Shown here one piece after another: positions 1 to 64,000 of a DNA stretch of 64,000 bases. Made by a program: the position numbers and the translations under genes. Where the stretch lies: the NCBI RefSeq assembly GCF_900104815.1, contig NZ_FNTD01000004.1, positions 6,075,001-6,139,000 on the forward strand, read 5' to 3'. Every line of letters starts with the position of its first letter. Within the stretch, counting starts at the first letter, position 1. Below the pieces are notes generated by a model. That model was not told where the DNA came from and made no database searches. It worked only from the letters and a program-made list of their open reading frames with translations. The DNA is from Streptomyces misionensis (GTDB lineage: Bacteria > Actinomycetota > Actinomycetes > Streptomycetales > Streptomycetaceae).

Positions 1-270
1 GAATGCCCCGTGGACTGCATCTACGAGGGCCGCCGCGCCCTGTACATCCACCCGGAGGAATGCGTGGACTGCGGCGCCTGCGAACCGGTCTGCCCGGTCG
101 ACGCCATCTACTTCCAGGACGACCTGCCCGAGGAGTGGGGCGACGACCACGCCGCCTCCAACGCCGACTTCTTCGCCGCCCTCGGCTCGCCCGGCGGCGG
201 CAGCGCCATCGGTCCCCAGGACCACGACTCCCCGCTGGTCAGCGGCCTGCCGAAGGGAGTGTCGGCATGA
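1..270 (+). CDS. 7Fe/4Fe-type ferredoxin, 5' end outside window
   Basis: The reading frame is open from the first base and encodes a C-terminal ferredoxin portion. It shows CPVDCIYEG, then [16 protein letters not shown], which is the cysteine pattern of a bacterial FdxA-like ferredoxin (the CxxCxxCxxxCP set is complete; the first cysteines lie outside). The tail is short and acidic, as in actinobacterial FdxA. Its stop overlaps the start of the enoyl reductase by four bases (ATGA, 267-270), so the two are translationally coupled. Inference: it supplies electrons to an iron oxygenase of the cluster, the ferritin-fold diiron protein at 6432 or the P450s. A housekeeping role is less likely given the coupling. 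Confidence 0.85.
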
Positions 271-1034
271 GCGGCATCCTCGCCGGCAAGCGGATCCTGG
301 TCACCGGCGTCGTCACGGACTCCTCCATCGCCTTCCACGCGGCCCGGATCGCGCAGGAGGAGGGCGCCGAGGTGATCCTCACCGGCTTCGGGCGGCTCTC
401 CCTGATCGAGCGGTTCGCGCAGAAGCTGCCCAAGCCCGCCCCCGTGCTCGAACTGGACGTCACCGACCAGGACCACCTGGACACCCTCGCCGAGCGGGTC
501 GGCGTCCACGCCGACGCCCTCGACGGCGTGGTGCACTCCATCGCCTACGGCCCCCAGGGCGCCTTCTCCTTCCTCGACGGCACCTGGGACGACGTGTCGA
601 CGGCCGTGCACGTCTCGGCGTACTCCCTCAAGTCCCTGACCACGGCCTGCCTGCCGCTGCTGAAGAAGCGCGGCGGTTCGGTCGTCGGCCTCACCTTCGA
701 CGCGGCCGTGGCCTGGCCGCACTACGACTGGATGGGCGTCGCCAAGGCCGCCCTGGAGTCCACCAGCCGCTATCTCGCCCGCGACCTCGGCGGGTTCGGC
801 ATCCGCTGCAACCTGGTCGCGGCCGGGCCGCTGCGCTCCATGGCCGCCAAGTCCATCCCCGGCTTCGGCGAGCTGGCCGACGTCTGGACCACCGACCGGG
901 CCCCGGCCGGCTGGGACCTCACCGACCCCGACCCGGCCGCCCGCGGGGTCGTCGCCCTGCTGTCGGACTTCTTCCCGCGCACCACGGGCGAGATCGTCCA
1001 CGTGGACGGCGGGGTGCACATGACCGGCGCCTGA
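267..1034 (+). CDS. Enoyl-ACP reductase, FabI/InhA type
   Basis: A 255-residue short-chain dehydrogenase. The N-terminus reads [20 protein letters not shown], the dinucleotide loop typical of FabI/InhA, where the glycine motif is replaced by GVxTDx[16 protein letters not shown] matches the Y-x6-K catalytic pair in InhA form, and the [19 protein letters not shown] segment is the InhA substrate-loop region. The family reduces trans-2-enoyl-ACP with NADH. Start chosen at 267 because the ATG overlaps the ferredoxin stop. With the KAS III, KAS II and ACP encoded on the other strand (3942-6435), it could complete a dedicated fatty-acyl assembly line. An alternative is a duplicate enzyme giving protection against a fatty-acid-synthesis inhibitor. 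Confidence 0.88.
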
Positions 1035-1044
1035 GCGCGCACAC

Positions 1045-1085
1045 GGGAAGGGGGCGGAAGCCGGACCGGCTTCCGCCCCCTTCCC
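1045..1085. terminator. Strong bidirectional hairpin terminator
   Basis: A perfect 20-bp inverted repeat (1045-1064 with 1066-1085) separated by one base lies in the 58-bp gap between the convergent fabI-like and serS-like genes. Streptomycete terminators often lack a long U tract, so a stem of this strength between converging genes is most simply a shared terminator. Confidence 0.85.
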
Positions 1086-1092
1086 GCATGTC

Positions 1093-2370
1093 TCACTCGG
1101 TCGCGCCACCCGGCAGGATCCGCCGGAACCCGGTGTACGGCACCAGCGCCTGCGGCAGCAGCACCGAACCGTCGTCCTGCACGCCCTGCTCCAGCAGCGC
1201 GGCCACGGTCCGCCCGATCGGCAGCGCCGAACCGTTGAGCGTCGCGGCCGGCGTCTTGCGGCCGTCGGCCCGCTTGACCCGGATGTCCGCGCGGCGCGCC
1301 TGGAAGGTGCCGCAGTCGGAGACCGAGGAGATCTCCCGGAAGGCGTCGCCGCCCGGCAGCCACACCTCGATGTCGTACGTCATCCGCGCCGAGAAGCCCA
1401 TGTCGCCCGCGGGCAACAGCACCGTACGGAAGGACAGTTCGAGCCTGCGCAGGCACTCCTCCGCATGCCCGACCATCAACTCCAGTTGCTCCTGGGCCTG
1501 TTCCGGGGCGCAGACGCGCACCAGCTCCACCTTCTCGAACTGGTGCAGCCGCAGCACGCCCCGGGTGTCGCGGCCGTACGCCCCCGCCTCCGCGCGGAAG
1601 CAGGGGGTGCGGGCGGTGAACGCGTACGGCAGGGCCCGCGCGTCCAGCAGCTCGCCGGCCACCAGATTGGTCAGGGGCACCTCGGCGGTCGGGATCAGGA
1701 ACAGCTCCCGCTCGCCCACCTGGGTGCGGAACAGGTCCTCCTCGAACTTGGGCAGCTGGCCGGTGCCGGTCATGGTGTCCCGGCCGACCAGGAACGGCAC
1801 CGACTGCTCGGTGTAGCCGTGCTCCCGGGTGTGCAGATCGAGGAAGAAGTCGGCGAGGGCGCGCTCCAGGCGGGCCCCGGCGCCGTGCGCCACGCTGAAC
1901 CGGGCACCGGACAGCTTCGCCGCGGCGGGCGCGTCCAGGATGCCGAGGGCCTCGCCGATCTCCGCGTGGTGCCGGGCCCCGGCGGCCGGACGCGGCGCGG
2001 GGCCGCCCCGCCGCACCTCCACGGCCTCCTTCTCCGAGTCGCCGTCCGGGACGCCGTCCAGCGGCAGGTTGGGTATCCCGAGCAGCAGCTCGGTCAGCTC
2101 GCCCGCGGCCGTCCGGGCGACGGCCTCCGCCCGCTGCACCTCGGCCCGCAGCGCCCGGGCCGCCTCCTTCTCGGCCTCGCTGGGCGGGCCCGAACGGCGG
2201 GCCTTCGCCGTCCGGTTCAGCTCCGTGCGCAGCCGGGTCACCTCCGCGTTGGCGGCCGAACGGGCACCGACCGCGCCGGAGACGGCCGCCAGGTCGAGGT
2301 CGTAACGGCGGCGGGCCAGGCGCCGGACGGCGTCCTGGCCGGCGTCGATCAGCTCATTGGGATCGTGCAT
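1093..2370 (-). CDS. Seryl-tRNA synthetase, cluster-associated (VlmL-like)
   Basis: A 425-residue class II synthetase. Residues about 1-110 are the long antiparallel coiled-coil arm. Motif 2 appears as CFRAEAGAYGRDTRGVLRLHQ followed by FEKVE, and motif 3 as NGSALPIGRTVAALLE, all in SerRS form. The N-terminus (MHDPNELIDAG) and arm differ from my recollection of the usual streptomycete housekeeping SerRS, suggesting a second, specialised copy. The ATG at 2370 lies inside the end of the permease gene (17-bp overlap), so it belongs to the leftward cluster operon. In valanimycin biosynthesis the extra SerRS VlmL makes seryl-tRNA that donates serine to an alkylhydroxylamine. The same role is inferred here. 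A resistance copy against a SerRS inhibitor is the alternative. Confidence 0.9.
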   Translation of the reverse strand: MHDPNELIDAGQDAVRRLARRRYDLDLAAVSGAVGARSAANAEVTRLRTELNRTAKARRSGPPSEAEKEAARALRAEVQRAEAVARTAAGELTELLLGIPNLPLDGVPDGDSEKEAVEVRRGGPAPRPAAGARHHAEIGEALGILDAPAAAKLSGARFSVAHGAGARLERALADFFLDLHTREHGYTEQSVPFLVGRDTMTGTGQLPKFEEDLFRTQVGERELFLIPTAEVPLTNLVAGELLDARALPYAFTARTPCFRAEAGAYGRDTRGVLRLHQFEKVELVRVCAPEQAQEQLELMVGHAEECLRRLELSFRTVLLPAGDMGFSARMTYDIEVWLPGGDAFREISSVSDCGTFQARRADIRVKRADGRKTPAATLNGSALPIGRTVAALLEQGVQDDGSVLLPQALVPYTGFRRILPGGATE

Positions 2371-3835
2371 GGCGGTCTCCTGACGGGGCGGGGGAGGGGG
2401 CGGTGAGCGGTCCGGCGGCGGTGTGCCGGGTGCCGAGCAGCCGGTAGCGCAGCGGGTGCGCGGTGCGCAGCCGCAGCGCGTACACCAGGCCGCCGAGCGC
2501 CACCAGCGGCAGCAGCCAGGGCAGTGCGGCGATCACCTCGGAGGGGGAGCCGGTGAGCATGTCGAAGTTGCCGACCACCAGCCAGACGGAGGCGGCGAGC
2601 CCGGCGAAGCCCAGCAGCGGGGCGAGGGTCTCCCGCCACCAGTGCCCCCGGCCGGCGCGCAGCCGCAGCCCGAGCACCGACAGCGCGGCCAGCGCCTGCA
2701 ACGAGACGATGCCCAGGGTGCCGAGACCCAGCATGCTGGTGGTCAGGTCGGCGTACGGGTCCAGGCCCGCGAGCGCGAACCCGGCCAGCACCAGCGCGGT
2801 CACCACGCTCTGCGCGACGCTCGCCCGGTGCGGGGAGCGGTGCCGGGTGTGCTCGGCGGCCAGCGGGTGCGGCAGCAGCCCGTCCGCCGCGAGCACCTGG
2901 GCGTAGCGGTTGGCGGCGCTGTGCAGCGCCAGCGTCGCCGCGAACAGGCTGGTGCACAGCAGGACCTGGAGCATGGTGCTGCCCGCGGTGCCCAGGAAGT
3001 CGTCGCCGAGCCCGAAGAACAGGTCGCCCATCTGCTTGCCCGCGACCTCCCGCACCCGGTCCTGGCCGATCGCGCCCACCGCCAGCCAGCTGGTCAGCGC
3101 GTAGAAACCGGCGATCAGCGCGGCGGCCGCGTACGTGGCCCGGGGCACGCTGCGCTTCGGGTCGCGGGCCTCCTTGCCGTACAGCGCCGCCGACTCGAAC
3201 CCGATGAAGGACACGAACGCGAACATCAGCGAGACGCCGACGCCCGGGCCCATGGCCGTGTGCGGGGAGAACGAGGCGGCGGGCAGCGCGTGCACCCCGT
3301 GCCGGACGAGGATCGCCACGTCCAGCGCCGCCAGCACCCCGATCTCGCCCAGCATCAGCAGGGCCAGCACCCGGGCGCTGAGCGCGATCTCGCGGTAGCC
3401 GAGCACCGCGGTCAGCAGCAGCCCGACCGCCGCGCACCACTCCCACGGCACGGTCAGGCCGTGGGCGGCCAGCACCAGCCGGGTGAAGTAGCCGAGCGCG
3501 CCGGCCAGTCCGATGGTCGCGCAGTTGTAGGACAGCAGGGCCAGATACCCGGCCGCGACCGCGGGCGGCCGCCCGAGCCCGTCGGCCACGGACGCGTAGA
3601 AACCGCCGGACCCTCCGGTGCGGCGCGCGCTGACCGCGTACCCGGCCGAGAAGCACAGCAGCGTCACCCCGGCGAACAGGAACGCGGCCGGCACCCCGGC
3701 CCCGTCGCCGAAGGCGAACGCGAGCGGGACCGTGCCGACCATGGCGGACAACGGCGCCGCCGCGGCGACGATCAGAAAGAGGATGTGCGCGGTACCGAGC
3801 CGCCCCGGGACGGGCGGCGAGCCACTGGTGGACAT
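2354..3835 (-). CDS. APC-family amino acid permease
   Basis: 493 residues with about 12 hydrophobic segments. The opening helix LFLIVAAAAPLSAMVG and the following GTVPLAFAFGDGAGVPA, with FIGFESAALYGKEARDPKR further on, are hallmarks of APC-superfamily importers. Start ATG 3835 has a GGAG site six bases upstream. The 3' end overlaps serS by 17 bp. Co-transcription with a seryl-tRNA synthetase suggests it imports the amino acid that is consumed, probably serine, but substrate cannot be read from sequence. Export of a product is possible but less typical for the family. Confidence 0.85.
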   Translation of the reverse strand: MSTSGSPPVPGRLGTAHILFLIVAAAAPLSAMVGTVPLAFAFGDGAGVPAAFLFAGVTLLCFSAGYAVSARRTGGSGGFYASVADGLGRPPAVAAGYLALLSYNCATIGLAGALGYFTRLVLAAHGLTVPWEWCAAVGLLLTAVLGYREIALSARVLALLMLGEIGVLAALDVAILVRHGVHALPAASFSPHTAMGPGVGVSLMFAFVSFIGFESAALYGKEARDPKRSVPRATYAAAALIAGFYALTSWLAVGAIGQDRVREVAGKQMGDLFFGLGDDFLGTAGSTMLQVLLCTSLFAATLALHSAANRYAQVLAADGLLPHPLAAEHTRHRSPHRASVAQSVVTALVLAGFALAGLDPYADLTTSMLGLGTLGIVSLQALAALSVLGLRLRAGRGHWWRETLAPLLGFAGLAASVWLVVGNFDMLTGSPSEVIAALPWLLPLVALGGLVYALRLRTAHPLRYRLLGTRHTAAGPLTAPSPAPSGDRHARSQ

Positions 3836-3875
3836 GGGGACTCCAGGACATGGGGAGAAAAAGGGGACGTACGGA

Positions 3876-3914
3876 CAACAGCCGCCCGCGGAGCAGCTCA
3901 GCGGACGGCTGTTG
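3876..3914 (-). terminator. Intra-operon hairpin with T tract
   Basis: A 9-bp inverted repeat (3876-3884 with 3906-3914, outer arms CAACAGCCG/CGGCTGTTG) sits between the KAS II stop and the permease start. On the minus strand it is followed about 15 bases later by CCCCTTTTTCTCCCC. It could partially terminate or attenuate transcription before the permease and serS genes. Confidence 0.5.
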
Positions 3915-3941
3915 GTGCGCCCCTGGCGGGGGCGCGGCGCG

Positions 3942-5162
3942 TTACGCCGGTGCGATGGCCAACGCGGTGTTCTGGCCGCCGAAACCCAGCGAATTGCTCA
4001 GCGCAAGGTCGACCGGCATCTCGATGAGGGACTGGGCCAACTTGATCTCCATCCGGGGGTCCGGCATCACCAGGTTGGCCGTGGGCGGGATGACTTCGTG
4101 CTCCACGCTGAGCACGGCGAACGCGGCCTCCACCGCTCCCGCCGCGCCGAGCAGGTGCCCGGTGACCCCCTTCGTGGACGTCACCACCGGATCCCCGCGC
4201 AGGGTCCGCTGGATCATCCGGGCCTCGGACAGATCGTTGAGCGGGGTCGACGTGCCGTGCGCGTTCACGTGCTGCACGTCGTCCGGATCGGCCCCCGCGT
4301 CGGCGAGCGCCGCGCGGACCGCCGCCTCGATGCCGGCGCCGTCGGGATGCGGCGACGTCATGTGGTGGGCGTCGGCCGTCGCGCCGTACCCGATGATCCG
4401 CCCGTGGACGTGCGCACCACGGGCACGCGCGTCCGCGACACGCTCCATCACCAGGATTCCGGCGCCCTCGCCGGCCACGAACCCGTCCCGGTCGACATCG
4501 AACGGGCGGGACGCGCGGGCCGGTTCGTCGTGCCGCTTCGACAGCGCGCCCATCTGGGCGAACCCGGCCATGACCAGGGGGGTGATCATGGCCTCGCTGC
4601 CACCCGCGAGCACGATGTCGCAGCGGCCGAGGGCCAGCAGGTCCCGGGCGGTGCCGATGGCCGTCGCGCCGGACGCGCACGCGGTGGCCACCACCAGATT
4701 GGGTCCGGTCGCCCCGAACTCGATGGCCGTCTGACCGGCCAGCATGTTCGGCAGCTGCATCGGCAGCAGCAGCGGCGACACACGGTCGGCGCCCTGCTCG
4801 CGCAGCACATGGTGCTGTTCCTCGACCGTGCCCGGACCGCCGTCGGCGCAACCGAGGACCACGCCCACCCGCGCGCCGTCCCAGGTCTGCGGGTCCAGGC
4901 CCGCGTCGGCCACCGCCTCGTGCGCGGCGACCAGCGCGAACTGCACGAACCTGTCGAGGCGGTGGGCCCGCCGCGCGCTGAGCAGGGTCTCGGGGTCGAA
5001 GCCGGGCACCCGGCAGGAGATCTGTACGGGGTTGTCGGCCAGCACCGGATCGAGGGCCGCGGCCGGCCTGCCGTCGCAGACCGCCGCCCAGCTCGGCCCG
5101 ACCCCGATCCCGCCGGGGGTGACCAGACCGAGCCCGGTGACGGCGATGTCCATCCCGGCCAT
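3942..5162 (-). CDS. Beta-ketoacyl-ACP synthase II (FabF type)
   Basis: 406 residues of thiolase-fold condensing enzyme. The Cys-His-His triad is intact: ATACASGATA carries the nucleophile, VNAHGTSTPLND the first histidine and KGVTGHLLGAAG the second, and NSLGFGGQNTAL is the C-terminal loop. It elongates acyl-ACP with malonyl-ACP. ATG 5162 shares its A with the stop of the upstream ACP gene (TGATG), so ACP and KAS are coupled. It is an active single KAS rather than a KS-alpha/CLF pair, which points to a fatty-acid-like chain rather than an aromatic polyketide. Confidence 0.92.
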   Translation of the reverse strand: MAGMDIAVTGLGLVTPGGIGVGPSWAAVCDGRPAAALDPVLADNPVQISCRVPGFDPETLLSARRAHRLDRFVQFALVAAHEAVADAGLDPQTWDGARVGVVLGCADGGPGTVEEQHHVLREQGADRVSPLLLPMQLPNMLAGQTAIEFGATGPNLVVATACASGATAIGTARDLLALGRCDIVLAGGSEAMITPLVMAGFAQMGALSKRHDEPARASRPFDVDRDGFVAGEGAGILVMERVADARARGAHVHGRIIGYGATADAHHMTSPHPDGAGIEAAVRAALADAGADPDDVQHVNAHGTSTPLNDLSEARMIQRTLRGDPVVTSTKGVTGHLLGAAGAVEAAFAVLSVEHEVIPPTANLVMPDPRMEIKLAQSLIEMPVDLALSNSLGFGGQNTALAIAPA

Positions 5163-5392
5163 CAGACCTTCGCGCTCCGCTCCTCCATGAGCCGGACCAT
5201 GTCGGCCACGGTCTCGGCCTCCAGGAGGTCGTCGTCGCTGACGTCCAGGTCCAGCTCGGACTTCAGCAGCAGCGACAGCTCCACCACGGCCAGCGAATCC
5301 AGCTCGATGTCCTCCCGGGTGGCGTCGGGGGTGATGGCCTCGGGCGACACCTTGAGCTTGTTGGACAGGATTTCCTTGAGCTGCTCCAGCAT
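5162..5392 (-). CDS. Acyl carrier protein
   Basis: 76 residues, the usual ACP length. The phosphopantetheine site is Ser33 in the motif IELDSLAVVEL, followed by the acidic recognition helix. The start at 5392 is preceded by AAAGGA. It sits between KAS III (upstream) and KAS II (downstream, overlapping), forming a minimal discrete fatty-acid synthase unit within the cluster. Confidence 0.93.
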   Translation of the reverse strand: MLEQLKEILSNKLKVSPEAITPDATREDIELDSLAVVELSLLLKSELDLDVSDDDLLEAETVADMVRLMEERSAKV

Positions 5393-5427
5393 GTCGGTTC
5401 CTTTCGAAGGGCTTTACTGACGGTCGG

Positions 5428-6435
5428 TCAGATGGTTTGCAGCTCGGGCCAGACGACGGTGGCCGCGCCCCAGGAGAGCCCGCCGCCGAAGGCGGTGAGC
5501 AGCACCCGGTGTCCGGCGGCGAGCCGGCCCTCGGCGGTGGCCTCGGCGAGCAGCAGCGGGATCGACGCGGCCCCGGTGTTGCCGACCCGCTCGATGTTGC
5601 TGAGGCGCCGCTCCGCCGGAATGCCCAGCCGGTCCGAGACGGCCTCCAGGATCCGGGCGTTGGCCTGGTGGGCCACGAACCGGTCGACGTCGTCCAGACG
5701 CCAGCCGGCCCGCTCGGCGGCCTCGGTGGACGTGCTGGTCATGTGCTCCACCGCGTGCCGGTAGGTGTCCCGGCCGAGCATCTGGAAGTAGTGGTCCTCC
5801 GGGGCGGCCGGGCGGCCCGACGAGCGCTGCCGAGAGCCGCCCGCCGGTACCTCGATCAGATGGCTCAGCTCGCCGTCGCTGCCGAGCACCAGCGGTCCGA
5901 TCGCGCCGGGCTCGTCCGGCGAACCGGCCCGCAGCACCACCGCGCCCGCACCGTCGGCGAAGATCACCGCGGTGGTGCGGTCCTCCGGGTTGATGATCGT
6001 GGTGAAGGCGTCGGCGGCGATCAGCAGCACGCTGTCGGCGACCCGGGCCGCGATCAGCCCGGCGGCGGACGCGAGGCCGTACAGGAACCCGGAGCAGACG
6101 GCCGCCACGTCGAAGGCGGGCACCTGTCCGAGCCCCAGCCGCGCGGCCACCTGCGGAGCGGTCGCCGGGCACGGCTGGTCCGGGGTGGTGGTGGCCAGCA
6201 CCACCGCGCCCACCTGCTCGTCGCCCGCCGACTTCAGCGCCCTCAGGCCCGCCTCCACCGCCAGGTCGCCGGTGGAGGTGCCGGGGGTGATCACGTACCG
6301 TCCGGCGATGCCGGTACGGCTGCGGATCCAGGCGTCGGAGGTGTCCAGGCGCTGCGACAGGTCGTCGTTGGTGACGAGGTTGGGCGGGACGTACGATCCG
6401 ATCCCGGTGACGACGGCGGCCCGCCCGGTGCTCAT
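5428..6435 (-). CDS. Beta-ketoacyl-ACP synthase III (FabH type)
   Basis: 335 residues. The N-terminus MSTGRAAVVTGIGSYVPPN and the motif DTSDAWIRSRTGI are typical of FabH. The triad is complete: AAVCSGFLYGL (Cys), VAHQANARI (His) and ERVGNTGAASIPLLL (Asn). FabH primes chain synthesis by condensing an acyl-CoA with malonyl-ACP. In streptomycetes the starter is often branched, so iso- or anteiso-chains are possible here. The ATG overlaps the stop of the diiron-protein gene by four bases (ATGA, 6432-6435). Confidence 0.92.
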   Translation of the reverse strand: MSTGRAAVVTGIGSYVPPNLVTNDDLSQRLDTSDAWIRSRTGIAGRYVITPGTSTGDLAVEAGLRALKSAGDEQVGAVVLATTTPDQPCPATAPQVAARLGLGQVPAFDVAAVCSGFLYGLASAAGLIAARVADSVLLIAADAFTTIINPEDRTTAVIFADGAGAVVLRAGSPDEPGAIGPLVLGSDGELSHLIEVPAGGSRQRSSGRPAAPEDHYFQMLGRDTYRHAVEHMTSTSTEAAERAGWRLDDVDRFVAHQANARILEAVSDRLGIPAERRLSNIERVGNTGAASIPLLLAEATAEGRLAAGHRVLLTAFGGGLSWGAATVVWPELQTI

Positions 6436-7412
6436 GCGCCGGCCTCCGAGGAGAGGACCTCGACGGGCAGGCCCATGTACTCCATGCGGACCTCGGCCAT
6501 CTCGTCGGTCCACCGCTCGGCCATGTCGTAGCGCTGCTCGGCGGTGGTGTCGAGGAGCCGGACACCGGGCCACACCTCGTAGTCGCCGATCAGGTCGGCG
6601 TGCGCGAACATGCCTTCCTGGAACAGCTCCTCGCGGTGGATGACGAACTCCCGGTCCGGGATCTCGTCCCACAGCTTCACGCCCGAGCGCAGGATCTCCA
6701 GCAGCCGCGGGGTGTACTCCGGGTGCCGGATCACGTGGTCGCGCAGGATGGTGCTGGCGACGGTGAGGTGGCGGATCTCGTCGATGGCGGTGCCCCGGGA
6801 GATCTCGCCGGTCGCCGGGGACAGCGGGGTCCACTTGCGCTCGCTGAGTTCGGCGGCGGGGGCGAGGACGCCCTCGATGATGATGGCGAACACGCCGACG
6901 CCGCCGGGGAAGTCGGCCTTGTCGCGGACGATGTCCAGGGTGAAGTCCACCACCGGGTCCAGGACCCGCTTGCGGTAGTCCCGGGCCATCTCCTCGATGT
7001 CCTTCAGCAGGGTGGTCTGCGGGATGCCCAGGTCCACCAGGTGCTGGCGGAAGACGCGGGCGTGCCGCGCCTCGTCGATCAGCTGGGTGGCGTAGAACTC
7101 CATCTCGGGGATGCCGGGTGCGATGGTCACGTAGTGGCCGAGCAGCCGGGTGGCCAGTTCCTCGGAGAGGGCCCGGAAGCCGAACTCCAGGATCAGCGCG
7201 TCGCGCAGCGGGCCGGGGGCCTTCAGGAAGTCGGGGGTGACGGCGTTCACGTGGTGGCCGGTGGCACCCCGGTCGCGCAGGGTGCCCTGGGCGACGGAGG
7301 TGAACCAGTACGCGAGGTCGCACTCCTCGGGACCGAGGGTGAGTTCCTTCGCGCCGTCCAGCAGACCGGGTGCCTTGTCCCAGTCCGCCTCGGGGGCAAC
7401 GGGTGCGGTCAT
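6432..7412 (-). CDS. Ferritin-fold nonheme diiron protein, VlmB-like
   Basis: 326 residues, mostly helical. Two carboxylate/histidine pairs look like diiron ligands: FYATQLIDEARHARVFRQH (E/D-x-x-R-H class, EARH) and GTAIDEIRHLTVAS (DEIRH). Upstream acidic residues in LILEFGFRALSEELATRLL could supply the first-helix ligands. This is the ferritin-like oxygenase pattern of the AurF/VlmB kind. It is coupled by ATGA overlaps on both sides, to flavin reductase and to KAS III, so it is integral to the pathway. VlmB is implicated in forming the azoxy group of valanimycin. A matching oxidation of a hydrazine intermediate is inferred from the neighbouring VlmO-, VlmL-, VlmJ- and VlmK-like genes. Confidence 0.75.
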   Translation of the reverse strand: MTAPVAPEADWDKAPGLLDGAKELTLGPEECDLAYWFTSVAQGTLRDRGATGHHVNAVTPDFLKAPGPLRDALILEFGFRALSEELATRLLGHYVTIAPGIPEMEFYATQLIDEARHARVFRQHLVDLGIPQTTLLKDIEEMARDYRKRVLDPVVDFTLDIVRDKADFPGGVGVFAIIIEGVLAPAAELSERKWTPLSPATGEISRGTAIDEIRHLTVASTILRDHVIRHPEYTPRLLEILRSGVKLWDEIPDREFVIHREELFQEGMFAHADLIGDYEVWPGVRLLDTTAEQRYDMAERWTDEMAEVRMEYMGLPVEVLSSEAGA

Positions 7413-7957
7413 GATGCGGCGGTCTCCTTCGCCGGACGCAGGGAACCGGCGTACAGCCCGCCGGTGTAGCTGAACAGCGGCAGGCCCTCGTCCGCGGTGG
7501 CCCGGACGACATGGCCGAGCAGCAGCTCGCTGTCGCCCGCGGCGTGCGCGGAGTGGAACCGGCAGACGTAGTGGGCGAGCGCGCCCGCGATCAGCGGGGC
7601 CTGGGCGTACCGGTCGGTGGTCCAGGCGAGGCCGGCGAAGGCCGCGCTGCCGTCGGGCCGCGAGCTGTCCGCGAACCGCCGTGCCACGTCGGCCTGTTCA
7701 CCGCCGAGCACATTGATCGCGAACCGGCCCTCGCGGGCGGCGAGCCGGGCGAAGGACGAGCCCGCCCGCAGCACCACCCCGACCAGCAGGGGCGAGCGCG
7801 ACACCAGGGTGACGGTGCTCGCGGTGGTGCCGTGCATCCGTTCCTCGGGGCCCGTGGTCAGCACGGACACCGGGGAGGCCAGGTGGTACAGGGCCCGCCG
7901 GCGTTCGGCCGGGTCCTGACGCACCGCCCGGCGCACCGGGGTCGCGGCGGTGGTCAT
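7409..7957 (-). CDS. Flavin reductase, HpaC/VlmR type
   Basis: 182 residues of the flavin reductase-like (FMN-binding split barrel) domain. Recognisable parts are HLASPVSVLTTGPEERMHGTT, SRSPLLVGVVLRAGSSFARL and REGRFAINVLG. Start ATG 7957 overlaps the stop of the VlmO-like gene (ATGA), which removes a longer out-of-context N-terminal extension in the same frame. Such enzymes deliver reduced flavin to two-component monooxygenases. The likely partner is the acyl-CoA-dehydrogenase-fold protein at 10335, matching the VlmR/VlmH pair of valanimycin. The luciferase-like protein at 20949 is another candidate. Confidence 0.9.
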   Translation of the reverse strand: MTTAATPVRRAVRQDPAERRRALYHLASPVSVLTTGPEERMHGTTASTVTLVSRSPLLVGVVLRAGSSFARLAAREGRFAINVLGGEQADVARRFADSSRPDGSAAFAGLAWTTDRYAQAPLIAGALAHYVCRFHSAHAAGDSELLLGHVVRATADEGLPLFSYTGGLYAGSLRPAKETAAS

Positions 7958-8487
7958 CGCACGGCCTCCGTCTCGCGTACGACGGGACGCGCGGGGACGT
8001 GGCCGACCGGCGCCGGGTCCATCTCGTGCCCGACCGGCTTGGGGTGGGGCAGGCCCAGGTCGTCCAGGAGGTTCAGGTAACCCACCTGGCGCACCGGCTC
8101 GAAGGGCAGCGCGAAGGACTTCATGAAGTTGCCGAACAGGCCGCGGTCGCCGAAGAGGTGGAACGGCAGCACCAGCAGCGCCCACTCCGGCTTGACCAGC
8201 CAGCACCACAGCGCGGCGACGACGCCCTGCGTGATGAGGCTGTGCATGACGTTGTACAGGACGTAGTACGCCTTGTGGATCGGCCGTCCGCCGCTCTTGC
8301 GGAAGGCGATGGCGCCGGGAATGTAGCCGATCAGGTCGATGTAGAGGAACAGTCCGAGCGCCGGCAGCCAGCGGATGTCGCCGAAGTGGTAGACGATCAT
8401 GCCCGTGGTGACGGCGAGGCCCACCAGGTACTCGGCGCGGTGCAGCGAGTAGGTGCGTGGGGTCTCGAAGGGGTTCGCCTGGTCCAT
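7954..8487 (-). CDS. VlmO-like integral membrane protein, putative metal oxidase
   Basis: 177 residues with three to four membrane segments (about 20-34, 41-60, 75-98 and 100-112). Conserved-looking potential metal ligands lie at the helix ends: His16 and Glu19, His34 and Asp37 (YHFGD), Asp51, His71, His82, and His110 with Asp114 (FHLFGD). This histidine/acid distribution resembles membrane diiron enzymes, although the classic three-box HxxHH pattern is absent. A small membrane protein of this kind, VlmO, accompanies VlmB in valanimycin clusters. Family assignment is from memory of that cluster plus context. A good Shine-Dalgarno (AAGGAG) precedes ATG 8487. Confidence 0.6.
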   Translation of the reverse strand: MDQANPFETPRTYSLHRAEYLVGLAVTTGMIVYHFGDIRWLPALGLFLYIDLIGYIPGAIAFRKSGGRPIHKAYYVLYNVMHSLITQGVVAALWCWLVKPEWALLVLPFHLFGDRGLFGNFMKSFALPFEPVRQVGYLNLLDDLGLPHPKPVGHEMDPAPVGHVPARPVVRETEAVR

Positions 8488-8508
8488 GGTCAGCTCCTTC
8501 GGCCGGTG

Positions 8509-8991
8509 TTACGCGCCGACCGTGGCCGGCGTGTTCAGTTCGATGCCGCCCTGGACGCGCACCGACGGGTACAGGCCGGTCAGCGCCCAGGCGACCGTCT
8601 CCTTGATGACCCGCTCGGCGATCGGGTCGAGGATGCCCTCCAGGCTCGGGATGCCGAAGTCGAAGTCGGCGTCGAAGCGGACGGTGACGTCCGCGCCGTC
8701 CTGCCGGACCGACCAGACACCGGTGAAGGAGTCGAAGTCGCCGTCGGACTGCTCGAAGCGGATCTCGCCCGCCTCGGGCAGCACGGTGTCGTCCTCGGTC
8801 CAGCGCAGCAGTCCGCTGCGGAAGTGCAGCTCCCAGCTGGAGGAGGCCTTGGGGTCGGGGTAGGAGGCGTGCACGGTGGTGGCGTTCACGTGCGGCGCCA
8901 GGTCCGGGTACTTCTCCCAGCGCCGTACGGCGTGCAGGACCTCCTCGGCCTGCTCCGCGGGTATGTGGGCTTCGAGTTCGACGTGCCGCAC
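8509..8991 (-). CDS. SRPBCC/polyketide-cyclase-like protein
   Basis: 160 residues with the START/COQ10-type pattern: opening strand HVELEAHIPAEQAEEVLHAV, then WEKYPDLAPHV and a long C-terminal helix after DFDFGIPSLEGILDPIAERVIKE. Such helix-grip proteins bind hydrophobic ligands and some cyclise or dehydrate polyketides. The start is GTG 8991, two bases after the aminotransferase stop. Between the aminotransferase and the VlmO-like gene it might bind or chaperone a lipophilic N-containing intermediate. Catalysis cannot be judged from sequence. Confidence 0.75.
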   Translation of the reverse strand: MRHVELEAHIPAEQAEEVLHAVRRWEKYPDLAPHVNATTVHASYPDPKASSSWELHFRSGLLRWTEDDTVLPEAGEIRFEQSDGDFDSFTGVWSVRQDGADVTVRFDADFDFGIPSLEGILDPIAERVIKETVAWALTGLYPSVRVQGGIELNTPATVGA

Positions 8992-8993
8992 GA

Positions 8994-10289
8994 TCAGTTA
9001 CCGCCTTCCGGCATTGTGGCCGCGCCCTTGATCAGGTCACGGGTGGCCAGGTCGAAGGAGTTGACGAGGAAGTCGACGTCGGTGTCGCTCAGCACGGCGG
9101 GCGGGGTGAACCGCACCACCGAGCTGCCGTTCATGGAGTGGTTGGCGACCACGCCGTGGTTGAACAGCTCGATCAGCAGCTCGCCGGCGAGGCCCGCCTC
9201 GACCAGCTCCACGCCGATGAGCAGCCCCTGCCCGCGGACGTCCACCACCAGCTCGGGGATGTTGCGGTGGGCCACCTCGGCGATCCGCGGCAGCAGCCGG
9301 GCGCCGAGGTCCATGGCCCGGGTGACCAGGCGCTCCTCCTTGACGGCCCGCACCGCGCCCTGCACCGCGGCCATCAGCACCGGCTGCCCGGAGAAGGTGG
9401 CGGTGTGGACGTAGGGGTCCTTGTCGAAGGGGCGGAACGCCTTGCGGGTGGCGACGGCCGCGGACACCGGCATCACACCGCCGCCGAGCGCCTTGCCGGC
9501 CAGCAGCACGTCCGGCACGACGCCCTCGACGTCGGCGCCCCACCACTCGCCGAGCCGCCCGAACCCGGACTGCACCTCGTCCAGGATGAGGAAGCCCTCG
9601 TACTCGCGGACCAGTTCCTCGACCCGCTTGAGGTAGCCCTTGGGCGGAATGATGACCCCGCCCTCGCCCTGGACCGGCTCCAGGATCACGCAGACCTCGC
9701 CGGGGTGGGCCTTCAGCTCGGCCTCCAGCGCGTCGGCGTCGCCGAACGGCAGGTGCTGGAAGTCGGGCACGAGCGGGCGGAACGGCGCCTGGTAGACGTC
9801 CTTGGCGGTGGCCGACAGGGCGCCCAGCGTCTTGCCGTGGTAGCCGCCGCGCATCGAGATGGTGCGCTTGAAGCCGCCCGCGCGGGCCAGCTTCAGGCCG
9901 GTCTCCACCGCCTCGGCGCCGGACAGTGCGAAGTGCACCCGGTCGAGACCGGCCGGCAGCACGGAGACCAGCGCCTCGGCGGCGCGGGCCACGGTCGGCT
10001 CCAGCAGGATGCGGGTCGCGGTGGGGTGGGTGCGCAGCTGGCGCTCCACCTCCTCCATGACGATCGGGTGGCGCGCGCCCATGATGAACACGCCGTAGCC
10101 GCCCGCGTTCAGGAACCGCTCGCCGTCACTGGTGGTGAGCCAGGCGCCCTCGGACGCCACCTCCATGTGACTGCCGAACAGCTCGGCGAGGGTGGCCCGC
10201 CCCTTGCTGAGGTGGGCCCGGTACAGGTTGAGGATCTCCGCCTCGTCGTCGACGGCGTTCGCCGCCGGGGAGTCCTGGATGACGGTCAC
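8994..10289 (-). CDS. Class III PLP aminotransferase
   Basis: 431 residues of the acetylornithine/GABA aminotransferase class. Key parts are FALSGAEAVETGLKLAR, RGGYHGKTLGALS, the PLP-ring aspartate in FLILDEVQSGFGR (Asp237) and the Schiff-base lysine in LLAGKALGGG (Lys266). GTG 10289 was chosen because GGAGAG lies six bases upstream, where a TTG four codons earlier would sit on top of it. Inferred role: transamination of a chain aldehyde made by the neighbouring dehydrogenase to give the primary amine needed for N-hydroxylation. In valanimycin that amine comes from valine decarboxylation instead. Confidence 0.88.
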   Translation of the reverse strand: MTVIQDSPAANAVDDEAEILNLYRAHLSKGRATLAELFGSHMEVASEGAWLTTSDGERFLNAGGYGVFIMGARHPIVMEEVERQLRTHPTATRILLEPTVARAAEALVSVLPAGLDRVHFALSGAEAVETGLKLARAGGFKRTISMRGGYHGKTLGALSATAKDVYQAPFRPLVPDFQHLPFGDADALEAELKAHPGEVCVILEPVQGEGGVIIPPKGYLKRVEELVREYEGFLILDEVQSGFGRLGEWWGADVEGVVPDVLLAGKALGGGVMPVSAAVATRKAFRPFDKDPYVHTATFSGQPVLMAAVQGAVRAVKEERLVTRAMDLGARLLPRIAEVAHRNIPELVVDVRGQGLLIGVELVEAGLAGELLIELFNHGVVANHSMNGSSVVRFTPPAVLSDTDVDFLVNSFDLATRDLIKGAATMPEGGN

Positions 10290-10334
10290 GTGTCTCTCCA
10301 AAGATCGGTGTTCAAGGCCGGGACCGGACGCTGC

Positions 10335-11477
10335 TCAGGCGAGGACCAGCGGACCCCCGTCGAAGTACGTCAGCAGCGGCTCGGACGCGGCGATCCGGGA
10401 CGGCGGGTGGAAGGCCAGCGCACGCGTCGCCGCGGCGGCCTGCGCGGGTGCGGAGTTCGTGATGAACTCCAGCCCGCCCAGCAGCTCCAGCGCCCGGCCC
10501 ACGATGTCCGGCAGCGCGTTCTGCACGGCGTACCGGGCGACCAGCACCCGCGCCACCGACTCCTCGTCGCCCGGCTCGGGACCGGTGCCGCGGGCCACGC
10601 CCTCCAGGAGGGCGAGGGCCGCCTCCATGTCCACGGCGAGCGCGGCCCGCTCCGCCGCCCCGCCGCGCTTGCGCTCCAGCACCTGCTCCACCAGCGCGGC
10701 CGCGGCGCCCGCGTACCCGGCGGAGATCAGCATCTCGAACCAGACGAACCCGGCGGACTGGAGGTCGTCCAGGCGGGTGGGGTCGTCCGCGCCGGCCCGC
10801 ACCACCATCTCGGAGGGCACGAACACGTCCTCCAGGCGGACCTCCTCGCTCTCGGCGCCGGCCAGCAGGTCGTTGCCCCAGAACTCGTGCACGCTCAGGC
10901 CCGGCGCGTTCGCCGGGACCAGCGCCAGCGCCAGCTCGGGCTCGCCGCCGTCCTCGCCGTGGATCGCGGTGGACGCGGTCAGCAGGCTCATCGAGCGGGA
11001 CAGGCTGCACGGCTTCTTGGAACCGGACAGCAGGAACCCGCCCTCGACCGGGCGCGCGGTGACGGCCGGCTTGAGGATGTTCTGCGCGGTACGGCCCTCG
11101 GACCAGCCGGAGGCCAGCACCTGCTGGTCGGGCACGATCTGGTGCAGCAGCTTGGTCTGCGCGGGCGTGAGCCGGCCCGACTTGACCGCGAGCGAGTACA
11201 GCATGGCGGCGGTGAAGTGGTGCATGGAGACGGCCGCGACCAGCGAGGGCGACAGGGCGCCGAGGGCCAGCTGCACGCGCAGCGCCTCCAGCGGGGCCGC
11301 GCCGTGGCCGCCGTAGGCCTCGGGTATCAGCAGACCCACCCCGCCGTGGATGCGGAACAGGTCGATCACCGGACTGCCGGCCTTCTCGCGCTCGTCGTAG
11401 GGGATTTGCTCCAGTTCCTTGAGCAGTCCGGGGTGGAACCGCTCGCACACGGTCCGGGCGACATCGAGGGAACGCAC
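10335..11477 (-). CDS. Acyl-CoA dehydrogenase-fold flavoprotein, candidate amine N-hydroxylase (VlmH-like)
   Basis: 380 residues. The N-terminal helical domain has GGVGLLIPEAYGGHGAAPLEA, the mid-domain strand segment has FLLSGSKKPCSLSRSMSLL and a C-terminal helical bundle follows. GTG 11477 has GGAGG nine bases upstream. The catalytic-base region of true acyl-CoA dehydrogenases is not obvious. Two-component flavin monooxygenases such as isobutylamine N-hydroxylase VlmH share this fold and use a separate flavin reductase, present at 7409. With an aminotransferase next door, N-hydroxylation of an alkyl amine is the favoured inference. Desaturation of an acyl thioester remains possible. Confidence 0.65.
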   Translation of the reverse strand: MRSLDVARTVCERFHPGLLKELEQIPYDEREKAGSPVIDLFRIHGGVGLLIPEAYGGHGAAPLEALRVQLALGALSPSLVAAVSMHHFTAAMLYSLAVKSGRLTPAQTKLLHQIVPDQQVLASGWSEGRTAQNILKPAVTARPVEGGFLLSGSKKPCSLSRSMSLLTASTAIHGEDGGEPELALALVPANAPGLSVHEFWGNDLLAGAESEEVRLEDVFVPSEMVVRAGADDPTRLDDLQSAGFVWFEMLISAGYAGAAAALVEQVLERKRGGAAERAALAVDMEAALALLEGVARGTGPEPGDEESVARVLVARYAVQNALPDIVGRALELLGGLEFITNSAPAQAAAATRALAFHPPSRIAASEPLLTYFDGGPLVLA

Positions 11478-11503
11478 GGGGAAACCTCCGAGGCTGGGTG
11501 GGA

Positions 11504-13135
11504 TCAGGCGCCGAAGACCGCGTCGTACGGGCTCACGTCGCGGGCGATGCTCACGCCCTGGACGTGGGAGGTCTTGAGCATCGGGTAGTTGGCCTCGCCG
11601 AACGCGCCGCCGGTGCGGCCGGTGCCGCCGTGGCTCGGCAGGTAGGGCAGGAAACCGATGTGCGAGTCGTTGACCTTCAGCAGACCGCCGTTGACCGTGC
11701 GGCGCACGAAGGTCTCGACCACGTGGTCGGAGCGCGACCACAGGGAGTTGCGCAGCCCGTAGTCGTTGCTGTTGACGAACTGGAGGAACGATTCGAGCAG
11801 GGCGTCGTCGTTGTCCCGTTCGGCGACCACGATCGGGATCAGCGGGAAGAAGGTCTCCTCGCGGACCACGTCGTACGTCCGCGCCCGGTCCAGGCCGTCC
11901 ACCCGCACCACCGTCGGCTGGAGGAACACCCCGGTCTCCGAGACCGTGCCGTCCACCTCCGTGCGGTTGCCGCCGGTGACCAGCTCGGCACCGTTGTCCA
12001 GCGCCTGGCGCAGCAGCCGGAAGAAGCGCTCGCTGCGCCGCACCGGCGACAGCAGCACGTCCTCCTCCTCGGGCAGGCCCGGCTTGATGCCCTTGACCTG
12101 CTCCTTCACCTCGGCGATCAGCCGCTCGGCGACATCGGGGTGCACCAGCACGTAGTTGGGCACCATGCAGATCTGCCCGGAGCCGTAGAACGCCTCCGTG
12201 ATGGCCTCGGCCGCCCACTTCACGTCGGCGTCCTTCCAGACAACGATGCCGTCGTTGCCGGCCAGTTCGAGGATCGGCTTCTTGCCGTGGGCCACGCAGC
12301 TCTGCTCGAAGCGCAGGCCCTCCTGGCTGCCGCCGATGTAGAAGATGTCGTTGATCAGCGGGTCCGCGATCCAGCGGTCCATGGTCTGCTTCGGGTTGGA
12401 GCAGACCGCGTTGAGGACGCCCGCCGGGGCGTCGATCTCCTCCAGCAGCGGGGCGACGATGTCCCGCAGCAGCCACATGGTGGACAGCGCGATGCTGCGC
12501 GGGGCGCGCACGACCACCGAGTTGCCGGCCATCAGCGCCAGCACGCACAGCGCGGCGCTCGGCAGCGGGGCGTTCTGCGGCGGGTTGAAGGCGACCACAC
12601 CGTCCGGCTGGCGGTGCAGGATCAGCCGGCGGCCGTTGTACTCCTTCTCCACCCGCATCTGCTTGGCGTACCAGCGCAGGGAGCCCGGCGCGTAGATCTG
12701 GAGCAGGCAGCTCAGCTCCCAGCGGGCGAGCTTGACCGGGTGGGACTCGGCGACGAGCATCCGCAGGAACTCGTCCTCGTGCTTGATCAGTTCCTCGCGG
12801 AACCGGGTGCCGAGCCGCATCCGCCGCTCCATCGGCACCGCCGCCCAGTCGGGGGCGGCCGCGGCGGCGGCCTGGGTGGCCAGGTCGATGGCGGCGTCGT
12901 CCGCGATCGCACAACGTCCGACGACGTAGGGGTGCTGGGCCGCCTCGGACTCCGGGTCCTGTTCGAGGGAGCGCTTCAGGCTCACGCTGGTGAACACGTC
13001 TTCCAGCAGCGAACGCCCGCTGACGGTGTACACCCAGCCGTCCCCGGCGACGTCCTTGCCCGCGATGTAGAGGTCGTAACTCTTCAATCCGGAAGGTGCC
13101 TCAGCACTCTCCTCCTGCGCGGCTTCGCGAAGCAT
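11504..13135 (-). CDS. Aldehyde dehydrogenase superfamily, probable acyl-thioester reductase
   Basis: 543 residues of ALDH fold. The cofactor region VVAFNPPQNAPLPSAA, the general-base region PILELAGNDGIVVW and the nucleophile in YGSGQICMVPNYVLV are visible, with a C-terminal loop FLPYLPSHGGTGRTGGAFGE. ATG 13135 follows GAAAGG and lies about 39 bases from the predicted transcription start. It is the first gene of the leftward operon. Because the PKS has no release domain and an aminotransferase follows, reductive release of the acyl chain to an aldehyde is inferred. Ordinary aldehyde oxidation is the alternative. Confidence 0.8.
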   Translation of the reverse strand: MLREAAQEESAEAPSGLKSYDLYIAGKDVAGDGWVYTVSGRSLLEDVFTSVSLKRSLEQDPESEAAQHPYVVGRCAIADDAAIDLATQAAAAAAPDWAAVPMERRMRLGTRFREELIKHEDEFLRMLVAESHPVKLARWELSCLLQIYAPGSLRWYAKQMRVEKEYNGRRLILHRQPDGVVAFNPPQNAPLPSAALCVLALMAGNSVVVRAPRSIALSTMWLLRDIVAPLLEEIDAPAGVLNAVCSNPKQTMDRWIADPLINDIFYIGGSQEGLRFEQSCVAHGKKPILELAGNDGIVVWKDADVKWAAEAITEAFYGSGQICMVPNYVLVHPDVAERLIAEVKEQVKGIKPGLPEEEDVLLSPVRRSERFFRLLRQALDNGAELVTGGNRTEVDGTVSETGVFLQPTVVRVDGLDRARTYDVVREETFFPLIPIVVAERDNDDALLESFLQFVNSNDYGLRNSLWSRSDHVVETFVRRTVNGGLLKVNDSHIGFLPYLPSHGGTGRTGGAFGEANYPMLKTSHVQGVSIARDVSPYDAVFGA

Positions 13136-13180
13136 CTTCAGCCTTTCGGATATGGCGTGTGGATTTCTTGAAGCAATGCG

Positions 13181-13223
13181 AGCGTGACAGCGGAATCTGA
13201 CCCGGCGCTGACACCCGACTGAT
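13181..13223 (-). promoter_or_regulatory. SARP-type operator and promoter of the leftward operon
   Basis: Read on the minus strand, three heptamers are spaced every 11 bp: ATCAGTC (13223-13217), GTCAGCG (13212-13206) and GTCAGAT (13201-13195). Eight bases after the last is CACGCT (13186-13181), a plausible -10 (A at 2, T at 6). Direct repeats with an 11-bp period placed 8 bp before the -10 are the known architecture of SARP-activated promoters, which lack a good -35. Confidence 0.75.
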
Positions 13224-13248
13224 CCAGCCAACCGGCCCCGCGGGCGCT

Positions 13249-13280
13249 GTCAGTGGGGCGTCAGCTGGCGCTGATTGCAT
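13249..13280 (+). promoter_or_regulatory. SARP-type operator and promoter of the ACP-PKS operon
   Basis: GTCAGTG (13249-13255) and GTCAGCT (13260-13266) are 11 bp apart, then 8 bases, then TTGCAT (13275-13280) as the presumed -10. The predicted transcription start (about 13287) falls at the ATG of the ACP gene, so the message would have almost no leader. The -10 is weaker than in the other five sites because position 2 is T. Confidence 0.65.
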
Positions 13281-13287
13281 GAGGCGC

Positions 13288-13587
13288 ATGTCACCCGTCG
13301 ACAGCATCAACCAGCGGTTGCGCGAGCTGCCGCGCAGTGAACTGAGCGAGGAAATCGAGACAATCGTCCTGGAGAAATTCAGGGTCGTTCTCCTCATGGA
13401 CGAGTCCGAGGACCTCCCCCTCGACGTCAGCTACTTCGATCTCGGGCTCACCTCGCTGCGCCTGACCGAGATCCGCCAGAGCCTGGAACAGCTCCTGGAT
13501 CTGTCGATCAACGTCAGCGTGCTCTTCAACGAGCCGACCATCGCCCATCTCGTGGACCACCTGACCCAGGCCATCCAGGAAGCTTGA
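13288..13587 (+). CDS. Stand-alone acyl carrier protein
   Basis: 99 residues with a phosphopantetheine site in YFDLGLTSLRLTEIR (serine in GLTSL) and a helical pattern ending NEPTIAHLVDHL, typical of PKS/NRPS carrier domains. ATG 13288 is preferred over 13279 because the latter lies inside the predicted -10 hexamer and GAGG precedes 13288. It is coupled to the PKS (start 11 bases after the stop) and probably accepts the acyl group activated by the AMP-ligase at 19310, acting as a loading carrier. Confidence 0.88.
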   Translation: MSPVDSINQRLRELPRSELSEEIETIVLEKFRVVLLMDESEDLPLDVSYFDLGLTSLRLTEIRQSLEQLLDLSINVSVLFNEPTIAHLVDHLTQAIQEA

Positions 13588-13598
13588 GGAGTCGCTCC

Positions 13599-16500
13599 AT
13601 GCCGCGTACGGAATCAGAGCAGGCGCCCGAGCCGGTCGCGATCGTCGGAATCGGTCTGCGGTTCCCCGGCGGCAGCGGCTCGCCCGACGAGTTCGACGCG
13701 TTCTTGCGCGAGGGCCGCAGCGGGATCGGACCGATCCCGACCGACCGCTGGGACGTCGAGGCCTTCACCCCCGAGGGACCCGACGACAAGGGCAAGATCC
13801 GCGCCTCGGCCGGCGGATTCCTCGACCGCATCGACCTGTTCGACGCGGGCTTCTTCAACATCTCGCCCAAGGAAGCCCGTTACATGGACCCGCAGCAGCG
13901 GCTCCTCCTGGAGACCGCCTGGCAGGCCCTGGAGCACGCGGGCATCGACCCCGCGCCGCTGCGCCGCGGCAACGGCGGGGTGTACATCGGCGCCAGCTCC
14001 ATCGACTACGCGCTGGAGCTGGACTCGCTGCCCTACGAGGAGCTGGACGGCCACCTGGCCTCCGGCATCACCATGTTCCCGCTGTCCGGCCGGCTCTCCT
14101 ACTTCCTGGGCTGGCGCGGCCCGAGCATGAGCGTCGACACCGCCTGCTCCTCCTCGCTGGTCGCCCTGCACCTGGCCGTGCAGGCGCTGCGCGGCGGCGA
14201 GACCGACATCGCGCTGTGCGGCGGCGTCAACGCGCTGCACCACCCGCGCATCCCGGTGATGTTCTCCAACGCCCAGATGCTGTCCCCGGACGGCCAGTGC
14301 AAGACCTTCGACGAGGCCGCCGACGGGTACGCCCGCGCCGAGGGCTGCGGCATCGTCGTCCTCAAGCGGCTCTCCGACGCCGAGCGCGACGGCGACCGCG
14401 TCCTCGCCCTGGTGCGCGGCACCGCCGTCGGCCAGGACGGCGACAGCGCCGGCCTCACCGTGCCCAACGGGCCCGCCCAGGAGAAGGTCATCCGCAGCGC
14501 GCTGGCCGCCGCCCACCTCGCGCCCGAGGACATCCAGTACGTCGAGGCGCACGGCACCGGCACCCCGCTCGGCGACCCCATCGAGTTCGGCGCCATCGGC
14601 GACGTCTTCGTGGACTCGCACACCAAGGACCGCCCGGTGGTGGTCGGTTCGGTGAAGACCAACCTCGGCCACATGGAGCCCGCCTCCGGCATCGTCGGCG
14701 TCATCAAGACGGTGCTCCAGCTGCGTTCGGGCACCATCTACCCGCACATCAACCTCAACACCCCCTCCGGGCGCATCCCCTGGGACCTGTACCCGCTGCG
14801 GGTGCCCACCGAGTGCGAGCCCTGGGAGGCCGAGGTCCGGCGCGGCGTCGTCAACAGCTTCGGGTTCGCCGGGACCATCGGCGCGGTGGTGCTGGAGCAG
14901 GCCCCCGAGCGCGCGCCGCGGGACACCCCCGAAGAGGGCGCCGCACCGGTGTTCACCCTCTCCGCGAAGAACGCCGGCGCGCTGCGCGAACTCGCGGCGC
15001 AGTACCGCGCGTTGCTGGACGAGCGGCCCGAGGTGCCGGTCGCCGCGCTCTGCCACAGCGCCAACACCACCCGCGCCCACCACCCCTACCGGATCGCCGC
15101 CCCCGTCGCCGACCGCGCCGCGCTCGCCAAACTGCTCGACAAGGCCGCCGAGCAGGAGCACGAGGGCCCGACCGGCATCCGCAAGACCGCCTTCATGTTC
15201 ACCGGCCAGGGCTCCCAGTACGCCGGCATGGGCGCCGCCCTCTACGCGGCCTTCCCCGTCTTCCGCGCCCAGGTCGACGCCTGCGACGAGCTGTTCGCCG
15301 AGCACCTCGGCCGCTCCGTGCGCGAGCTGCTGCTCGGCACCGCCGCCGACCCCGAGGCCATCGACCGCACCGAGTACACCCAGCCCGCCCTGTTCACCCT
15401 GGAGTACGCCCTCGCCCAGCAGTGGATGGCGTGGGGCGCCCGGCCCAACGTGCTCATCGGGCACAGCATCGGCGAGGTGGCCGCCGCCGCGGTGGCCGGG
15501 CTGTTCAGCCTCCCCGACGCGGTCCGGCTGGTCGCCGCCCGCGCCCGGCTGATGCAGGCCGTCACCGCCGAGGGCGGCATGGCCGCCGTCAGCGCGCCGC
15601 TGGAGGACGTCGCCCCGCTCCTGGAGGGCCACGACGACCTGGCCGTGGCCGGCGTCAACGCCCCCGACCAGACGGTCGTCTCCGGCGCCGGCGCGGCCCT
15701 GGACGAGGTCACCGCCGTCCTCGCCGAGCGGGGCGTGCGCGTCGAACGCCTCAAGGTCTCCCACGCCTTCCACTCCCCGCTGATGGCCGAGGTCTACGAC
15801 GACTTCCGCGCCGCCCTCGACGGCATCACCTTCCACGAACCCAAGATCAGCCTGATCTCCAACGTCACCGGGCGGCTGGCCCGCTTCCGCGAGATCGGCA
15901 ACGCCGACTACTGGGTGCGGCACATCGGCGAGCCCGTGCGCTTCCTCGACGGCATCCGGGCCGTCGCCAAGCGCGGCCGGCACGCCCTGATCGAGGTCGG
16001 CCCGCAGGCCGGGCTCACCGCGCTCGCCCGCCGCTCGGTCACCGTCGAGGACCACCTGTGGCTGGCCAGCCTGCGCCGCCGCGACACCACCACCGGCACC
16101 ACCCTGACCGCCCTCGCCGAGTACTACGCGGCCGGGCTCACCGTCGCCTGGGACGGCTACCACGCCGGGCACCCGGCGCCCGCCCGCGTGGACCTGCCCA
16201 CCTACGCCTTCCAGCGCAAGCGCTACTGGCTGCCCTCCGTCACCCCGCGCCGCACCGCCGCGGGCGGCACCGCCCGCCACCCGCTGCTCGGCACCGAGGA
16301 GCGGTTCGCCAGCGGGGTGCGGGAGTTCACCGCCGAGTTCACCGCCGAGGAGCTGGGCGCGCTCGCCGACCTCGCCGCCGACGACCGCACCGTGCTGCCC
16401 GCCGGCGCCTACGTCGACCTGCTGCTCGCCGTGCAGGACGCGGTGCAGGGCCACGCCCGCAACGCGGTGCGCGACCTGCGGCTGCTGGCCCCGCTGGAGC

Positions 16501-19286
16501 TGCCCGCCGAGACGGTCACCGCCCTCACCACCCGCTGGCGGCCCCGCCCCGGCGGCGGCGCCGAGGTGGAGGTCTACACGGTGGTCGGCGGCGAGGAGAA
16601 CCTGCACGCCACCGCCACGGTCGCCGCCGATCCCGAACCCCTCGTGCCGGTCTCCGAGCTGGCCGAGCTGGACGCGACCCTCGCCCCGACCGCCCAGCAC
16701 ATCGACGACGAGGACATCTACACCGACCTCGCCTCCGTCGGCCGGCCCCAGGGCCCCCGCATGCGGCTGCTGCTGCGCGCCGCCCGGCACGGCGACGGAC
16801 TGGTCACCGGCGAGCTGTCCGGCCGCGACGCCACCGCCGTCGAGCACGTCCCGGCCGAACTGCTGGAGGCCGCCGGCCACGCGCTGGTCGTCCTCGACCC
16901 CGAGGGCCCGGTGTTCGTGCCCCGCGAGATCGCCTCCGTACGGCACTTCCGCAAGCCGCGCGGCGAGCAGCTGCGGGTGCTCGCCCGGGTCCGCGGCGAC
17001 CAGGACCGGCGGCTGGCCGACGTGCTGCTGCTGGAGAACGGCGACCCGGTCGCCGAACTCCTCGGGGTGCGCATGGCCCGCCCCGAGGGCCGCGAGGGGC
17101 GCCGCCAGTTCCTGCACCGCCCCGAATGGGTGCGCCGCGCCCTGCCCGCCCGCGGCGGCGCCGCCGCCCGGCACGTGGTCCTCCTCGACCCCTCGGCCGC
17201 GCGCGCCGCCGAACTGGCCGCCGAACCCGGGCTCAAGGTCACCTGGCTGCCCGACCTCACCGACCTCAAGGCGGCCCTGGAGGACCCCACCGTCACCGAC
17301 GTCTGCCGGGTGTGGCACGGCCGCCCCGAGCCGATGTCCGCGGACCGGCTGCGCGCCGAGTGCGAGGACAACTACCGCGAACTCCTCGCGCTGGTCGGCG
17401 CGCTGGAGTCCGCGAACCGGCCGCCCCGGCTGTGGCTGGTCACCGAGGGCGCCCAGTGGCTGCCCGGCGACCCGGCCGGCGACGGCGGCCACCTCGGCGC
17501 CGCCACCCTGTGGGGCTTCGGCCGGGTGCTGCTCACCGAGTACCCGCAGTACCGGGCCACCCTGGTGGACCTCGCCCCGGGCAGCGGCCTCGCCCCGCTG
17601 GCCGAGGAATGGCGGGCCGAACCGGCCGGCGAGTACCAGGTCGCCCACCGGCCCGGCCGCCGCTACGTGCGCCGGCTGCTCGCCGGTGACGCCAGCCTCA
17701 CCTGGACCGGGGGCTTCGAACTGCGCGCCCCCGACTCCGGTGACCTGTCCGACCTGGTGCTCGCCCCGGTCGCCGAGACGGCCCCGGGCGCCGACGAGGT
17801 CCAGGTCCGGGTGAGCGCCGTCGGCCTGACCGCCGAGGACGCCCGCACCGCCCTGGACACCGGGCGCGCCGAACGCGCCGAGGAGACCGGGGAGGAGGAA
17901 CCGCCGCCGCTGCTCGGCCAGTTGGCCCGCGGTACCGTGCTCGCCGCCGCCGACGGCACCGGCTTCGCGCCCGGCGACGAGGTCCTGGTCCGGCACGACG
18001 GCACCTTCCGCGCCACGCTCACCGTGCCCGCGGTCGCCGTGGTCCCCGCCCCCGGTGACGACGACACCGCGGTCCGCTTCCGGCTGGACGAGACCGGCGA
18101 GGCCCTGCGCACCGCCCTGTCCGACCCGACCGGACCGGCCTGGGTGACCCTGCCCGACGACCTCCGGGAGCGGCCCGAACCGGCCGACGAGGGCCCCGGC
18201 GCACTGCGCGCCGACCGCACCTACCTGGTCACCGGCGGTCTCGGCGGCCTCGGTCTGGTCACCGCCCGCAAGCTGGCCGCGCTCGGCGCCCGCCACCTCA
18301 CCCTGGTCAGCCGCAGCGGCAAGGCCACCGAGGAGGCCGCCTCGCTGCTCGGCGACCTCGCGGCCGACGCCGAGATCGACGTCGTACGCGCCGACGTCTC
18401 CCGGCCGGAGGACGTGCGGCGCCTCGTCCGGCACCTGGCGGCGGGGCCGTACCCGCTCGGCGGGATCGTGCACGCCGCCGGTTCCTACGACAAGAAGCTG
18501 ATCTCCGAGCTGACCTGGGAGTCGATCGACGCCCAGCTCGCGGCGAAGGCGTACGGCGGCTGGCTGCTGCACGAGGCCGCCGAGACCTCCTTCCCGGAGC
18601 TGGAGTTCTTCGTCACCTACTCCTCCATCGCCTCCGTCCTCGGCGGCGCCACCCAGGGCCACTACGCCGCGGCCAGCGCCGGGCTCGACGCGCTCGCCGA
18701 GTGGCGGGGCCGGCGCGGGGTGCCGGGCCTCTCGGTCAACTGGGGCGCCTGGGCCCGGGTCGGCATGTCCGCCCGGCTGGAGGACCACCTCAGCCAGGAG
18801 ATCGAACGCAGCGGCGTCCGCTTCTTCTCCCCGACCCGCGCCCTGGACACCCTCGCCCGGCTCTGGGACCGGCCCCGCACCCAGCGGATCGTCGGCGAGT
18901 TCGACTGGGACCGCTACGTCTCCGGCAGCGTCACCGGCGACCTGTTCTTCGACCGGCTCGCCCGCCACGGCGCGGGCGACGACGGCACCGGACTGGACCT
19001 CGCCGCCCTCACCGCGCTGCCCGAGGCCGAACGGCTCGCCAAGGTCACGGCCGTGGTGAGCGAGAAGGTCGGCGCCGTCCTGCACCTGGAGGACGGCGAC
19101 GAACTGGACGTGAACAGCGAGTTCGTCTCGCTGGGCCTGGACTCCCTGATGGCCCAGCAGGTCAAGGCCGCGCTGGAGCAGGCGTTCCGGCTGCCCCTGC
19201 CGGCCTCCCTCACCCACGACCACCCCACGGTGCGCGCGCTCGCGCACTTCGTCGACGGGCAGCTCGCCCCCACGCCGGCGGCATGA
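13599..19286 (+). CDS. Type I modular PKS, KS-AT-(DH)-KR-ACP
   Basis: 1895 residues with domains in order. KS has Cys183 in DTACSSSLVAL, then EAHGTGTPLGDP and NLGHMEPASG. AT has GQGSQYAGMG, Ser623 in GHSIGE and HAFHS, which predicts malonyl-CoA. The dehydratase-like double hotdog (about 880-1180) has its N-terminal motif degraded: where HxxxGxxxxP is expected there is DDRTVLPAGAYVDLL with no histidine. KR has the nucleotide site LVTGGLGGLG at 1543-1552 and a Tyr in GHYAAASAGLDAL. ACP has Ser1849 in LGLDSLMAQQV. No thioesterase or reductase domain is present. GAGGAG precedes ATG 13599. It should add one malonyl unit and leave a beta-hydroxy (or keto) group. Release must occur in trans. Confidence 0.92.
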   Translation: MPRTESEQAPEPVAIVGIGLRFPGGSGSPDEFDAFLREGRSGIGPIPTDRWDVEAFTPEGPDDKGKIRASAGGFLDRIDLFDAGFFNISPKEARYMDPQQRLLLETAWQALEHAGIDPAPLRRGNGGVYIGASSIDYALELDSLPYEELDGHLASGITMFPLSGRLSYFLGWRGPSMSVDTACSSSLVALHLAVQALRGGETDIALCGGVNALHHPRIPVMFSNAQMLSPDGQCKTFDEAADGYARAEGCGIVVLKRLSDAERDGDRVLALVRGTAVGQDGDSAGLTVPNGPAQEKVIRSALAAAHLAPEDIQYVEAHGTGTPLGDPIEFGAIGDVFVDSHTKDRPVVVGSVKTNLGHMEPASGIVGVIKTVLQLRSGTIYPHINLNTPSGRIPWDLYPLRVPTECEPWEAEVRRGVVNSFGFAGTIGAVVLEQAPERAPRDTPEEGAAPVFTLSAKNAGALRELAAQYRALLDERPEVPVAALCHSANTTRAHHPYRIAAPVADRAALAKLLDKAAEQEHEGPTGIRKTAFMFTGQGSQYAGMGAALYAAFPVFRAQVDACDELFAEHLGRSVRELLLGTAADPEAIDRTEYTQPALFTLEYALAQQWMAWGARPNVLIGHSIGEVAAAAVAGLFSLPDAVRLVAARARLMQAVTAEGGMAAVSAPLEDVAPLLEGHDDLAVAGVNAPDQTVVSGAGAALDEVTAVLAERGVRVERLKVSHAFHSPLMAEVYDDFRAALDGITFHEPKISLISNVTGRLARFREIGNADYWVRHIGEPVRFLDGIRAVAKRGRHALIEVGPQAGLTALARRSVTVEDHLWLASLRRRDTTTGTTLTALAEYYAAGLTVAWDGYHAGHPAPARVDLPTYAFQRKRYWLPSVTPRRTAAGGTARHPLLGTEERFASGVREFTAEFTAEELGALADLAADDRTVLPAGAYVDLLLAVQDAVQGHARNAVRDLRLLAPLELPAETVTALTTRWRPRPGGGAEVEVYTVVGGEENLHATATVAADPEPLVPVSELAELDATLAPTAQHIDDEDIYTDLASVGRPQGPRMRLLLRAARHGDGLVTGELSGRDATAVEHVPAELLEAAGHALVVLDPEGPVFVPREIASVRHFRKPRGEQLRVLARVRGDQDRRLADVLLLENGDPVAELLGVRMARPEGREGRRQFLHRPEWVRRALPARGGAAARHVVLLDPSAARAAELAAEPGLKVTWLPDLTDLKAALEDPTVTDVCRVWHGRPEPMSADRLRAECEDNYRELLALVGALESANRPPRLWLVTEGAQWLPGDPAGDGGHLGAATLWGFGRVLLTEYPQYRATLVDLAPGSGLAPLAEEWRAEPAGEYQVAHRPGRRYVRRLLAGDASLTWTGGFELRAPDSGDLSDLVLAPVAETAPGADEVQVRVSAVGLTAEDARTALDTGRAERAEETGEEEPPPLLGQLARGTVLAAADGTGFAPGDEVLVRHDGTFRATLTVPAVAVVPAPGDDDTAVRFRLDETGEALRTALSDPTGPAWVTLPDDLRERPEPADEGPGALRADRTYLVTGGLGGLGLVTARKLAALGARHLTLVSRSGKATEEAASLLGDLAADAEIDVVRADVSRPEDVRRLVRHLAAGPYPLGGIVHAAGSYDKKLISELTWESIDAQLAAKAYGGWLLHEAAETSFPELEFFVTYSSIASVLGGATQGHYAAASAGLDALAEWRGRRGVPGLSVNWGAWARVGMSARLEDHLSQEIERSGVRFFSPTRALDTLARLWDRPRTQRIVGEFDWDRYVSGSVTGDLFFDRLARHGAGDDGTGLDLAALTALPEAERLAKVTAVVSEKVGAVLHLEDGDELDVNSEFVSLGLDSLMAQQVKAALEQAFRLPLPASLTHDHPTVRALAHFVDGQLAPTPAA

Positions 19287-19309
19287 CAGTCAGACAGGGA
19301 CGGCACACC

Positions 19310-20911
19310 ATGACCGACATACCGAGGGAGCGCTGGACGCTCCACCACTCCGCCCGCGCCCACGCCGGCACCCGCCCCGAGCACCCGGCGATCGTCTGCG
19401 AGGGCCGCATCACCACCTACGACAAGCTGCACCGCGACAGCAACCGCGCCGCGCACGCCCTGCACACCAGCGGGGTCCGGCGCGGTGACCGGGTCGCCTA
19501 CCTGGGCCGCGAGTCGGCGAACTACTACCTCGTGATGATCGCCTGCGCCAAGGCGGGCGCCGTACTGGTGCCGGTCAACTGGCGGCTCACCCCGGGCGAG
19601 GTCGACCACATCCTGCGCGACTCCGGCGCGACGCTGATCTTCGTGGACGACGAGTTCTGGGACACCGTCGCCACCGTCCGCCACCAGCTGCGCGGACTGC
19701 GCCGGGTGATCCGCGTCGACGGCACCGACGCCGACGGCGAACCCGCGCGCGGCGCCGGGCTGCTGGCCTGGGCCGCCGACCAGCCCGAGACCGACCTCTC
19801 GCCCTGCACCGGCCCCGACGACGCCGTCATCCAGATCTACACCAGCGGCACCACGGGCCTGCCCAAGGGCGCGATCCTCGCCCACCGCAGCTTCTTCACC
19901 CTGCCGCACGCCAGCCGCGAGCGGGGCGTGGACTGGATCGACTGGCTGCCCGAGGACGTCGCCCTGATCTCCCTGCCGGGCTTCGGCGTCGCCGGCATCG
20001 GCTGGTTCCTGCACACCTTCAACGCCGGCGGCACCAGCGTGATCATGCCGCAGTTCGACCCGCAGGAGGCCGTCCGCCTCATCCGCGAGCACGGCGTCAC
20101 CACCACCTTCGCCGCACCCGCGATGCTCCAGGCGATGGCGGCCGAACGGGAGGCCGGACCCGAGGCGTTCACCTCCCTGCGCAAGATCGCCTACGGCGCG
20201 GCGCCCATGTCCGAGACACTGCTCAAGCAGTGCCTGGAGACCTACCGCTGCGAGTTCGCGCAGATCTACGCCAGCACCGAGACCGGCAGCGTCGCGGTGT
20301 GCCTGCCGCCCGAGGCGCACCACCCCGGCAGCACCAAGCTCACCTCGGTGGGGCTGCCCTGCCCCGGCAACGAGATCAAGGTGGTCGGCCCCGACGGCGA
20401 GAGCCTGCCGCCCGGCGCCATCGGCCAGGTGTGCGTGCGCGCCCCGTCCCGGATGCTCGGCTACTGGAACCTGCCCGAGGCCACCGCCCGCACCCTGGTG
20501 GGGGAGTGGCTGCACATGGGCGACGCCGGCTACCTCGACGAGGACGGCTATCTGCACCTGTGCGACCGCATCAACGACACGATCATCGTCGCCGGGCAGA
20601 ACATCTACCCGGCCGAGGTCGAGAAGGCCCTCGCCGCGCACCCCGCGGTCGCCGACGCGGCCGTGGTCGGGCTGCCCGACGAGCGCTGGGGCGAGAGCGT
20701 GCACGCCGTGGTGGTGCTGCGGCCCGGCGCCAAGGCCACCCCCCGCGAACTCCTGCTGTCGCTGCGCGGCCGCATCGCCGACTACAAGATCCCCGGCACC
20801 TACCACTTCGCCGACTCCCTGCCGCGCAACCCCTCCGGCAAGATCCTGCGCCGCGCGGTCCGCGAGGGGCTGGCGGCGCCGACGAGGGACCCGCTGGGGA
20901 GTGCCGTATGA
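19310..20911 (+). CDS. Acyl-AMP/CoA ligase (ANL superfamily)
   Basis: 533 residues. The P-loop-like motif YTSGTTGLPKGA, the A5 region IYASTETGSV, the hinge LHLCDRINDTIIVAGQNIYP and the C-terminal lysine in NPSGKILRRAVRE are intact, so adenylation and thioesterification should both work. Start 19310 follows AGGGA. An in-frame ATG at 19283 overlaps the PKS stop (ATGA) and would add nine residues, but has no ribosome site. It lies directly after the PKS and likely activates a carboxylic acid starter for the ACP at 13288. Confidence 0.9.
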   Translation: MTDIPRERWTLHHSARAHAGTRPEHPAIVCEGRITTYDKLHRDSNRAAHALHTSGVRRGDRVAYLGRESANYYLVMIACAKAGAVLVPVNWRLTPGEVDHILRDSGATLIFVDDEFWDTVATVRHQLRGLRRVIRVDGTDADGEPARGAGLLAWAADQPETDLSPCTGPDDAVIQIYTSGTTGLPKGAILAHRSFFTLPHASRERGVDWIDWLPEDVALISLPGFGVAGIGWFLHTFNAGGTSVIMPQFDPQEAVRLIREHGVTTTFAAPAMLQAMAAEREAGPEAFTSLRKIAYGAAPMSETLLKQCLETYRCEFAQIYASTETGSVAVCLPPEAHHPGSTKLTSVGLPCPGNEIKVVGPDGESLPPGAIGQVCVRAPSRMLGYWNLPEATARTLVGEWLHMGDAGYLDEDGYLHLCDRINDTIIVAGQNIYPAEVEKALAAHPAVADAAVVGLPDERWGESVHAVVVLRPGAKATPRELLLSLRGRIADYKIPGTYHFADSLPRNPSGKILRRAVREGLAAPTRDPLGSAV

Positions 20912-20948
20912 CCACGTTCCTCACGCCCCCGTGGAGAGTGACCCGCCC

Positions 20949-21947
20949 ATGAGCACCGAGCCCCTGCGGATCGGCATCCTGCTGCCCACCCGTGAGCAAG
21001 CCATCAACGGCACCTACGCCGCCGCCCCGCTGCTGGACTTCGCCCGGCAGGCGGAGACCCTCGGCTTCGACTCCCTGTGGGCCGGCGACTCCCTCACCGC
21101 CCGCCCCCGCCTGGACCCCCTGGTCGTGCTGTCGGCCGCCGCTGCGGCGACCCGGCGGATCACCGTCGGCACCGCGGCCCTCACCCCCGCCCTGCGCCAC
21201 CCGCTCATCGGCGCCAACATGATCGCGAGCCTCAGCCACGTCGCGGCCGGCCGGCTGGTGCTGGGCCTCGGTTCGGGCTTCCCGATGGCCGAGACCGAGG
21301 AGGAGTTCAACTCCGTCGGCGCCTCCTTCCAGGGCCGCGTCGGCCGCCTGGACGAGATCACCGCGCTGTGGCGCACCGCCTGGCGCTCCGGCGAGGACGG
21401 CGAACCCACCGAGTTCGACGGGAAGTTCTGGCAGGCCGAGCACCTGGACCGGCTGCCCTCGCCGGCCGTCCCCGGCGGTCCGCCGCTGTGGCTGGCCGGC
21501 AGCGACACCCCCAAGGTGCTCGCCCGCGCGGCCACCCGCTACGACGGCTGGCTGCCCTTCCTGCCCGATGTCGACGCCTACGACCGCGCCCGCCGCCGCC
21601 TCGGCGAACTCGCCGCCGAGGCGGGCCGGACGGTGACCCCCGCGCTGTACGCCACGGTCACCGTCAACCGCGACGAGGCCGCGGCCGAGGCCGAGCTGGA
21701 GCACTACATCAGCCACTACTACGGCCGCTCTCTGGAGCAGATGCGCACCATCCAGGCCTACGCCTGGGGCAGCGCCGAGAAGTGCGCCGAGTGGCTCGCC
21801 GGCTACGTCCGCGCCGGCGCCCGGCACCTGGTGATCCGCATCGGATCGCTGGACCCGGAGCCCCAGTTGAAGGAGATCGCCGAGGTGCTGCTGCCCGCGG
21901 TACGCGCCCTCGGCCCCGCCACCACCGTTGGGAGTACGCAGTCGTGA
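20949..21947 (+). CDS. Luciferase-like monooxygenase (LLM) flavoprotein
   Basis: 332 residues with the TIM-barrel signatures of the bacterial luciferase/F420 family: LDFARQAETLGFDSLWAGDSL near the N-terminus, SHVAAGRLVLGLGSGFP and PPLWLAGSDTPKVLARAATRYDGWLP. GGAGAG precedes ATG 20949. Members use FMNH2 or F420 and may hydroxylate, cleave or reduce. The stop is overlapped by the thioesterase start (GTGA). In this cluster it could add a second oxidation on nitrogen or carbon. The reaction cannot be inferred from sequence. Confidence 0.85.
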   Translation: MSTEPLRIGILLPTREQAINGTYAAAPLLDFARQAETLGFDSLWAGDSLTARPRLDPLVVLSAAAAATRRITVGTAALTPALRHPLIGANMIASLSHVAAGRLVLGLGSGFPMAETEEEFNSVGASFQGRVGRLDEITALWRTAWRSGEDGEPTEFDGKFWQAEHLDRLPSPAVPGGPPLWLAGSDTPKVLARAATRYDGWLPFLPDVDAYDRARRRLGELAAEAGRTVTPALYATVTVNRDEAAAEAELEHYISHYYGRSLEQMRTIQAYAWGSAEKCAEWLAGYVRAGARHLVIRIGSLDPEPQLKEIAEVLLPAVRALGPATTVGSTQS

Positions 21948-22744
21948 CCACCGCCATCGGCACCATCGGCAGCCAGATGTCCAGCGCGGGCAACTGGTTC
22001 CACCCCGTGGAGCCCTCGCCCGACGCCTCGATCCGGCTGTTCCTGCTGCCCCACGCGGGCAGCGGCGCCATCATCTACCGCGACTGGGAGCGCCTGCTGC
22101 CGCCGGACATCGCCCCGCAGGCCGTCACCCTGCCCGGCCGGCACAACCGCCGCGAGGAGCCGACCTACGAGAACTTCTGGCCGCTCCTCGACGCCCTGCA
22201 CGAGGCCGTCCTCAACGACCTGGACGACCGTCCCTTCGCCTTCTTCGGCCACTGCCTCGGCGCGCAGCTGGCGTTCCGCCTGGCCATCCGGATGGAGGAG
22301 GAGGGCGGCCCGGCCCCGGTGATGGTCGGCATGTCCGGCTGGTCGCCCATCGGCTTCTTCAAGCCGACCGAGGAGCAGAGCCGGATGCCGGAGGACGAAC
22401 TCGTCGAGTGGATCAAGAAGTTGGGTTCCTTCCCGGCCGAGGTCTACGACAACCCCGAGATGCTCGCCCTGGTCGTGCCCGCGCTCCGCGCCGACCTGCG
22501 GGTCGCCGGGGACTACGACGACGACGGCGCCGGCGTCAGCTGCCCGCTCGCCTCCTACGGCGGCCGCAGCGACCCGCTCCAGGAGGCCCCCGACGCCATG
22601 ACCCACTGGGCCGGACGCACCCCGGCCTACCTGGGCCACAACGAGTACGAGGGAGGCCACTTCTACATCGACACGCACGCCCAGGCCGTCACCGCGCACT
22701 TCGCGCACCGGCTCCAGCGCACCGTGGCCACCCTGGCGCGCTGA
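21944..22744 (+). CDS. Type II thioesterase with cysteine nucleophile
   Basis: 266 residues of the GrsT/TEII alpha/beta-hydrolase family: RLFLLPHAGSGAIIYRDWERLLP at the N-terminus, oxyanion and elbow regions in place, GGRSDPLQE for the aspartate loop and EGGHFYID for the histidine. The nucleophile elbow reads FFGHCLGAQL, so the usual serine of GHSxG is Cys104. GTG 21944 overlaps the preceding stop. TEIIs usually clear misprimed carrier proteins. A cysteine version is seen in some thioesterases that release product or transfer acyl groups, so a role in chain release is possible. Confidence 0.88.
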   Translation: MTTAIGTIGSQMSSAGNWFHPVEPSPDASIRLFLLPHAGSGAIIYRDWERLLPPDIAPQAVTLPGRHNRREEPTYENFWPLLDALHEAVLNDLDDRPFAFFGHCLGAQLAFRLAIRMEEEGGPAPVMVGMSGWSPIGFFKPTEEQSRMPEDELVEWIKKLGSFPAEVYDNPEMLALVVPALRADLRVAGDYDDDGAGVSCPLASYGGRSDPLQEAPDAMTHWAGRTPAYLGHNEYEGGHFYIDTHAQAVTAHFAHRLQRTVATLAR

Positions 22745-22764
22745 GCGCGCCGAGCGGGAAGGCC

Positions 22765-22796
22765 GTCAGCGCCACGTCAGCGGGGCGCGGGACAGT
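22765..22796 (+). promoter_or_regulatory. SARP-type operator and promoter of the first MFS gene
   Basis: Two identical heptamers GTCAGCG (22765-22771 and 22776-22782) are 11 bp apart. Eight bases later is GACAGT (22791-22796) as -10. The predicted start is near 22803, leaving a leader of about 97 bases before the MFS ATG. Confidence 0.75.
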
Positions 22797-22799
22797 GCA

Positions 22800-22864
22800 C
22801 CGGGACCTTCGTCCCGGCTGCCGTCCCGTGCCCCGCTGCGCGTAGCGGGCCCTGTTCGGCCCGC
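22800..22864 (+). promoter_or_regulatory. Leader with mutually exclusive hairpins
   Basis: Within the predicted MFS leader, CCGGGAC/GTCCCGG (22800-22817) forms a 7-bp hairpin at the 5' end. CCCGCT (22832-22837) pairs with AGCGGG (22844-22849), but GCGGGCC (22845-22851) can instead pair with GGCCCGC (22858-22864), so the last two hairpins cannot coexist. The arrangement could attenuate expression of the transporter, though GC-rich DNA makes chance hairpins common. Confidence 0.35.
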
Positions 22865-22899
22865 ATCCCACCAGCACGACACGACCTAGGAGGGTCGTC

Positions 22900-24378
22900 A
22901 TGACCACCGAAGCGGAACTGACCGGCAGCGCGGCCCCGGCCGCACCGCCCCAGGACATCGAGGAGGCCGCCGGGGCACCCGCCTGGGGGGCCCTCCTGGT
23001 CGTGCTGGCCGGCCTGTTCATCACCAACCTCGACTTCTTCATCGTCAACGTGGCGATCCCCTCGCTCCAGCGGGACATGCACGCCACACCGGCGCAGATC
23101 CAGCTCGTCGCCGTGACCTTCACCATCGGCCTGGCCGCGCTGCTGATCACCGGCGGCAGACTCGGCGACCTGTACGGTCGCAGACGGGTGTACTCCGTGG
23201 GCGTGGCGCTGTTCACGCTGGCCTCGCTGGCCTGCGGCATCGCGCCCAACATGACCGAACTGATCGTCGCCCGCGCCGTCCAGGGCGCCGCCGCGGCCCT
23301 CGTCATCCCGCAGGTGCTCGGCATCCTCAACACCGCGTACACCGGCAAGGCCCGGGTCGCCGCGTTCAACGCCTACGGTCTGGCGCTGGGCGCGGCGGCG
23401 GTCTTCGGCCAGCTCATCGGCGGCCTGCTGATCAAGGCGGACCTGTTCGGCTGGGACTGGCGGACCATCTTCCTGATCAACGTGCCCATCGGCGCGCTGG
23501 TGCTGCTCGTCACCCCGAAGGTGGTGCCCGAGTCGAAGGCCGGCGACGGCCGGACCGGGCTGGACCTGCTGGGTGTGGTGCTGGTGACGGCCGGGCTCGT
23601 CGCGGTCGTGCTGCCGCTGGTGGAGGGCCGGGAGCAGGGCTGGCCGGCCTGGACCTGGGAGCTGCTCGTGGCCTCCGTGCCGCTGCTCGGCCTGTTCTGG
23701 ATCACCCAGCGCCGGCTCGCGGCCCGTGACCGCTCCCCGCTGATGAGCCCCTCGCTCTTCCACGACCGCTCGTTCAGCGTCGGCGTGGTCTCCATCCTCG
23801 TGTACTTCTCGGTGATGGCCTCCTTCTTCCTGGTCCTCGCGCTCTACCTCCAGGAGGCGCGCGGCACCAGCGCCCTGAAGTCCGGGCTGCTGTTCATCCC
23901 GCTCGGCCTCGGCTTCTTCCTCTCCTCCGTGCAGGCGCCGAAGTTCGCCGGCCGGCTGGGCAAGCAGGTGCTCGCGCTGGGCGCGCTGACCGTGGCCGTC
24001 GGCGACGTCGCGCTCGCCTTCACCGCGGACCGGCTGGACACCACCGGCGCCGTCGCCTGGTGCATCCCCGCCATGGTGGTGTGCGGATACGGCATGGGCC
24101 TGGTGGTGGCGCCGCTGACCTCGCTCGTGCTGGAACGGGTGGCGCCGCAGTACGCGGCGGCCGCGTCCGGGGTGTTCTCCACCGCGCAGGAGGTCGGCAA
24201 CGCCCTCGGTGTCGCCATCATCGGCGTCGTCTTCTTCGACGTGGCCGAAGACCGGCCGGGCGCGCACGGCATGGCGCAGGCGTTCAGCACCAGCCTGCTG
24301 GTCCAGGCCGGCATCTGCGTGGGCGCCGCGGCACTGCTGCAACTGCTGCCCAACCGGTCCAGGAGCACCGCCGCCTGA
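22900..24378 (+). CDS. MFS drug:H+ antiporter, DHA2 (14 TM) family
   Basis: 492 residues. The loop motif GGRLGDLYGRRR after helix 2 and FITNLDFFIVNVAIPSLQ in helix 1 are typical of the EmrB/QacA family, with 14 predicted membrane segments. AGGAGG precedes ATG 22900. It has its own SARP-type promoter and a terminator behind it, so it is a single-gene unit. The likely job is export of, and self-resistance to, the cluster product. A closely similar second exporter lies at 27579. Confidence 0.9.
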   Translation: MTTEAELTGSAAPAAPPQDIEEAAGAPAWGALLVVLAGLFITNLDFFIVNVAIPSLQRDMHATPAQIQLVAVTFTIGLAALLITGGRLGDLYGRRRVYSVGVALFTLASLACGIAPNMTELIVARAVQGAAAALVIPQVLGILNTAYTGKARVAAFNAYGLALGAAAVFGQLIGGLLIKADLFGWDWRTIFLINVPIGALVLLVTPKVVPESKAGDGRTGLDLLGVVLVTAGLVAVVLPLVEGREQGWPAWTWELLVASVPLLGLFWITQRRLAARDRSPLMSPSLFHDRSFSVGVVSILVYFSVMASFFLVLALYLQEARGTSALKSGLLFIPLGLGFFLSSVQAPKFAGRLGKQVLALGALTVAVGDVALAFTADRLDTTGAVAWCIPAMVVCGYGMGLVVAPLTSLVLERVAPQYAAAASGVFSTAQEVGNALGVAIIGVVFFDVAEDRPGAHGMAQAFSTSLLVQAGICVGAAALLQLLPNRSRSTAA

Positions 24379-24410
24379 CCGAACCGGCCATATCCGGCCA
24401 CCGACTCCCC

Positions 24411-24443
24411 GACGGGCGTCCGCGATCCACGCGGGCGCCCGTC
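24411..24443 (+). terminator. Hairpin terminator after first MFS gene
   Basis: A 14-bp stem (24411-24424 with 24430-24443, one T-G wobble) with loop ATCCA lies 33 bases after the MFS stop. Its right arm shares three bases with the first heptamer of the next SARP operator. Confidence 0.75.
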
Positions 24444-24483
24444 AGTGTCGTATCAGAAACCCGTCAACGCCGACCTCCACGAT
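24441..24483 (+). promoter_or_regulatory. SARP-type operator and promoter of first P450
   Basis: Heptamers GTCAGTG (24441), ATCAGAA (24452) and GTCAACG (24463) follow an 11-bp period. Eight bases after the last lies CACGAT (24478-24483) as -10. The gene starts about 32 bases after the predicted transcription start, with CGGAGG as ribosome site. Confidence 0.72.
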
Positions 24484-24521
24484 GGCTGCAACCGAAAGAA
24501 CTCAGCCAACCGGAGGCAATA

Positions 24522-25730
24522 ATGACTGGAATATCGCCCTCCTCTACGGAGCAGCTCGCGGAATGGCCCATGGCTCGTTCCTGCCCCTACTCGCCGCCCG
24601 ACGCCTACGCCGAGCTGCGCCAGGGACCGCCCGTGAAGGTGCGCATCCGCACGGGCGAGGCATGGCTCGTCACCCGCTACGAGGACCTGCGCCAGGTGCT
24701 GATGGACGAGCGCTTCAGCTCGGACGACACCCTGCCCGGCTTCCCCGTCCGTATCCAGCTCCCGCCCGCCCCGCGCGTGATGTCCTTCACCCGCATGGAC
24801 GGCGCGGAGCACAACCGGCTGCGCCGCATGATCATGCCGGAGTTCACCGCCCGCGCCACCCGAAGACTCAGACCCGAGGTCGAGTCGCTGGTGGACCGGC
24901 TGCTCGACGAACTGGCCGCCGGGCCCCGCCCCGCCGACCTGGTCACCCGGCTCTCGCTGCGGCTGCCCTCCCTGGTGATCGCCCGGATGCTCGGCGTCCC
25001 CGAGGCCGACGAGCTGGACTTCGCCGAGCTGAGCCAGGAGGTCCTCTCCCAGGACGCCTCGCCGGAGGAGATCTACGCCGCGTTCGTGCGGATGACGGAG
25101 TACCTCGACCGGCTCATCGCCGCCAAGCAGGCCGAGCCCGCCGACGACCTGCTGAGCAGGCTGGCCACCCGGTACATGGCGACCGGCGAGCTCAGCCGCG
25201 AGGACTGCGTGGCCATGGCCCGGCTGCTGCTGGTCGCCGGCCACGAGACCACCGCACACCAGCTCAGCCTCGGCGTGGCGAGCCTGCTGCGCCACCCCGG
25301 CCAACTGGCCGACCTACGGCGCGACCCGTCGCTGTACGGCCAGGCCGTCGAGGAACTGCTGCGCTACTGGTCCATCACCCAGGACAACCAGGTCCGGGTC
25401 GCGGTCGCCGAGGCCGAGGTGGGCGGCGCGCGCATCGCCCCCGGCGACGGCGTCATCCTCGCCTACCCGAGCGCCAACCACGACGAGACCGTCTTCGCGG
25501 ACGGCGCCCGCTTCGACATCCACCGCGCGGACGTCTCCCGGCACATCGCCTTCGGCTACGGCCGCCACCTGTGCCCGGGCGCCCCGCTCGGCCGGATGGA
25601 GCTGGAGGTCTGCCTGCGCGCCCTGTTCGACCGCTTCCCCGGACTGCGCCTCGCGGACGTGCCGGAGCCGGTGGTGTTCCGCCAGAACACCATCAACTAC
25701 GGCCTGACCGCGCTGCACGTGACCTGGTAG
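24522..25730 (+). CDS. Cytochrome P450, first of a pair
   Basis: 402 residues, a typical soluble actinobacterial P450. The I-helix oxygen motif is LLVAGHETTAHQ, the K-helix ExxR is EELLRYWS, and the haem-binding loop is FGYGRHLCPGAPLGR with the Cys ligand. Start ATG 24522 follows CGGAGG. It has its own operator and a terminator behind it. The sequence is clearly paralogous to the P450 at 26320 (same length, same RYWSI and NHDETVFA stretches). The likely role is tailoring oxidation of the chain, with electrons possibly from the ferredoxin at 1. Confidence 0.92.
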   Translation: MTGISPSSTEQLAEWPMARSCPYSPPDAYAELRQGPPVKVRIRTGEAWLVTRYEDLRQVLMDERFSSDDTLPGFPVRIQLPPAPRVMSFTRMDGAEHNRLRRMIMPEFTARATRRLRPEVESLVDRLLDELAAGPRPADLVTRLSLRLPSLVIARMLGVPEADELDFAELSQEVLSQDASPEEIYAAFVRMTEYLDRLIAAKQAEPADDLLSRLATRYMATGELSREDCVAMARLLLVAGHETTAHQLSLGVASLLRHPGQLADLRRDPSLYGQAVEELLRYWSITQDNQVRVAVAEAEVGGARIAPGDGVILAYPSANHDETVFADGARFDIHRADVSRHIAFGYGRHLCPGAPLGRMELEVCLRALFDRFPGLRLADVPEPVVFRQNTINYGLTALHVTW

Positions 25731-25757
25731 CGGCCCGCCCCATCCGGGTCCGCAGGA

Positions 25758-25779
25758 GGGCCGTGCCCCACCACGGCCC
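25758..25779 (+). terminator. Hairpin terminator after first P450
   Basis: GGGCCGTG (25758-25765) and CACGGCCC (25772-25779) form an 8-bp stem with a six-base loop, 27 bases after the P450 stop. Confidence 0.65.
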
Positions 25780-26139
25780 CGCCCGCACGCCGGCCGCGAA
25801 GGCGCGGGCGTCGGACGCACGCCGTGTACCCCATGGAATCCGGCGGCGCGCGCTCACGCAAGGGTGACGGTGCCGATCCCGCCAACCCCGCCGGCGGCCA
25901 CGACTGGCCGGTCCGTTTCGCAACCGGGCGGCAAACCCTTCGTCCGCGGTCCGCGGGAACTCTCCGTCCCGCCACCTGGTGGCCTGAAATCCCCTCTGGG
26001 ACAGTGCACTTGGTGACGAGAACGGCCACCGTCGTCAGGGCCGGATCAGCCCCGGGTCAGTTGCGCTTGGGAATGTCATTACCACTTCGCTCCTGAAAGA
26101 TCCCACACCGATCAGCGCACGGGCCCCGCCGGGACCCGT
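25780..26139. other. Non-coding spacer between the two P450 genes
   Basis: About 360 bases with no reading frame that resembles a protein on either strand. Base composition dips toward lower GC around 26050-26110. The spacer ends at the SARP operator of the second P450. I see no repeat, tRNA or insertion-sequence end. It is unusually long for this compact cluster and may be left over from the duplication that produced the P450 pair. Confidence 0.6.
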
Positions 26140-26182
26140 GTCAGTGCTACGTCAGCGCGGTGTCAGGGCGGTGCGCGATGGT
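26140..26182 (+). promoter_or_regulatory. SARP-type operator and promoter of the second P450 operon
   Basis: Heptamers GTCAGTG (26140), GTCAGCG (26151) and GTCAGGG (26162) follow an exact 11-bp period, and GATGGT (26177-26182) lies 8 bases after the last. This is the clearest triple repeat in the window. The leader to the P450 ATG would be about 130 bases. Confidence 0.78.
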
Positions 26183-26319
26183 GGCGCCACGACGTCCGCG
26201 CACGGCTCGGAGGGACGAATTCCCCTTGCCGCCCGCGCGGATGGCCCCCCATCGTGTCGAGCACAGGAAGCGAGTCGGTGCCGAGGATCGCCTTTGCCCC
26301 CCGGACCTGGAGGACAAGC

Positions 26320-27528
26320 ATGTCGCTCGCCGACCACACCGACATCCTCGACTGGCCCTTCGCCCGTACCGAGGACGGCAACCCGCCGCCCGTCCTGGCC
26401 GAGCTGCGCAAGGCACCGCCCTGCGTCGTCCGCATCCCGGCGGGCGCCGCGGAGTCCCGGCTGGCCTGGCTCGTGACCCGGTACGCCGACGTCCGCCAGG
26501 CGCTCGCCGATCCCCGGCTCAGCGCCGACGAGACCCTGCCCGGCGCCCCCGTGCGCATCCAGGTGCCGCCCGGCGGCAACCCCAGCTCGTTCCTGCGGCT
26601 CGACGACCCCGAGCACGCCCGGCTGCGCGGCATGATCCAGACCGAGTTCACCGCGCGCCGGGTCAAGCGGCTGCGCGAGCCCGTCCAGCGCCTGGTGGAC
26701 GAACTGCTGGACGACCTTGCCGCCCGGCCCCAGCCCGCCGACCTGCACGCCGTCTTCTCCCGGGCGCTGCCCACCCTCGTCATCGCCCGGCTGCTGGGCG
26801 TGCCCGAGGAGGACTCGCCGTTCTTCATCGAGAAGACCCGCGTCACCATCTCCCAGGAGGACCCGGCCGTCTCCCAGGCCGCCTTCGCCGAGATGTCCGA
26901 GTACCTCGCCAAGCTGGCGCTGCGCAAGCTCACCGAACCCGGTGACGACCTGATGAGCCGGCTCGCCGTCCGCCACTACGACACCGGCGCCATCACCCTG
27001 GACGAACTCGTGGGCATCGCCCGGCTCGTGCTGGTCGCCGGCCACGAGACCACCACCAACCAGCTCGCCCTGAACGTGCTGGCCCTGCTGCGCGACGACG
27101 AGCTGCGGGCGAAGGTCGCCGCCGACGACGGGGCACTGATCCCCAACTTCATCGAGGAGTCGATGCGCTACTGGTCCATCTCCCAGGACGCCATGGTCCG
27201 CCTCGCGGTCGAGGACATGGACCTGGGCGGCGTGCGCATCGAGAAGGGCGACGCCGTGGTGATCTCGGTGCCCGCCGGCAACCACGACGAGACCGTCTTC
27301 GCCTGCCCGCACCGCATCGACCCCGAACGCGACACCAGCGGTCACCTCCAGTGGGGCTACGGCCCCCACTACTGCCAGGGCGCCCCGCTGGCCCGCCTCG
27401 AAATGGAGCTGGCGCTGCGCTCGCTGCTGCGCCGCTTCCCGGACCTGCGCCTCGCCGCCGACCCGCGCACGCTGTTCCGCCGGGGCACCGTTTTCCACGG
27501 GGTGACCCATCTCCCCGTGACCTGGTGA
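26320..27528 (+). CDS. Cytochrome P450, second of a pair
   Basis: 402 residues. The I-helix is VLVAGHETTTNQ, ExxR is EESMRYWS, and the haem loop is WGYGPHYCQGAPLAR, where the residue after the Cys ligand is Gln rather than the more usual Pro of its partner. ATG 26320 follows TGGAGG; longer in-frame starts lack a ribosome site. It heads an operon with the second MFS gene and the hydrolase. It is a paralogue of the P450 at 24522, and two related P450s suggest two oxidations at similar sites. Confidence 0.92.
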   Translation: MSLADHTDILDWPFARTEDGNPPPVLAELRKAPPCVVRIPAGAAESRLAWLVTRYADVRQALADPRLSADETLPGAPVRIQVPPGGNPSSFLRLDDPEHARLRGMIQTEFTARRVKRLREPVQRLVDELLDDLAARPQPADLHAVFSRALPTLVIARLLGVPEEDSPFFIEKTRVTISQEDPAVSQAAFAEMSEYLAKLALRKLTEPGDDLMSRLAVRHYDTGAITLDELVGIARLVLVAGHETTTNQLALNVLALLRDDELRAKVAADDGALIPNFIEESMRYWSISQDAMVRLAVEDMDLGGVRIEKGDAVVISVPAGNHDETVFACPHRIDPERDTSGHLQWGYGPHYCQGAPLARLEMELALRSLLRRFPDLRLAADPRTLFRRGTVFHGVTHLPVTW

Positions 27529-27578
27529 CCTGACGGTCACCGCAGCAACCGACCGAAAGATCGAGAAACGGAGTCGTC

Positions 27579-29045
27579 ATGACTCAGGAGTTAACCCCGG
27601 ACATCGCGGCGGAGGGGCGCGAGCGGACGGCCTCCGACAGCGCCGCGGCCCCCTCGTCGGGCGCCCTGGTGGTGGTCCTCGTCGGCACGTTCATCACGGT
27701 GCTCGACTTCTTCATCGCCAACGTGGCCGTCCCGGCCATCAAGGCCGACCTGCACGCCACCGCCGCCCAGGCCCAGATGATCGTCGTCGGATACGGCGTC
27801 GCCTTCACCTCGGGCCTGATCACCGGCGGCCGGCTCGGCGACCTCTACGGCCGGCGGCGGCTGTTCGCGCTCGGCATGACGCTGTTCATGGTCGCCTCGG
27901 CCGCGTGCAGCTTCGCGCCGAACGTGACGGTGCTCGTCGTCGCCCGGATCCTCCAGGGCGGCTCCGCCGCGCTGATGGTGCCCCAGGTCCTCGGCATCAT
28001 CGGCACCGTCTACACCGGGACGGCCCGCGACCGCGCCTTCAACGTCTACGGCCTGGTCATCGGACTCGCCGGGGTCTTCGGACAGTTCATCGGCGGCGCG
28101 CTGATCTCCGTCGACATCGCCGGACTCAGCTGGCGCACGATCTTCCTGATCAACGTCCCGCTGTGCCTGATCTCCCTCGCCCTGACCCGCCGCACGATCC
28201 CGGAGTCCAAGGGCCAGGGCGGCACCCGGCTCGACCTGGTCGGCGCCCTGCTGATCACCGTGTCCCTCGGGCTCGTGGTGTTCGCGCTGCTGGAGGGCCA
28301 GGAGCGGCACTGGCCGGTGTGGGTGTGGGAGTCGCTGGCCGCCGCGGCCGTCCTGCTCGCCGTGACGGTCTGGCACCTGCGCCGCCGCTCCGCCGCCGGC
28401 CGCGGCCCGCTCATCGAGCCGGGCATGTTCCGCTCCCGGCTGTTCTCGGTGGGCCTCGTCGCCACGGTCGTCTACTTCCTCGCCATGGGCTCCTTCTTCT
28501 TCACCCTCGCCCTCTACCTGCAACTCGGCCGTGGCCTCAGCCCGTTGGAGTCCGGTCTGATGTTCCTGGCGCTGGGCGCCGGATACTTCGGCGCCTCCAT
28601 CGTCTCGGCGCGGTTCGCCGCCACGGTCAACGCCCGCCGGGTCGCCGCCGGTCCGCTGGTCCTCGCCATCGGCTACACCGCGATCGCGCTGACCGCCAAG
28701 GACCTGCGACTGGACGGCTCCGTGCTCTGGCTGCTGCCGATGCTGCTGGTCGCCGGGCTCGGCATGGGCCTGACCACCGGCCCGCTCACCAACCTGGTGC
28801 TGGGCGGCGCGGTCCCCGAGCACGCCGCGGCGGCCTCCGGTCTGCTGAACACCGCGCAGGAGGGCGGCGCCGCGGTCGGCGTGGCCATCGCCGGCACGGT
28901 CTTCTTCCCGGCCCTGGCCCACGCCGGCGGCAAGGCGGACGCCTACCCGCACGCCTTCACCGTCACCCTGATCCCGCTCGTCTGCCTGGGCGTCCTCGCC
29001 TCCCTGCTGGTGCTGGCGGCCCCCGGCCGCGCGGCCCGGCGCTGA
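27579..29045 (+). CDS. MFS drug:H+ antiporter, DHA2 family, with TTA codon
   Basis: 488 residues and 14 membrane segments. The motif GGRLGDLYGRRR and FITVLDFFIANVAVPAIK in helix 1 are as in the exporter at 22900, so these are paralogues. Codon 5 is TTA (27591-27593), read in Streptomyces only by the bldA leucyl-tRNA, so translation should be delayed to late growth. It sits 50 bases after the second P450 and shares its promoter. The likely role is product export and self-protection. Confidence 0.9.
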   Translation: MTQELTPDIAAEGRERTASDSAAAPSSGALVVVLVGTFITVLDFFIANVAVPAIKADLHATAAQAQMIVVGYGVAFTSGLITGGRLGDLYGRRRLFALGMTLFMVASAACSFAPNVTVLVVARILQGGSAALMVPQVLGIIGTVYTGTARDRAFNVYGLVIGLAGVFGQFIGGALISVDIAGLSWRTIFLINVPLCLISLALTRRTIPESKGQGGTRLDLVGALLITVSLGLVVFALLEGQERHWPVWVWESLAAAAVLLAVTVWHLRRRSAAGRGPLIEPGMFRSRLFSVGLVATVVYFLAMGSFFFTLALYLQLGRGLSPLESGLMFLALGAGYFGASIVSARFAATVNARRVAAGPLVLAIGYTAIALTAKDLRLDGSVLWLLPMLLVAGLGMGLTTGPLTNLVLGGAVPEHAAAASGLLNTAQEGGAAVGVAIAGTVFFPALAHAGGKADAYPHAFTVTLIPLVCLGVLASLLVLAAPGRAARR

Positions 29046-29114
29046 CCGGGCCGCCCCGGCACGAGCACCCGTACCGCCCCGCACGCCCCACCACTGGAAA
29101 GGAGGCACACAGGA

Positions 29115-29945
29115 ATGCCGTACCTCACCACCCGGGACGGGACCCGGCTGCACTACAACGACTGGGGTGACGGACGCCCCGTCGTCCTGCTCGGCGCCGC
29201 CATGGCGGACGCGCGCATGTGGGAGTTCCAGGCCCCGTTCCTCGCCGGGAACGGACTGCGCTGCGTCACCTACGACCGGCGCGGCAGCGGCCGTTCGGAC
29301 ATGCCGTGGACCGGATACGACTACGACACCCTGGCCGGCGACCTCGCCGACCTGCTCGACCACCTCGACCTGAGGGACGCCGTGCTGGTCGGCTACGCGG
29401 TGGGCGGCGGGGAGTGCGTGCAGTACCTCTCCCGGTACGGCGACGCACGCGTCTCGGGCCTCGCCCTGGTCGCCTCGACCACGCCGTACCTGCTGCGCGC
29501 CCCGGACAACCCCGACGGGCTCGACCTCGCCCTCTTCGAGCAGGTCGAACAGGCCATCAAGACCGACCGGGCCGCCTGGCTCTCCGCGCTGACATGGCCG
29601 TTCTTCGCGGGCCCCGAACCGGACCCGGAGAACCCGCCGATCTCCCCGCAGCTGGCGAGCTGGCTGGTCGGCATGTGTCTGAACACCTCGCCGAGAGCCG
29701 GCATCGAGATCTACCGCACGCTGATGACCACCGACCAGCGCGCGCAGACGGCCGCGGTGCGGGTGCCCACCCTGGTGATCCACGGGACCGCCGACCTGGG
29801 CGCCCCCTATCCGCTGTGCGCCCCGCGCACCGTCGAACTGATCCCGGACAGCAGGCTCATCACCTACGAGGGCGCGGCGCACGGCCTGTTCGCCACCCAC
29901 GCGGACCGCCTGAACGCCGATCTGCTGGCCTTCGTCAAGGAGTGA
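29115..29945 (+). CDS. Alpha/beta-hydrolase fold protein lacking the nucleophile
   Basis: 276 residues resembling non-haem haloperoxidase/esterase family members: TYDRRGSGRSDMPW, DLADLLDHLDLRDAVLVG, the acid loop VIHGTADLGAP and the histidine EGAAHGLFATH. The nucleophile elbow that normally reads GxSxGG is VGYAVGGGE, with Ala95 in place of Ser. The oxyanion-hole HG near residue 26 is also changed (LLGAAM). It should not act as a standard hydrolase. A lyase, cyclase or binding role is more likely. AAAGGAGG precedes ATG 29115. It is the last gene of the P450-MFS operon. Confidence 0.85.
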   Translation: MPYLTTRDGTRLHYNDWGDGRPVVLLGAAMADARMWEFQAPFLAGNGLRCVTYDRRGSGRSDMPWTGYDYDTLAGDLADLLDHLDLRDAVLVGYAVGGGECVQYLSRYGDARVSGLALVASTTPYLLRAPDNPDGLDLALFEQVEQAIKTDRAAWLSALTWPFFAGPEPDPENPPISPQLASWLVGMCLNTSPRAGIEIYRTLMTTDQRAQTAAVRVPTLVIHGTADLGAPYPLCAPRTVELIPDSRLITYEGAAHGLFATHADRLNADLLAFVKE

Positions 29946-29970
29946 GATCCCGCCCGTCCCGCACCACCCG

Positions 29971-29999
29971 CGTCCGGCCCCCGAAAAGGGGGCCGGACG
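29971..29999 (+). terminator. Hairpin terminator
   Basis: A perfect 12-bp stem (29971-29982 with 29988-29999) with loop GAAAA lies 26 bases after the hydrolase stop, closing the P450-MFS-hydrolase operon. Confidence 0.88.
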
Positions 30000-30036
30000 T
30001 GCGTGTTTCCCGGCCCCCGCTCGCCCCCGGCACCGC

Positions 30037-30079
30037 GTCAGCGGCACGTCAGCCCCGTGACAGGGCACCCCGGCACAGT
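30037..30079 (+). promoter_or_regulatory. SARP-type operator and promoter of the kinase operon
   Basis: Heptamers GTCAGCG (30037), GTCAGCC (30048) and GACAGGG (30059) follow an 11-bp period, with CACAGT (30074-30079) 8 bases after the last as -10. The kinase gene starts about 63 bases downstream of the predicted start. Confidence 0.75.
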
Positions 30080-30148
30080 GGACATCGCCGCGACGCCGGG
30101 GCACACCAGCCCGGTCCTCCGGTGCCGACCGACGAAGGAGTACGCCTC

Positions 30149-31099
30149 ATGGCAGACACCGCAGCCCCGGGCCCCACCCGGGCACTCGTCCTGGGCAACC
30201 CCGCTTCCGGCAGCCACTCGCCCGAACTGGTCGAGGAAGTACGCCAGTTGTGCGCCTCCTGCCTGGAGCGGGCCGAGGTCCACCTGACCACGGGACCGGG
30301 CGACGCGACGGTCGCCGTACGCCGGGCCCTGGAACGCACCGACGACGCGCCCGACCTGATCGTGGCCATCGGCGGCGACGGCACGGTCCGCGAGGTCGTG
30401 CAGGGACTGGTCCCCGCCGACGGCGGCGCCACCCTCGCGGTGGTGCCCGGCGGCACCGGCAACTCCGGCTACAAGATGCTGTGGGGCGAACGGCCCTGGA
30501 GCGAGTCGCTGAAGGCCGTGCTGACCGACTCCGGCGTCGGCGGCAGCGCCCGGCTGCGCCGGCTCGACCTGGCCCGCCTCGCCGAGACCCGCAACTACGT
30601 GTACCTGGGCGCCTGTTCGGGCGTCATCGCGGACGCACTGCTCACCGCGAAGGGGCTGCCGCTGACCGGCCGCGAGCGCTACGCCCGCGCCTTCGCCGAC
30701 ACCGCCGACGGCTACGCGCCCTACCCCGGCCGGGTCACGGTCGACGGCCGGGTGGTGCACGAGGGCCCCACGGTCCTCGCCAACGTCGGCGGCGGACCCT
30801 ACCGCGGCGGCCGGTTCCAGGTGCTGCCCGACTCGCTCCTCGACGACGGACTGCTCGACGTCTGTGTCATCGGCGGCGACGTGCCGGCCGCCGAGGTACC
30901 CGAACTGACCCTGAACGCCGCCCACATGACCCATCCGGCGACCGTGTACGCACGGGGCCGCCGGATCACCGTGGAACGCACCGACGGCCGCCGCCTCCCG
31001 CTGGAGCACGACGGTGAGTACCAACACGGCATCGGCGCCGCGGCCACCTTCGAGGTGCTCCCCGGAGCCCTCCCCGTGTGGGCGCCTGCCGCCCCCTGA
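30149..31099 (+). CDS. Diacylglycerol/sphingosine kinase-family protein, VlmJ-like
   Basis: 316 residues of the DAGK catalytic fold: ALVLGNPASGS near the N-terminus, the nucleotide motif AIGGDGTVREVVQGL, then VPGGTGNSGYKML and a C-terminal DGEYQHG. GAAGGAG precedes ATG 30149. In valanimycin biosynthesis VlmJ, a member of this family, phosphorylates the hydroxyl of valanimycin hydrate, and VlmK (MmgE/PrpD family) eliminates the phosphate. A MmgE/PrpD gene follows two genes later, so the same activation of a seryl-derived hydroxyl is the favoured role. Lipid phosphorylation is the fallback. Confidence 0.88.
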   Translation: MADTAAPGPTRALVLGNPASGSHSPELVEEVRQLCASCLERAEVHLTTGPGDATVAVRRALERTDDAPDLIVAIGGDGTVREVVQGLVPADGGATLAVVPGGTGNSGYKMLWGERPWSESLKAVLTDSGVGGSARLRRLDLARLAETRNYVYLGACSGVIADALLTAKGLPLTGRERYARAFADTADGYAPYPGRVTVDGRVVHEGPTVLANVGGGPYRGGRFQVLPDSLLDDGLLDVCVIGGDVPAAEVPELTLNAAHMTHPATVYARGRRITVERTDGRRLPLEHDGEYQHGIGAAATFEVLPGALPVWAPAAP

Positions 31100-31150
31100 A
31101 CCACCTGTCCGAAGAACCGAAGAAGCACCACCAAAAAGGAGATCGCCCGC

Positions 31151-31519
31151 ATGAGCGACCTGACCACCACCGTCACCCGCTACCTCGACATCTGGAACGA
31201 GGCGGACGCCGAGAAGCGCGCCGCGGCCATCGCCGAGCTGTTCACCGCCGACGCCCCGTACATCGACCCGCTGGCCGCGGTCGAGGGTCACGAGGGTTTC
31301 GCGGCCGTGGTGGCCGGCGCCCGTGACCAGTTCAAGGGCCTCTCCTTCGAGCTGCACGGCACCGTCGACGCCCACCACAACCAGGCCCGCTTCCAGTGGG
31401 GCCTGGTGACCGAGCCGGGCGCCGAGCCGGTCGCCATCGGCTTCGACGTCCTCGTCACCGACGAGGCCGGCAAGATCAAGGCCGTCTACGGCTTCCTGGA
31501 CAAGGTCCCGGCCGCGTAA
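31151..31519 (+). CDS. NTF2/SnoaL-like small protein
   Basis: 122 residues: TVTRYLDIWNEADAEKRAAA, ELFTADAPYIDP, EGHEGFAAVV and HNQARFQWGLV are the conserved parts of the cone-shaped NTF2-like fold common in polyketide-cyclase-like and unknown-function proteins. AAGGAG precedes ATG 31151. It lies 51 bases after the kinase gene in the same unit. It may bind a small hydrophobic intermediate. No specific catalytic residues can be assigned. Confidence 0.8.
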   Translation: MSDLTTTVTRYLDIWNEADAEKRAAAIAELFTADAPYIDPLAAVEGHEGFAAVVAGARDQFKGLSFELHGTVDAHHNQARFQWGLVTEPGAEPVAIGFDVLVTDEAGKIKAVYGFLDKVPAA

Positions 31520-31533
31520 CACCGCACCACCCC

Positions 31534-31564
31534 GCGGGAGCACCGGGCCCACCGGTGCTCCCGC
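31534..31564 (+). terminator. Hairpin terminator before the PrpD gene
   Basis: A perfect 13-bp stem (31534-31546 with 31552-31564) with loop GCCCA lies 14 bases after the NTF2-like stop. The PrpD gene starts 40 bases later with no visible SARP repeats, so it is either transcribed by read-through or from a promoter I cannot recognise. Confidence 0.8.
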
Positions 31565-31604
31565 CGTCGTGTTCCCCTCGACGCACGCACGGAAGGTACC
31601 CGCC

Positions 31605-33173
31605 ATGACCGCCGTCCTCGCGGAGAGCGTCGCCCGGGCGCTGTGCGCCGACTGGGCCGAACAGGCCCAGGTCTCGTCCCGGACCGCCCACGGCTCCGCC
31701 GGCGCGGACACCCCGCTGCGCGAACTCTCTCACTGGGCCGCCACCTTGCGGCCGCAGGCCATCCCGTGCCGGGTGCTCAAGCTCGCCGCGAGCCAGGTGC
31801 TGTCGCAGATCGCCTCCATCCGCGCCGGACTCCAGCACCCGCTCGGCCGCAAGCTGGTGGCCGCCTTCGGGCACCCCATGCAGCGCGACCCCCGGCAGGC
31901 CGCCGGCGTCTTCGCCGCGCTCGGCTCCTGGCTCAACCTCGACGACACCGCGTACGCCGGACACCTGTCCAACTCCACCGTCGCCGTCCCGCTCGCCTTC
32001 GCCTACGCCCGCCGCCTGGACGGCCTGTCCCTGCTGACCTCGGTGGTCGTGGCCAACGAGTGCGCGGCCCGCATCACCGCCTCCGCGACCCTCGGCCCGC
32101 TGCGCGGCCAGAGCGCCGTGCACACCCACCTGGCCGGCGCGGTCGCCGGCCGGCTGCACTGCGACCGGGCCCCGGCGAGCCTGTACGAGAACGCCTTCGG
32201 GCTGGCCTTCGCCATGCCCAACTGGCCCCTGATGCGCGCCTTCCTGGCCAGCGACGCCCGGCTGTTCAACACCTTCACCCCGGTGCGCACGGCGATGGAC
32301 GCCTGCGACGCGGCCTACGCGGGGCTGCGCGGGGCGCCCGACATCATGGAGCACAGCGACGGCTTCCTCGCCCGCTTCGCCACCGTGCCGCTGCCGCAGG
32401 CGGTCGCCAAGGGCCTCGGCCGCCGCTGGCACACCGACACCCTCTCCTTCAAGATGCACCCCGGCGGACCCGGCATCGACGCGGCCGTGGACTGCGCCGC
32501 CGAGATCCACCGCGAACTGGGCCCGCTGCGACCGCGGGACGTCGCCGAGGTCGTGGTGGAGGCGTCCCTCTACACCCTGTTCGCGGGGGAGCGGGCCGCC
32601 GCCTACGTCACCGGCCCCGGCTCCCCGCTCGGCGCACTGGTCCTCGACGTCCCCTACCCCGTGGCCACCACCCTGCTCACCGGCGAGTTCTCGGTGGACG
32701 ACTTCTCCTCCCCGCACGTGGACGACCTCGACCGCTGGGCCCTGGCCAAGCGGATCCGGCTGGAGCACGACACCGAGATGACCCGCGAACTCTTCCTGTC
32801 CGACGCCCCGTTCGGCGAGGCGGTGCGGGAGGCGGGCGACCTGGCCGTGCCGTGGCTGCGCGGCTTCGGCGGCGACGAACTCGTGGACCTGGTGGGTGCG
32901 GCACGGGCCGACGACCGCGACTTCTCCCGCTCCACCAAGGCCACCGGCGCCCGGGTCACCGTCCGCCTCACCGACGGCCGCGTCGTCTCCCGCACCCGGC
33001 TGATCCCGGTCGGCGCCGCGGGCCCGGAGACCCGCGCCCACCACACCGACCTGGTCCGCGAGAAGTTCCTCGCGGTGGGCGGCCCCCAGGAGGTCGCCGA
33101 CACGGTGGACCGCCTCCACCGGATGCGCCCGCGGGCGGTACGCCGGTGGATCGAGACGGCGTTCCTGGACTGA
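31605..33173 (+). CDS. MmgE/PrpD-family dehydratase, VlmK-like
   Basis: 522 residues. Recognisable MmgE/PrpD parts include the N-terminal helical domain with LSHWAATLRPQAIPCRVLKLA, the mid-segment RWHTDTLSFKMHPGGPGIDAAVDCAAEIHRE and a C-terminal GARVTVRLTDGRVVS. PrpD itself dehydrates 2-methylcitrate, whereas VlmK of this family completes the dehydration of phosphorylated valanimycin hydrate. Pairing with the VlmJ-like kinase at 30149 supports elimination of a phosphorylated seryl hydroxyl to give an alkenyl (acrylate- or vinyl-type) group. GGAAGG precedes ATG 31605. It is the last recognisable gene of the cluster on this side. Confidence 0.88.
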   Translation: MTAVLAESVARALCADWAEQAQVSSRTAHGSAGADTPLRELSHWAATLRPQAIPCRVLKLAASQVLSQIASIRAGLQHPLGRKLVAAFGHPMQRDPRQAAGVFAALGSWLNLDDTAYAGHLSNSTVAVPLAFAYARRLDGLSLLTSVVVANECAARITASATLGPLRGQSAVHTHLAGAVAGRLHCDRAPASLYENAFGLAFAMPNWPLMRAFLASDARLFNTFTPVRTAMDACDAAYAGLRGAPDIMEHSDGFLARFATVPLPQAVAKGLGRRWHTDTLSFKMHPGGPGIDAAVDCAAEIHRELGPLRPRDVAEVVVEASLYTLFAGERAAAYVTGPGSPLGALVLDVPYPVATTLLTGEFSVDDFSSPHVDDLDRWALAKRIRLEHDTEMTRELFLSDAPFGEAVREAGDLAVPWLRGFGGDELVDLVGAARADDRDFSRSTKATGARVTVRLTDGRVVSRTRLIPVGAAGPETRAHHTDLVREKFLAVGGPQEVADTVDRLHRMRPRAVRRWIETAFLD

Positions 33174-33336
33174 CCGGCGGCACGGCCAAGAACCCCGACC
33201 GGTCACCTCGCGCCACGGGCAGAAGGCGGCGCGGGGGCCGGTCGCGGCGACGCGCGGTGATTGTCCACCAGGCTCAACAGGGCGATGTCGAAGGGACCTG
33301 AGTGCCCCGGCGCCCTCGCGACTGGAGGGTGGACGC

Positions 33337-34122
33337 TCAGTCCCGGCGCGCGGGCGTCGCCAGCGGAGGCCGGCGCAGCGTGGCCACGAACTTGTACCGC
33401 GACCCCCGGTAGACCGCCCGCACCCACTCCACCGCAGACCCCTCCGCGTCCCGCGAGTGCCGCGACAGCAGCAGCATCGGCAGGCCCACGTCGGTCGCCA
33501 GCAACTCCGCCTCCCGGGGAGTCGACAGGGACGTCTCGATCGTCTCGTCGGCCGACGTCAGCCGCACCCCGTAGACCTCCGCGAGCGCGGTGTAGAGGGA
33601 GGGGCAGGAGTCCAGCACGCCGCGCAGCCCGGGAAAGCGCCGGGCCGACAGATGCGTCGTCTCGATCGCCATCGGCTCCCCGCTGGCCAGCCGCAGCCGC
33701 TCGATCCGCAGCACGGGCTCCCCGACCGCGATGTCCAGCAGTTCCGCCAGTCGCGCGTCCGCCGGCACCTCCCCGACGTCGAGGACCTGCGAGGCCGGTG
33801 CCAGCCCCTGTGCCCGCATGTCCTCGGTGTGCGAGGTCAGCTGGAGGGTGCGGTACAGCTTCGGCTGCGCCACGAACGTGCCCTTGCCCTGGATGCGGTC
33901 CAGCCGACCCTCGCCGACCAGTTCCTGGAGCGCCTGGCGCACGGTGGTCCGGGACGTGTCGAACCGCACGGCGAGCAGCCGTTCCGCCGGTACCGCGCAA
34001 CCGGGCTGCAGCGCGTCGGTCATGGCGAGCAACTGCTGCTTGATCCGGTAGTACTTCGGCACGCGCGCGCTGCGGCCGGCCGGCCCCCCGCGCGGCTGGC
34101 CGCTGCTGACGTCGGTGGTCAT
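33337..34122 (-). CDS. dasR: GntR/HutC-family regulator DasR
   Basis: 261 residues: N-terminal winged helix ([50 protein letters not shown]) followed by a UbiC-type effector domain ([36 protein letters not shown]). These segments match my memory of streptomycete DasR closely, and the gene is divergent from a dasABC-like operon with dre boxes between them. DasR senses glucosamine-6-phosphate and represses chitin/GlcNAc uptake genes and, in S. coelicolor, antibiotic pathway regulators. The minus-strand -10 TATAAC and a dre box over its -35 suggest autoregulation. A DasR paralogue cannot be excluded without the rest of the genome. Confidence 0.85.
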
Positions 34123-34154
34123 GCCTGCCTTCCCGGCTGTGTCGATGGGCTCCC

Positions 34155-34190
34155 GTTATAGCGACCAAGTGCCCTATGGTCTAGTCCAAA
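34155..34190 (-). promoter_or_regulatory. dasR promoter with overlapping dre box
   Basis: On the minus strand TATAAC (34160-34155) is a good -10. The 16-bp element TATGGTCTAGTCCAAA (34175-34190) matches the dre core TGGTCTAGaCCA with one change and covers the -35 position (TAGACC, 34183-34178). The leader to ATG 34122 is about 26 bases. Confidence 0.7.
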
Positions 34191-34302
34191 AGAACGGGCC
34201 GGGCGAAAGGGACGGATGCGGACGCGGGCCCGGGCACCGAAGCGGACGAAAGCACTCCGGTGACTTTCTCGTAACGGCCTCCATCCGCCTCCGGGACCAC
34301 CC

Positions 34303-34354
34303 TTGACACCCCGAAAGGTCTAGGCCAAGCTCCACCGTACTGGTCTACACCATT
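34303..34354 (+). promoter_or_regulatory. dasA promoter with two dre boxes
   Basis: TTGACA (34303-34308), 17 bp, CAAGCT (34326-34331) form a vegetative-type promoter. One dre-like box (core GGTCTAGGCC, 34317-34326) lies between -35 and -10. A second, ACTGGTCTACACCATT (34339-34354), covers the predicted start site. Binding at either site would block transcription. Confidence 0.75.
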
Positions 34355-34447
34355 AGTGGCCAGGTCCCGAGCCCTACGTGCAACAGCGTCGTACGCAGGT
34401 CACCGCCGAGGGCGTGGGGGGTTAGTGGCATCCCTGAGGAGGGTGGC

Positions 34448-35725
34448 GTGAAGCGCAAGCTCGCAGCCGCGATAGTGATCGCGGGCATGATGGTCTCCGT
34501 TGCGGCGTGCGGCGGGAGCAAGAGCGACGACAGCAAGGACGCGGGTCCGGACAGCTGGAAGGGCCAGACGCTGACCGTCTGGACGATGGACGGCTCCGCG
34601 CCCGAGCAGTGGACCAAGGACGTCCAGGCCGCCTTCGAGAAGAAGACCGGCGCCAGGGTGAAGTTCGAGATCCAGAAGTGGGACGGGATCCAGCAGAAGA
34701 TCACCACCGCCCTCTCGGAGGACAACCCGCCGGACGTCCTGGAGGTCGGCAACACCCAGACCCCCGCCTACGCCTCCACCGGCGGCCTCGCCGACCTCAG
34801 CGACGTCAAGAAGGCCGTCGGCGCCGACTGGACCGCCTCCGTCTCCCAGTCCTCCGTCTTCGACGGCAAGCAGTACGCCGCCCCCTGGTACTTCGCCAAC
34901 CGCGTCGTCATCTACAACAAGAAGATCTGGTCCCAGGCCGGCATCACGTCCACGCCGAAGACCCGTGACGAGTTCTTCAAGGACCTGGACACCATCGGCA
35001 AGAAGACGGACGCCGAGCCGATCTACCTGCCTGGCCAGAACTGGTACTTCCTGGACGGCCTGATCGTCGGCCAGGGCGGCGACCTGGTGAAGAGGCAGGG
35101 CGACAAGTACGTCTCCAACCTCGCCGACCCCAAGGTGAGCGCGGCCATGGAGATCTACAAGAAGTACGCCTCCTACTCCAAGGCCCCCAAGGACAAGGAC
35201 GAGGCCACCCCGCAGCAGGCGACGGTCTTCGCCAAGGGCAAGACCGGTGCCTTCATCGGCATGGGCTGGGAGGCCGCCACCGCCATCCAGGCCAACAAGG
35301 CCATCGAGAAGGACCTCGGCTACTTCACCATCCCGGGCGCCACCGCGGACAAGCCCGAGGGCGTCTTCCTCGGCGGCTCCAACCTGGCCGTCGCCCAGAA
35401 CAGCAAGAAGCAGTCCCTGGCCAAGGAGTTCCTGAAGGTCGCCCTGTCCGACCAGTACGAGGGCGAGCTGGCCAAGCTCAGCGGCGTCATCCCGAACAAG
35501 GAGTCCCTGGAGAGCAACCTCAAGGGCAACGGCGCCGCCGAGGCCGCGGCCCCGGGCGCCGCGGTCGGCGGCACCACCCCGCTGATCCCCGAGTGGGCCG
35601 CGGTGGAGAACACCCCGAACCCCATCAAGTCGTACATGACCGCCGTGCTGAACGGTAAGTCCCCGGCCGCCGCCGCCAAGGACGTCGAGGGCCAGATCAA
35701 CGAGCGTCTGGCCCAGCAGAACTAG
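34448..35725 (+). CDS. dasA: Sugar-binding lipoprotein of ABC transporter (DasA-like)
   Basis: 425 residues. A signal peptide ends in the lipobox VSVAACGG with the acylated Cys near residue 20. The mature part is a family 1 solute-binding protein with LTVWTMDGSAPEQWTKDV, PDVLEVGNTQTPAYA and FIGMGWEAATA. The start is GTG 34448 after GAGGAGGG. Position divergent from dasR and ahead of two permease genes supports DasA, the binding protein for chitobiose/chitooligosaccharides. No ATPase gene is in the operon, as expected because a shared MsiK-type ATPase serves these systems in Streptomyces. Confidence 0.82.
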   Translation: MKRKLAAAIVIAGMMVSVAACGGSKSDDSKDAGPDSWKGQTLTVWTMDGSAPEQWTKDVQAAFEKKTGARVKFEIQKWDGIQQKITTALSEDNPPDVLEVGNTQTPAYASTGGLADLSDVKKAVGADWTASVSQSSVFDGKQYAAPWYFANRVVIYNKKIWSQAGITSTPKTRDEFFKDLDTIGKKTDAEPIYLPGQNWYFLDGLIVGQGGDLVKRQGDKYVSNLADPKVSAAMEIYKKYASYSKAPKDKDEATPQQATVFAKGKTGAFIGMGWEAATAIQANKAIEKDLGYFTIPGATADKPEGVFLGGSNLAVAQNSKKQSLAKEFLKVALSDQYEGELAKLSGVIPNKESLESNLKGNGAAEAAAPGAAVGGTTPLIPEWAAVENTPNPIKSYMTAVLNGKSPAAAAKDVEGQINERLAQQN

Positions 35726-35837
35726 TCCCACGCCGGGGGCGTCACCGCGACGCCCCCGGCTCACCTGCGCCGTGCGCGTTCCCCTGGCGCCCGCAGGGCA
35801 CACGAATGCCGTACGGCCACGGAAGAGATGACGACTC

Positions 35838-36836
35838 ATGTCAGTGCAGACCGAAGGCACGGACACGGCCGGGGAGCCCGCTGTCCGCAAGGCCCGGGTG
35901 CCGGCGCCCCCGCGCGGTGAGGCCGGCGCCTCCCGGTCCGCGGCCGGCCGTGCCGCCGCCGCCCCCTATCTCCTCCTGCTGCCCGCGCTGGCGGCCACAC
36001 TGGTCCTGCTGGGCTGGCCGCTGGTCAAGAACGGCATGCTGTCGTTCCAGAACCTCAACCCGCGGCAGCTCATCCAGCACCTCACCGAGTGGAACGGCTT
36101 CCACAACTACCAGCAGGTCCTGACCGGTTCGGACTTCTGGAAGGTCGTCGAGCGCTCGGTCTTCTTCACCGCCGCCAACGTCGTCCTGATCATGGTGATC
36201 GGCACCCTGACCGGACTGCTGCTGGCCCGCCTCGGCAAGAAGATGCGCCTCACCCTCCTGGTGGGCCTCGTGCTCGCCTGGGCCATGCCCGTCATCGCCG
36301 CCACCACCGTCTACCAGTGGCTGTTCGCCCAGCGCTTCGGCGTCGTCAACTGGGTCCTGGACAAGCTGGGCTGGCACTCGATGGCCGACTACAACTGGAT
36401 GGGCGGCCAGTTCTCCACGTTCTTCGTGATCGTCGTGCTCATCGTGTGGCAGTCGGTCCCGTTCGTCGCGATCAACCTGTACGCCGCCACCACCACCATC
36501 CCCAAGGAACTGTACGAGGCGGCGTCCCTGGACGGCGCCGGCGCCTGGCAGAGCTTCACCTCCGTGACCCTGCCCTTCCTGCGGCCCTTCCTCTACTCCA
36601 CGACCTTCCTCGAGGTCATCTGGGTCTTCAAGGCGTTCCCGCAGGTCTTCGCCATGAACGAGGGCGGTCCCGACCGGCTCACCGAGACCCTGCCGATCTA
36701 CGCCTACGTCGAGGGCGTCGGCAACCAGCACTTCGGGGTCGGCGCGGCGATCTCCTTCCTGACCATCCTGGTGCTGCTCGTCATCACCTCGTACTACCTG
36801 CGCATGGTGCTCAAGCAAGAGGAGGACGAGCTGTGA
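35838..36836 (+). CDS. dasB: ABC sugar permease (DasB-like)
   Basis: 332 residues and six membrane segments, after a charged cytoplasmic N-terminus of about 40 residues. The cytoplasmic EAA loop reads ELYEAASLDGAGAWQSFTSV, followed by TLPFLRP, as in MalF-type permeases. The reading frame ends in a GTGA overlap with the next permease gene, so the pair is coupled. It is part of the dasABC-like transporter. Confidence 0.85.
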   Translation: MSVQTEGTDTAGEPAVRKARVPAPPRGEAGASRSAAGRAAAAPYLLLLPALAATLVLLGWPLVKNGMLSFQNLNPRQLIQHLTEWNGFHNYQQVLTGSDFWKVVERSVFFTAANVVLIMVIGTLTGLLLARLGKKMRLTLLVGLVLAWAMPVIAATTVYQWLFAQRFGVVNWVLDKLGWHSMADYNWMGGQFSTFFVIVVLIVWQSVPFVAINLYAATTTIPKELYEAASLDGAGAWQSFTSVTLPFLRPFLYSTTFLEVIWVFKAFPQVFAMNEGGPDRLTETLPIYAYVEGVGNQHFGVGAAISFLTILVLLVITSYYLRMVLKQEEDEL

Positions 36837-37663
36837 AGCGCTCGCTCTTCGGCCGTATCTGGCCCAACGCGACCGCCGTCGTCCTCTTCGTCGGCTTCGT
36901 GTTCCCCGTCTACTGGATGTTCGCCACGGCCTTCAAGCCGACCGGCGACATCATCACCGAGAACCCGGTGTGGTTCCCCACCCACGTCACCTTCGGCCAC
37001 TTCGACAAGGCGGTCCACGCGGACCACTTCTGGACGCTGGTCGTCAACTCCGTCACCGTGACGCTCTGTTCGGTGGTGCTGTCGCTCGTCATCGCCCTGT
37101 TCGCCTCGTTCGCGCTCGCCCGGATGCGGTTCAAGGGCCGGCGCGGGTTCATCATCACGTTCATGCTGGCGCAGATGGCCCCCTGGGAGGTCATGATCAT
37201 CGCCATCTACATGATCGTGCGCGACGGCGACATGCTGAACAGCCTGGTGCCGCTCACCGTCTTCTACGCGATGATGGTGCTGCCCCTCACCGTCCTGACG
37301 CTGCGCGGCTACATCGCCGCCGTGCCGAAGGAGCTGGAGGAGTCGGCGATGGTCGACGGCTGCACCCGCGTCCAGGCCTTCCGCAAGGTGATCTTCCCGC
37401 TGCTCGCGCCCGGTCTGATGGCCACCTCGCTGTTCGGGTTCATCACCGCCTGGAACGAGTTCCCGCTGGTCCTGATCCTCAACAAGGACATCGAGAAGCA
37501 GACCCTGCCGCTGTGGCTGTCCCAGTTCCAGACCGCCTTCGGCGACGACTGGGGCGCCACCATGGCCGCGTCGTCCCTGTTCGCGCTGCCCATCCTGATC
37601 CTCTTCATCTTCCTGCAACGCAAGGCTGTCAGCGGTCTGACCGACGGCGCCGTGAAGGGATGA
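36833..37663 (+). CDS. dasC: ABC sugar permease (DasC-like)
   Basis: 276 residues, MalG-type. The EAA loop reads ELEESAMVDGCTRVQAFRKV followed by IFPLLAPG, and FITAWNEFPLVLIL is the typical C-terminal helix. The start is GTG 36833, overlapping the preceding stop; the longer same-frame reading upstream lies inside the other permease and is not coding. It is followed after seven bases by the hexosaminidase gene. Confidence 0.86.
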   Translation: MKRSLFGRIWPNATAVVLFVGFVFPVYWMFATAFKPTGDIITENPVWFPTHVTFGHFDKAVHADHFWTLVVNSVTVTLCSVVLSLVIALFASFALARMRFKGRRGFIITFMLAQMAPWEVMIIAIYMIVRDGDMLNSLVPLTVFYAMMVLPLTVLTLRGYIAAVPKELEESAMVDGCTRVQAFRKVIFPLLAPGLMATSLFGFITAWNEFPLVLILNKDIEKQTLPLWLSQFQTAFGDDWGATMAASSLFALPILILFIFLQRKAVSGLTDGAVKG

Positions 37664-37670
37664 CGCCCCC

Positions 37671-39182
37671 ATGACCACACTCGCCACCACCGGGTCCGGC
37701 AGCGGCTCCGCCGCGGGCGACACCCTCACCCGGGACGCCCTCGCGGTGCTGCAACCGGGGTTCGCCGGCACCACCGTCCCCGACTGGGTGCGCCGCCGCC
37801 TGGGGGAGGGCCTCGCCTCCGTCGCCCTGTTCGGCCGCAACGTCGTCGACGAGGCCCAGGTCACCGCGCTGACCGCGCAGCTGCGCGCGGAGCGGGACGA
37901 CCTGCTGATCGCCATCGACGAGGAGAGCGGTGACGTCACGCGCCTCGACGTGCGCACCGGCTCCGCCCTCCCCGGCAACCACGCCCTCGGCGCCGTCGAC
38001 GACCCGGACCTGACCCGTGCCGTCTCCCGCGAGCTGGGCCGCCGCCTCGCCGCCTGCGGCGTCAACTTCGACTGGGCGCCCTCCGCCGACGTCAACGCCA
38101 ACCCGGACAACCCCGTCATCGGTGTCCGCTCCTTCGGCGCCGACACCGACCTGGTCGCCCGGCACACCGCCGCCTGGGTCGAGGGGCTCCAGTCCACCGG
38201 CGTCGCCGCCTGCACCAAGCACTTCCCGGGTCACGGCGACACCAACGTCGACTCGCACCACGTCGTCCCCCGCATCGACGTCGACGCGGAGACCCTCTTC
38301 GCCCGCGAACTGCCCCCGTTCCGCGCGGCGATCGCCGCCGGCACCCGGGCGATCATGAGCGCGCACATCCTCGTCCCGGCCCTGGACCCGGACCGCCCCG
38401 GCACCCTCTCCCCGCGCGTGCTGACCGAGCTGCTGCGTGGCGAACTCGGCTACCAGGGGCTGATCGTCACCGACGGCATCGACATGCACGCGATCTCCGG
38501 CACCTACGGCATGGCGCACGGCGTCGTCCTCGCCATCGCGGCCGGCGCCGACGCCATCTGCGTGGGCGGCGGACCGTCCGACGAGGGCACCGTGCTCGAA
38601 CTGCGGGACGCGCTGGTGGCCGCCGTACGCTCCGGCGAACTGCCCGAGGAGCGGCTCGCCGACGCGGCCGCCCGGGTGCGCGAGCTGGCGAGCTGGACCG
38701 CCGCCGCGCGCGGCGACGCGGCGAAGACGGAACCCGCGCCGGAGATCGGTCTGACCGCGGCCCGCCGCGCGGTGCGCGTGACCCGGTCCGGGCCGGCCGC
38801 GCCCGTCGACGCGCCCGTGTACGTGGCCCAGTTCAACCCCGAACCCAATATCGCCGTCGGCGACCAGACCCCCTGGGGCGTCGCCGACGAGCTGCGGCGG
38901 CTGCTGCCCGGCAGCAGTGCCGGCTCCTTCACCGGCGCGGACGCGGGCGCCCTCGCCCTCGCCGCCGCCGACGGCCGCCGGATCGTCGCCGTGGTCCGCG
39001 ACGAACACCGCCACGACTGGATGCGCACCGCCCTCGACACCCTGCTCGCCGCCCGCCCCGACACCGTCGTCGTGGAGATGGGCCTGCCCGGCGCCGCCCC
39101 GCGCGGTGCCCTGCACATCGCCACCTACGGCGCCGCCCGCGTCTGCGGCGTCGCGGCCGCCGAGGCCGTCGTCGCGGGCTGA
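37671..39182 (+). CDS. GH3 beta-N-acetylhexosaminidase (DasD/NagZ-like)
   Basis: 503 residues. The GH3 NagZ signature is present as CTKHFPGHGDTNVDSHH (catalytic Asp/His loop). The nucleophile aspartate is in GLIVTDGIDMHAISG, and a C-terminal alpha/beta extension is present. There is no signal peptide, so it acts inside the cell, probably splitting imported chitobiose or muropeptide-derived sugars to GlcNAc. It sits at the end of the das operon, the position described for dasD. It is immediately followed by a structured repeat array instead of an ordinary terminator. Confidence 0.88.
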   Translation: MTTLATTGSGSGSAAGDTLTRDALAVLQPGFAGTTVPDWVRRRLGEGLASVALFGRNVVDEAQVTALTAQLRAERDDLLIAIDEESGDVTRLDVRTGSALPGNHALGAVDDPDLTRAVSRELGRRLAACGVNFDWAPSADVNANPDNPVIGVRSFGADTDLVARHTAAWVEGLQSTGVAACTKHFPGHGDTNVDSHHVVPRIDVDAETLFARELPPFRAAIAAGTRAIMSAHILVPALDPDRPGTLSPRVLTELLRGELGYQGLIVTDGIDMHAISGTYGMAHGVVLAIAAGADAICVGGGPSDEGTVLELRDALVAAVRSGELPEERLADAAARVRELASWTAAARGDAAKTEPAPEIGLTAARRAVRVTRSGPAAPVDAPVYVAQFNPEPNIAVGDQTPWGVADELRRLLPGSSAGSFTGADAGALALAAADGRRIVAVVRDEHRHDWMRTALDTLLAARPDTVVVEMGLPGAAPRGALHIATYGAARVCGVAAAEAVVAG

Positions 39183-39197
39183 GCCCCGCCCCACCCC

Positions 39198-39359
39198 GGC
39201 GGGGACCGCCCGCCCCGGTCCGGCGGGGACCGCGTCTCCGCCCCGAGTCCGGTGAGGATCGCCTCCTCGCCCGCAGTTCCGGCGGGGACCGTCGTCCTCG
39301 CCCCGAGTCCGGTGAGGATCGCTTCCTCACCCCCACCCGGCGGGGACCGTGTCCCCGCC
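39198..39359. repeat. Array of six tandem hairpins, about 30-bp period
   Basis: Six imperfect copies of a CCGGYGRGGAYCGY unit each form their own short hairpin. They are H1 39198-39214, H2 39222-39242, H3 39251-39271, H4 39281-39302, H5 39311-39331 and H6 39339-39359. The left arm is GGCGGGGAC in H2, H4 and H6 but GGTGAGGA in H3 and H5. The right arm changes to match: GTCCCCGCC in H6, TCCTCACC in H5, with wobble pairs in H2-H4. The copies starting at 39239 and 39299 are nearly identical over 30 bases. The array follows the das operon and may act as a stacked terminator or RNA-stability element. Confidence 0.8.
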
Positions 39360-39513
39360 CCGCACGGCCGTCGCCCGTCCCCCACACGCCCGACCGGCGG
39401 GCGGCGGCCGCCCTCCACGCCTTTCAGGGAACCTGGTGGCCCTCTCGCGCCCCGGCGCATGCCACCGGCACATGTCTCACCGCCATCCGCATCCGTCATC
39501 CCGGAGTGCCCGC

Positions 39514-40545
39514 ATGCAGACACCCGCCCCCTATCTCCACCGCGCGGCGTCCCACCGCCCCTACTTCAGCGCCGACGGCGAGACCTACCTCGCCCCGACC
39601 CCCCTGCGCGACATCCAGAAGTCCCTCCCGCTCAGGGTCCTTTCCGAAGACGACCTCGCCTTCTGGCAGACGTACGGCTACGTCGTCGTCCGCGAGGCCA
39701 TCACCCCCGGCGAGGCCAAACAACTCCTGGACTTCGCCTGGCAGTTCCAGGGACTCGACCCCGACCGGCCGGACACCTGGTACGAGGAACCGGAGTTCCG
39801 CTCCGAACTCGACCAGCACCTGTTCATCTACGGCTTCGTCGAGGCGTACCACCACCAGCTCATCTGGAACAGCCGCCAGACCCAGCGGGTCCACGACGCC
39901 TTCGTGGACGTCTGGGACTGCGAGGAGCTGTGGGTCACCCTCGACCGCCTCAACCTCAACCCGCCCAACACGCGCACCCGTTCGCGCGCCCTGATCGACC
40001 CCACCGACGAGGGCTTCGACATCGAACTGCACTGGGACGTCGACACCACCCTCGCCGTGCTGCCCCAGCGCGTGCAGGGCATCATCGCCCTCAACGACAC
40101 CCGCCCCGAACTCGGCGGCTTCCAGTGCGCCCCGGAACTCTTCCGGCGCTTCGAGGAATGGCGCGTCGCCCAGCCACCGGGCCGCGACCCCATCCGACCG
40201 AACGCCGACCGTGCCGAGTTCCCCGTGGTCCGCCCCGACCTCCAGGCCGGCGACCTGCTGATCTTCAACGGCCTGCTCGCGCACGGCGTCGCCCCGAACC
40301 GCTCTGACAACGGTGTCCGGGCCGTGCAGTACCTGTCGATGATGCCCGCCCTGGAGGAGCACACCGCCCTGCGCGACTCCCGCGTGCACTCCTGGCGCAC
40401 CCTCGCCACCCCCGACTGGAACGGCACCCTGCTCGGTGACGCCCGCCTACCGGAGGCCCTGCGCTACGGGCCCGCCGAACTGACCGGGCTCGGGCGCAAG
40501 CTGCTCGGCCTCGACTCCTGGACCAGCGGGGACGACGCACAGTGA
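39514..40545 (+). CDS. Phytanoyl-CoA dioxygenase-family (PhyH) oxygenase
   Basis: 343 residues of the Fe(II)/2-oxoglutarate double-stranded beta-helix family. The proximal ligands are in IELHWDVD (H-x-D), the distal histidine in LIFNGLLAHGVAPN and the oxoglutarate-binding arginine shortly after (NRS). The N-terminal LAFWQTYGYVVVREAITPGEA is the usual PhyH opening. ATG 39514 follows GGAG by nine bases; a longer same-frame start lies in non-coding repeat DNA. The stop overlaps the next start (GTGA). It is the first gene of a five-gene cassette and probably hydroxylates an amino-acid-like substrate. Confidence 0.85.
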   Translation: MQTPAPYLHRAASHRPYFSADGETYLAPTPLRDIQKSLPLRVLSEDDLAFWQTYGYVVVREAITPGEAKQLLDFAWQFQGLDPDRPDTWYEEPEFRSELDQHLFIYGFVEAYHHQLIWNSRQTQRVHDAFVDVWDCEELWVTLDRLNLNPPNTRTRSRALIDPTDEGFDIELHWDVDTTLAVLPQRVQGIIALNDTRPELGGFQCAPELFRRFEEWRVAQPPGRDPIRPNADRAEFPVVRPDLQAGDLLIFNGLLAHGVAPNRSDNGVRAVQYLSMMPALEEHTALRDSRVHSWRTLATPDWNGTLLGDARLPEALRYGPAELTGLGRKLLGLDSWTSGDDAQ

Positions 40546-41825
40546 ACCGGATCTGCCTCTGCCTGCCCACCAACCGGGCCTGCCCCACGACGATCACCGC
40601 CCTGCACGCCGAAGCCGACTACGCCGCCCGGCACTTCGGCGCCGACGTCCAGCTGCTGATCCTCGACTCCGCCGACGAGCGCACCCGGGCCGACCACCTG
40701 AACACGATCGCCGCACTGCCCGAGCGGCCGCGCGTCACGGTCCACCACCTGGACGAGACCGAGCAGCGCGCCCGGCTCGGCGAGCTGATCGAGAAGGCGG
40801 GCCTGCCCTCCCGCCTGCTGCCCCTGATGCTCCCGCCCACCGTCTCCTACGGCGCCTGCACCAACCGCGCCTTCCTGTTCGCGGCCGCCCTCGGCTGCGA
40901 CTCCGTGCACCGCAGGGACTCCGACAGCACCTACCAACTCCACGCCGGACAACCGGTGTTCCCCGTCCACCACGAGCTGCCCTGGCTGGGCCGCCCCGCC
41001 GCCGAGGCCACGGCCGCCGGCCTGCGCACCGACCTCGACCCGGCCCACGCCCACCACCCGGTGTCCATGGCCGGCGCCTCCTTCATCGGCGAACTCTCCG
41101 TCGACATCGGCGAGATACGGAACCTGGACCCGGCCGTCTACCACGACGTGGTCAGCCTCTGGGCCCCCGGCGACTGGCCGGAGGAGCGCACCCGGGACCT
41201 GGTGGCCGAGTCCTTCACGGGCGCGGGCACCGCCCCCTTCACCGGCGATCGTTCGACCCTCACCCTGGTCGACCCGATGCGGGTGGACATGTGCAACATC
41301 GCCTTCGACCGGGCGGTCTACGAACGGGTCCCGCTGCCACCGGCCACCGACACCATCGGCAGCGACTACTTCCTCATCCACCTCGTCCACGACGCGACCC
41401 TGCCCGGCATCCTGCACAACCGCCACATCGAGAACTTCCACACCCCCGAACGCCGCACCCCCGCCGGCTTCCTCGCCTACCAGCGCCGCTTCGTGAAGTT
41501 CCTGCTGTCGATGCGCTACTTCCACCACGTCTACGACCGCATGGCCGGCGCGGGCACCGCCCTCCTGGACGACCTCGGACACGTGCGGCCCGAGACGGTC
41601 ACGGCCTTCCTCCGCGAGAGCACCGCCCTGGACCGCACCGAGAACATCTGGCGCCTGGACCGGCTGGACACGGCCTACCGCAAACTGGGCGGCAGATACG
41701 CCGAGTTCGCCGACCTGGTGGCGGGGGAGCGCGAGACCCTGCTGGACGAGGCACGGTCGGACATCGAGGACTACGCCCGGCTGATCGAGTCCTGGCCCGC
41801 GCTGATCGAGGCGGCCCGCACATGA
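40542..41825 (+). CDS. DUF6271-type protein, glycosyltransferase-like features
   Basis: 427 residues. The N-terminus RICLCLPTNRACPTTITALHAEA and a mid-segment SYGACTNRAFLFAAALGCDSVHRRDSDS resemble the nucleotide-sugar and acidic-metal motifs of GT-A glycosyltransferases, with RDSDS as a possible DxD. The C-terminal third is helical and charged. I recognise the family only as one of unknown function. GTG 40542 overlaps the dioxygenase stop, and its own stop is overlapped by the decarboxylase (ATGA). A transferase role in a small-molecule pathway is inferred from context only. Confidence 0.65.
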   Translation: MNRICLCLPTNRACPTTITALHAEADYAARHFGADVQLLILDSADERTRADHLNTIAALPERPRVTVHHLDETEQRARLGELIEKAGLPSRLLPLMLPPTVSYGACTNRAFLFAAALGCDSVHRRDSDSTYQLHAGQPVFPVHHELPWLGRPAAEATAAGLRTDLDPAHAHHPVSMAGASFIGELSVDIGEIRNLDPAVYHDVVSLWAPGDWPEERTRDLVAESFTGAGTAPFTGDRSTLTLVDPMRVDMCNIAFDRAVYERVPLPPATDTIGSDYFLIHLVHDATLPGILHNRHIENFHTPERRTPAGFLAYQRRFVKFLLSMRYFHHVYDRMAGAGTALLDDLGHVRPETVTAFLRESTALDRTENIWRLDRLDTAYRKLGGRYAEFADLVAGERETLLDEARSDIEDYARLIESWPALIEAART

Positions 41826-43084
41826 GCGCACCGCAGGGGCACGGCGCCGGGCCCGGCGCGCGGCCGCAGGCCCGGGACCGCGAGCGCCCGCCGCGCACCC
41901 GGGCGGGCGCGCTCACCGCGGCCCTGTCCGCCGCCGACACCGACCGCATCGTCTACGACCTCACCGGCATCGAGCGCCAGTACGACTTACTGCTGGCCGA
42001 GCTGCCCGGCACCCTGGTCCGCTTCGCCCTCAAGGCCTGCCCGGTGGACGAGGTCCTCACCTGCCTCGCCGACCGCGGCGCGGGATTCGACGCCGCGAGC
42101 CCCGCCGAGATCGCCCAGGCCCTGCGCACCGGCGTCGGCCCCGACCGCGTCCACTACGGCAACACGGTCAAGTCCGACCAGGACATCCGCGAGGCCCACC
42201 GGCTGGGCGTGCGCACCTACGCCACCGACAGCGTCGAGGACGTCACGGCCATCGCCCGGCACGCCCCCGGCGCCCGGGTGTTCTGCCGCCTCGCCACCAG
42301 CGGGCAGGGCGCGCTGTGGGGCCTGAACCGCAAGTTCGGCTGCGCCCCCGAGGACGCCGTAAGGGTGCTGGAGACCGCCCGCGCGGCGGGCCTGACCCCG
42401 GCCGGGCTCTCCGTCCACGTCGGCTCCCAGCAGATGACCGCCGAGGGCTGGCAGGCGGCCTTCGACCTGCTCGCCGACACCCTGACCGCGCTGGCCGGGC
42501 GGGGGATCGCACCCGACCACGTCAATCTCGGCGGCGGCCTGCCCGCGCTCGGCTACCGGGACCGGCAGGGCAACCCCCTCGACCCGCCCCTCGACAAGAT
42601 CCTCACCGTGCTCCGCGAGGGCATGGAGCGCCTGCGCGCCCTCGCCCCCGTCGACTTCGTCATGGAACCCGGCCGCCACCTGGTCGCCGACCACGGCGCC
42701 GTCCGCGCCCATGTCGCCCGCCTCACCCGCCGCCGGCAACCGGACGGCGAGGACGCGCACTGGCTGTACCTCAGCTGCGGCAAGTTCAACGGCCTCTACG
42801 AGATGGACCAGCTGACCCACGAGATGGTCTTCCCCGGCCAGCCCGCCACGGCGGACACGGTGCCCGCGATCGTCGCCGGTCCGACGTGCGACAGCGACGA
42901 CGCGTACGGGGAGGGCCGCCACCCGGTGCGCGTTCCCGTGACGGTCACCTCCGGCGACCCGGTGTGGATCCTCTCCGCCGGCGCCTACGCCACCAGCTAC
43001 ACCACCCGGGGCTTCAACGGCTTCGGTCCACTGCCCTGCTCCTGCGTCCGCACGCACCACCGTCCAGACGACGAACGGCCTTGA
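41822..43084 (+). CDS. PLP-dependent decarboxylase, ornithine/diaminopimelate type, with TTA codon
   Basis: 420 residues of the fold-type III (alanine-racemase-like barrel) decarboxylases. The PLP lysine is in LVRFALKACP, SVHVGSQ lies in the barrel, VNLGGGLPALGY is the glycine-rich phosphate loop, VMEPGRHLVADHG follows, and the active-site cysteine is in GPTCDSDD. Codon 56 is TTA (41987-41989), which makes expression depend on the bldA tRNA. The substrate (ornithine, lysine, diaminopimelate or a modified amino acid) cannot be distinguished. It is in an operon with dioxygenase, acetyltransferase and exporter. Confidence 0.87.
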   Translation: MSAPQGHGAGPGARPQARDRERPPRTRAGALTAALSAADTDRIVYDLTGIERQYDLLLAELPGTLVRFALKACPVDEVLTCLADRGAGFDAASPAEIAQALRTGVGPDRVHYGNTVKSDQDIREAHRLGVRTYATDSVEDVTAIARHAPGARVFCRLATSGQGALWGLNRKFGCAPEDAVRVLETARAAGLTPAGLSVHVGSQQMTAEGWQAAFDLLADTLTALAGRGIAPDHVNLGGGLPALGYRDRQGNPLDPPLDKILTVLREGMERLRALAPVDFVMEPGRHLVADHGAVRAHVARLTRRRQPDGEDAHWLYLSCGKFNGLYEMDQLTHEMVFPGQPATADTVPAIVAGPTCDSDDAYGEGRHPVRVPVTVTSGDPVWILSAGAYATSYTTRGFNGFGPLPCSCVRTHHRPDDERP

Positions 43085-43085
43085 G

Positions 43086-43619
43086 ATGGAACACCGCATC
43101 CACATCCGGGAGATCTCGGCCCGCGACTGGCCCCGCCTCGCGGCCCTGGAACACGAGGCCTACGCGCACCTCTTGCTCGCCGAGGGCGAGGAACTGCTGC
43201 GCTCCCGGGCCGCCTCCTCACCCGCCACCTGCTTCGCCCTCGACGCGGACGGCCGCCTCGCGGGCTACGCCCTGGCCCTGCCCTACCCCCACCTCGACTG
43301 CCCGGACCCCACCCGCCCGGAACACGCGGTCCACCGCGCCACCACCAACCTCCACCTGCACGACCTCGTGATCAGCGCGCCCCTGCGCCGCAGGGGTCTC
43401 GGCAGCCGCCTGGCCCGCCATGTGACCGGCGTGGCCGCCGCGTTGGGCTTCGAGACCGTCTCGCTGGTCGCGGTCGACGGCAAGGAGACGTTCTGGCGCG
43501 GCAACGGCTACGAACCCCACCACGAGGCCCGCGTCCCGGCGGCCTACGGCAGGGACGCGCTCTACATGTCCGCGGCCACGACCGCACTCCTGCCCCGCGA
43601 GACGGTGAGGACCCGCTGA
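43086..43619 (+). CDS. GNAT N-acetyltransferase
   Basis: 177 residues. Acetyl-CoA pyrophosphate loop: LVISAPLRRRGLGSRLARHV. The N-terminus IREISARDWPRLAALEHEAY and the C-terminal FWRGNGYEPH are standard for the family. It starts one base after the decarboxylase stop, and its own stop shares bases with the MFS start (TGATG). It probably acetylates the amine released by the decarboxylase, as product maturation or self-protection. Confidence 0.85.
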   Translation: MEHRIHIREISARDWPRLAALEHEAYAHLLLAEGEELLRSRAASSPATCFALDADGRLAGYALALPYPHLDCPDPTRPEHAVHRATTNLHLHDLVISAPLRRRGLGSRLARHVTGVAAALGFETVSLVAVDGKETFWRGNGYEPHHEARVPAAYGRDALYMSAATTALLPRETVRTR

Positions 43620-44794
43620 TGCCCTCCTTCCCGCGGGCCAAGTGGTCGATCGCGGCACTGTTCTGCTTCCTCGGCTTCCAGTACGGCACCTGGGTCTCCC
43701 GCCTCCCCGCGCTGAAGACCCGCCTGGACCTGGGAGCCGGGGAAGTGGGCCTCCTCCTGATGGCCTGCGGCGCGGGCGCCGCGGCCGCGTTCCCCCTGGT
43801 CGCGGTCCTGATGCGGCGCCTGGGCTCGCGCCGTCTGGCCCTGTGGTCGGCGCTGGCCCTGGTCGCCGTACTGGCGGCCCTGTCGGTGGTCCCCGACTAC
43901 CCCCTCGCGCTCCTCGCGGTCTGCGCGGACGGCGTGGCCGTCGGCTGCCTCAACGTCGCCATGAACGCCCAGGGCGCGGCCCTGGAGACGGCGTACGGCC
44001 GGACGGCGATGTCCCAGCTGCACGCCACGTTCAGCGCGGGCCTGCTCGGGGCGTCCCTCCTCACCTCGGGGGTCACCTCCCTGACGCAGTCGGTCCCGGT
44101 CCACTTCGCGGCGGCCGGAGCGCTCCTGCTCCTCCTGCCGGCGACCGCCCGCCGGGCCCTGCTGCCCGACACCTCCCCACCGCCCGCCACCACCGGGAAA
44201 CAGCCGAGACGCCGCAGGCTGCCCTCCTGGACCACCCTCCTGATGGGCTGCGCCATGACGTTCGGCACCATCACGGAGGGGGCGATGAACGACTGGTCGA
44301 CCCTCTACCTCAAGGACTCGGTCAAGGCGTCGTCCACGGTGGCCCCGCTGGGCATCGCGGTCGTCTCCGCGACGATGCTCCTGGCCCGGGCGTGCGCGGA
44401 CCGCTGGCGCGACCGCTGGGGCGACGGCCCGGTGGTGCGGGCCGGCAGCGCGCTGGCCGCCGTGGGTCTGGCCTTGGCCCTGTCGGCCGGCGGGGTGGTC
44501 CCGACCCTCCTCGGCTTCGCCTGCGTGGGCCTGGGCGCGGCCGCCATCACCCCGTGCGTCTACGTCGCCGCCGCCGAACACGGCTCCGACGCGCTGTCGT
44601 TGGTCGCCGCCATGGGCACCACGGGCCTGCTGGCGGGCCCCGCCCTGATCGGCTTCGTGGCGGGCGCGGGCGGTCTCACCCTGGGCATGGCGGTGGTCGC
44701 GGCCTCGGCCCTGGCGGTCACCCTGACCGCGACCTGGATCCCCTGGCGCGAGCGCGCCGCCCGGCGGGCCGGGCAACCGGTGGCCACCGCATAA
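43619..44794 (+). CDS. MFS transporter, 12 TM
   Basis: 391 residues with about 12 membrane helices: FCFLGFQYGTWVSRLPALK, LLLMACGAGAAAAFPLVAVLMRRLGSRRLALW and TLLMGCAMTFGTITEGAMNDWSTLYL are typical of small MFS proteins often annotated as FucP/YbjJ-like. It is the last gene of the cassette, coupled by TGATG. It likely exports the cassette product. Confidence 0.83.
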   Translation: MPSFPRAKWSIAALFCFLGFQYGTWVSRLPALKTRLDLGAGEVGLLLMACGAGAAAAFPLVAVLMRRLGSRRLALWSALALVAVLAALSVVPDYPLALLAVCADGVAVGCLNVAMNAQGAALETAYGRTAMSQLHATFSAGLLGASLLTSGVTSLTQSVPVHFAAAGALLLLLPATARRALLPDTSPPPATTGKQPRRRRLPSWTTLLMGCAMTFGTITEGAMNDWSTLYLKDSVKASSTVAPLGIAVVSATMLLARACADRWRDRWGDGPVVRAGSALAAVGLALALSAGGVVPTLLGFACVGLGAAAITPCVYVAAAEHGSDALSLVAAMGTTGLLAGPALIGFVAGAGGLTLGMAVVAASALAVTLTATWIPWRERAARRAGQPVATA

Positions 44795-44873
44795 CTGTTC
44801 GCGCGCGCACCGCGTCCTGGCATAGCGTCGTCGGCCGAAAGGATCGTGAACCCACCTCTACCGAAGGATCGCC

Positions 44874-45878
44874 GTGGCGACGGAGGACGAGCCCCCCAGA
44901 TCGCTGCCCTGGCACCGGCTGGCCGCCGCGGCGCGCTCCGCGCTCGGCGGCGGCCGCCGGCTGGAAGCGGCACGGCGGCTGGCGGGCGGCAGCAAGAAGG
45001 GCGTCTACCGCCTGCGGATGGACGACGCGACGACGGCGATCGCCTACGTCTGGGACGACAGTGAGAACTACTGGCCCGCGACGGCCGGCGACGACGACCT
45101 TGCGGACCCCTTCGCACCGGGCACCGGCCCGGACCTCTTCGCGGCCGCCCACACCCGGCTGACCGCCCTGGGCGTCCGCGTCCCGGCGCTCCGCCTCCTC
45201 GACCGGACCGGCTCGGGCCTGGCGATCGTCGAGGACCTCGGTGGCCGGACCCTGGAGGCGCTGCTCGCCGACGCCCCCCAGGCGGCCGCCCGGGCCATGG
45301 CCGGACTGCGCGACGCCCTGTCGGCGATGCACGCCCACCGGGCCCCCGGCTACGGCAAGGTGGCCCTGGTCGACGGCGGGGGCCGCGCGCACGGCACGAG
45401 CTGCGAGCAGGTCGTCCTGGCCCGGGCCCTTCAGGACCTGGCCGAGGGCGCCGTACGCGAGCCCCGTCTCGCGGCGGCCAGGACCCGCCTGACGGACCAC
45501 CTGCTCGCCCTGGCCACCGAGGTGCGCCCCCGTACGCGTCACACGGTGGTCCACGGTGAACTGGGCCCGGACCACGTCCTGGTGGACGAGACGGGCACCC
45601 CCGCCCTGATCGACATCGAGGGCACCCTGTACTTCGACCGGGAGTGGGAACACGCCTACCTCCGCATCCGGCTGGGCGACTCCTACGACCCCCTCTTCGA
45701 CCCCGGTCTGGACGCCCCCAGGCTCGCCCTCTACACCCTGGCCCACCACCTCTCCCTCACCGCGGGACCGCTGCGCCTGCTGGACGGCGACTTCCCCCAC
45801 CGCGCGGTGATGCGGGCGATCGCGGAGCACAACCTGAGGAAGGCCCTGCATCACGAACGCATGACGACTTTTCATTGA
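44874..45878 (+). CDS. Aminoglycoside phosphotransferase (APH)-fold kinase
   Basis: 334 residues of the protein-kinase-like APH family. GGSKKGVYRL is the glycine-rich nucleotide loop, VVHGELGPDHVLVDETG the Brenner-type catalytic loop and ALIDIEG the metal-binding segment. The catalytic loop reads H-G-E-x4-H rather than the usual H-G-D-x4-N, so both the base and the metal ligand are conservatively replaced. The start is GTG 44874 after GAAGGA. It is separated from the cassette by 79 bases, so co-transcription is uncertain. It may phosphorylate a small molecule. Confidence 0.8.
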   Translation: MATEDEPPRSLPWHRLAAAARSALGGGRRLEAARRLAGGSKKGVYRLRMDDATTAIAYVWDDSENYWPATAGDDDLADPFAPGTGPDLFAAAHTRLTALGVRVPALRLLDRTGSGLAIVEDLGGRTLEALLADAPQAAARAMAGLRDALSAMHAHRAPGYGKVALVDGGGRAHGTSCEQVVLARALQDLAEGAVREPRLAAARTRLTDHLLALATEVRPRTRHTVVHGELGPDHVLVDETGTPALIDIEGTLYFDREWEHAYLRIRLGDSYDPLFDPGLDAPRLALYTLAHHLSLTAGPLRLLDGDFPHRAVMRAIAEHNLRKALHHERMTTFH

Positions 45879-46055
45879 ATCGCCAACTGCCTTCACAGGT
45901 TTTCTGGCGGGCGGTCGCGCCGGTTGCCGGTGCCGGCGCCCCCGTCGTGCTCCCGCTGCCGGGCCTGACGACGAAGCGCCGTGGGCCCGTTGCCGTGTGG
46001 CCGGCCCTGCCGGTCCTCACGTTCGGGATCTCGCCGGGAACCTGGTCGTCGACGC

Positions 46056-47546
46056 CTACCCGGGCGTCGCCCCGGGCGCCGAGGTGCCGCTCGCGGCCTG
46101 ACCCCGGTGCCGTCCCGCCCACACCGCCGGGGTCCTGCCCGACCACGGCGCGGCCCGTTCGAGCTGTCCGGCGAGGCGGAAGAGCCGGCCCTCCAGCCCG
46201 TGACCGGCCGCGAACTGCATGCCGATCGGAAGCCCCGTACCGGGGTCGGCCGTCACCGGCACGGACATCGCGGGCGTGCCCGCCACGTTGAACGCCATGG
46301 TGAACGGCGCGCGGTCGAGGACGCGGGCGATCCACCCGAGGCCGTCCAGCGCCTGCGCGCCCTCGGCCTGGGCGCCCAGCGGCGCCGGAAGCTCCGGCAG
46401 GGTCGGGGTGAGCAGGATGTCGTGGCCCTCGAAGAAACACGCCAGGCTCCGCGCGACCCGGTTGCGGATCGCGAGGGCGGCGGCGAACAGGGGGCCGCTG
46501 ACCCGCTGCCCGTAGCGGTGGCCGGCCAGGCTCACCGGCTCCAGGGTCGAGGAGTCGACGGGCCGGCCGAGGGCGGCGGCCAGCCCGTCCACCGTGGCCG
46601 CCAGGTTCACCGTCATCAGCCGGGCGTTGGCCAGCACGAACTCCTCCCAGTCCACGCCGAGTTCGACCGTGACCGGCGCCACGTGGTGGCCGAGGGATTC
46701 GAGCAGCCGGGCGGTGCGGGACAGCGCGTCGGCCACGGGCGCCGTGGTGCGGCGACCGCCCCAGGCCTGGGCGAGCACACCGATGCGCAGCCGGCCCGGG
46801 TGGCGGGTGACCTCCTGCGCGTACGGGCGTGACGGCTGCCGGACGACGTAGGGATCGCCGGGCTCCGGGCCGCTGATCGCGTCGAGCAGGGCCGCGCTGT
46901 CGCGCACGGTGCGGCTGACCGCGCCCTGCACGGCCAGGCCGCTGAAGACCTCGTCGGCGTCGGGCCCCATGGAGACCCGGCCGCGGGTGGGCTTCAGCCC
47001 GAAGAGCCCGTTGCAGGCGGCGGGGATGCGCAGCGAGCCGGCGGCGTCGGTGGCGTGCGCGATCGGGACCACCCCGCCGGCGACGGCCGCGCCCGCGCCC
47101 CCGCTGGAACCGCCCGCGCTGCGCGTCGGATCCCACGGGTTGCGGGTCGCGCCGTACAGCACCGGTTCCGTCGTGATGTCGTAGGCCAGCTCCGGCGTCG
47201 CGGTGCGCCCGATGGTCACGAGGCCGGCCCGGCGCAGGCGCGCCATCAGGAAGGAGTCGGCTGGGGCGACAAGACCGGCCGCCAGCCGGCTGCCCAGCTC
47301 CGTCCGCCGGCCGGCCATGGTGACCCCGATGTCCTTGATCAGGAACGGCACCCCGGCCAGCGGTGCGCTGCCGGGCCGCGGATCGTCGTCGGCCGGCCAC
47401 GTCTCCACGACGGCGTTGATCCGCGGGCCGACCGCCGCCGCGGCCTCGCGTGCGGCCGCTTCCAGTTCGGCGGGGGTCACCTCGCGCCCGGCCACCAGCT
47501 CCGCGAGCCCGACCGCGTCGTAGCTCACGTACTCGCTCACTCTCAC
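46056..47546 (-). CDS. Amidase (amidase signature family)
   Basis: 496 residues. The Ser-cisSer-Lys catalytic set is visible: [20 protein letters not shown] carries the lysine, and [18 protein letters not shown] the glycine/serine-rich signature, with [21 protein letters not shown] the nucleophile region. GTG 47546 was chosen because GGAGGG lies four bases upstream; GTG 47540 is an alternative. The longer reading frame upstream crosses the regulator's operator. It is divergent from a TetR gene at 47672 that probably controls it. The substrate is unknown. Confidence 0.88.
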
Positions 47547-47585
47547 TGTCCCTCCCCGGACAGAACGATACTCATGAGTCTCGGA

Positions 47586-47603
47586 CGATACCGAACGGTA
47601 TCG
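47586..47603. promoter_or_regulatory. Palindromic operator for TetR regulator
   Basis: CGATACCG AA CGGTATCG is a perfect 18-bp palindrome in the gap between the divergent amidase and TetR genes. A further half-site CGATACTC lies at 47566. Position and symmetry suit autoregulation and control of the amidase. Confidence 0.7.
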
Positions 47604-47671
47604 AGCGGGACGGACTGGTACCGTAGCAGGGCTGAGGAACACGCGAACCGCTCGGACGTCACGGAGTAGTC

Positions 47672-48298
47672 ATGGCTTCGACCACCAGCAGGCCGGGCAG
47701 GGTGGCGAAACTGCCGCCCCGTGAACGCATCCTCGACGCGGCGGAAGAGCTCTTCCAGAGCGAGGGGATCCGGCGGGTCGGCGTCCAGGCGATCGCCGAG
47801 AAGGCCGAGACCACCAAGATGGCGATCTACCGGCACTTCGAGACCAAGGACGCGCTGGTCGCGGAGTGGCTGCGGATCGTCGCCGCCGACTACCAGGCGG
47901 CCTTCGACCGGGCCGAGGCCGAACACCCCGGGCAGCCCCGGGAGCAGATCCTGGCCCTGGCCCGCTTCATCGCCGACGGACTGCCCGCGATCTCACACCG
48001 GGGCTGCCCGTTCATCAACTCCATCGCCGAACTGCCCGACCGCGACCACCCCGCACGGCAGGTCATCGAGCGGCACAAGGCCCGTCAGACCCGCAGGCTG
48101 GTCGGCATGTGCGCGGAGGCCGGGCTGCCCGACCCCGAGCAGGCCGCGGCCGAGATCACTTTCGTCCTCGAAGGCGCGCAGGTCAGCGCGCAGAACGGAA
48201 GCATCGACCGGGCGGGGGAGCGGCTGATGAGGATCGTCGAGGCGATGGTGACCCGGCCCGGCTCCCCGCTCGACGCGCCCGCGCCGCCCACCGCCTGA
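47672..48298 (+). CDS. TetR-family regulator
   Basis: 208 residues. The N-terminal HTH is RERILDAAEELFQSEGIRRV, then AIAEKAETTKMAIYRHFETKDALVAEW. The ligand domain includes HRGCPFINSIAELPD, the Cys-containing region common in a TetR subfamily with C-terminal TetR_C_33-like domains. It is divergent from the amidase across an 18-bp palindrome. A 289-base gap follows, with no gene recognised; it holds a 12-base direct repeat CTGACGACCGCC near 48296 and 48319. Confidence 0.88.
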   Translation: MASTTSRPGRVAKLPPRERILDAAEELFQSEGIRRVGVQAIAEKAETTKMAIYRHFETKDALVAEWLRIVAADYQAAFDRAEAEHPGQPREQILALARFIADGLPAISHRGCPFINSIAELPDRDHPARQVIERHKARQTRRLVGMCAEAGLPDPEQAAAEITFVLEGAQVSAQNGSIDRAGERLMRIVEAMVTRPGSPLDAPAPPTA

Positions 48299-48587
48299 CG
48301 ACCGCCCTCCGGGCCGCCTGACGACCGCCGGCTACTCGCCGCACTCGTGGGCAGCCGGATCCACCACCACGCGGTCGAGCAGATAGCACACACGCGACAC
48401 GCCAATCACACCTGAGCCGTATGTCCGTATTCAGCGGCTCCGTTACGCGATGCTCACCCACAGAGGAGCGAGCGGCAGGCTGTTTCCACTGTTCAAGCAG
48501 CCTGGCGGTCGCCCTTCGGGGCGGCCGAGGATCGCAACAAGGACCGGTGCAGGCGTTCGGCAGGCGCCAGGAGCAGCCGACGGTCGG

Positions 48588-49553
48588 TCAGAGGCGCAGG
48601 AGGTTCCGGGCGTTGGCCGAGCCGATCCGGTGCCTGACGTCCGGCGGGAGGGTGGTCTGCTTGAGGGCGGCGACCGCGGCGCCGGTCTTCTCGTAGGGGT
48701 AGTCGACGGCGAAGAGCACCGCGTCCGGGCCGAGCACGTGGACCAGCGCCTCGATCGCGGCCGGGGCGAGGATCCCGCTGGTGGTGGCCAGCACATTGGT
48801 GCCGAAGTACTGCGAGGGGCTGCGGCGCAGCGGGGTCGGGACGGCCAGCGTGGCGTAGCGGGAGTCGAACCGGGAGAGCTGGAAGGGCAGGAACTCCCCC
48901 GCGTGGCCGAGGATCATCCGGGCCCGCGGGTGGCGGTCGAAGACTCCGGAGAGCACGATCCGCATGGCGTGCCCGCCCGTCGTGGCCTGCCAGCTCCAGA
49001 GCGCGCCGTTCATCTCCGGATGGCCGGACAGTACGTGCCAGGAATCGGCCGGCGGCATGCCCGGGTGCAGGTAGAGGGGCACGTCCAGTTCGACGAGGGT
49101 GGCCCAGACGGCGTCGAAGGCGGGGTCGTCGAGGTACTTGCCCTGGATGTGGTCGTTGACCAGGGCCCCCTTGAAGCCGAGTTCCCCCACCGCGCGCCGG
49201 AGTTCGGCGACCGCGGCGGCCGGGTCCTGGAGCGGGAGCGCGGCGAAGGCGGCGAACCGGTCGGGGTGCGTCGTGACGATCGCGGCCAGGGAGTCGTTGA
49301 CGTAGCCGGCGTTCGCCACGGCGCGTTCCGGGTCGGGGTCGGCCTCGATGCCGGGGACGGTCAGGGACAGCACCTGCATGGCGATGCCGTTGGCGTCCAT
49401 GTCGGGCAGGCGCAGGTCGGTGATGTCGGGCAGTCGCCGGGCCACGTCGGCGACGAAGGCGGGGTCCATCTCGTCCGGGATGGCGAACGGGGGCCGGCGG
49501 TCGGCGAGGCCCGGGATCGCGACGGCCTCCTCGATGGCGATGTAGCCCGCCAT
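48588..49553 (-). CDS. Amidohydrolase-2 family metal-dependent hydrolase/decarboxylase
   Basis: 321 residues of the ACMSD/gamma-resorcylate-decarboxylase-like family: VPLYLHPGMPP, ILGHAGEFLPFQLSR and VLFAVDYPYE carry the His, His and Asp metal ligands. The N-terminal metal motif is weak: YIAIEEAVA in place of the HxH pair found in true hydrolases, which is usual for the decarboxylase branch. ATG 49553 shares its A with the upstream stop (TGATG). It is in an operon with an NAD(P)-binding gene. The likely substrate is an aromatic acid. Confidence 0.82.
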   Translation of the reverse strand: MAGYIAIEEAVAIPGLADRRPPFAIPDEMDPAFVADVARRLPDITDLRLPDMDANGIAMQVLSLTVPGIEADPDPERAVANAGYVNDSLAAIVTTHPDRFAAFAALPLQDPAAAVAELRRAVGELGFKGALVNDHIQGKYLDDPAFDAVWATLVELDVPLYLHPGMPPADSWHVLSGHPEMNGALWSWQATTGGHAMRIVLSGVFDRHPRARMILGHAGEFLPFQLSRFDSRYATLAVPTPLRRSPSQYFGTNVLATTSGILAPAAIEALVHVLGPDAVLFAVDYPYEKTGAAVAALKQTTLPPDVRHRIGSANARNLLRL

Positions 49554-50170
49554 CACGCGCTCGCCACCGGGACGAGGATGCCGGCTCCAGCGGTGGGCCG
49601 CTCGGCCTCGTCCAGGATGAGCGCGGCGACGGTGGCGCGGGAGGCGTGCGGCGGCAGGAGCGGCTTGGGGTACTGCGCCAGCGGGACGTTGCGGCGGGCC
49701 GTGCTGACCTCGCCGACCCAGAGGTCGGGCGCGTGGAAGACGGTGGCGCCGCCCGCGAGGACGATCGCGTCGGCCGCTCCCTTCTCCGCCAGTTCCCTGC
49801 CGACGAACATCTTCATGACGCTCTGGTAGATCGCGCCGCCGGCGCCGGTGGAGGACCCCGAGCCCAGCGCTCCCAGCCAGAGCGTGCGGACCGGCAGCCC
49901 CGCCAGGAGCCGCGCGCCCGCCAGCAGGGTGCCTGGGCCGTCGCCCTTGCTGATGCCGAGCGCGGAGACGAGCACGTCCACGTCGCCCAGCTCCGGGAAC
50001 GACTGCGGGTTGGTCACGTCGGCCCGCCGGACCTCGACCCCGCCCCGCGCGGGCTGGGCGTACTGCTGCGGACGGCGGACGAGGGCGACCACCTCGTGGC
50101 CCCGGTCGAGCGCCTGTTCCACGACCAGGCGGCCGACCCGGCCGGTCGCGCCGAGGACTGCGATGCGCAT
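49553..50170 (-). CDS. NAD(P)-binding Rossmann protein (NmrA/SDR-a5 like)
   Basis: 205 residues. IAVLGATGRVGRLVVEQALDRG is the atypical-SDR nucleotide loop, DVDVLVSALGISKG follows, and no Y-x3-K pair is apparent. Start ATG 50170 lies directly downstream of two operator-like repeats and is divergent from a TetR gene. It is coupled to the amidohydrolase. Probably a reductase/isomerase of a catabolic or detoxification pathway under that TetR. Confidence 0.83.
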   Translation of the reverse strand: MRIAVLGATGRVGRLVVEQALDRGHEVVALVRRPQQYAQPARGGVEVRRADVTNPQSFPELGDVDVLVSALGISKGDGPGTLLAGARLLAGLPVRTLWLGALGSGSSTGAGGAIYQSVMKMFVGRELAEKGAADAIVLAGGATVFHAPDLWVGEVSTARRNVPLAQYPKPLLPPHASRATVAALILDEAERPTAGAGILVPVASA

Positions 50171-50184
50171 GACGACTCCATAAC

Positions 50185-50222
50185 TGAACAGGTGTTGGTT
50201 ACTTGAGTGAACACGTGTTGGT
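50185..50222. promoter_or_regulatory. Tandem operator copies in the TetR divergent promoter
   Basis: Two 15-bp copies, TGAACAGGTGTTGGT (50185-50199) and TGAACACGTGTTGGT (50208-50222), lie 23 bp apart. The second contains the perfect palindrome AACACGTGTT and the first differs by one base. They sit just before the NAD(P)-binding gene and are the likely binding site of the TetR at 50335. Confidence 0.7.
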
Positions 50223-50334
50223 GATGGCTGTCAAGGCACTCCCCCAGAGCCGACGAGCGCGCCCGAGCAGACGAACGGGCGGGCGGCGCCGAAAGGTAGG
50301 GTGATCTTCCGTCGCCGACAGGGAGGAACCGGGA

Positions 50335-50991
50335 ATGGGCGGTGAGGAGGCCCCGCGCCGCCGGCGCAACCCCCGCGGGCAGGGGCAGGTGCTCAGGGCC
50401 CAGCTGGTCGAGGCCGCCGCCCACCTGCTGGCCACCCTCGACCAGCCCGAGACGCTGACCCTGCGGCAGGTCGCCCGCGAGGTCGGGGTCGCGCCCGCCA
50501 GCATCTACAGCCACTTCCCCGACCTCGGCTCACTGGTCCAGCACGTGCTGCGGCTGCGGTACGCCGAGTTGGCCGGCCTGATGGACGAGGCGGCGGCGCC
50601 CGCCGCCGACCCCCTCGACGACCTCCTCGGCCGCTGCGCCGCCTATGTGCGCTGGGGGGTCGAGCATCCCGGCGAGTACCGCACGCTCTTCGGCGGCCGG
50701 ATGCCGGCCGACCTCGCCCTCCTCCAGGACCAGGGTGCGGGCGAGGCGCTGCTGGGCTCCGTCATCGCCTCGCTCGCCGCCGTCCGGGAGCGCGCCGGCG
50801 AGCAGTCCCCGCCTGCGCGGCAGTGGCAGAACGGGCTGCTGCTGTGGACCGCGCTGCACGGTCTGGTCGTGCTCTACAACGACCACGGCGAGCTGCCCTG
50901 GCCGCCGCTGGACGCGCTGATCGCCGATGTCCTCGGCCTGCACACCGGAGAACCCGCGGCGGAGATCGCGGCGCGCCTCGCGGCGGGGTGA
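50335..50991 (+). CDS. TetR-family regulator
   Basis: 218 residues. The HTH segment QLVEAAAHLLATLDQPETLT, then LRQVAREVGVAPASIYSHFPDLGSLVQHVLR, is a standard TetR domain with a TetR_C_13-like ligand region (VEHPGEYRTLFGGRMPADL). GGGAGGA precedes ATG 50335. It is divergent from the NAD(P)-binding/amidohydrolase operon across tandem palindromes, so local autoregulation is likely. Confidence 0.88.
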   Translation: MGGEEAPRRRRNPRGQGQVLRAQLVEAAAHLLATLDQPETLTLRQVAREVGVAPASIYSHFPDLGSLVQHVLRLRYAELAGLMDEAAAPAADPLDDLLGRCAAYVRWGVEHPGEYRTLFGGRMPADLALLQDQGAGEALLGSVIASLAAVRERAGEQSPPARQWQNGLLLWTALHGLVVLYNDHGELPWPPLDALIADVLGLHTGEPAAEIAARLAAG

Positions 50992-51190
50992 TCGCCCGGG
51001 TACCGGGACCGGACTCGGAACCGGGAGTCCCGGCGGGCGAAGCGGGAGAGCAGGTGGCGGGCGTCCTCCTCGTTCAGACACGGGGCGGCTGCCGTCGTCA
51101 CCGCGCTCGCCTCCCGGGCGGGCCAGTAGGCGGCCTCGGCGGCGACCTCCATCCGGCGGGCGGCCGGAGGTTTTCGCCGTCCTGGGTCGC

Positions 51191-51685
51191 TCAGCGGGCT
51201 CTCGCAGGGGCGCGGAGCTGTTCGGTCAGCTGCTCGAGTTCGGCCGCCATGGCAGGCGAGGGGTCGTCGAGTCCGCTGTGCGCGGCCGGCGGGCTCTTCA
51301 GGAAGCGCCGGAGCACGGCCACGAGGAGCCCTTGCGGCAGCGCCCGCAACGTGGCGAACGCGCGAGGTACCGGCGGCGTCTCCATCGCGGCCAGGTTCTG
51401 CCGCATGAGGTGGAGCATGCCGCGGACCGCGTCCGGGTCGTCGGCCAGCGCTACCGGGCCGCCCGGCGCGTGTACCGCCTGTCCGAGCGGCACCTCGAAT
51501 GCGGCGTGCGTCCTGAGCCAGGCGTCCATCTGCCGCTCGGCCTTGGCGTTGATCCCGGCAGTACGGAACGTCTCCACGATCCGTTCCAGTCGCGGGGTGG
51601 TGCGGCCGTCGGGTTCGCCGATCGGCATCGCGACCCGACGGGTGATGAAACTGCTCCTGCGGTAGCGGATCACGTCGCCGTCCAT
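51191..51685 (-). pseudogene. C-terminal remnant of a ketopantoate reductase-like gene
   Basis: The minus-strand frame encodes about 164 residues resembling only the helical C-terminal domain of PanE/ApbA-type reductases. It reads GEPDGRTTPRLERIVETFR, then DAWLRTHAAFEVPLGQAV, LLVAVLRRFL and a C-terminal ELEQLTEQLRAP. The N-terminal Rossmann domain with GxGxxG is missing, and the open frame upstream (to 51862) is unrelated low-complexity arginine-rich sequence overlapping a terminator hairpin. It looks like a decayed gene. ATG 51685 is the nearest in-frame start, but a functional product is unlikely. Confidence 0.6.
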
Positions 51686-51832
51686 CGCGCTGCGCTCCGA
51701 CTTCCTGCCCCGCGCGGGCGCACGAGGCGGCGCCGTCATCGACGCGATCTTCGCGTGGCTGCGGCCGGTGAAGCCCGTGGAGCGTGGCTCGTAGCCCGCT
51801 GCGGGGCCCAACGTCCCAGAGAAGTCCCAGAC

Positions 51833-51891
51833 ATGCCGCCGCACCCCTCCCTGACCCGCCAAATGGCAGGTCAGACGGGGTGCGGCGGCAT
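51833..51891 (-). terminator. Long hairpin terminator after the MurA-like gene
   Basis: A perfect 15-bp stem (51833-51847 with 51877-51891) plus an inner 6-bp stem CTGACC/GGTCAG (51851-51856 with 51869-51874) lies eight bases after the stop of the MurA-like gene. Confidence 0.82.
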
Positions 51892-51898
51892 CGTCGTA

Positions 51899-53428
51899 TC
51901 AGATGTCCCGGAAGATCTCGATCTGCGCCCCGACCGAGTTCAGGCGCTCCGCGAGGTCCTCGTAACCGCGGTTGATGACATACACGTTGCGCAGCACCGA
52001 CGTGCCCTCCGCCGCCATCATCGCCAGCAGGACGACCACGGCGGGGCGCAGGGCCGGGGGGCACATCATTTCGGCGGCGCGCCAGCGGGTGGGGCCCTCG
52101 ACCAGGACGCGGTGGGGGTCCAGCAACTGCAGGCGCCCGCCGAGGCGGTTGAGGTCGGTGAGGTAGATCGCGCGATTGTCGTAGACCCAGTCGTGGATGA
52201 GGGTCTGGCCGGAGGCGACCGCGGCGATGGCGGCGAAGAAGGGGACGTTGTCGATGTTCAGGCCCGGGAAGGGCATCGGGTGGATCTTGTCGATCGGCGC
52301 CTCCAGCTTGGAGGGGCGGACCGTGAGGTCGACCAGGCGGGTGCGGCCGTTGTCCGCGAAGTACTCCGGGGAGCGGTCGTGGTCCAGGCCCATCTCCTCC
52401 AGGACCGCCAGCTCGATCTCCAGGAACTCGATCGGCACGCGGCGCACGGTCAGTTCGGACTCGGTGACCACCGCGGCGGCCAGCAGGCTCATCGCCTCGA
52501 CCGGGTCCTCGGAGGGGGAGTAGTCGACGTCGACGTCGATGTTCGGCACGCCGTGCACGGTCAGCGTGGTGGTGCCGATGCCCTCCACCTTCACGCCCAG
52601 CGCCTCCAGGAAGAAACACAGGTCCTGGACCATGTAGTTGGAGGAGGCGTTGCGGATGACGGTCACGCCGTCGTGCCGCGCGGCGGCCAGCAGCGCGTTC
52701 TCCGTCACGGTGTCCCCGCGCTCGGTCAGCACGATCGGGCGGTCGGGGCGGACCGTGCGGTCCACCTGCGCGTGGTACTGGTTCTCGGTCGCCGCGATCT
52801 GGAGGCCGAACCGGCGCAGTGCGATCATGTGCGGCTCGATGGTGCGGGTGCCGAGGTCGCAGCCGCCGGCGTACGGCAGCTTGAACTGGTCCATCCGGTG
52901 CAGCAGCGGGCCGAGGAACATGATGATCGAGCGGGTGCGGACGGCCGCCTCGGCGTCGATCGCCGTCATCTCCAGCTCGGCCGGCGGCACCAGTTCCAGG
53001 TCGACCCCGTCGTTGATCCAACGGGTGCGGACCCCGATGGAGTTGAGCACCTCCAGCAGGCGGTACACCTCCTCGATGCGCGCGACCCGGCGCAGCACGG
53101 TGCGGCCCTTGTTCAGCAGGGAGGCGCACAGCAGGGCGACACAGGCGTTCTTGCTCGTCTTGACGTCGATGGCGCCGGACAGCCGGCGGCCGCCGACGAC
53201 CCGCAGGTGCATCGGACCGGCATAGCCCAGTGACACGATCTCGCTGTCGAGCGCCTCACCGATGCGCGCGATCATCTCAAGGCTGATGTTCTGGTTGCCG
53301 CGCTCGATGCGGTTCACCGCGCTCTGGCTGGTGCCGAGCGCCTCCGCGAGCTGCGTCTGTGTCCAGCCTCGGTGTTGCCGGGCGTCACGGATGAGCTTGC
53401 CGATGCGTACGAGGTAGTCGTCTGCCAT
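51899..53428 (-). CDS. MurA-like enolpyruvyl transferase with N-terminal XRE HTH domain
   Basis: 509 residues. Residues about 1-65 are a Cro/CI-type helix-turn-helix (RIGKLIRDARQHRGWTQTQ, then LAEALGTSQSAVNRIERGNQ). Residues about 70-509 are the EPSP/MurA inside-out barrel (KTSKNACVALLCASLL, AGGCDLGTRTIEPH, VINRGYEDLAERLNSVGA). The catalytic cysteine region AGGCDLG is kept. This HTH-MurA fusion occurs next to aconitase in streptomycetes as a second MurA, besides the housekeeping copy. It could couple peptidoglycan precursor synthesis to transcription, perhaps of its own gene through the palindrome at 53441. Whether it has transferase activity is unknown. Confidence 0.85.
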   Translation of the reverse strand: MADDYLVRIGKLIRDARQHRGWTQTQLAEALGTSQSAVNRIERGNQNISLEMIARIGEALDSEIVSLGYAGPMHLRVVGGRRLSGAIDVKTSKNACVALLCASLLNKGRTVLRRVARIEEVYRLLEVLNSIGVRTRWINDGVDLELVPPAELEMTAIDAEAAVRTRSIIMFLGPLLHRMDQFKLPYAGGCDLGTRTIEPHMIALRRFGLQIAATENQYHAQVDRTVRPDRPIVLTERGDTVTENALLAAARHDGVTVIRNASSNYMVQDLCFFLEALGVKVEGIGTTTLTVHGVPNIDVDVDYSPSEDPVEAMSLLAAAVVTESELTVRRVPIEFLEIELAVLEEMGLDHDRSPEYFADNGRTRLVDLTVRPSKLEAPIDKIHPMPFPGLNIDNVPFFAAIAAVASGQTLIHDWVYDNRAIYLTDLNRLGGRLQLLDPHRVLVEGPTRWRAAEMMCPPALRPAVVVLLAMMAAEGTSVLRNVYVINRGYEDLAERLNSVGAQIEIFRDI

Positions 53429-53440
53429 GAGGTTGAGGTT

Positions 53441-53456
53441 ATCTCAGATATGAGAT
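53441..53456. promoter_or_regulatory. Inverted repeat upstream of the HTH-MurA gene
   Basis: ATCTCA GATA TGAGAT forms a 6-bp inverted repeat only 13 bases before the ATG of the HTH-MurA gene. It would overlap the 5' end of the message and is a candidate site for the protein's own HTH domain. Confidence 0.55.
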
Positions 53457-53564
53457 GGCGCTCGTTGGGGGGTCCATTCGGGTGATGGCGTGTCAATGGT
53501 CTGCGGGTTCGGGCGGATACGGCAGTGGTGGGCGATTCATTACGTATTGCCGTTCGTAACGGAT

Positions 53565-54011
53565 TTACTCGCTTACGGGGCGCCGGGGGAGCGGGGAGGA
53601 GTAGACGACGCTGGTCGTCACGGAGCCCAGACCGCCGATCCGGCCCGAAACCTCCTCCAGATGGCGCATCGAGCGTGCCGCCACCTTGATGACGAAGCAG
53701 TCGTCGCCCGTCACGTGGTGCGCCTCGAGGATCTCCGGCATCGCCTCGACCAGGTCGTGGAACGGCTTGTAATTGCCGTTCGGGTAGCGCAGCCGCACGA
53801 ACGCCATGATCGTCAGCCCCACCTTGTCCGGGTCCACGACCGCCGCGTAGCCGCTGATCACCCCCGCCTCCTCCAGTCGCCGCACGCGCTCGGTGACCGC
53901 GCTGGCCGACATGGAGACGGTGCGCGCGAGGTCGGCGAAGCTGATCCGGCCGTCCCGCTGGAGGGCGTCGAGAATGCGCCAGTCGATGGCGTCCAGGGAT
54001 ATCGCGGTCAT
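53565..54011 (-). CDS. Lrp/AsnC-family regulator
   Basis: 148 residues, the usual Lrp length. The HTH DAIDWRILDALQRDGRISFA, then DLARTVSMSASAVTERVRRLEEAGVI, is followed by the RAM ligand domain with GLTIMAFVRLRYPNGNY and HHVTGDDCFVIKVAARS. ATG 54011 gives the standard N-terminus; the longer same-frame extension is not coding. It is divergent from the rhodanese gene and probably senses an amino acid and regulates the neighbouring gene. Confidence 0.9.
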   Translation of the reverse strand: MTAISLDAIDWRILDALQRDGRISFADLARTVSMSASAVTERVRRLEEAGVISGYAAVVDPDKVGLTIMAFVRLRYPNGNYKPFHDLVEAMPEILEAHHVTGDDCFVIKVAARSMRHLEEVSGRIGGLGSVTTSVVYSSPLPRRPVSE

Positions 54012-54153
54012 GGGCGAGAAATAGCACGGATTCCCCGGCCGACCTCCGTCGGGTGCCGTGGATCGTGCCTTCAGAGTGCCGGACGAGGCCCATAGATTCG
54101 GTGCCCGGACGGCGATCGAGCCGTTCGACCCGCACCAGGAGAGGACCCGAGCC

Positions 54154-54627
54154 GTGCCCGCGACCGTCACCAACCCCGTTCTGCGCACCGCCCCCGCCGC
54201 CCCCGCCGAAGCCGCCGCCCACTTCCGCGCGCTGCTCCGTTTCCACGCCGACGTCGCCGACGTCGCCGCCGCCCTCGGCGCCGGGGGCGACCCCGGATTC
54301 GTCCTCCTCGACTCCCGCTCCGCGCCGTCCTGGGAGCAGGGGCACATCCCCGGCGCCGTCCACCTCCCCACCGCGCTCATCCCCGAACGGGCCGCCGGCC
54401 TGCTCGACCGGTCCGTCCCCGTCGTCACCTACTGCTGGGGCCCCGGCTGCAACGGCGCCACCCGCGCCGCCCTCGCCCTCGCCGAACTCGGCTACCAGGT
54501 CAAGGAGATGCTCGGCGGATTCGAGTACTGGGTGCGCGAGGGGTTCGCCTACGACACCGCCCATGGTCCGCAGCACCCCGCCGCCGACCCCCTCACCGCC
54601 CCGGCCGCGGCCGCCTGCGGCTGCTGA
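54154..54627 (+). CDS. Rhodanese-domain protein
   Basis: 157 residues with one rhodanese domain: LLDSRSAPSWEQGHIPGAVHLP, then the active-site loop VVTYCWGPGCNGATRAALAL with the catalytic Cys, and MLGGFEYWVREGFAY. The C-terminus ends in a cysteine pair (ACGC). GTG 54154 follows AGGAGAGG. It is divergent from the Lrp regulator, a common pairing in Streptomyces. Likely sulfur transfer or a persulfide-handling role. Confidence 0.88.
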   Translation: MPATVTNPVLRTAPAAPAEAAAHFRALLRFHADVADVAAALGAGGDPGFVLLDSRSAPSWEQGHIPGAVHLPTALIPERAAGLLDRSVPVVTYCWGPGCNGATRAALALAELGYQVKEMLGGFEYWVREGFAYDTAHGPQHPAADPLTAPAAAACGC

Positions 54628-54662
54628 CGCCGCCCGGCCGCCGCCGGCCCCGGTCCCATGCC

Positions 54663-55592
54663 TCAGTCCAGCGCCGGCGGCCGGGCCCAGGCGCGGACGG
54701 CCAGCTTGCCGGTGGTGCCGAGGTCGAGGTGGGGCGTCACGGTCACCGGCGCGGCGCCCCGCTCCGCCCGCACCCTGACGTACGGGACGTCGACAGGGGT
54801 GCCGAACCCGGTGGTGTTGCGCCACATGAGGCCCGAGACGGCGCTGTCGCCGGGCTTCAGGACCAGCGGGCGGGCCGGCTCGTCGAACCGGGCGTCGGGG
54901 CTGACGCCCCCGCTGCCGTGCACGATCCGCACGCCCCGGACGGGCGCCAGGTCCTCGTCCAGCAGTTCGAGCAGCGGATAGCCGTCGAGCGCGTAGTCCC
55001 GCTTCCCGCAGTTCTCCAGGTGCAGGCCCACCACGCGCAGACCCATCGCGGCGTCGCCGTCGTCGGCGGTGAGCCGGACGCCGGAGGGCGGGCACTGGCC
55101 GGGGGCGGGTGGCGCCTCGGCGGCGGGCACCCGGGTCACCTGGGCGACCTTGACGCGGCTCACCCGGGAGGAGCCGGGGGCCGGCGCGCCCAGCCGGACC
55201 GTGCCGCGCCGGGTGGCGCCGGGGGCGAGGGAGCGCACCGTCTCGCGGCGGTTGCCCATGACCTCGCCGGCGTCCGTGGTGAAGTCGAACAGGATCGTGT
55301 ACGTCAGTGCCCCGGTGCCGCTGTTGGTGACCTCGTAGGCGGCCGAGATCCCGGAGTCACCGGTGGCGGGGAGCGGGTCGGGGTGTACCCGGAACCGGTC
55401 GGAGGGGGTGGGGGCGGGCGTGGCGGAGGGGAGGGTGATGGAGGTGATCCGGACGCCCTCCACCGGCGGGTCGGTGACCGGGACCCCGGACGCGGGCGCG
55501 GCGGCGCCGGGGGCGCCCGCGTGTTCGGATCCGCACGCCGTGAGCAGCAGCAGCACGGCGAGGGCCGGGAGGAGTGGCGTGGCTTCGCGCAT
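54663..55592 (-). CDS. Secreted lipoprotein with DUF4232 domain
   Basis: 309 residues. The signal peptide PLLPALAVLLLLTACGS has a lipobox LLTAC (Cys near residue 20), followed by a proline/alanine-rich linker. An Ig-like region of about 70 residues (AYEVTNSGTGALTYTILFDF) is followed by the C-terminal DUF4232-type domain (CPPSGVRLTADDGDAAMGLR to GLMWRNTTG, with two cysteines). ATG 55592. Function is unknown. It is probably an extracellular anchored protein. Confidence 0.82.
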   Translation of the reverse strand: MREATPLLPALAVLLLLTACGSEHAGAPGAAAPASGVPVTDPPVEGVRITSITLPSATPAPTPSDRFRVHPDPLPATGDSGISAAYEVTNSGTGALTYTILFDFTTDAGEVMGNRRETVRSLAPGATRRGTVRLGAPAPGSSRVSRVKVAQVTRVPAAEAPPAPGQCPPSGVRLTADDGDAAMGLRVVGLHLENCGKRDYALDGYPLLELLDEDLAPVRGVRIVHGSGGVSPDARFDEPARPLVLKPGDSAVSGLMWRNTTGFGTPVDVPYVRVRAERGAAPVTVTPHLDLGTTGKLAVRAWARPPALD

Positions 55593-55722
55593 CGGCTCAT
55601 CCCATCAGGGCCGCGGGCGCCGGGCCATGGTGGAAGCCACAGTTCCGGCCACGGGCGCGACAGGGCGGACGGCGGCCCGCACCCCGGCCCGGCATGACCA
55701 TCCGCCACCGATGTACTAGAGT

Positions 55723-55740
55723 TATCTCGACATCGAGATA
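55723..55740. promoter_or_regulatory. Perfect 18-bp palindrome upstream of aconitase
   Basis: TATCTCGA CA TCGAGATA lies 130 bases before the aconitase start. Palindromes of this length are MarR-type operators. In S. coelicolor the MarR-family regulator TamR controls aconitase, so this is a candidate TamR site. I have not been able to compare it with the published motif. Confidence 0.6.
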
Positions 55741-55782
55741 TCTGCCGAGGCGCACCGCGGTCGCCACTCCGGTAAGGCATGC

Positions 55783-58588
<2,806 letters not shown>

Positions 58589-58609
58589 GCGGCAGGGCGA
58601 CGCGGTCGA

Positions 58610-58640
58610 GGGCCGCACCCCCGGGCAGGGGGTGCGGCCC
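58610..58640. terminator. Bidirectional hairpin terminator
   Basis: A perfect 13-bp stem (58610-58622 with 58628-58640) lies between the convergent aconitase gene and the phosphatase-sensor gene. Confidence 0.85.
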
Positions 58641-58657
58641 TGCGTCGTCGTCCGCGC

Positions 58658-61393
58658 TCACAGATCGAACGAGTCCAGCGAGTCGAGCGAGTCCAGCGAG
58701 ACCTCCGGGAAACCCGGCAGCCCCTGGCGCACGGCCATCTCCGCCCAGATCACCTTCCCCTGCGGCGAGTAGCGCGTCCCCCACCGCTCGGTCATCTGCT
58801 GCACCAGGAACAGCCCCCGGCCGCCCTCGTCCGTCGTCGCGGCGTACCGCAGGTGCGGTGAGGTGCTGCTCCCGTCGGCCACCTCGATGATCAGCGCCCG
58901 GTCCCGGATCAGCCGCAGCCGGACCGGCTCGGAGCCGTACCGGATCGCGTTGGTGACCAGCTCGCTGAGCACCAGTTCCATGCCGAAGGCGGCCTCCTCC
59001 AGGCCCCACCGGGCGAGCCGGTCGGACACGGCGCGCCGCAGCCCCGACACGGCGGCCGGATCGGCGGGCACGTCCCACTCGGCCACCTGGTCCGGGGTGA
59101 ACGCCCGGGTGCGCGCGATCAGCAGGGCCACGTCGTCTCTCGGGCCCTCGGGCAGCAACTCCTCCAGCACCGCCCGGCAGCCCGCCTCCGGGGACCGGTC
59201 GGGATGGCCGGCCAGTGCCCGGCGCAGCAGCTCCATGCCCTCGTCCAGGTCGCGGGCCCGGTCCTCGATCAGGCCGTCGGTGTACAGCACCAGCTGGCTG
59301 CCCTCGGCCAGCTCCAGCTCGGCCGTCCGGAACGGCAGGCCCCCGAGGCCGAGCGGCGGCCCGGCCGGCAGCTCGGGGTAGGTGACGGTGCCGTCGGGAC
59401 GCACCAGGGCGGGCGCCAGGTGCCCCGCGCGGGCCATGGTGCACCGGCGGGTCACCGGATCGTAGATCGCGTACAGGCAGGTGGCGCCCACGATCTCGGC
59501 CGCGCTCCCGGTGCCGGGCTCGTCCTGGTCGATGCGGCCCACCAGGTCGTCCAGATGGCTCAGCAGCTCGTCGGGCGGCAGGTCGAGGGTGGAGAAGTTG
59601 TGCACCGCGGTCCGCAGCCGGCCCATCGTGGCGGCGGCGTGCAGCCCGTGGCCGACGACGTCGCCCACGGCCAGCGCCACCCGGCCGCCGGGCAGCGGGA
59701 TGACGTCGAACCAGTCCCCGCTCACCCCGGACTGCGCGGGCAGATAGCGGTAGGCGACGTCCAGCGCGCTCTGCTCGGGCAGCGCGCGCGGCAGCAGACT
59801 GCGCTGGAGGGTGACCGCCAGGGTGTGCTCGCGGGCGTAGCGGCGGGCGTTGTCGACGCTCACCGCCGCCCGGGCCACCAGCTCCTCCGCCAGCGACAGG
59901 TCCTCCTCGTCGAAGGGGTCCCGCTTGGCCCGGTAGAAGTTGGCGATGCCCAGTACGACCCCGCGGGCCCGGATGGGGGCGGAGACCAGGGACTGGATGC
60001 CGTAGTCGAGGACGGCCTGGGTGCGCGGCGGGTCCTGGGCCCGCCAGCCCATGGCGGCGGACAGGTCGGGGACCAGCTCGGAGCGGCCGGTGTGGTAGCC
60101 GCGGGCCTGGGGCGTGGACGGCTTGAAGTGGATCAGCCGGTCCTTCTCGTACAGGGGGTGGTCCCCGCGGACGCCGTGCACGGCCAGCCGGCGCAGGGTG
60201 CCGGCGGTGGGCGCCGGTTCCTCGCCGTGCAGCACGCCGTCGTCCAGGTCCACGGTGACGAAGTCGGCGAACCGCGGTACGGCGATCCGCGCCAGCTCCT
60301 CCGCGGTGCGGCGCACGTCCAGGCTGGTGCCGACGCCCAGACCGGCGTCGTAGAGCAGTTTCAGCCGTTCCCGGGCGACCTCCGCGCGGCCGGACAGCGC
60401 TTGCAGCTCGGTGGTGTCGCGCAGGGTGACCACGGTGCCGCGGGGGCCGCCCGCGTGGTCGGTGGGCCGCTGGTTGACCGCCAGCAGCCGCTCCCCGGCG
60501 AACAGCACCTCGTCGGTGGCCTCGCGCCCGGAGGCCAGCAGCTCCACCGTCTCCGGGTCGAGTCCGGGCAGCTCGGACAGGTGCCGCCCCTCGGCGTCGG
60601 CCGGCAGCCGCAGCAGGCGCCGGCCCTCGTCGTTGACGAGCAGCAGCCGGCCGTCGGCGTCGAGGATGAGCACGCCCTCGCGCACCGAGTGCAGCACCGC
60701 GTCGTGGTGCTCGTACATCCGCGTCATCTCGTCCGGGGCCAGGCTGTGGGTCTGGCGCCGCAGCCGCCGTCCCACCAGCGCGGTTCCGCCGGTCGAGAGC
60801 ACGAGCGCCCCGGCCCCGGCGCCCAGGATGATCGGTATCTGCCGGTCCACCTGGCTGTTGACGTGCGTGACCTTGAGCCCGGCGGAGACGAGGGCGGTCA
60901 CCCGGCCGCGGGCGTCCTTGACGGGCACGGTGGCCTGCATCTCGTGGCCGAGCGGCCCGTTGACGCTCTCGGTGTACGTCCGGCCCGCCAGCGACGGCCC
61001 GATGTTCCCGACGAACCGCTGCCCGATCTTGCTCGGCATCGGGTGGGTGTACCGGATCCCGTGTGTGTCCATGACCACGATGAAGTCGACCCCCGCCGCC
61101 TTGCGCCCGGCCTCGGTGACCGGCTGGAGCACCTTGGACGGGTCCGGGGTCCGCAGTGCCTTAAGGACGCCGGGGGAGTGCGCGAAGGTCTGGGCGACGG
61201 CGACGGAACGGCTCCGCGCCTCCGCGAGGGTGTCCCGTTCGGACTGGAGGAACAGTGCGATCACGCCGCTGACCACCAGCAGCACCACGAGGGCCACCTG
61301 GAGCAGGAAGACCTGTCCGGCGACGCTGCGGGGGCCCTTGCCGATCAGGGAGCGCCGGCCGGGGCGCTCGGATCGAACGGAGGTGTCCGACAT
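58658..61393 (-). CDS. Membrane sensor with PAS, GAF, SpoIIE phosphatase and anti-sigma-type ATPase domains
   Basis: 911 residues. Domains in order: membrane helix about 26-50, extracytoplasmic sensing domain of Cache type (about 55-190, VVMDTHGIRYTHPMPSKIGQ), second helix about 195-215, PAS (ILDADGRLLLVNDEGRRLL), GAF (about 360-520), PP2C/SpoIIE phosphatase (GDWFDVIPLPGGRVALAVGD, then VVGHG) and a C-terminal histidine-kinase-like ATPase of RsbW type (SELVTNAIRYGSEPVRLRL). ATG 61393 fits the charged N-terminus. It probably controls an anti-anti-sigma factor in response to an external ligand, given DcuS/CitA-like sensing next to acnA. The tail ends in repeats of SLD. Confidence 0.88.
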   Translation of the reverse strand: MSDTSVRSERPGRRSLIGKGPRSVAGQVFLLQVALVVLLVVSGVIALFLQSERDTLAEARSRSVAVAQTFAHSPGVLKALRTPDPSKVLQPVTEAGRKAAGVDFIVVMDTHGIRYTHPMPSKIGQRFVGNIGPSLAGRTYTESVNGPLGHEMQATVPVKDARGRVTALVSAGLKVTHVNSQVDRQIPIILGAGAGALVLSTGGTALVGRRLRRQTHSLAPDEMTRMYEHHDAVLHSVREGVLILDADGRLLLVNDEGRRLLRLPADAEGRHLSELPGLDPETVELLASGREATDEVLFAGERLLAVNQRPTDHAGGPRGTVVTLRDTTELQALSGRAEVARERLKLLYDAGLGVGTSLDVRRTAEELARIAVPRFADFVTVDLDDGVLHGEEPAPTAGTLRRLAVHGVRGDHPLYEKDRLIHFKPSTPQARGYHTGRSELVPDLSAAMGWRAQDPPRTQAVLDYGIQSLVSAPIRARGVVLGIANFYRAKRDPFDEEDLSLAEELVARAAVSVDNARRYAREHTLAVTLQRSLLPRALPEQSALDVAYRYLPAQSGVSGDWFDVIPLPGGRVALAVGDVVGHGLHAAATMGRLRTAVHNFSTLDLPPDELLSHLDDLVGRIDQDEPGTGSAAEIVGATCLYAIYDPVTRRCTMARAGHLAPALVRPDGTVTYPELPAGPPLGLGGLPFRTAELELAEGSQLVLYTDGLIEDRARDLDEGMELLRRALAGHPDRSPEAGCRAVLEELLPEGPRDDVALLIARTRAFTPDQVAEWDVPADPAAVSGLRRAVSDRLARWGLEEAAFGMELVLSELVTNAIRYGSEPVRLRLIRDRALIIEVADGSSTSPHLRYAATTDEGGRGLFLVQQMTERWGTRYSPQGKVIWAEMAVRQGLPGFPEVSLDSLDSLDSFDL

Positions 61394-61550
61394 GCCGCAT
61401 TTGTAGCACTGGAGTTCAGGGTATGGCCATGCGCCGTCCAGCACCTGGACGGGTGTCCTGGGGGCTGGTGGGGGACGCGCTGCTTCGGTCCGACCGCGTT
61501 TGAGGTATGACATAGTCGCTCCAGGAGCTTCGAGCAGGTGGGGAGTAGTC

Positions 61551-62276
61551 ATGTCCGTCGAGTGGGAGCCCGTTCGGCAGGCTCGCACGCACGAACTCGT
61601 GCTCGAGAGCATCGAGCAGCGGGTGGTGGCCGGCGAACTCAAGGCCGGGGACCGGCTGCCACCCGAGCGTGAGCTGGCGCCGGTCCTCGGGGTCAGCCGG
61701 TCCGCCCTGCGCGAGGCGCTGCGGGTGCTGGAGACGATCGGCGTGCTGGTCGCCCAGTCCGGCCGCGGTCCGGACGCCGGAGCGCGCATCGTACGGAACC
61801 CGGACGACGCCCTCGGCCGGCTGCTCCGCCTCCATGTGGCGCTGGGCAGCTACAGCCTCCAGGACGTCCTGGAGTCGCGGGTCACGCTGGAACGCCACAG
61901 CTTCGAGGCCGCCGCCGAGCACGCCTCGGCCGAGGACCTCGACGAGGCGGAGCGCATCCTGCACCGGATGCGGGCGCCGGGTGTGACCGCGGCGGAGTTC
62001 AGCGACCTGGACACGCGCTTCCACGTCCTGATCGCCCGCGCCTCCGGCAACCACCTCATCTCCACCCTCACTGCCGCCGTGCGCGAGTCGGTGCGCCCCA
62101 TGATCCTCCAGGCGCTGGAGGGGGCCGAGGACTGGCCGGCCACGGCCGAGGCCCTGAACGACGAGCACGCCCGGATGCTGCGCCTGGTGCGCGCCGGCGA
62201 GGGCGCCCAGGCCGCCGACGTGGCCGAGCAGCACATCCGCGGCTTCCACGGCGGACTGGTCGGCACCGGGCACTGA
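61551..62276 (+). CDS. FadR/LldR-type GntR regulator
   Basis: 241 residues. The N-terminal winged helix is LVLESIEQRVVAGELKAGDR, then LPPERELAPVLGVSRSALREAL, and an FCD all-helical ligand domain follows with the metal-binding histidines in DLDTRFHVLIARASGNHLI and HARMLRLV. GGGGAG precedes ATG 61551. It is convergent with a lactate permease gene, so lactate-responsive control (LldR role) is the likely function. Confidence 0.88.
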   Translation: MSVEWEPVRQARTHELVLESIEQRVVAGELKAGDRLPPERELAPVLGVSRSALREALRVLETIGVLVAQSGRGPDAGARIVRNPDDALGRLLRLHVALGSYSLQDVLESRVTLERHSFEAAAEHASAEDLDEAERILHRMRAPGVTAAEFSDLDTRFHVLIARASGNHLISTLTAAVRESVRPMILQALEGAEDWPATAEALNDEHARMLRLVRAGEGAQAADVAEQHIRGFHGGLVGTGH

Positions 62277-62282
62277 CCCGGC

Positions 62283-62315
62283 CCGCGGCCGGAAGGCGGG
62301 CGCCCCCGGCCGCGG
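62283..62315. terminator. Bidirectional hairpin between FadR-type and lactate permease genes
   Basis: A 10-bp perfect stem (62283-62292 with 62306-62315) with a 13-base loop lies between the convergent genes. Confidence 0.65.
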
Positions 62316-62333
62316 ATCGTTACACCCCGTCCG

Positions 62334-64000
62334 TCAGGGCAGCATCCAGGAGAGCACCGGCGTCGACTGGAGGTAGACCAGTACGCCGAGCAGGGCCAGC
62401 ATCGCCACGCTGTAGCCGAACACCTTGCCCAGCAGGACCCTTTCGGAGCCGGGCTGTTCCACCGCGGTCGCGGCGATCGTCAGGTTCTGCGGGCTGACCA
62501 GTTTGCCGACCACGCCGCCCGAGGAGTTCGCGGCCACCAGCAGGGTCGGGTCGATGCCCGCGGCCTTGCCCGCGCTCTGCTGGAGGGTGGCGAACAGGGC
62601 GTTCGCCGAGGTGTCGGACCCGGTCACGGCGGTGCCCAGCCAGCCCAGGGCGGGGGACAGCAGGGCGAACACCGAGCCGACCGCGGCGAGCCAGGTGCCG
62701 ATGGCGACGGTCTGCCCGGACTGGTTCATGACGTAGGCGAGCGACATCACGGTGGCGACCGTGGCGATGGCGCCCCGCATGGTCCGCAGGGTGCTGCCCG
62801 CGGCGGCCAGGCCCATGCGGCCCGACATCGGGAAGCGGTCCCGGTCGGCGGCCAGGCCGTAGACGAGCATCACCAGCAGCCCGGCGACGATCAGCAGGGT
62901 GCCGGGGTTGCCCAGCACGTCCAGGCTGTAGACGGCGCTGGTCGAGGGGGTGCCGGCGACGGTCAGCAGATGGCCGTACAGGCCGGGCCAGTGGAAGCTG
63001 ACGGCGGCGTTGCCGAGCAGGGCGGGCATGTCGACGCCCACCGTCAGCTTGGCCAGGGCGAAGATCAGGATCACCAGGGCGTACGGCAGTACGGCCAGGG
63101 TGACGCGGCGCCCGGTCAGCGGCTCGGCCTCCACCCGCGAGCGCTGGTCGTCGGGGGTCCGCGGGGTCCAGAAGCGCAGCATCACCACGGCGGCGGCGAA
63201 GCCGATCAGCGAGGCGACCACATCGGTGAGCTCGTACGCGAAGTGCTGGGAGCACCAGAACTGGACGACGGCGAAGACGGCCCCGGTGACCAGGGCGAGC
63301 GGCCACAGCTGGCGGAAGCCGCGCACGCCGTCGACCAGGAAGAGCAGCAGCATCGGCACGAAGAGGGCGAGCACCGGGGTCTGGCGGCCGACCACCGCGG
63401 CGATGTCCTCGGGCCGGATGCCGGTGAGGCTGCCGCCGGTGGTGATCGGGATGGCCATGGCGCCGAAGGCGACCGGCGCGGTGTCGGCGACCAGGACGGT
63501 CACGGCGGCCTTGAGCCTGGGCAGGCCTATGGACATCAGCATGGCGGCCGTGATGGCGACGGGCGCGCCGAAGCCGGCGAGGGCTTCGAGCAGCCCGCCG
63601 AAGCAGAAGGCGATCAGCATCGCCTGGATCCGCAGGTCGCCGCGGCCCACGGCACTGAAGGAGCGGCGCAGGTCCTCGAACCGCCCGCTGACGACGGTGA
63701 GTTCGTAGAACCAGATGGCGGCCACCACGATCAGCATGATCGGGAAGAGGCCGTTCACCAGGCCCTGCGTGGCGGACAGGACGCTCAGGCCCACCGGCAT
63801 CCCGTAACCGAGCACCGCCACGAGCAGTGCGGCGACCAGCGAGCCGAGCGCCGAGTGCAGGGCGGAGCGCCTGGCCACCATGAGGAGCAGGAAGAAGACG
63901 GCCAGCGGGACCAGCCCGAGCAGGGCCGTACCGGTGAGGCTGCCCCCGACGGCATGGGTGTCGGGGGTGTAGGCCGCGAGGACGGCCGGTGGCGCGGTGG
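62334..64000 (-). CDS. lldP: L-lactate permease, N-terminus outside window
   Basis: The frame stays open to the window edge. The part before the first in-window ATG reads AAYTPDTHAVGGSLTGTALL, typical of the LldP N-terminus, so ATG 63881 is internal. Visible marks are about 13 membrane helices, GLLEALAGFGAPVAITAAML, and the C-terminal NSSGGVVGKLVSPQNLTIA. It imports L-lactate or glycolate with protons. The convergent FadR-type regulator likely controls it. Confidence 0.92.
   Translation of the reverse strand, partial: TAPPAVLAAYTPDTHAVGGSLTGTALLGLVPLAVFFLLLMVARRSALHSALGSLVAALLVAVLGYGMPVGLSVLSATQGLVNGLFPIMLIVVAAIWFYELTVVSGRFEDLRRSFSAVGRGDLRIQAMLIAFCFGGLLEALAGFGAPVAITAAMLMSIGLPRLKAAVTVLVADTAPVAFGAMAIPITTGGSLTGIRPEDIAAVVGRQTPVLALFVPMLLLFLVDGVRGFRQLWPLALVTGAVFAVVQFWCSQHFAYELTDVVASLIGFAAAVVMLRFWTPRTPDDQRSRVEAEPLTGRRVTLAVLPYALVILIFALAKLTVGVDMPALLGNAAVSFHWPGLYGHLLTVAGTPSTSAVYSLDVLGNPGTLLIVAGLLVMLVYGLAADRDRFPMSGRMGLAAAGSTLRTMRGAIATVATVMSLAYVMNQSGQTVAIGTWLAAVGSVFALLSPALGWLGTAVTGSDTSANALFATLQQSAGKAAGIDPTLLVAANSSGGVVGKLVSPQNLTIAATAVEQPGSERVLLGKVFGYSVAMLALLGVLVYLQSTPVLSWMLP

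Follow-up and report, generated by a model that had tools for sequence, protein, structure and literature searches.

The window analysed here is a stretch of 64,000 nt from Streptomyces misionensis (GCF_900104815.1, NZ_FNTD01000004.1, positions 6,075,001 to 6,139,000), whose features are collected in Table 1. The cluster continues for ~7 kb leftward beyond window base 1, where VlmA, a fatty-acid desaturase, a SARP regulator, an MFS protein and a carboxylase are encoded, and measures about 40 kb in total, from 12.6 kb of the left-hand locus (L009) to 33.2 kb of the window. All Vlm-like, KAS, ACP, PKS, ligase, ALDH and aminotransferase genes named in the first-pass annotation were found in place by their frames, translations and family matches. 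Two genes not on that list encode a luciferase-like oxidoreductase (LLM) and a type II thioesterase. Among 295 Streptomyces genomes, 29 have a VlmK match at E 1e-100 or better; VlmO lies less than 45 kb from VlmK on one contig in 26 of these and on another contig in 3. Because VlmO is thus present in 29/29 VlmK-positive genomes, and because many of these genes turn up again, in much the same order, in other actinomycetes, the gathering of these genes is not due to chance.

Table 1. Features of the azoxy locus (window positions unless stated otherwise).
Feature	Position	Strand	Evidence
VlmA, aminoacyl-tRNA dependent	L009 15823-16830, just left of window		PF09924 E 8.1e-68
FabI-like enoyl-ACP reductase / SDR	267..1034	+	PF13561 E 1.1e-62 (scanned from 258)
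VlmL-like dedicated seryl-tRNA synthetase	1093..2370	-	TIGR00414 390.9 bits, above cut-off
Amino-acid permease	2354..3835	-	PF13520
KAS II (FabF-like), chain elongation, fatty-amine block	3942..5162	-	PF00109/PF02801
Discrete ACP, fatty-amine block	5162..5392	-	PF00550
KAS III (FabH-like), initiation, fatty-amine block	5428..6432	-	TIGR00747 311.7 bits, above cut-off
VlmB-like diiron oxygenase, hydrazine to azoxy	6432..7412	-	PDB 6d9f 'Putative VlmB homolog', E 3.5e-122
VlmR-like flavin reductase	7409..7957	-	PF01613 E 3.6e-31
VlmO-like membrane hydrazine synthase (N-N bond)	7954..8487	-	D51, H82, H110, D114
SRPBCC / polyketide-cyclase-like protein, fatty-amine block	8509..8991	-	PF03364
Class III aminotransferase, aldehyde to amine	8994..10301	-	PF00202 E 1e-78
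VlmH-like flavin N-hydroxylase	10335..11498	-	weak acyl-CoA dehydrogenase fold matches
ALDH-type reductase, acyl to aldehyde	11504..13132	-	PF00171 E 3.3e-62
Loading ACP, PKS block	13279..13587	+	PF00550
Single-module type I PKS	13584..19286	+	KS, AT, DH, ER remnant, KR, ACP
AMP-dependent acyl ligase, PKS block	19283..20911	+	PF00501 E 1.8e-83
Luciferase-like oxidoreductase (LLM), nearest F420 type	20949..21947	+	PF00296
Type II thioesterase	21941..22744	+	PF00975 E 1.8e-33
MFS exporter	22900..24378	+	PF07690
Cytochrome P450 a	24519..25730	+	PF00067
Cytochrome P450 b	26254..27528	+	PF00067
MFS exporter	27579..29045	+	PF07690
Alpha/beta hydrolase	29115..29945	+	PF00561
VlmJ-like diacylglycerol-kinase-fold kinase	30149..31099	+	PF00781 E 3.4e-22, PF19279
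SnoaL-like protein	31151..31519	+	PF12680
VlmK-like MmgE/PrpD eliminase	31605..33173	+	PF03972, PF19305

Probable azoxy core and proposed alkyl tail

The valanimycin-type azoxy pathway proposed in the first-pass annotation is supported by clear counterparts of VlmA, VlmB, VlmO and VlmR; VlmH is assigned tentatively, by fold and by position, its gene being conserved next to that of VlmO. The VlmO-like protein has no Pfam match at 0.001 and a predicted structure with a mean pLDDT of 66.8, while its residues D51, H82, H110 and D114 occur at the same numbering and are invariant across a 34-row alignment; these four residues of VlmO are named essential in passages of PMC11705231. The VlmB-like protein matches Pfam AurF below the cut-off only, and contains two shared ExxH stretches that may bind metal. 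The VlmL-like synthetase shares only 39% and 38% identity with the two other SerRS-like places of the same genome. By homology to the valanimycin pathway, VlmH/VlmR would hydroxylate an alkylamine, VlmL would load tRNA(Ser), and the upstream VlmA would form an O-seryl hydroxylamine ester, which VlmO would rearrange to a hydrazine and VlmB oxidise to the azoxy group; for valanimycin these steps have been demonstrated by others. Judged by its genes, the cluster very probably makes an azoxy (N-N) product.

The KAS III, KAS II (PRK07314 450.8 bits, above cut-off; TIGR03150 below cut-off), ACP and FabI-like enzymes would assemble a defined acyl chain as the tail. The ALDH, on the assumption that it acts on acyl-ACP, would reduce this chain to the aldehyde, and the aminotransferase would convert the aldehyde to the alkylamine. 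Both are present where strict valanimycin biosynthesis would have a PLP amino-acid decarboxylase, and no match to the S. tendae-type PF00282 decarboxylase was found at E 1e-10 in L009 and the window. The earlier proposal that reducing and transaminating a finished acyl chain supplies the amine is supported; the same route has been proposed for the azodyrecins (PMC9379638). The desaturase encoded to the left may introduce a double bond adjoining the azoxy group, a step with a proposed precedent in Ady9 (PMC9379638).

Exchange of gene blocks among VlmO clusters

We defined a fatty-amine block (KS, ACP, aminotransferase and ALDH) and a PKS block (ACP, PKS, AMP-ligase and thioesterase) and mapped them in 33 clusters, namely the window and 32 group representatives picked by hand, not at random, from 80 loci retained out of 205 relatives. 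Identity floors were set by hand for each gene, and absence refers to stretches of mostly 30 kb on each side of VlmO, some extending no more than 4 to 10 kb to one side. The K. griseola C30 stretch has no VlmO and is outside these counts. AMP-ligase identity alone was rejected as a marker; 53-57% matches occur elsewhere in several genomes (survey of 36 of 50 loci, those 50 taken from the 80), and block order was therefore used.

The two blocks are separable: 24 of the 33 clusters carry both, five the fatty-amine block only and four the PKS block only. In all four PKS-only clusters we found a PF00282 amino-acid decarboxylase, with 68-100% identity to that of S. tendae, which was present in none of the 31 other contigs searched. 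By alignment their PKSs are of KS-AT-DH-ACP type without KR, and their KSs fall in the same 22-row clade as the window KS. Assignment of these four clusters to the KA57-A type was dropped once the decarboxylase was found in 4/4. None of the loci could be recognised as the S. rochei KA57-A (azx) cluster, and no S. rochei name appears among the best 120 of 1,228 VlmO matches listed, under shortened names, for the S. tendae query. A second VlmO cluster of S. tendae has a different make-up.

Because the PKS block is kept where the decarboxylase replaces the fatty-amine block (4/33) and is missing from clusters that have the fatty-amine block (5/33), the PKS most likely lengthens the serine-derived head, at the seryl carboxyl, and not the tail. 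The 'polyketide-like tail' of the first-pass annotation is not supported, in view of this exchange and of a window PKS that looks like a module for a single malonyl extension, with degenerate reductive domains. A tail-building PKS, whose chain would then be reduced and transaminated and whose product would keep a plain valanimycin-type acrylate head, would account for ligase, PKS and fatty-acid genes in one cluster. Six of eight related PKSs at non-azoxy loci exceed 2,000 aa (range 1,035 to 2,159 aa) and are possibly chain-building, and VlmJ/K clusters without the PKS block, which would give acrylate, exist in S. sp. ISL-43, S. pini and Mb. oryzae. Both sides of the block exchange nevertheless speak against a PKS that builds the tail, a role we rejected on this ground, and the degenerate domains of the window PKS are ill-suited to a reduced alkyl chain; we regard this alternative as unlikely.

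PKS module and proposed editing of the seryl head

The AT of the window PKS has a malonyl-type motif, its DH is degenerate and has lost the His, its ER is a remnant without the nucleotide-binding part, and in its KR the Y+4 Asn is changed to Ser. With the DH His and ER lost and the KR Asn changed, addition of one malonyl unit and formation of a ketone are therefore expected. Degeneration of the KR is not universal (Asn kept in 10/24), and the idea that linkage to an LLM always goes with a damaged KR proved false, the Asn being kept in 7 of 21 LLM-linked KRs. In the reading that we prefer, extension of the head, the AMP-ligase would load the carboxyl of the azoxy acid onto the discrete ACP, the PKS would add one malonyl unit to this seryl-derived carboxyl, and the thioesterase would free a beta-keto acid, which would decarboxylate to the ketone.

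The window KS belongs to a 22-row azoxy-cluster clade (100/98) in a KS tree that left out three near-copies of it and three long own-genome KSs; 3 of 25 azoxy-cluster KSs lie outside this clade, grouped with PKSs of non-azoxy loci. The clade held as azoxy-specific against 16 own-genome KSs and failed in the 295 Streptomyces genomes: of the 38 close KS matches, 18 have no VlmO within 45 kb on their contig, and for 10 of these the genome lacks any VlmO match at E 1e-40. Among eight non-azoxy PKS loci fetched, an FcoT thioesterase occurs at all three tested (L169, L170, L175), and a TauD dioxygenase at 2/2 tested, ScoE-like (isonitrile-forming) in L169. The occurrence of a cassette of ligase, discrete ACP and PKS, in some loci with a thioesterase, in non-azoxy clusters too would fit a PKS block that makes a separate short acyl group, which the alpha/beta hydrolase or thioesterase might, for instance, esterify onto the azoxy core, the seryl carboxyl being left unextended. 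However, no dedicated acyltransferase or condensation enzyme was found among the window genes scanned, and the alpha/beta hydrolase (at least 45% identity) was not found in 16 of 28 PKS-block clusters; such an acyl group seems improbable to us.

The dehydrated seryl carbon predicted earlier is matched by the VlmJ kinase and VlmK eliminase pair, which would phosphorylate and then eliminate the seryl hydroxyl; some VlmK relatives carry the name 'VlmK-like protein'. Kinase and eliminase genes would also be expected in a jietacin-like route, in which a vinyl-azoxy group would arise by joint loss of CO2 and phosphate from a phospho-seryl acid, while the PKS and LLM would act elsewhere, for example on a chain ketone; to judge by its name in the abstract of PMC9862604, a jietacin derivative combines a vinyl diazene oxide with a ketone in the chain. 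Against such a route, in valanimycin the seryl unit receives an exo-olefin through VlmJ/VlmK (PMC9379638), and no jietacin cluster for comparison was found in the literature searched; we consider it very unlikely.

For the LLM, the best PDB match is 9fp4, an F420-dependent dehydrogenase, and TIGR03619 scores 134 bits, below its cut-off. The LLM is present in 21 of 21 mapped clusters with PKS block and VlmJ/K versus 1 of 12 others, and because of this co-occurrence we propose that the enzyme, probably F420-dependent, acts on the dehydrated, extended head of the preferred reading. Both P450s to which oxidation of the product had been ascribed exist as genes, but neither is constant: at 55% identity or above, 11 of the 33 clusters, counting the window, have P450 b and 5 have P450 a.

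Predicted product and known azoxy compounds

We think it probable that the tail is made by fatty-acid-type enzymes and the N-N core by the Vlm set, and that a one-malonyl extension of the seryl head with VlmJ/K and LLM editing leads to a 1-alkenyl-azoxy ketone. The compound predicted from the genes has a dehydrated seryl carbon. More tentatively, and with considerable doubt, we propose a modular azoxy family with two parts that change independently of each other, namely where the amine comes from (fatty-amine block or decarboxylase) and how the head is edited (PKS block, VlmJ/VlmK, LLM); for clusters of the window type, a single extension would give the ketone, VlmJ/VlmK the exo-methylene ketone, and reduction of the alkene by the F420-type enzyme an alanine-like alpha-methyl azoxy ketone, which we take to be a maniwamycin-like head.

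The cluster shares with that of valanimycin counterparts of VlmA, B, H, L, O, R, J and K, a serine-derived azoxy unit and dehydration, but the amine of valanimycin is isobutylamine from valine, and the fatty-amine block, PKS block, LLM and desaturase go unmentioned in the texts on valanimycin with which it was compared. The azodyrecin clusters (ady, azd) have VlmA/B/H/O/R counterparts, a desaturase, and a dehydrogenase and aminotransferase proposed for the fatty amine, whereas their fatty acid comes from primary metabolism, the amino-acid unit is alanyl, without an aminoacyl-tRNA synthetase, the carboxyl is retained as a methyl ester, and a PKS is not named in the paper text (PMC9379638). The azx cluster is catalogued as 'Azoxyalkene and type I PKS' in PMC6662830, and PMC9379638 cites KA57-A for heads bearing primary and secondary alcohols, but VlmJ/VlmK are not described in the passages with which we compared it. 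VlmJ/VlmK, SerRS and KAS III lie near VlmA in some of more than 14 VlmA groups, most without known product (PMC9379638); the main text of that survey describes neither the PKS block and the way it is exchanged with the amine block nor the LLM link.

Azoxy natural products are few in number, and the tail/head logic makes product predictions for the window cluster testable. The analysis also singles out one enzyme, the LLM, whose presence goes with that of the kinase/eliminase pair plus PKS block, and tail and head blocks, if separate, would help in producing new azoxy compounds. Ketones are among the azoxy head types, for which papers on maniwamycin and LL-BH872alpha are cited (PMC9379638); no gene cluster for such ketones was found in the literature searched. 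The product is perhaps of the LL-BH872alpha kind: part of a review (PMC5315673) mentions, second-hand, a congener from S. misionensis, the species of this cluster, although the 1970 strain may differ from the sequenced one. The window cluster is a candidate source of the S. misionensis azoxy antibiotic to which that review refers. In S. misionensis strain 66, locus L010 shows 97.9% DNA identity to the window over 18.5 kb, and the genome has one VlmO match.

Extent of the cluster and its core enzymes

The window maps to contig 4 of the Streptomyces misionensis genome G000 (6,075,001-6,139,000), and the closest named locus is that of S. misionensis strain 66 (L010; 97.9% identity across 18.5 kb). 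Translation and family searches confirmed the presence of the genes named in the first-pass annotation. The azoxy cluster extends left past window base 1 into L009, the 20 kb directly upstream, which was not visible to that annotation; two genes within the window were also missing from its list. The right edge of the cluster is taken as the GntR/UTRA regulator and uptake genes, which start right of the eliminase gene VlmK.

Additional cluster genes and the genes at the right edge
Feature	Location	Remark
Acyl-CoA carboxylase beta subunit	L009	
SARP regulator	L009	
VlmA homologue	L009	PF09924, E 8.1e-68
Fatty-acid desaturase	L009	
MFS transporter	L009	
Ferredoxin-like frame	L009, continuing into window	By-eye reading; 20-residue piece scanned, no match
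Luciferase-like oxidoreductase (LLM)	window 20949-21947	Missing from first-pass list
Type II thioesterase	window 21941-22744	Missing from first-pass list
GntR/UTRA regulator and uptake set (binding protein, permease, GH3)	window 33337-39182	Right of VlmK

The VlmO-like protein contains Asp-51, His-82, His-110 and Asp-114, which are invariant across an alignment of 34 homologues and are described as essential in VlmO in a review (PMC11705231). The sole distinct PDB sequence matched by the VlmB-like protein was 6d9f, 'Putative VlmB homolog' (318 residues, E 3.5e-122). The window SerRS scores above the curated SerRS cut-off and looks like a dedicated copy, because its identity to the genome's two further SerRS-like loci is just 39% and 38%. 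Counting the window, 16 of 33 mapped clusters have a SerRS of this kind (at least 50%). The third SerRS-like sequence of the genome (G000:C4:1218729-1219922; 38% to the window's) contains a single TAA within the reading frame that matched. The assignment of VlmH, made from fold and position alone, is the weakest. Among 295 Streptomyces genomes, 52 have VlmO (E 1e-40 or better); VlmK was matched at E 1e-100 or better in 29, every one of which belongs to the 52.

Exchange of blocks around the azoxy core

For comparison, 205 relatives supplied 80 retained loci, of which 32 representatives were extended, giving 33 VlmO clusters with the window, onto which the window genes were mapped by tblastn with per-gene identity floors. 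Aminotransferase, ALDH and SRPBCC genes, almost always joined by KAS II, ACP and KAS III, make up the fatty-amine block, which is present in 29 clusters. The PKS block, composed of a discrete ACP, PKS, AMP-ligase and thioesterase, is present in 28, and both blocks occur together in 24. Five clusters have the fatty-amine block without the PKS block (S. beigongshangae, S. sp. ISL-43, S. pini, Microbispora oryzae and S. fragilis). Four of these five gave no genome-wide ligase match at E 1e-110; the exception, S. beigongshangae, has a 55% match on a different contig. The reverse arrangement, PKS block without fatty-amine block, is found in K. griseola, S. tendae, Allorhizocola and S. sp. DH37 (4/33). 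All four carry a PLP decarboxylase (PF00282) with 68-100% identity to the S. tendae copy, and the S. tendae-type enzyme had no match in the remaining 31 of 35 contigs searched. Thus, either of two modules can supply the amine alongside a retained PKS block.

The kinase/eliminase pair VlmJ/VlmK occurs in 25 of the 33 clusters. LLM (at least 50% identity) is present in all 21 clusters with both the PKS block and VlmJ/VlmK and in one of the 12 others (S. beigongshangae). The 295 genomes gave 20 LLM matches at E 1e-95 or better: 16 are on VlmO's contig within 45 kb, the other four are elsewhere in VlmO-bearing genomes, and none is in a genome without VlmO. Because the clusters are related, these counts are not independent events. 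The nearest models to LLM are F420-dependent families, with scores below cut-off, and its best PDB match is an F420-dependent dehydrogenase.

A published survey of 3,146 actinobacterial reference genomes counted 179 VlmA/VlmH pairs and noted VlmJ/VlmK, SerRS and KAS III near VlmA in some groups (PMC9379638). Among the matches listed in the open literature, mostly titles and abstract starts, none was found that describes the PKS block, the swapping of amine and PKS blocks, or the association of LLM with them.

Three loci (L034, L055 and L068) have the fatty-amine block and VlmJ/VlmK, with PKS block and LLM not found; their expected products are long-chain valanimycin-like acrylates. On K. griseola contig 30 (L123), a VlmK-like protein (47-48%) adjoins a KAS II-like gene, with no VlmO match in 19 kb. 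S. tendae has a second VlmO cluster on contig 5 (L166-L168) with genes named by eye as halogenase-like FAD protein, 2-oxoacid dehydrogenase-like, KS/ACP and reductase-like SDR; no called gene there matches window VlmB, ALDH or AMP-ligase.

The PKS and its relatives outside azoxy clusters

The window PKS has the order KS-AT-DH-(ER remnant)-KR-ACP. Both the KS triad and the malonyl-type AT motif (GHSIG, HAFH) are preserved. The DH is without its histidine, the ER without its nucleotide-binding part, and in the KR the Asn four residues past the catalytic Tyr is replaced by Ser. These motifs are interpreted as in PKSs generally. Of 24 KR-bearing PKSs, 14 have lost this Asn, all 14 in clusters with VlmJ/VlmK and LLM. 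It is kept in seven other PKSs from such clusters, one of them without the Tyr, and in 3/3 from clusters without VlmJ/VlmK. The four PKSs of the PKS-only, decarboxylase-type clusters are about 1,250-1,290 aa, with no KR by alignment. In a tree with 25 azoxy-cluster KSs, the window KS and 21 others form one clade (support 100/98) that includes those of all four decarboxylase-type clusters; the KSs of S. poonensis, S. fumigatiscleroticus and S. viridochromogenes fall outside.

The PKS family is not confined to azoxy clusters. Of 38 close KS matches in the 295 genomes, 20 are on VlmO's contig within 45 kb; the other 18 are not linked in this way, eight coming from VlmO-bearing genomes and 10 from genomes in which VlmO was not matched. 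Eight of these 18 places were inspected, and several showed the window-like ACP-PKS-ligase order. In L169 the ACP-PKS-AMP-ligase cassette shares a cluster with both an FcoT thioesterase and a ScoE-like dioxygenase (PDB 6dch, E 2.4e-138), predicted to be of the isonitrile-forming type; its partners are FcoT plus a TauD dioxygenase in L170 and FcoT in L175. This suggests that the cassette may serve more generally to elongate an unusual nitrogen-bearing acid. L172 (5819-16185) and L173 (5169-14796) contain ACP, PKS, AMP-ligase, type II thioesterase and a CoA-transferase family III protein, with no VlmO match within the 20 kb examined; a stretch resembling the VlmJ kinase is also present in L172.

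Proposed route and possible product

Two articles (PMC9379638; PMC11705231) describe N-hydroxylation by VlmH/R, seryl transfer by VlmA, hydrazine formation by VlmO and azoxy formation by VlmB, with VlmJ phosphorylating and VlmK dehydrating. In the window's cluster, the tail (alkyl chain end) would be built by the KAS/ACP block, the acyl chain reduced and then transaminated, as proposed for azodyrecins, and a double bond introduced adjoining the azoxy group, as proposed for Ady9 (PMC9379638). On the head (serine-derived end), the seryl carboxyl would be extended by one malonyl, with decarboxylation giving a ketone, and LLM would act on the dehydrated head. Elaiomycin and KA57-A have four-carbon heads consisting of serine plus one acetate carbon.

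S. misionensis makes a hydroxylated LL-BH872alpha congener, according to a review citing McGahren and Kunstmann 1970 (PMC5315673), and the 1969 LL-BH872alpha paper is cited under 'ketones' in PMC9379638. An LL-BH872alpha-type compound from the window's cluster is a tentative possibility, a lead and not a demonstration. The cluster also occurs in S. misionensis strain 66, and VlmO was matched once in that genome and once in the window's.
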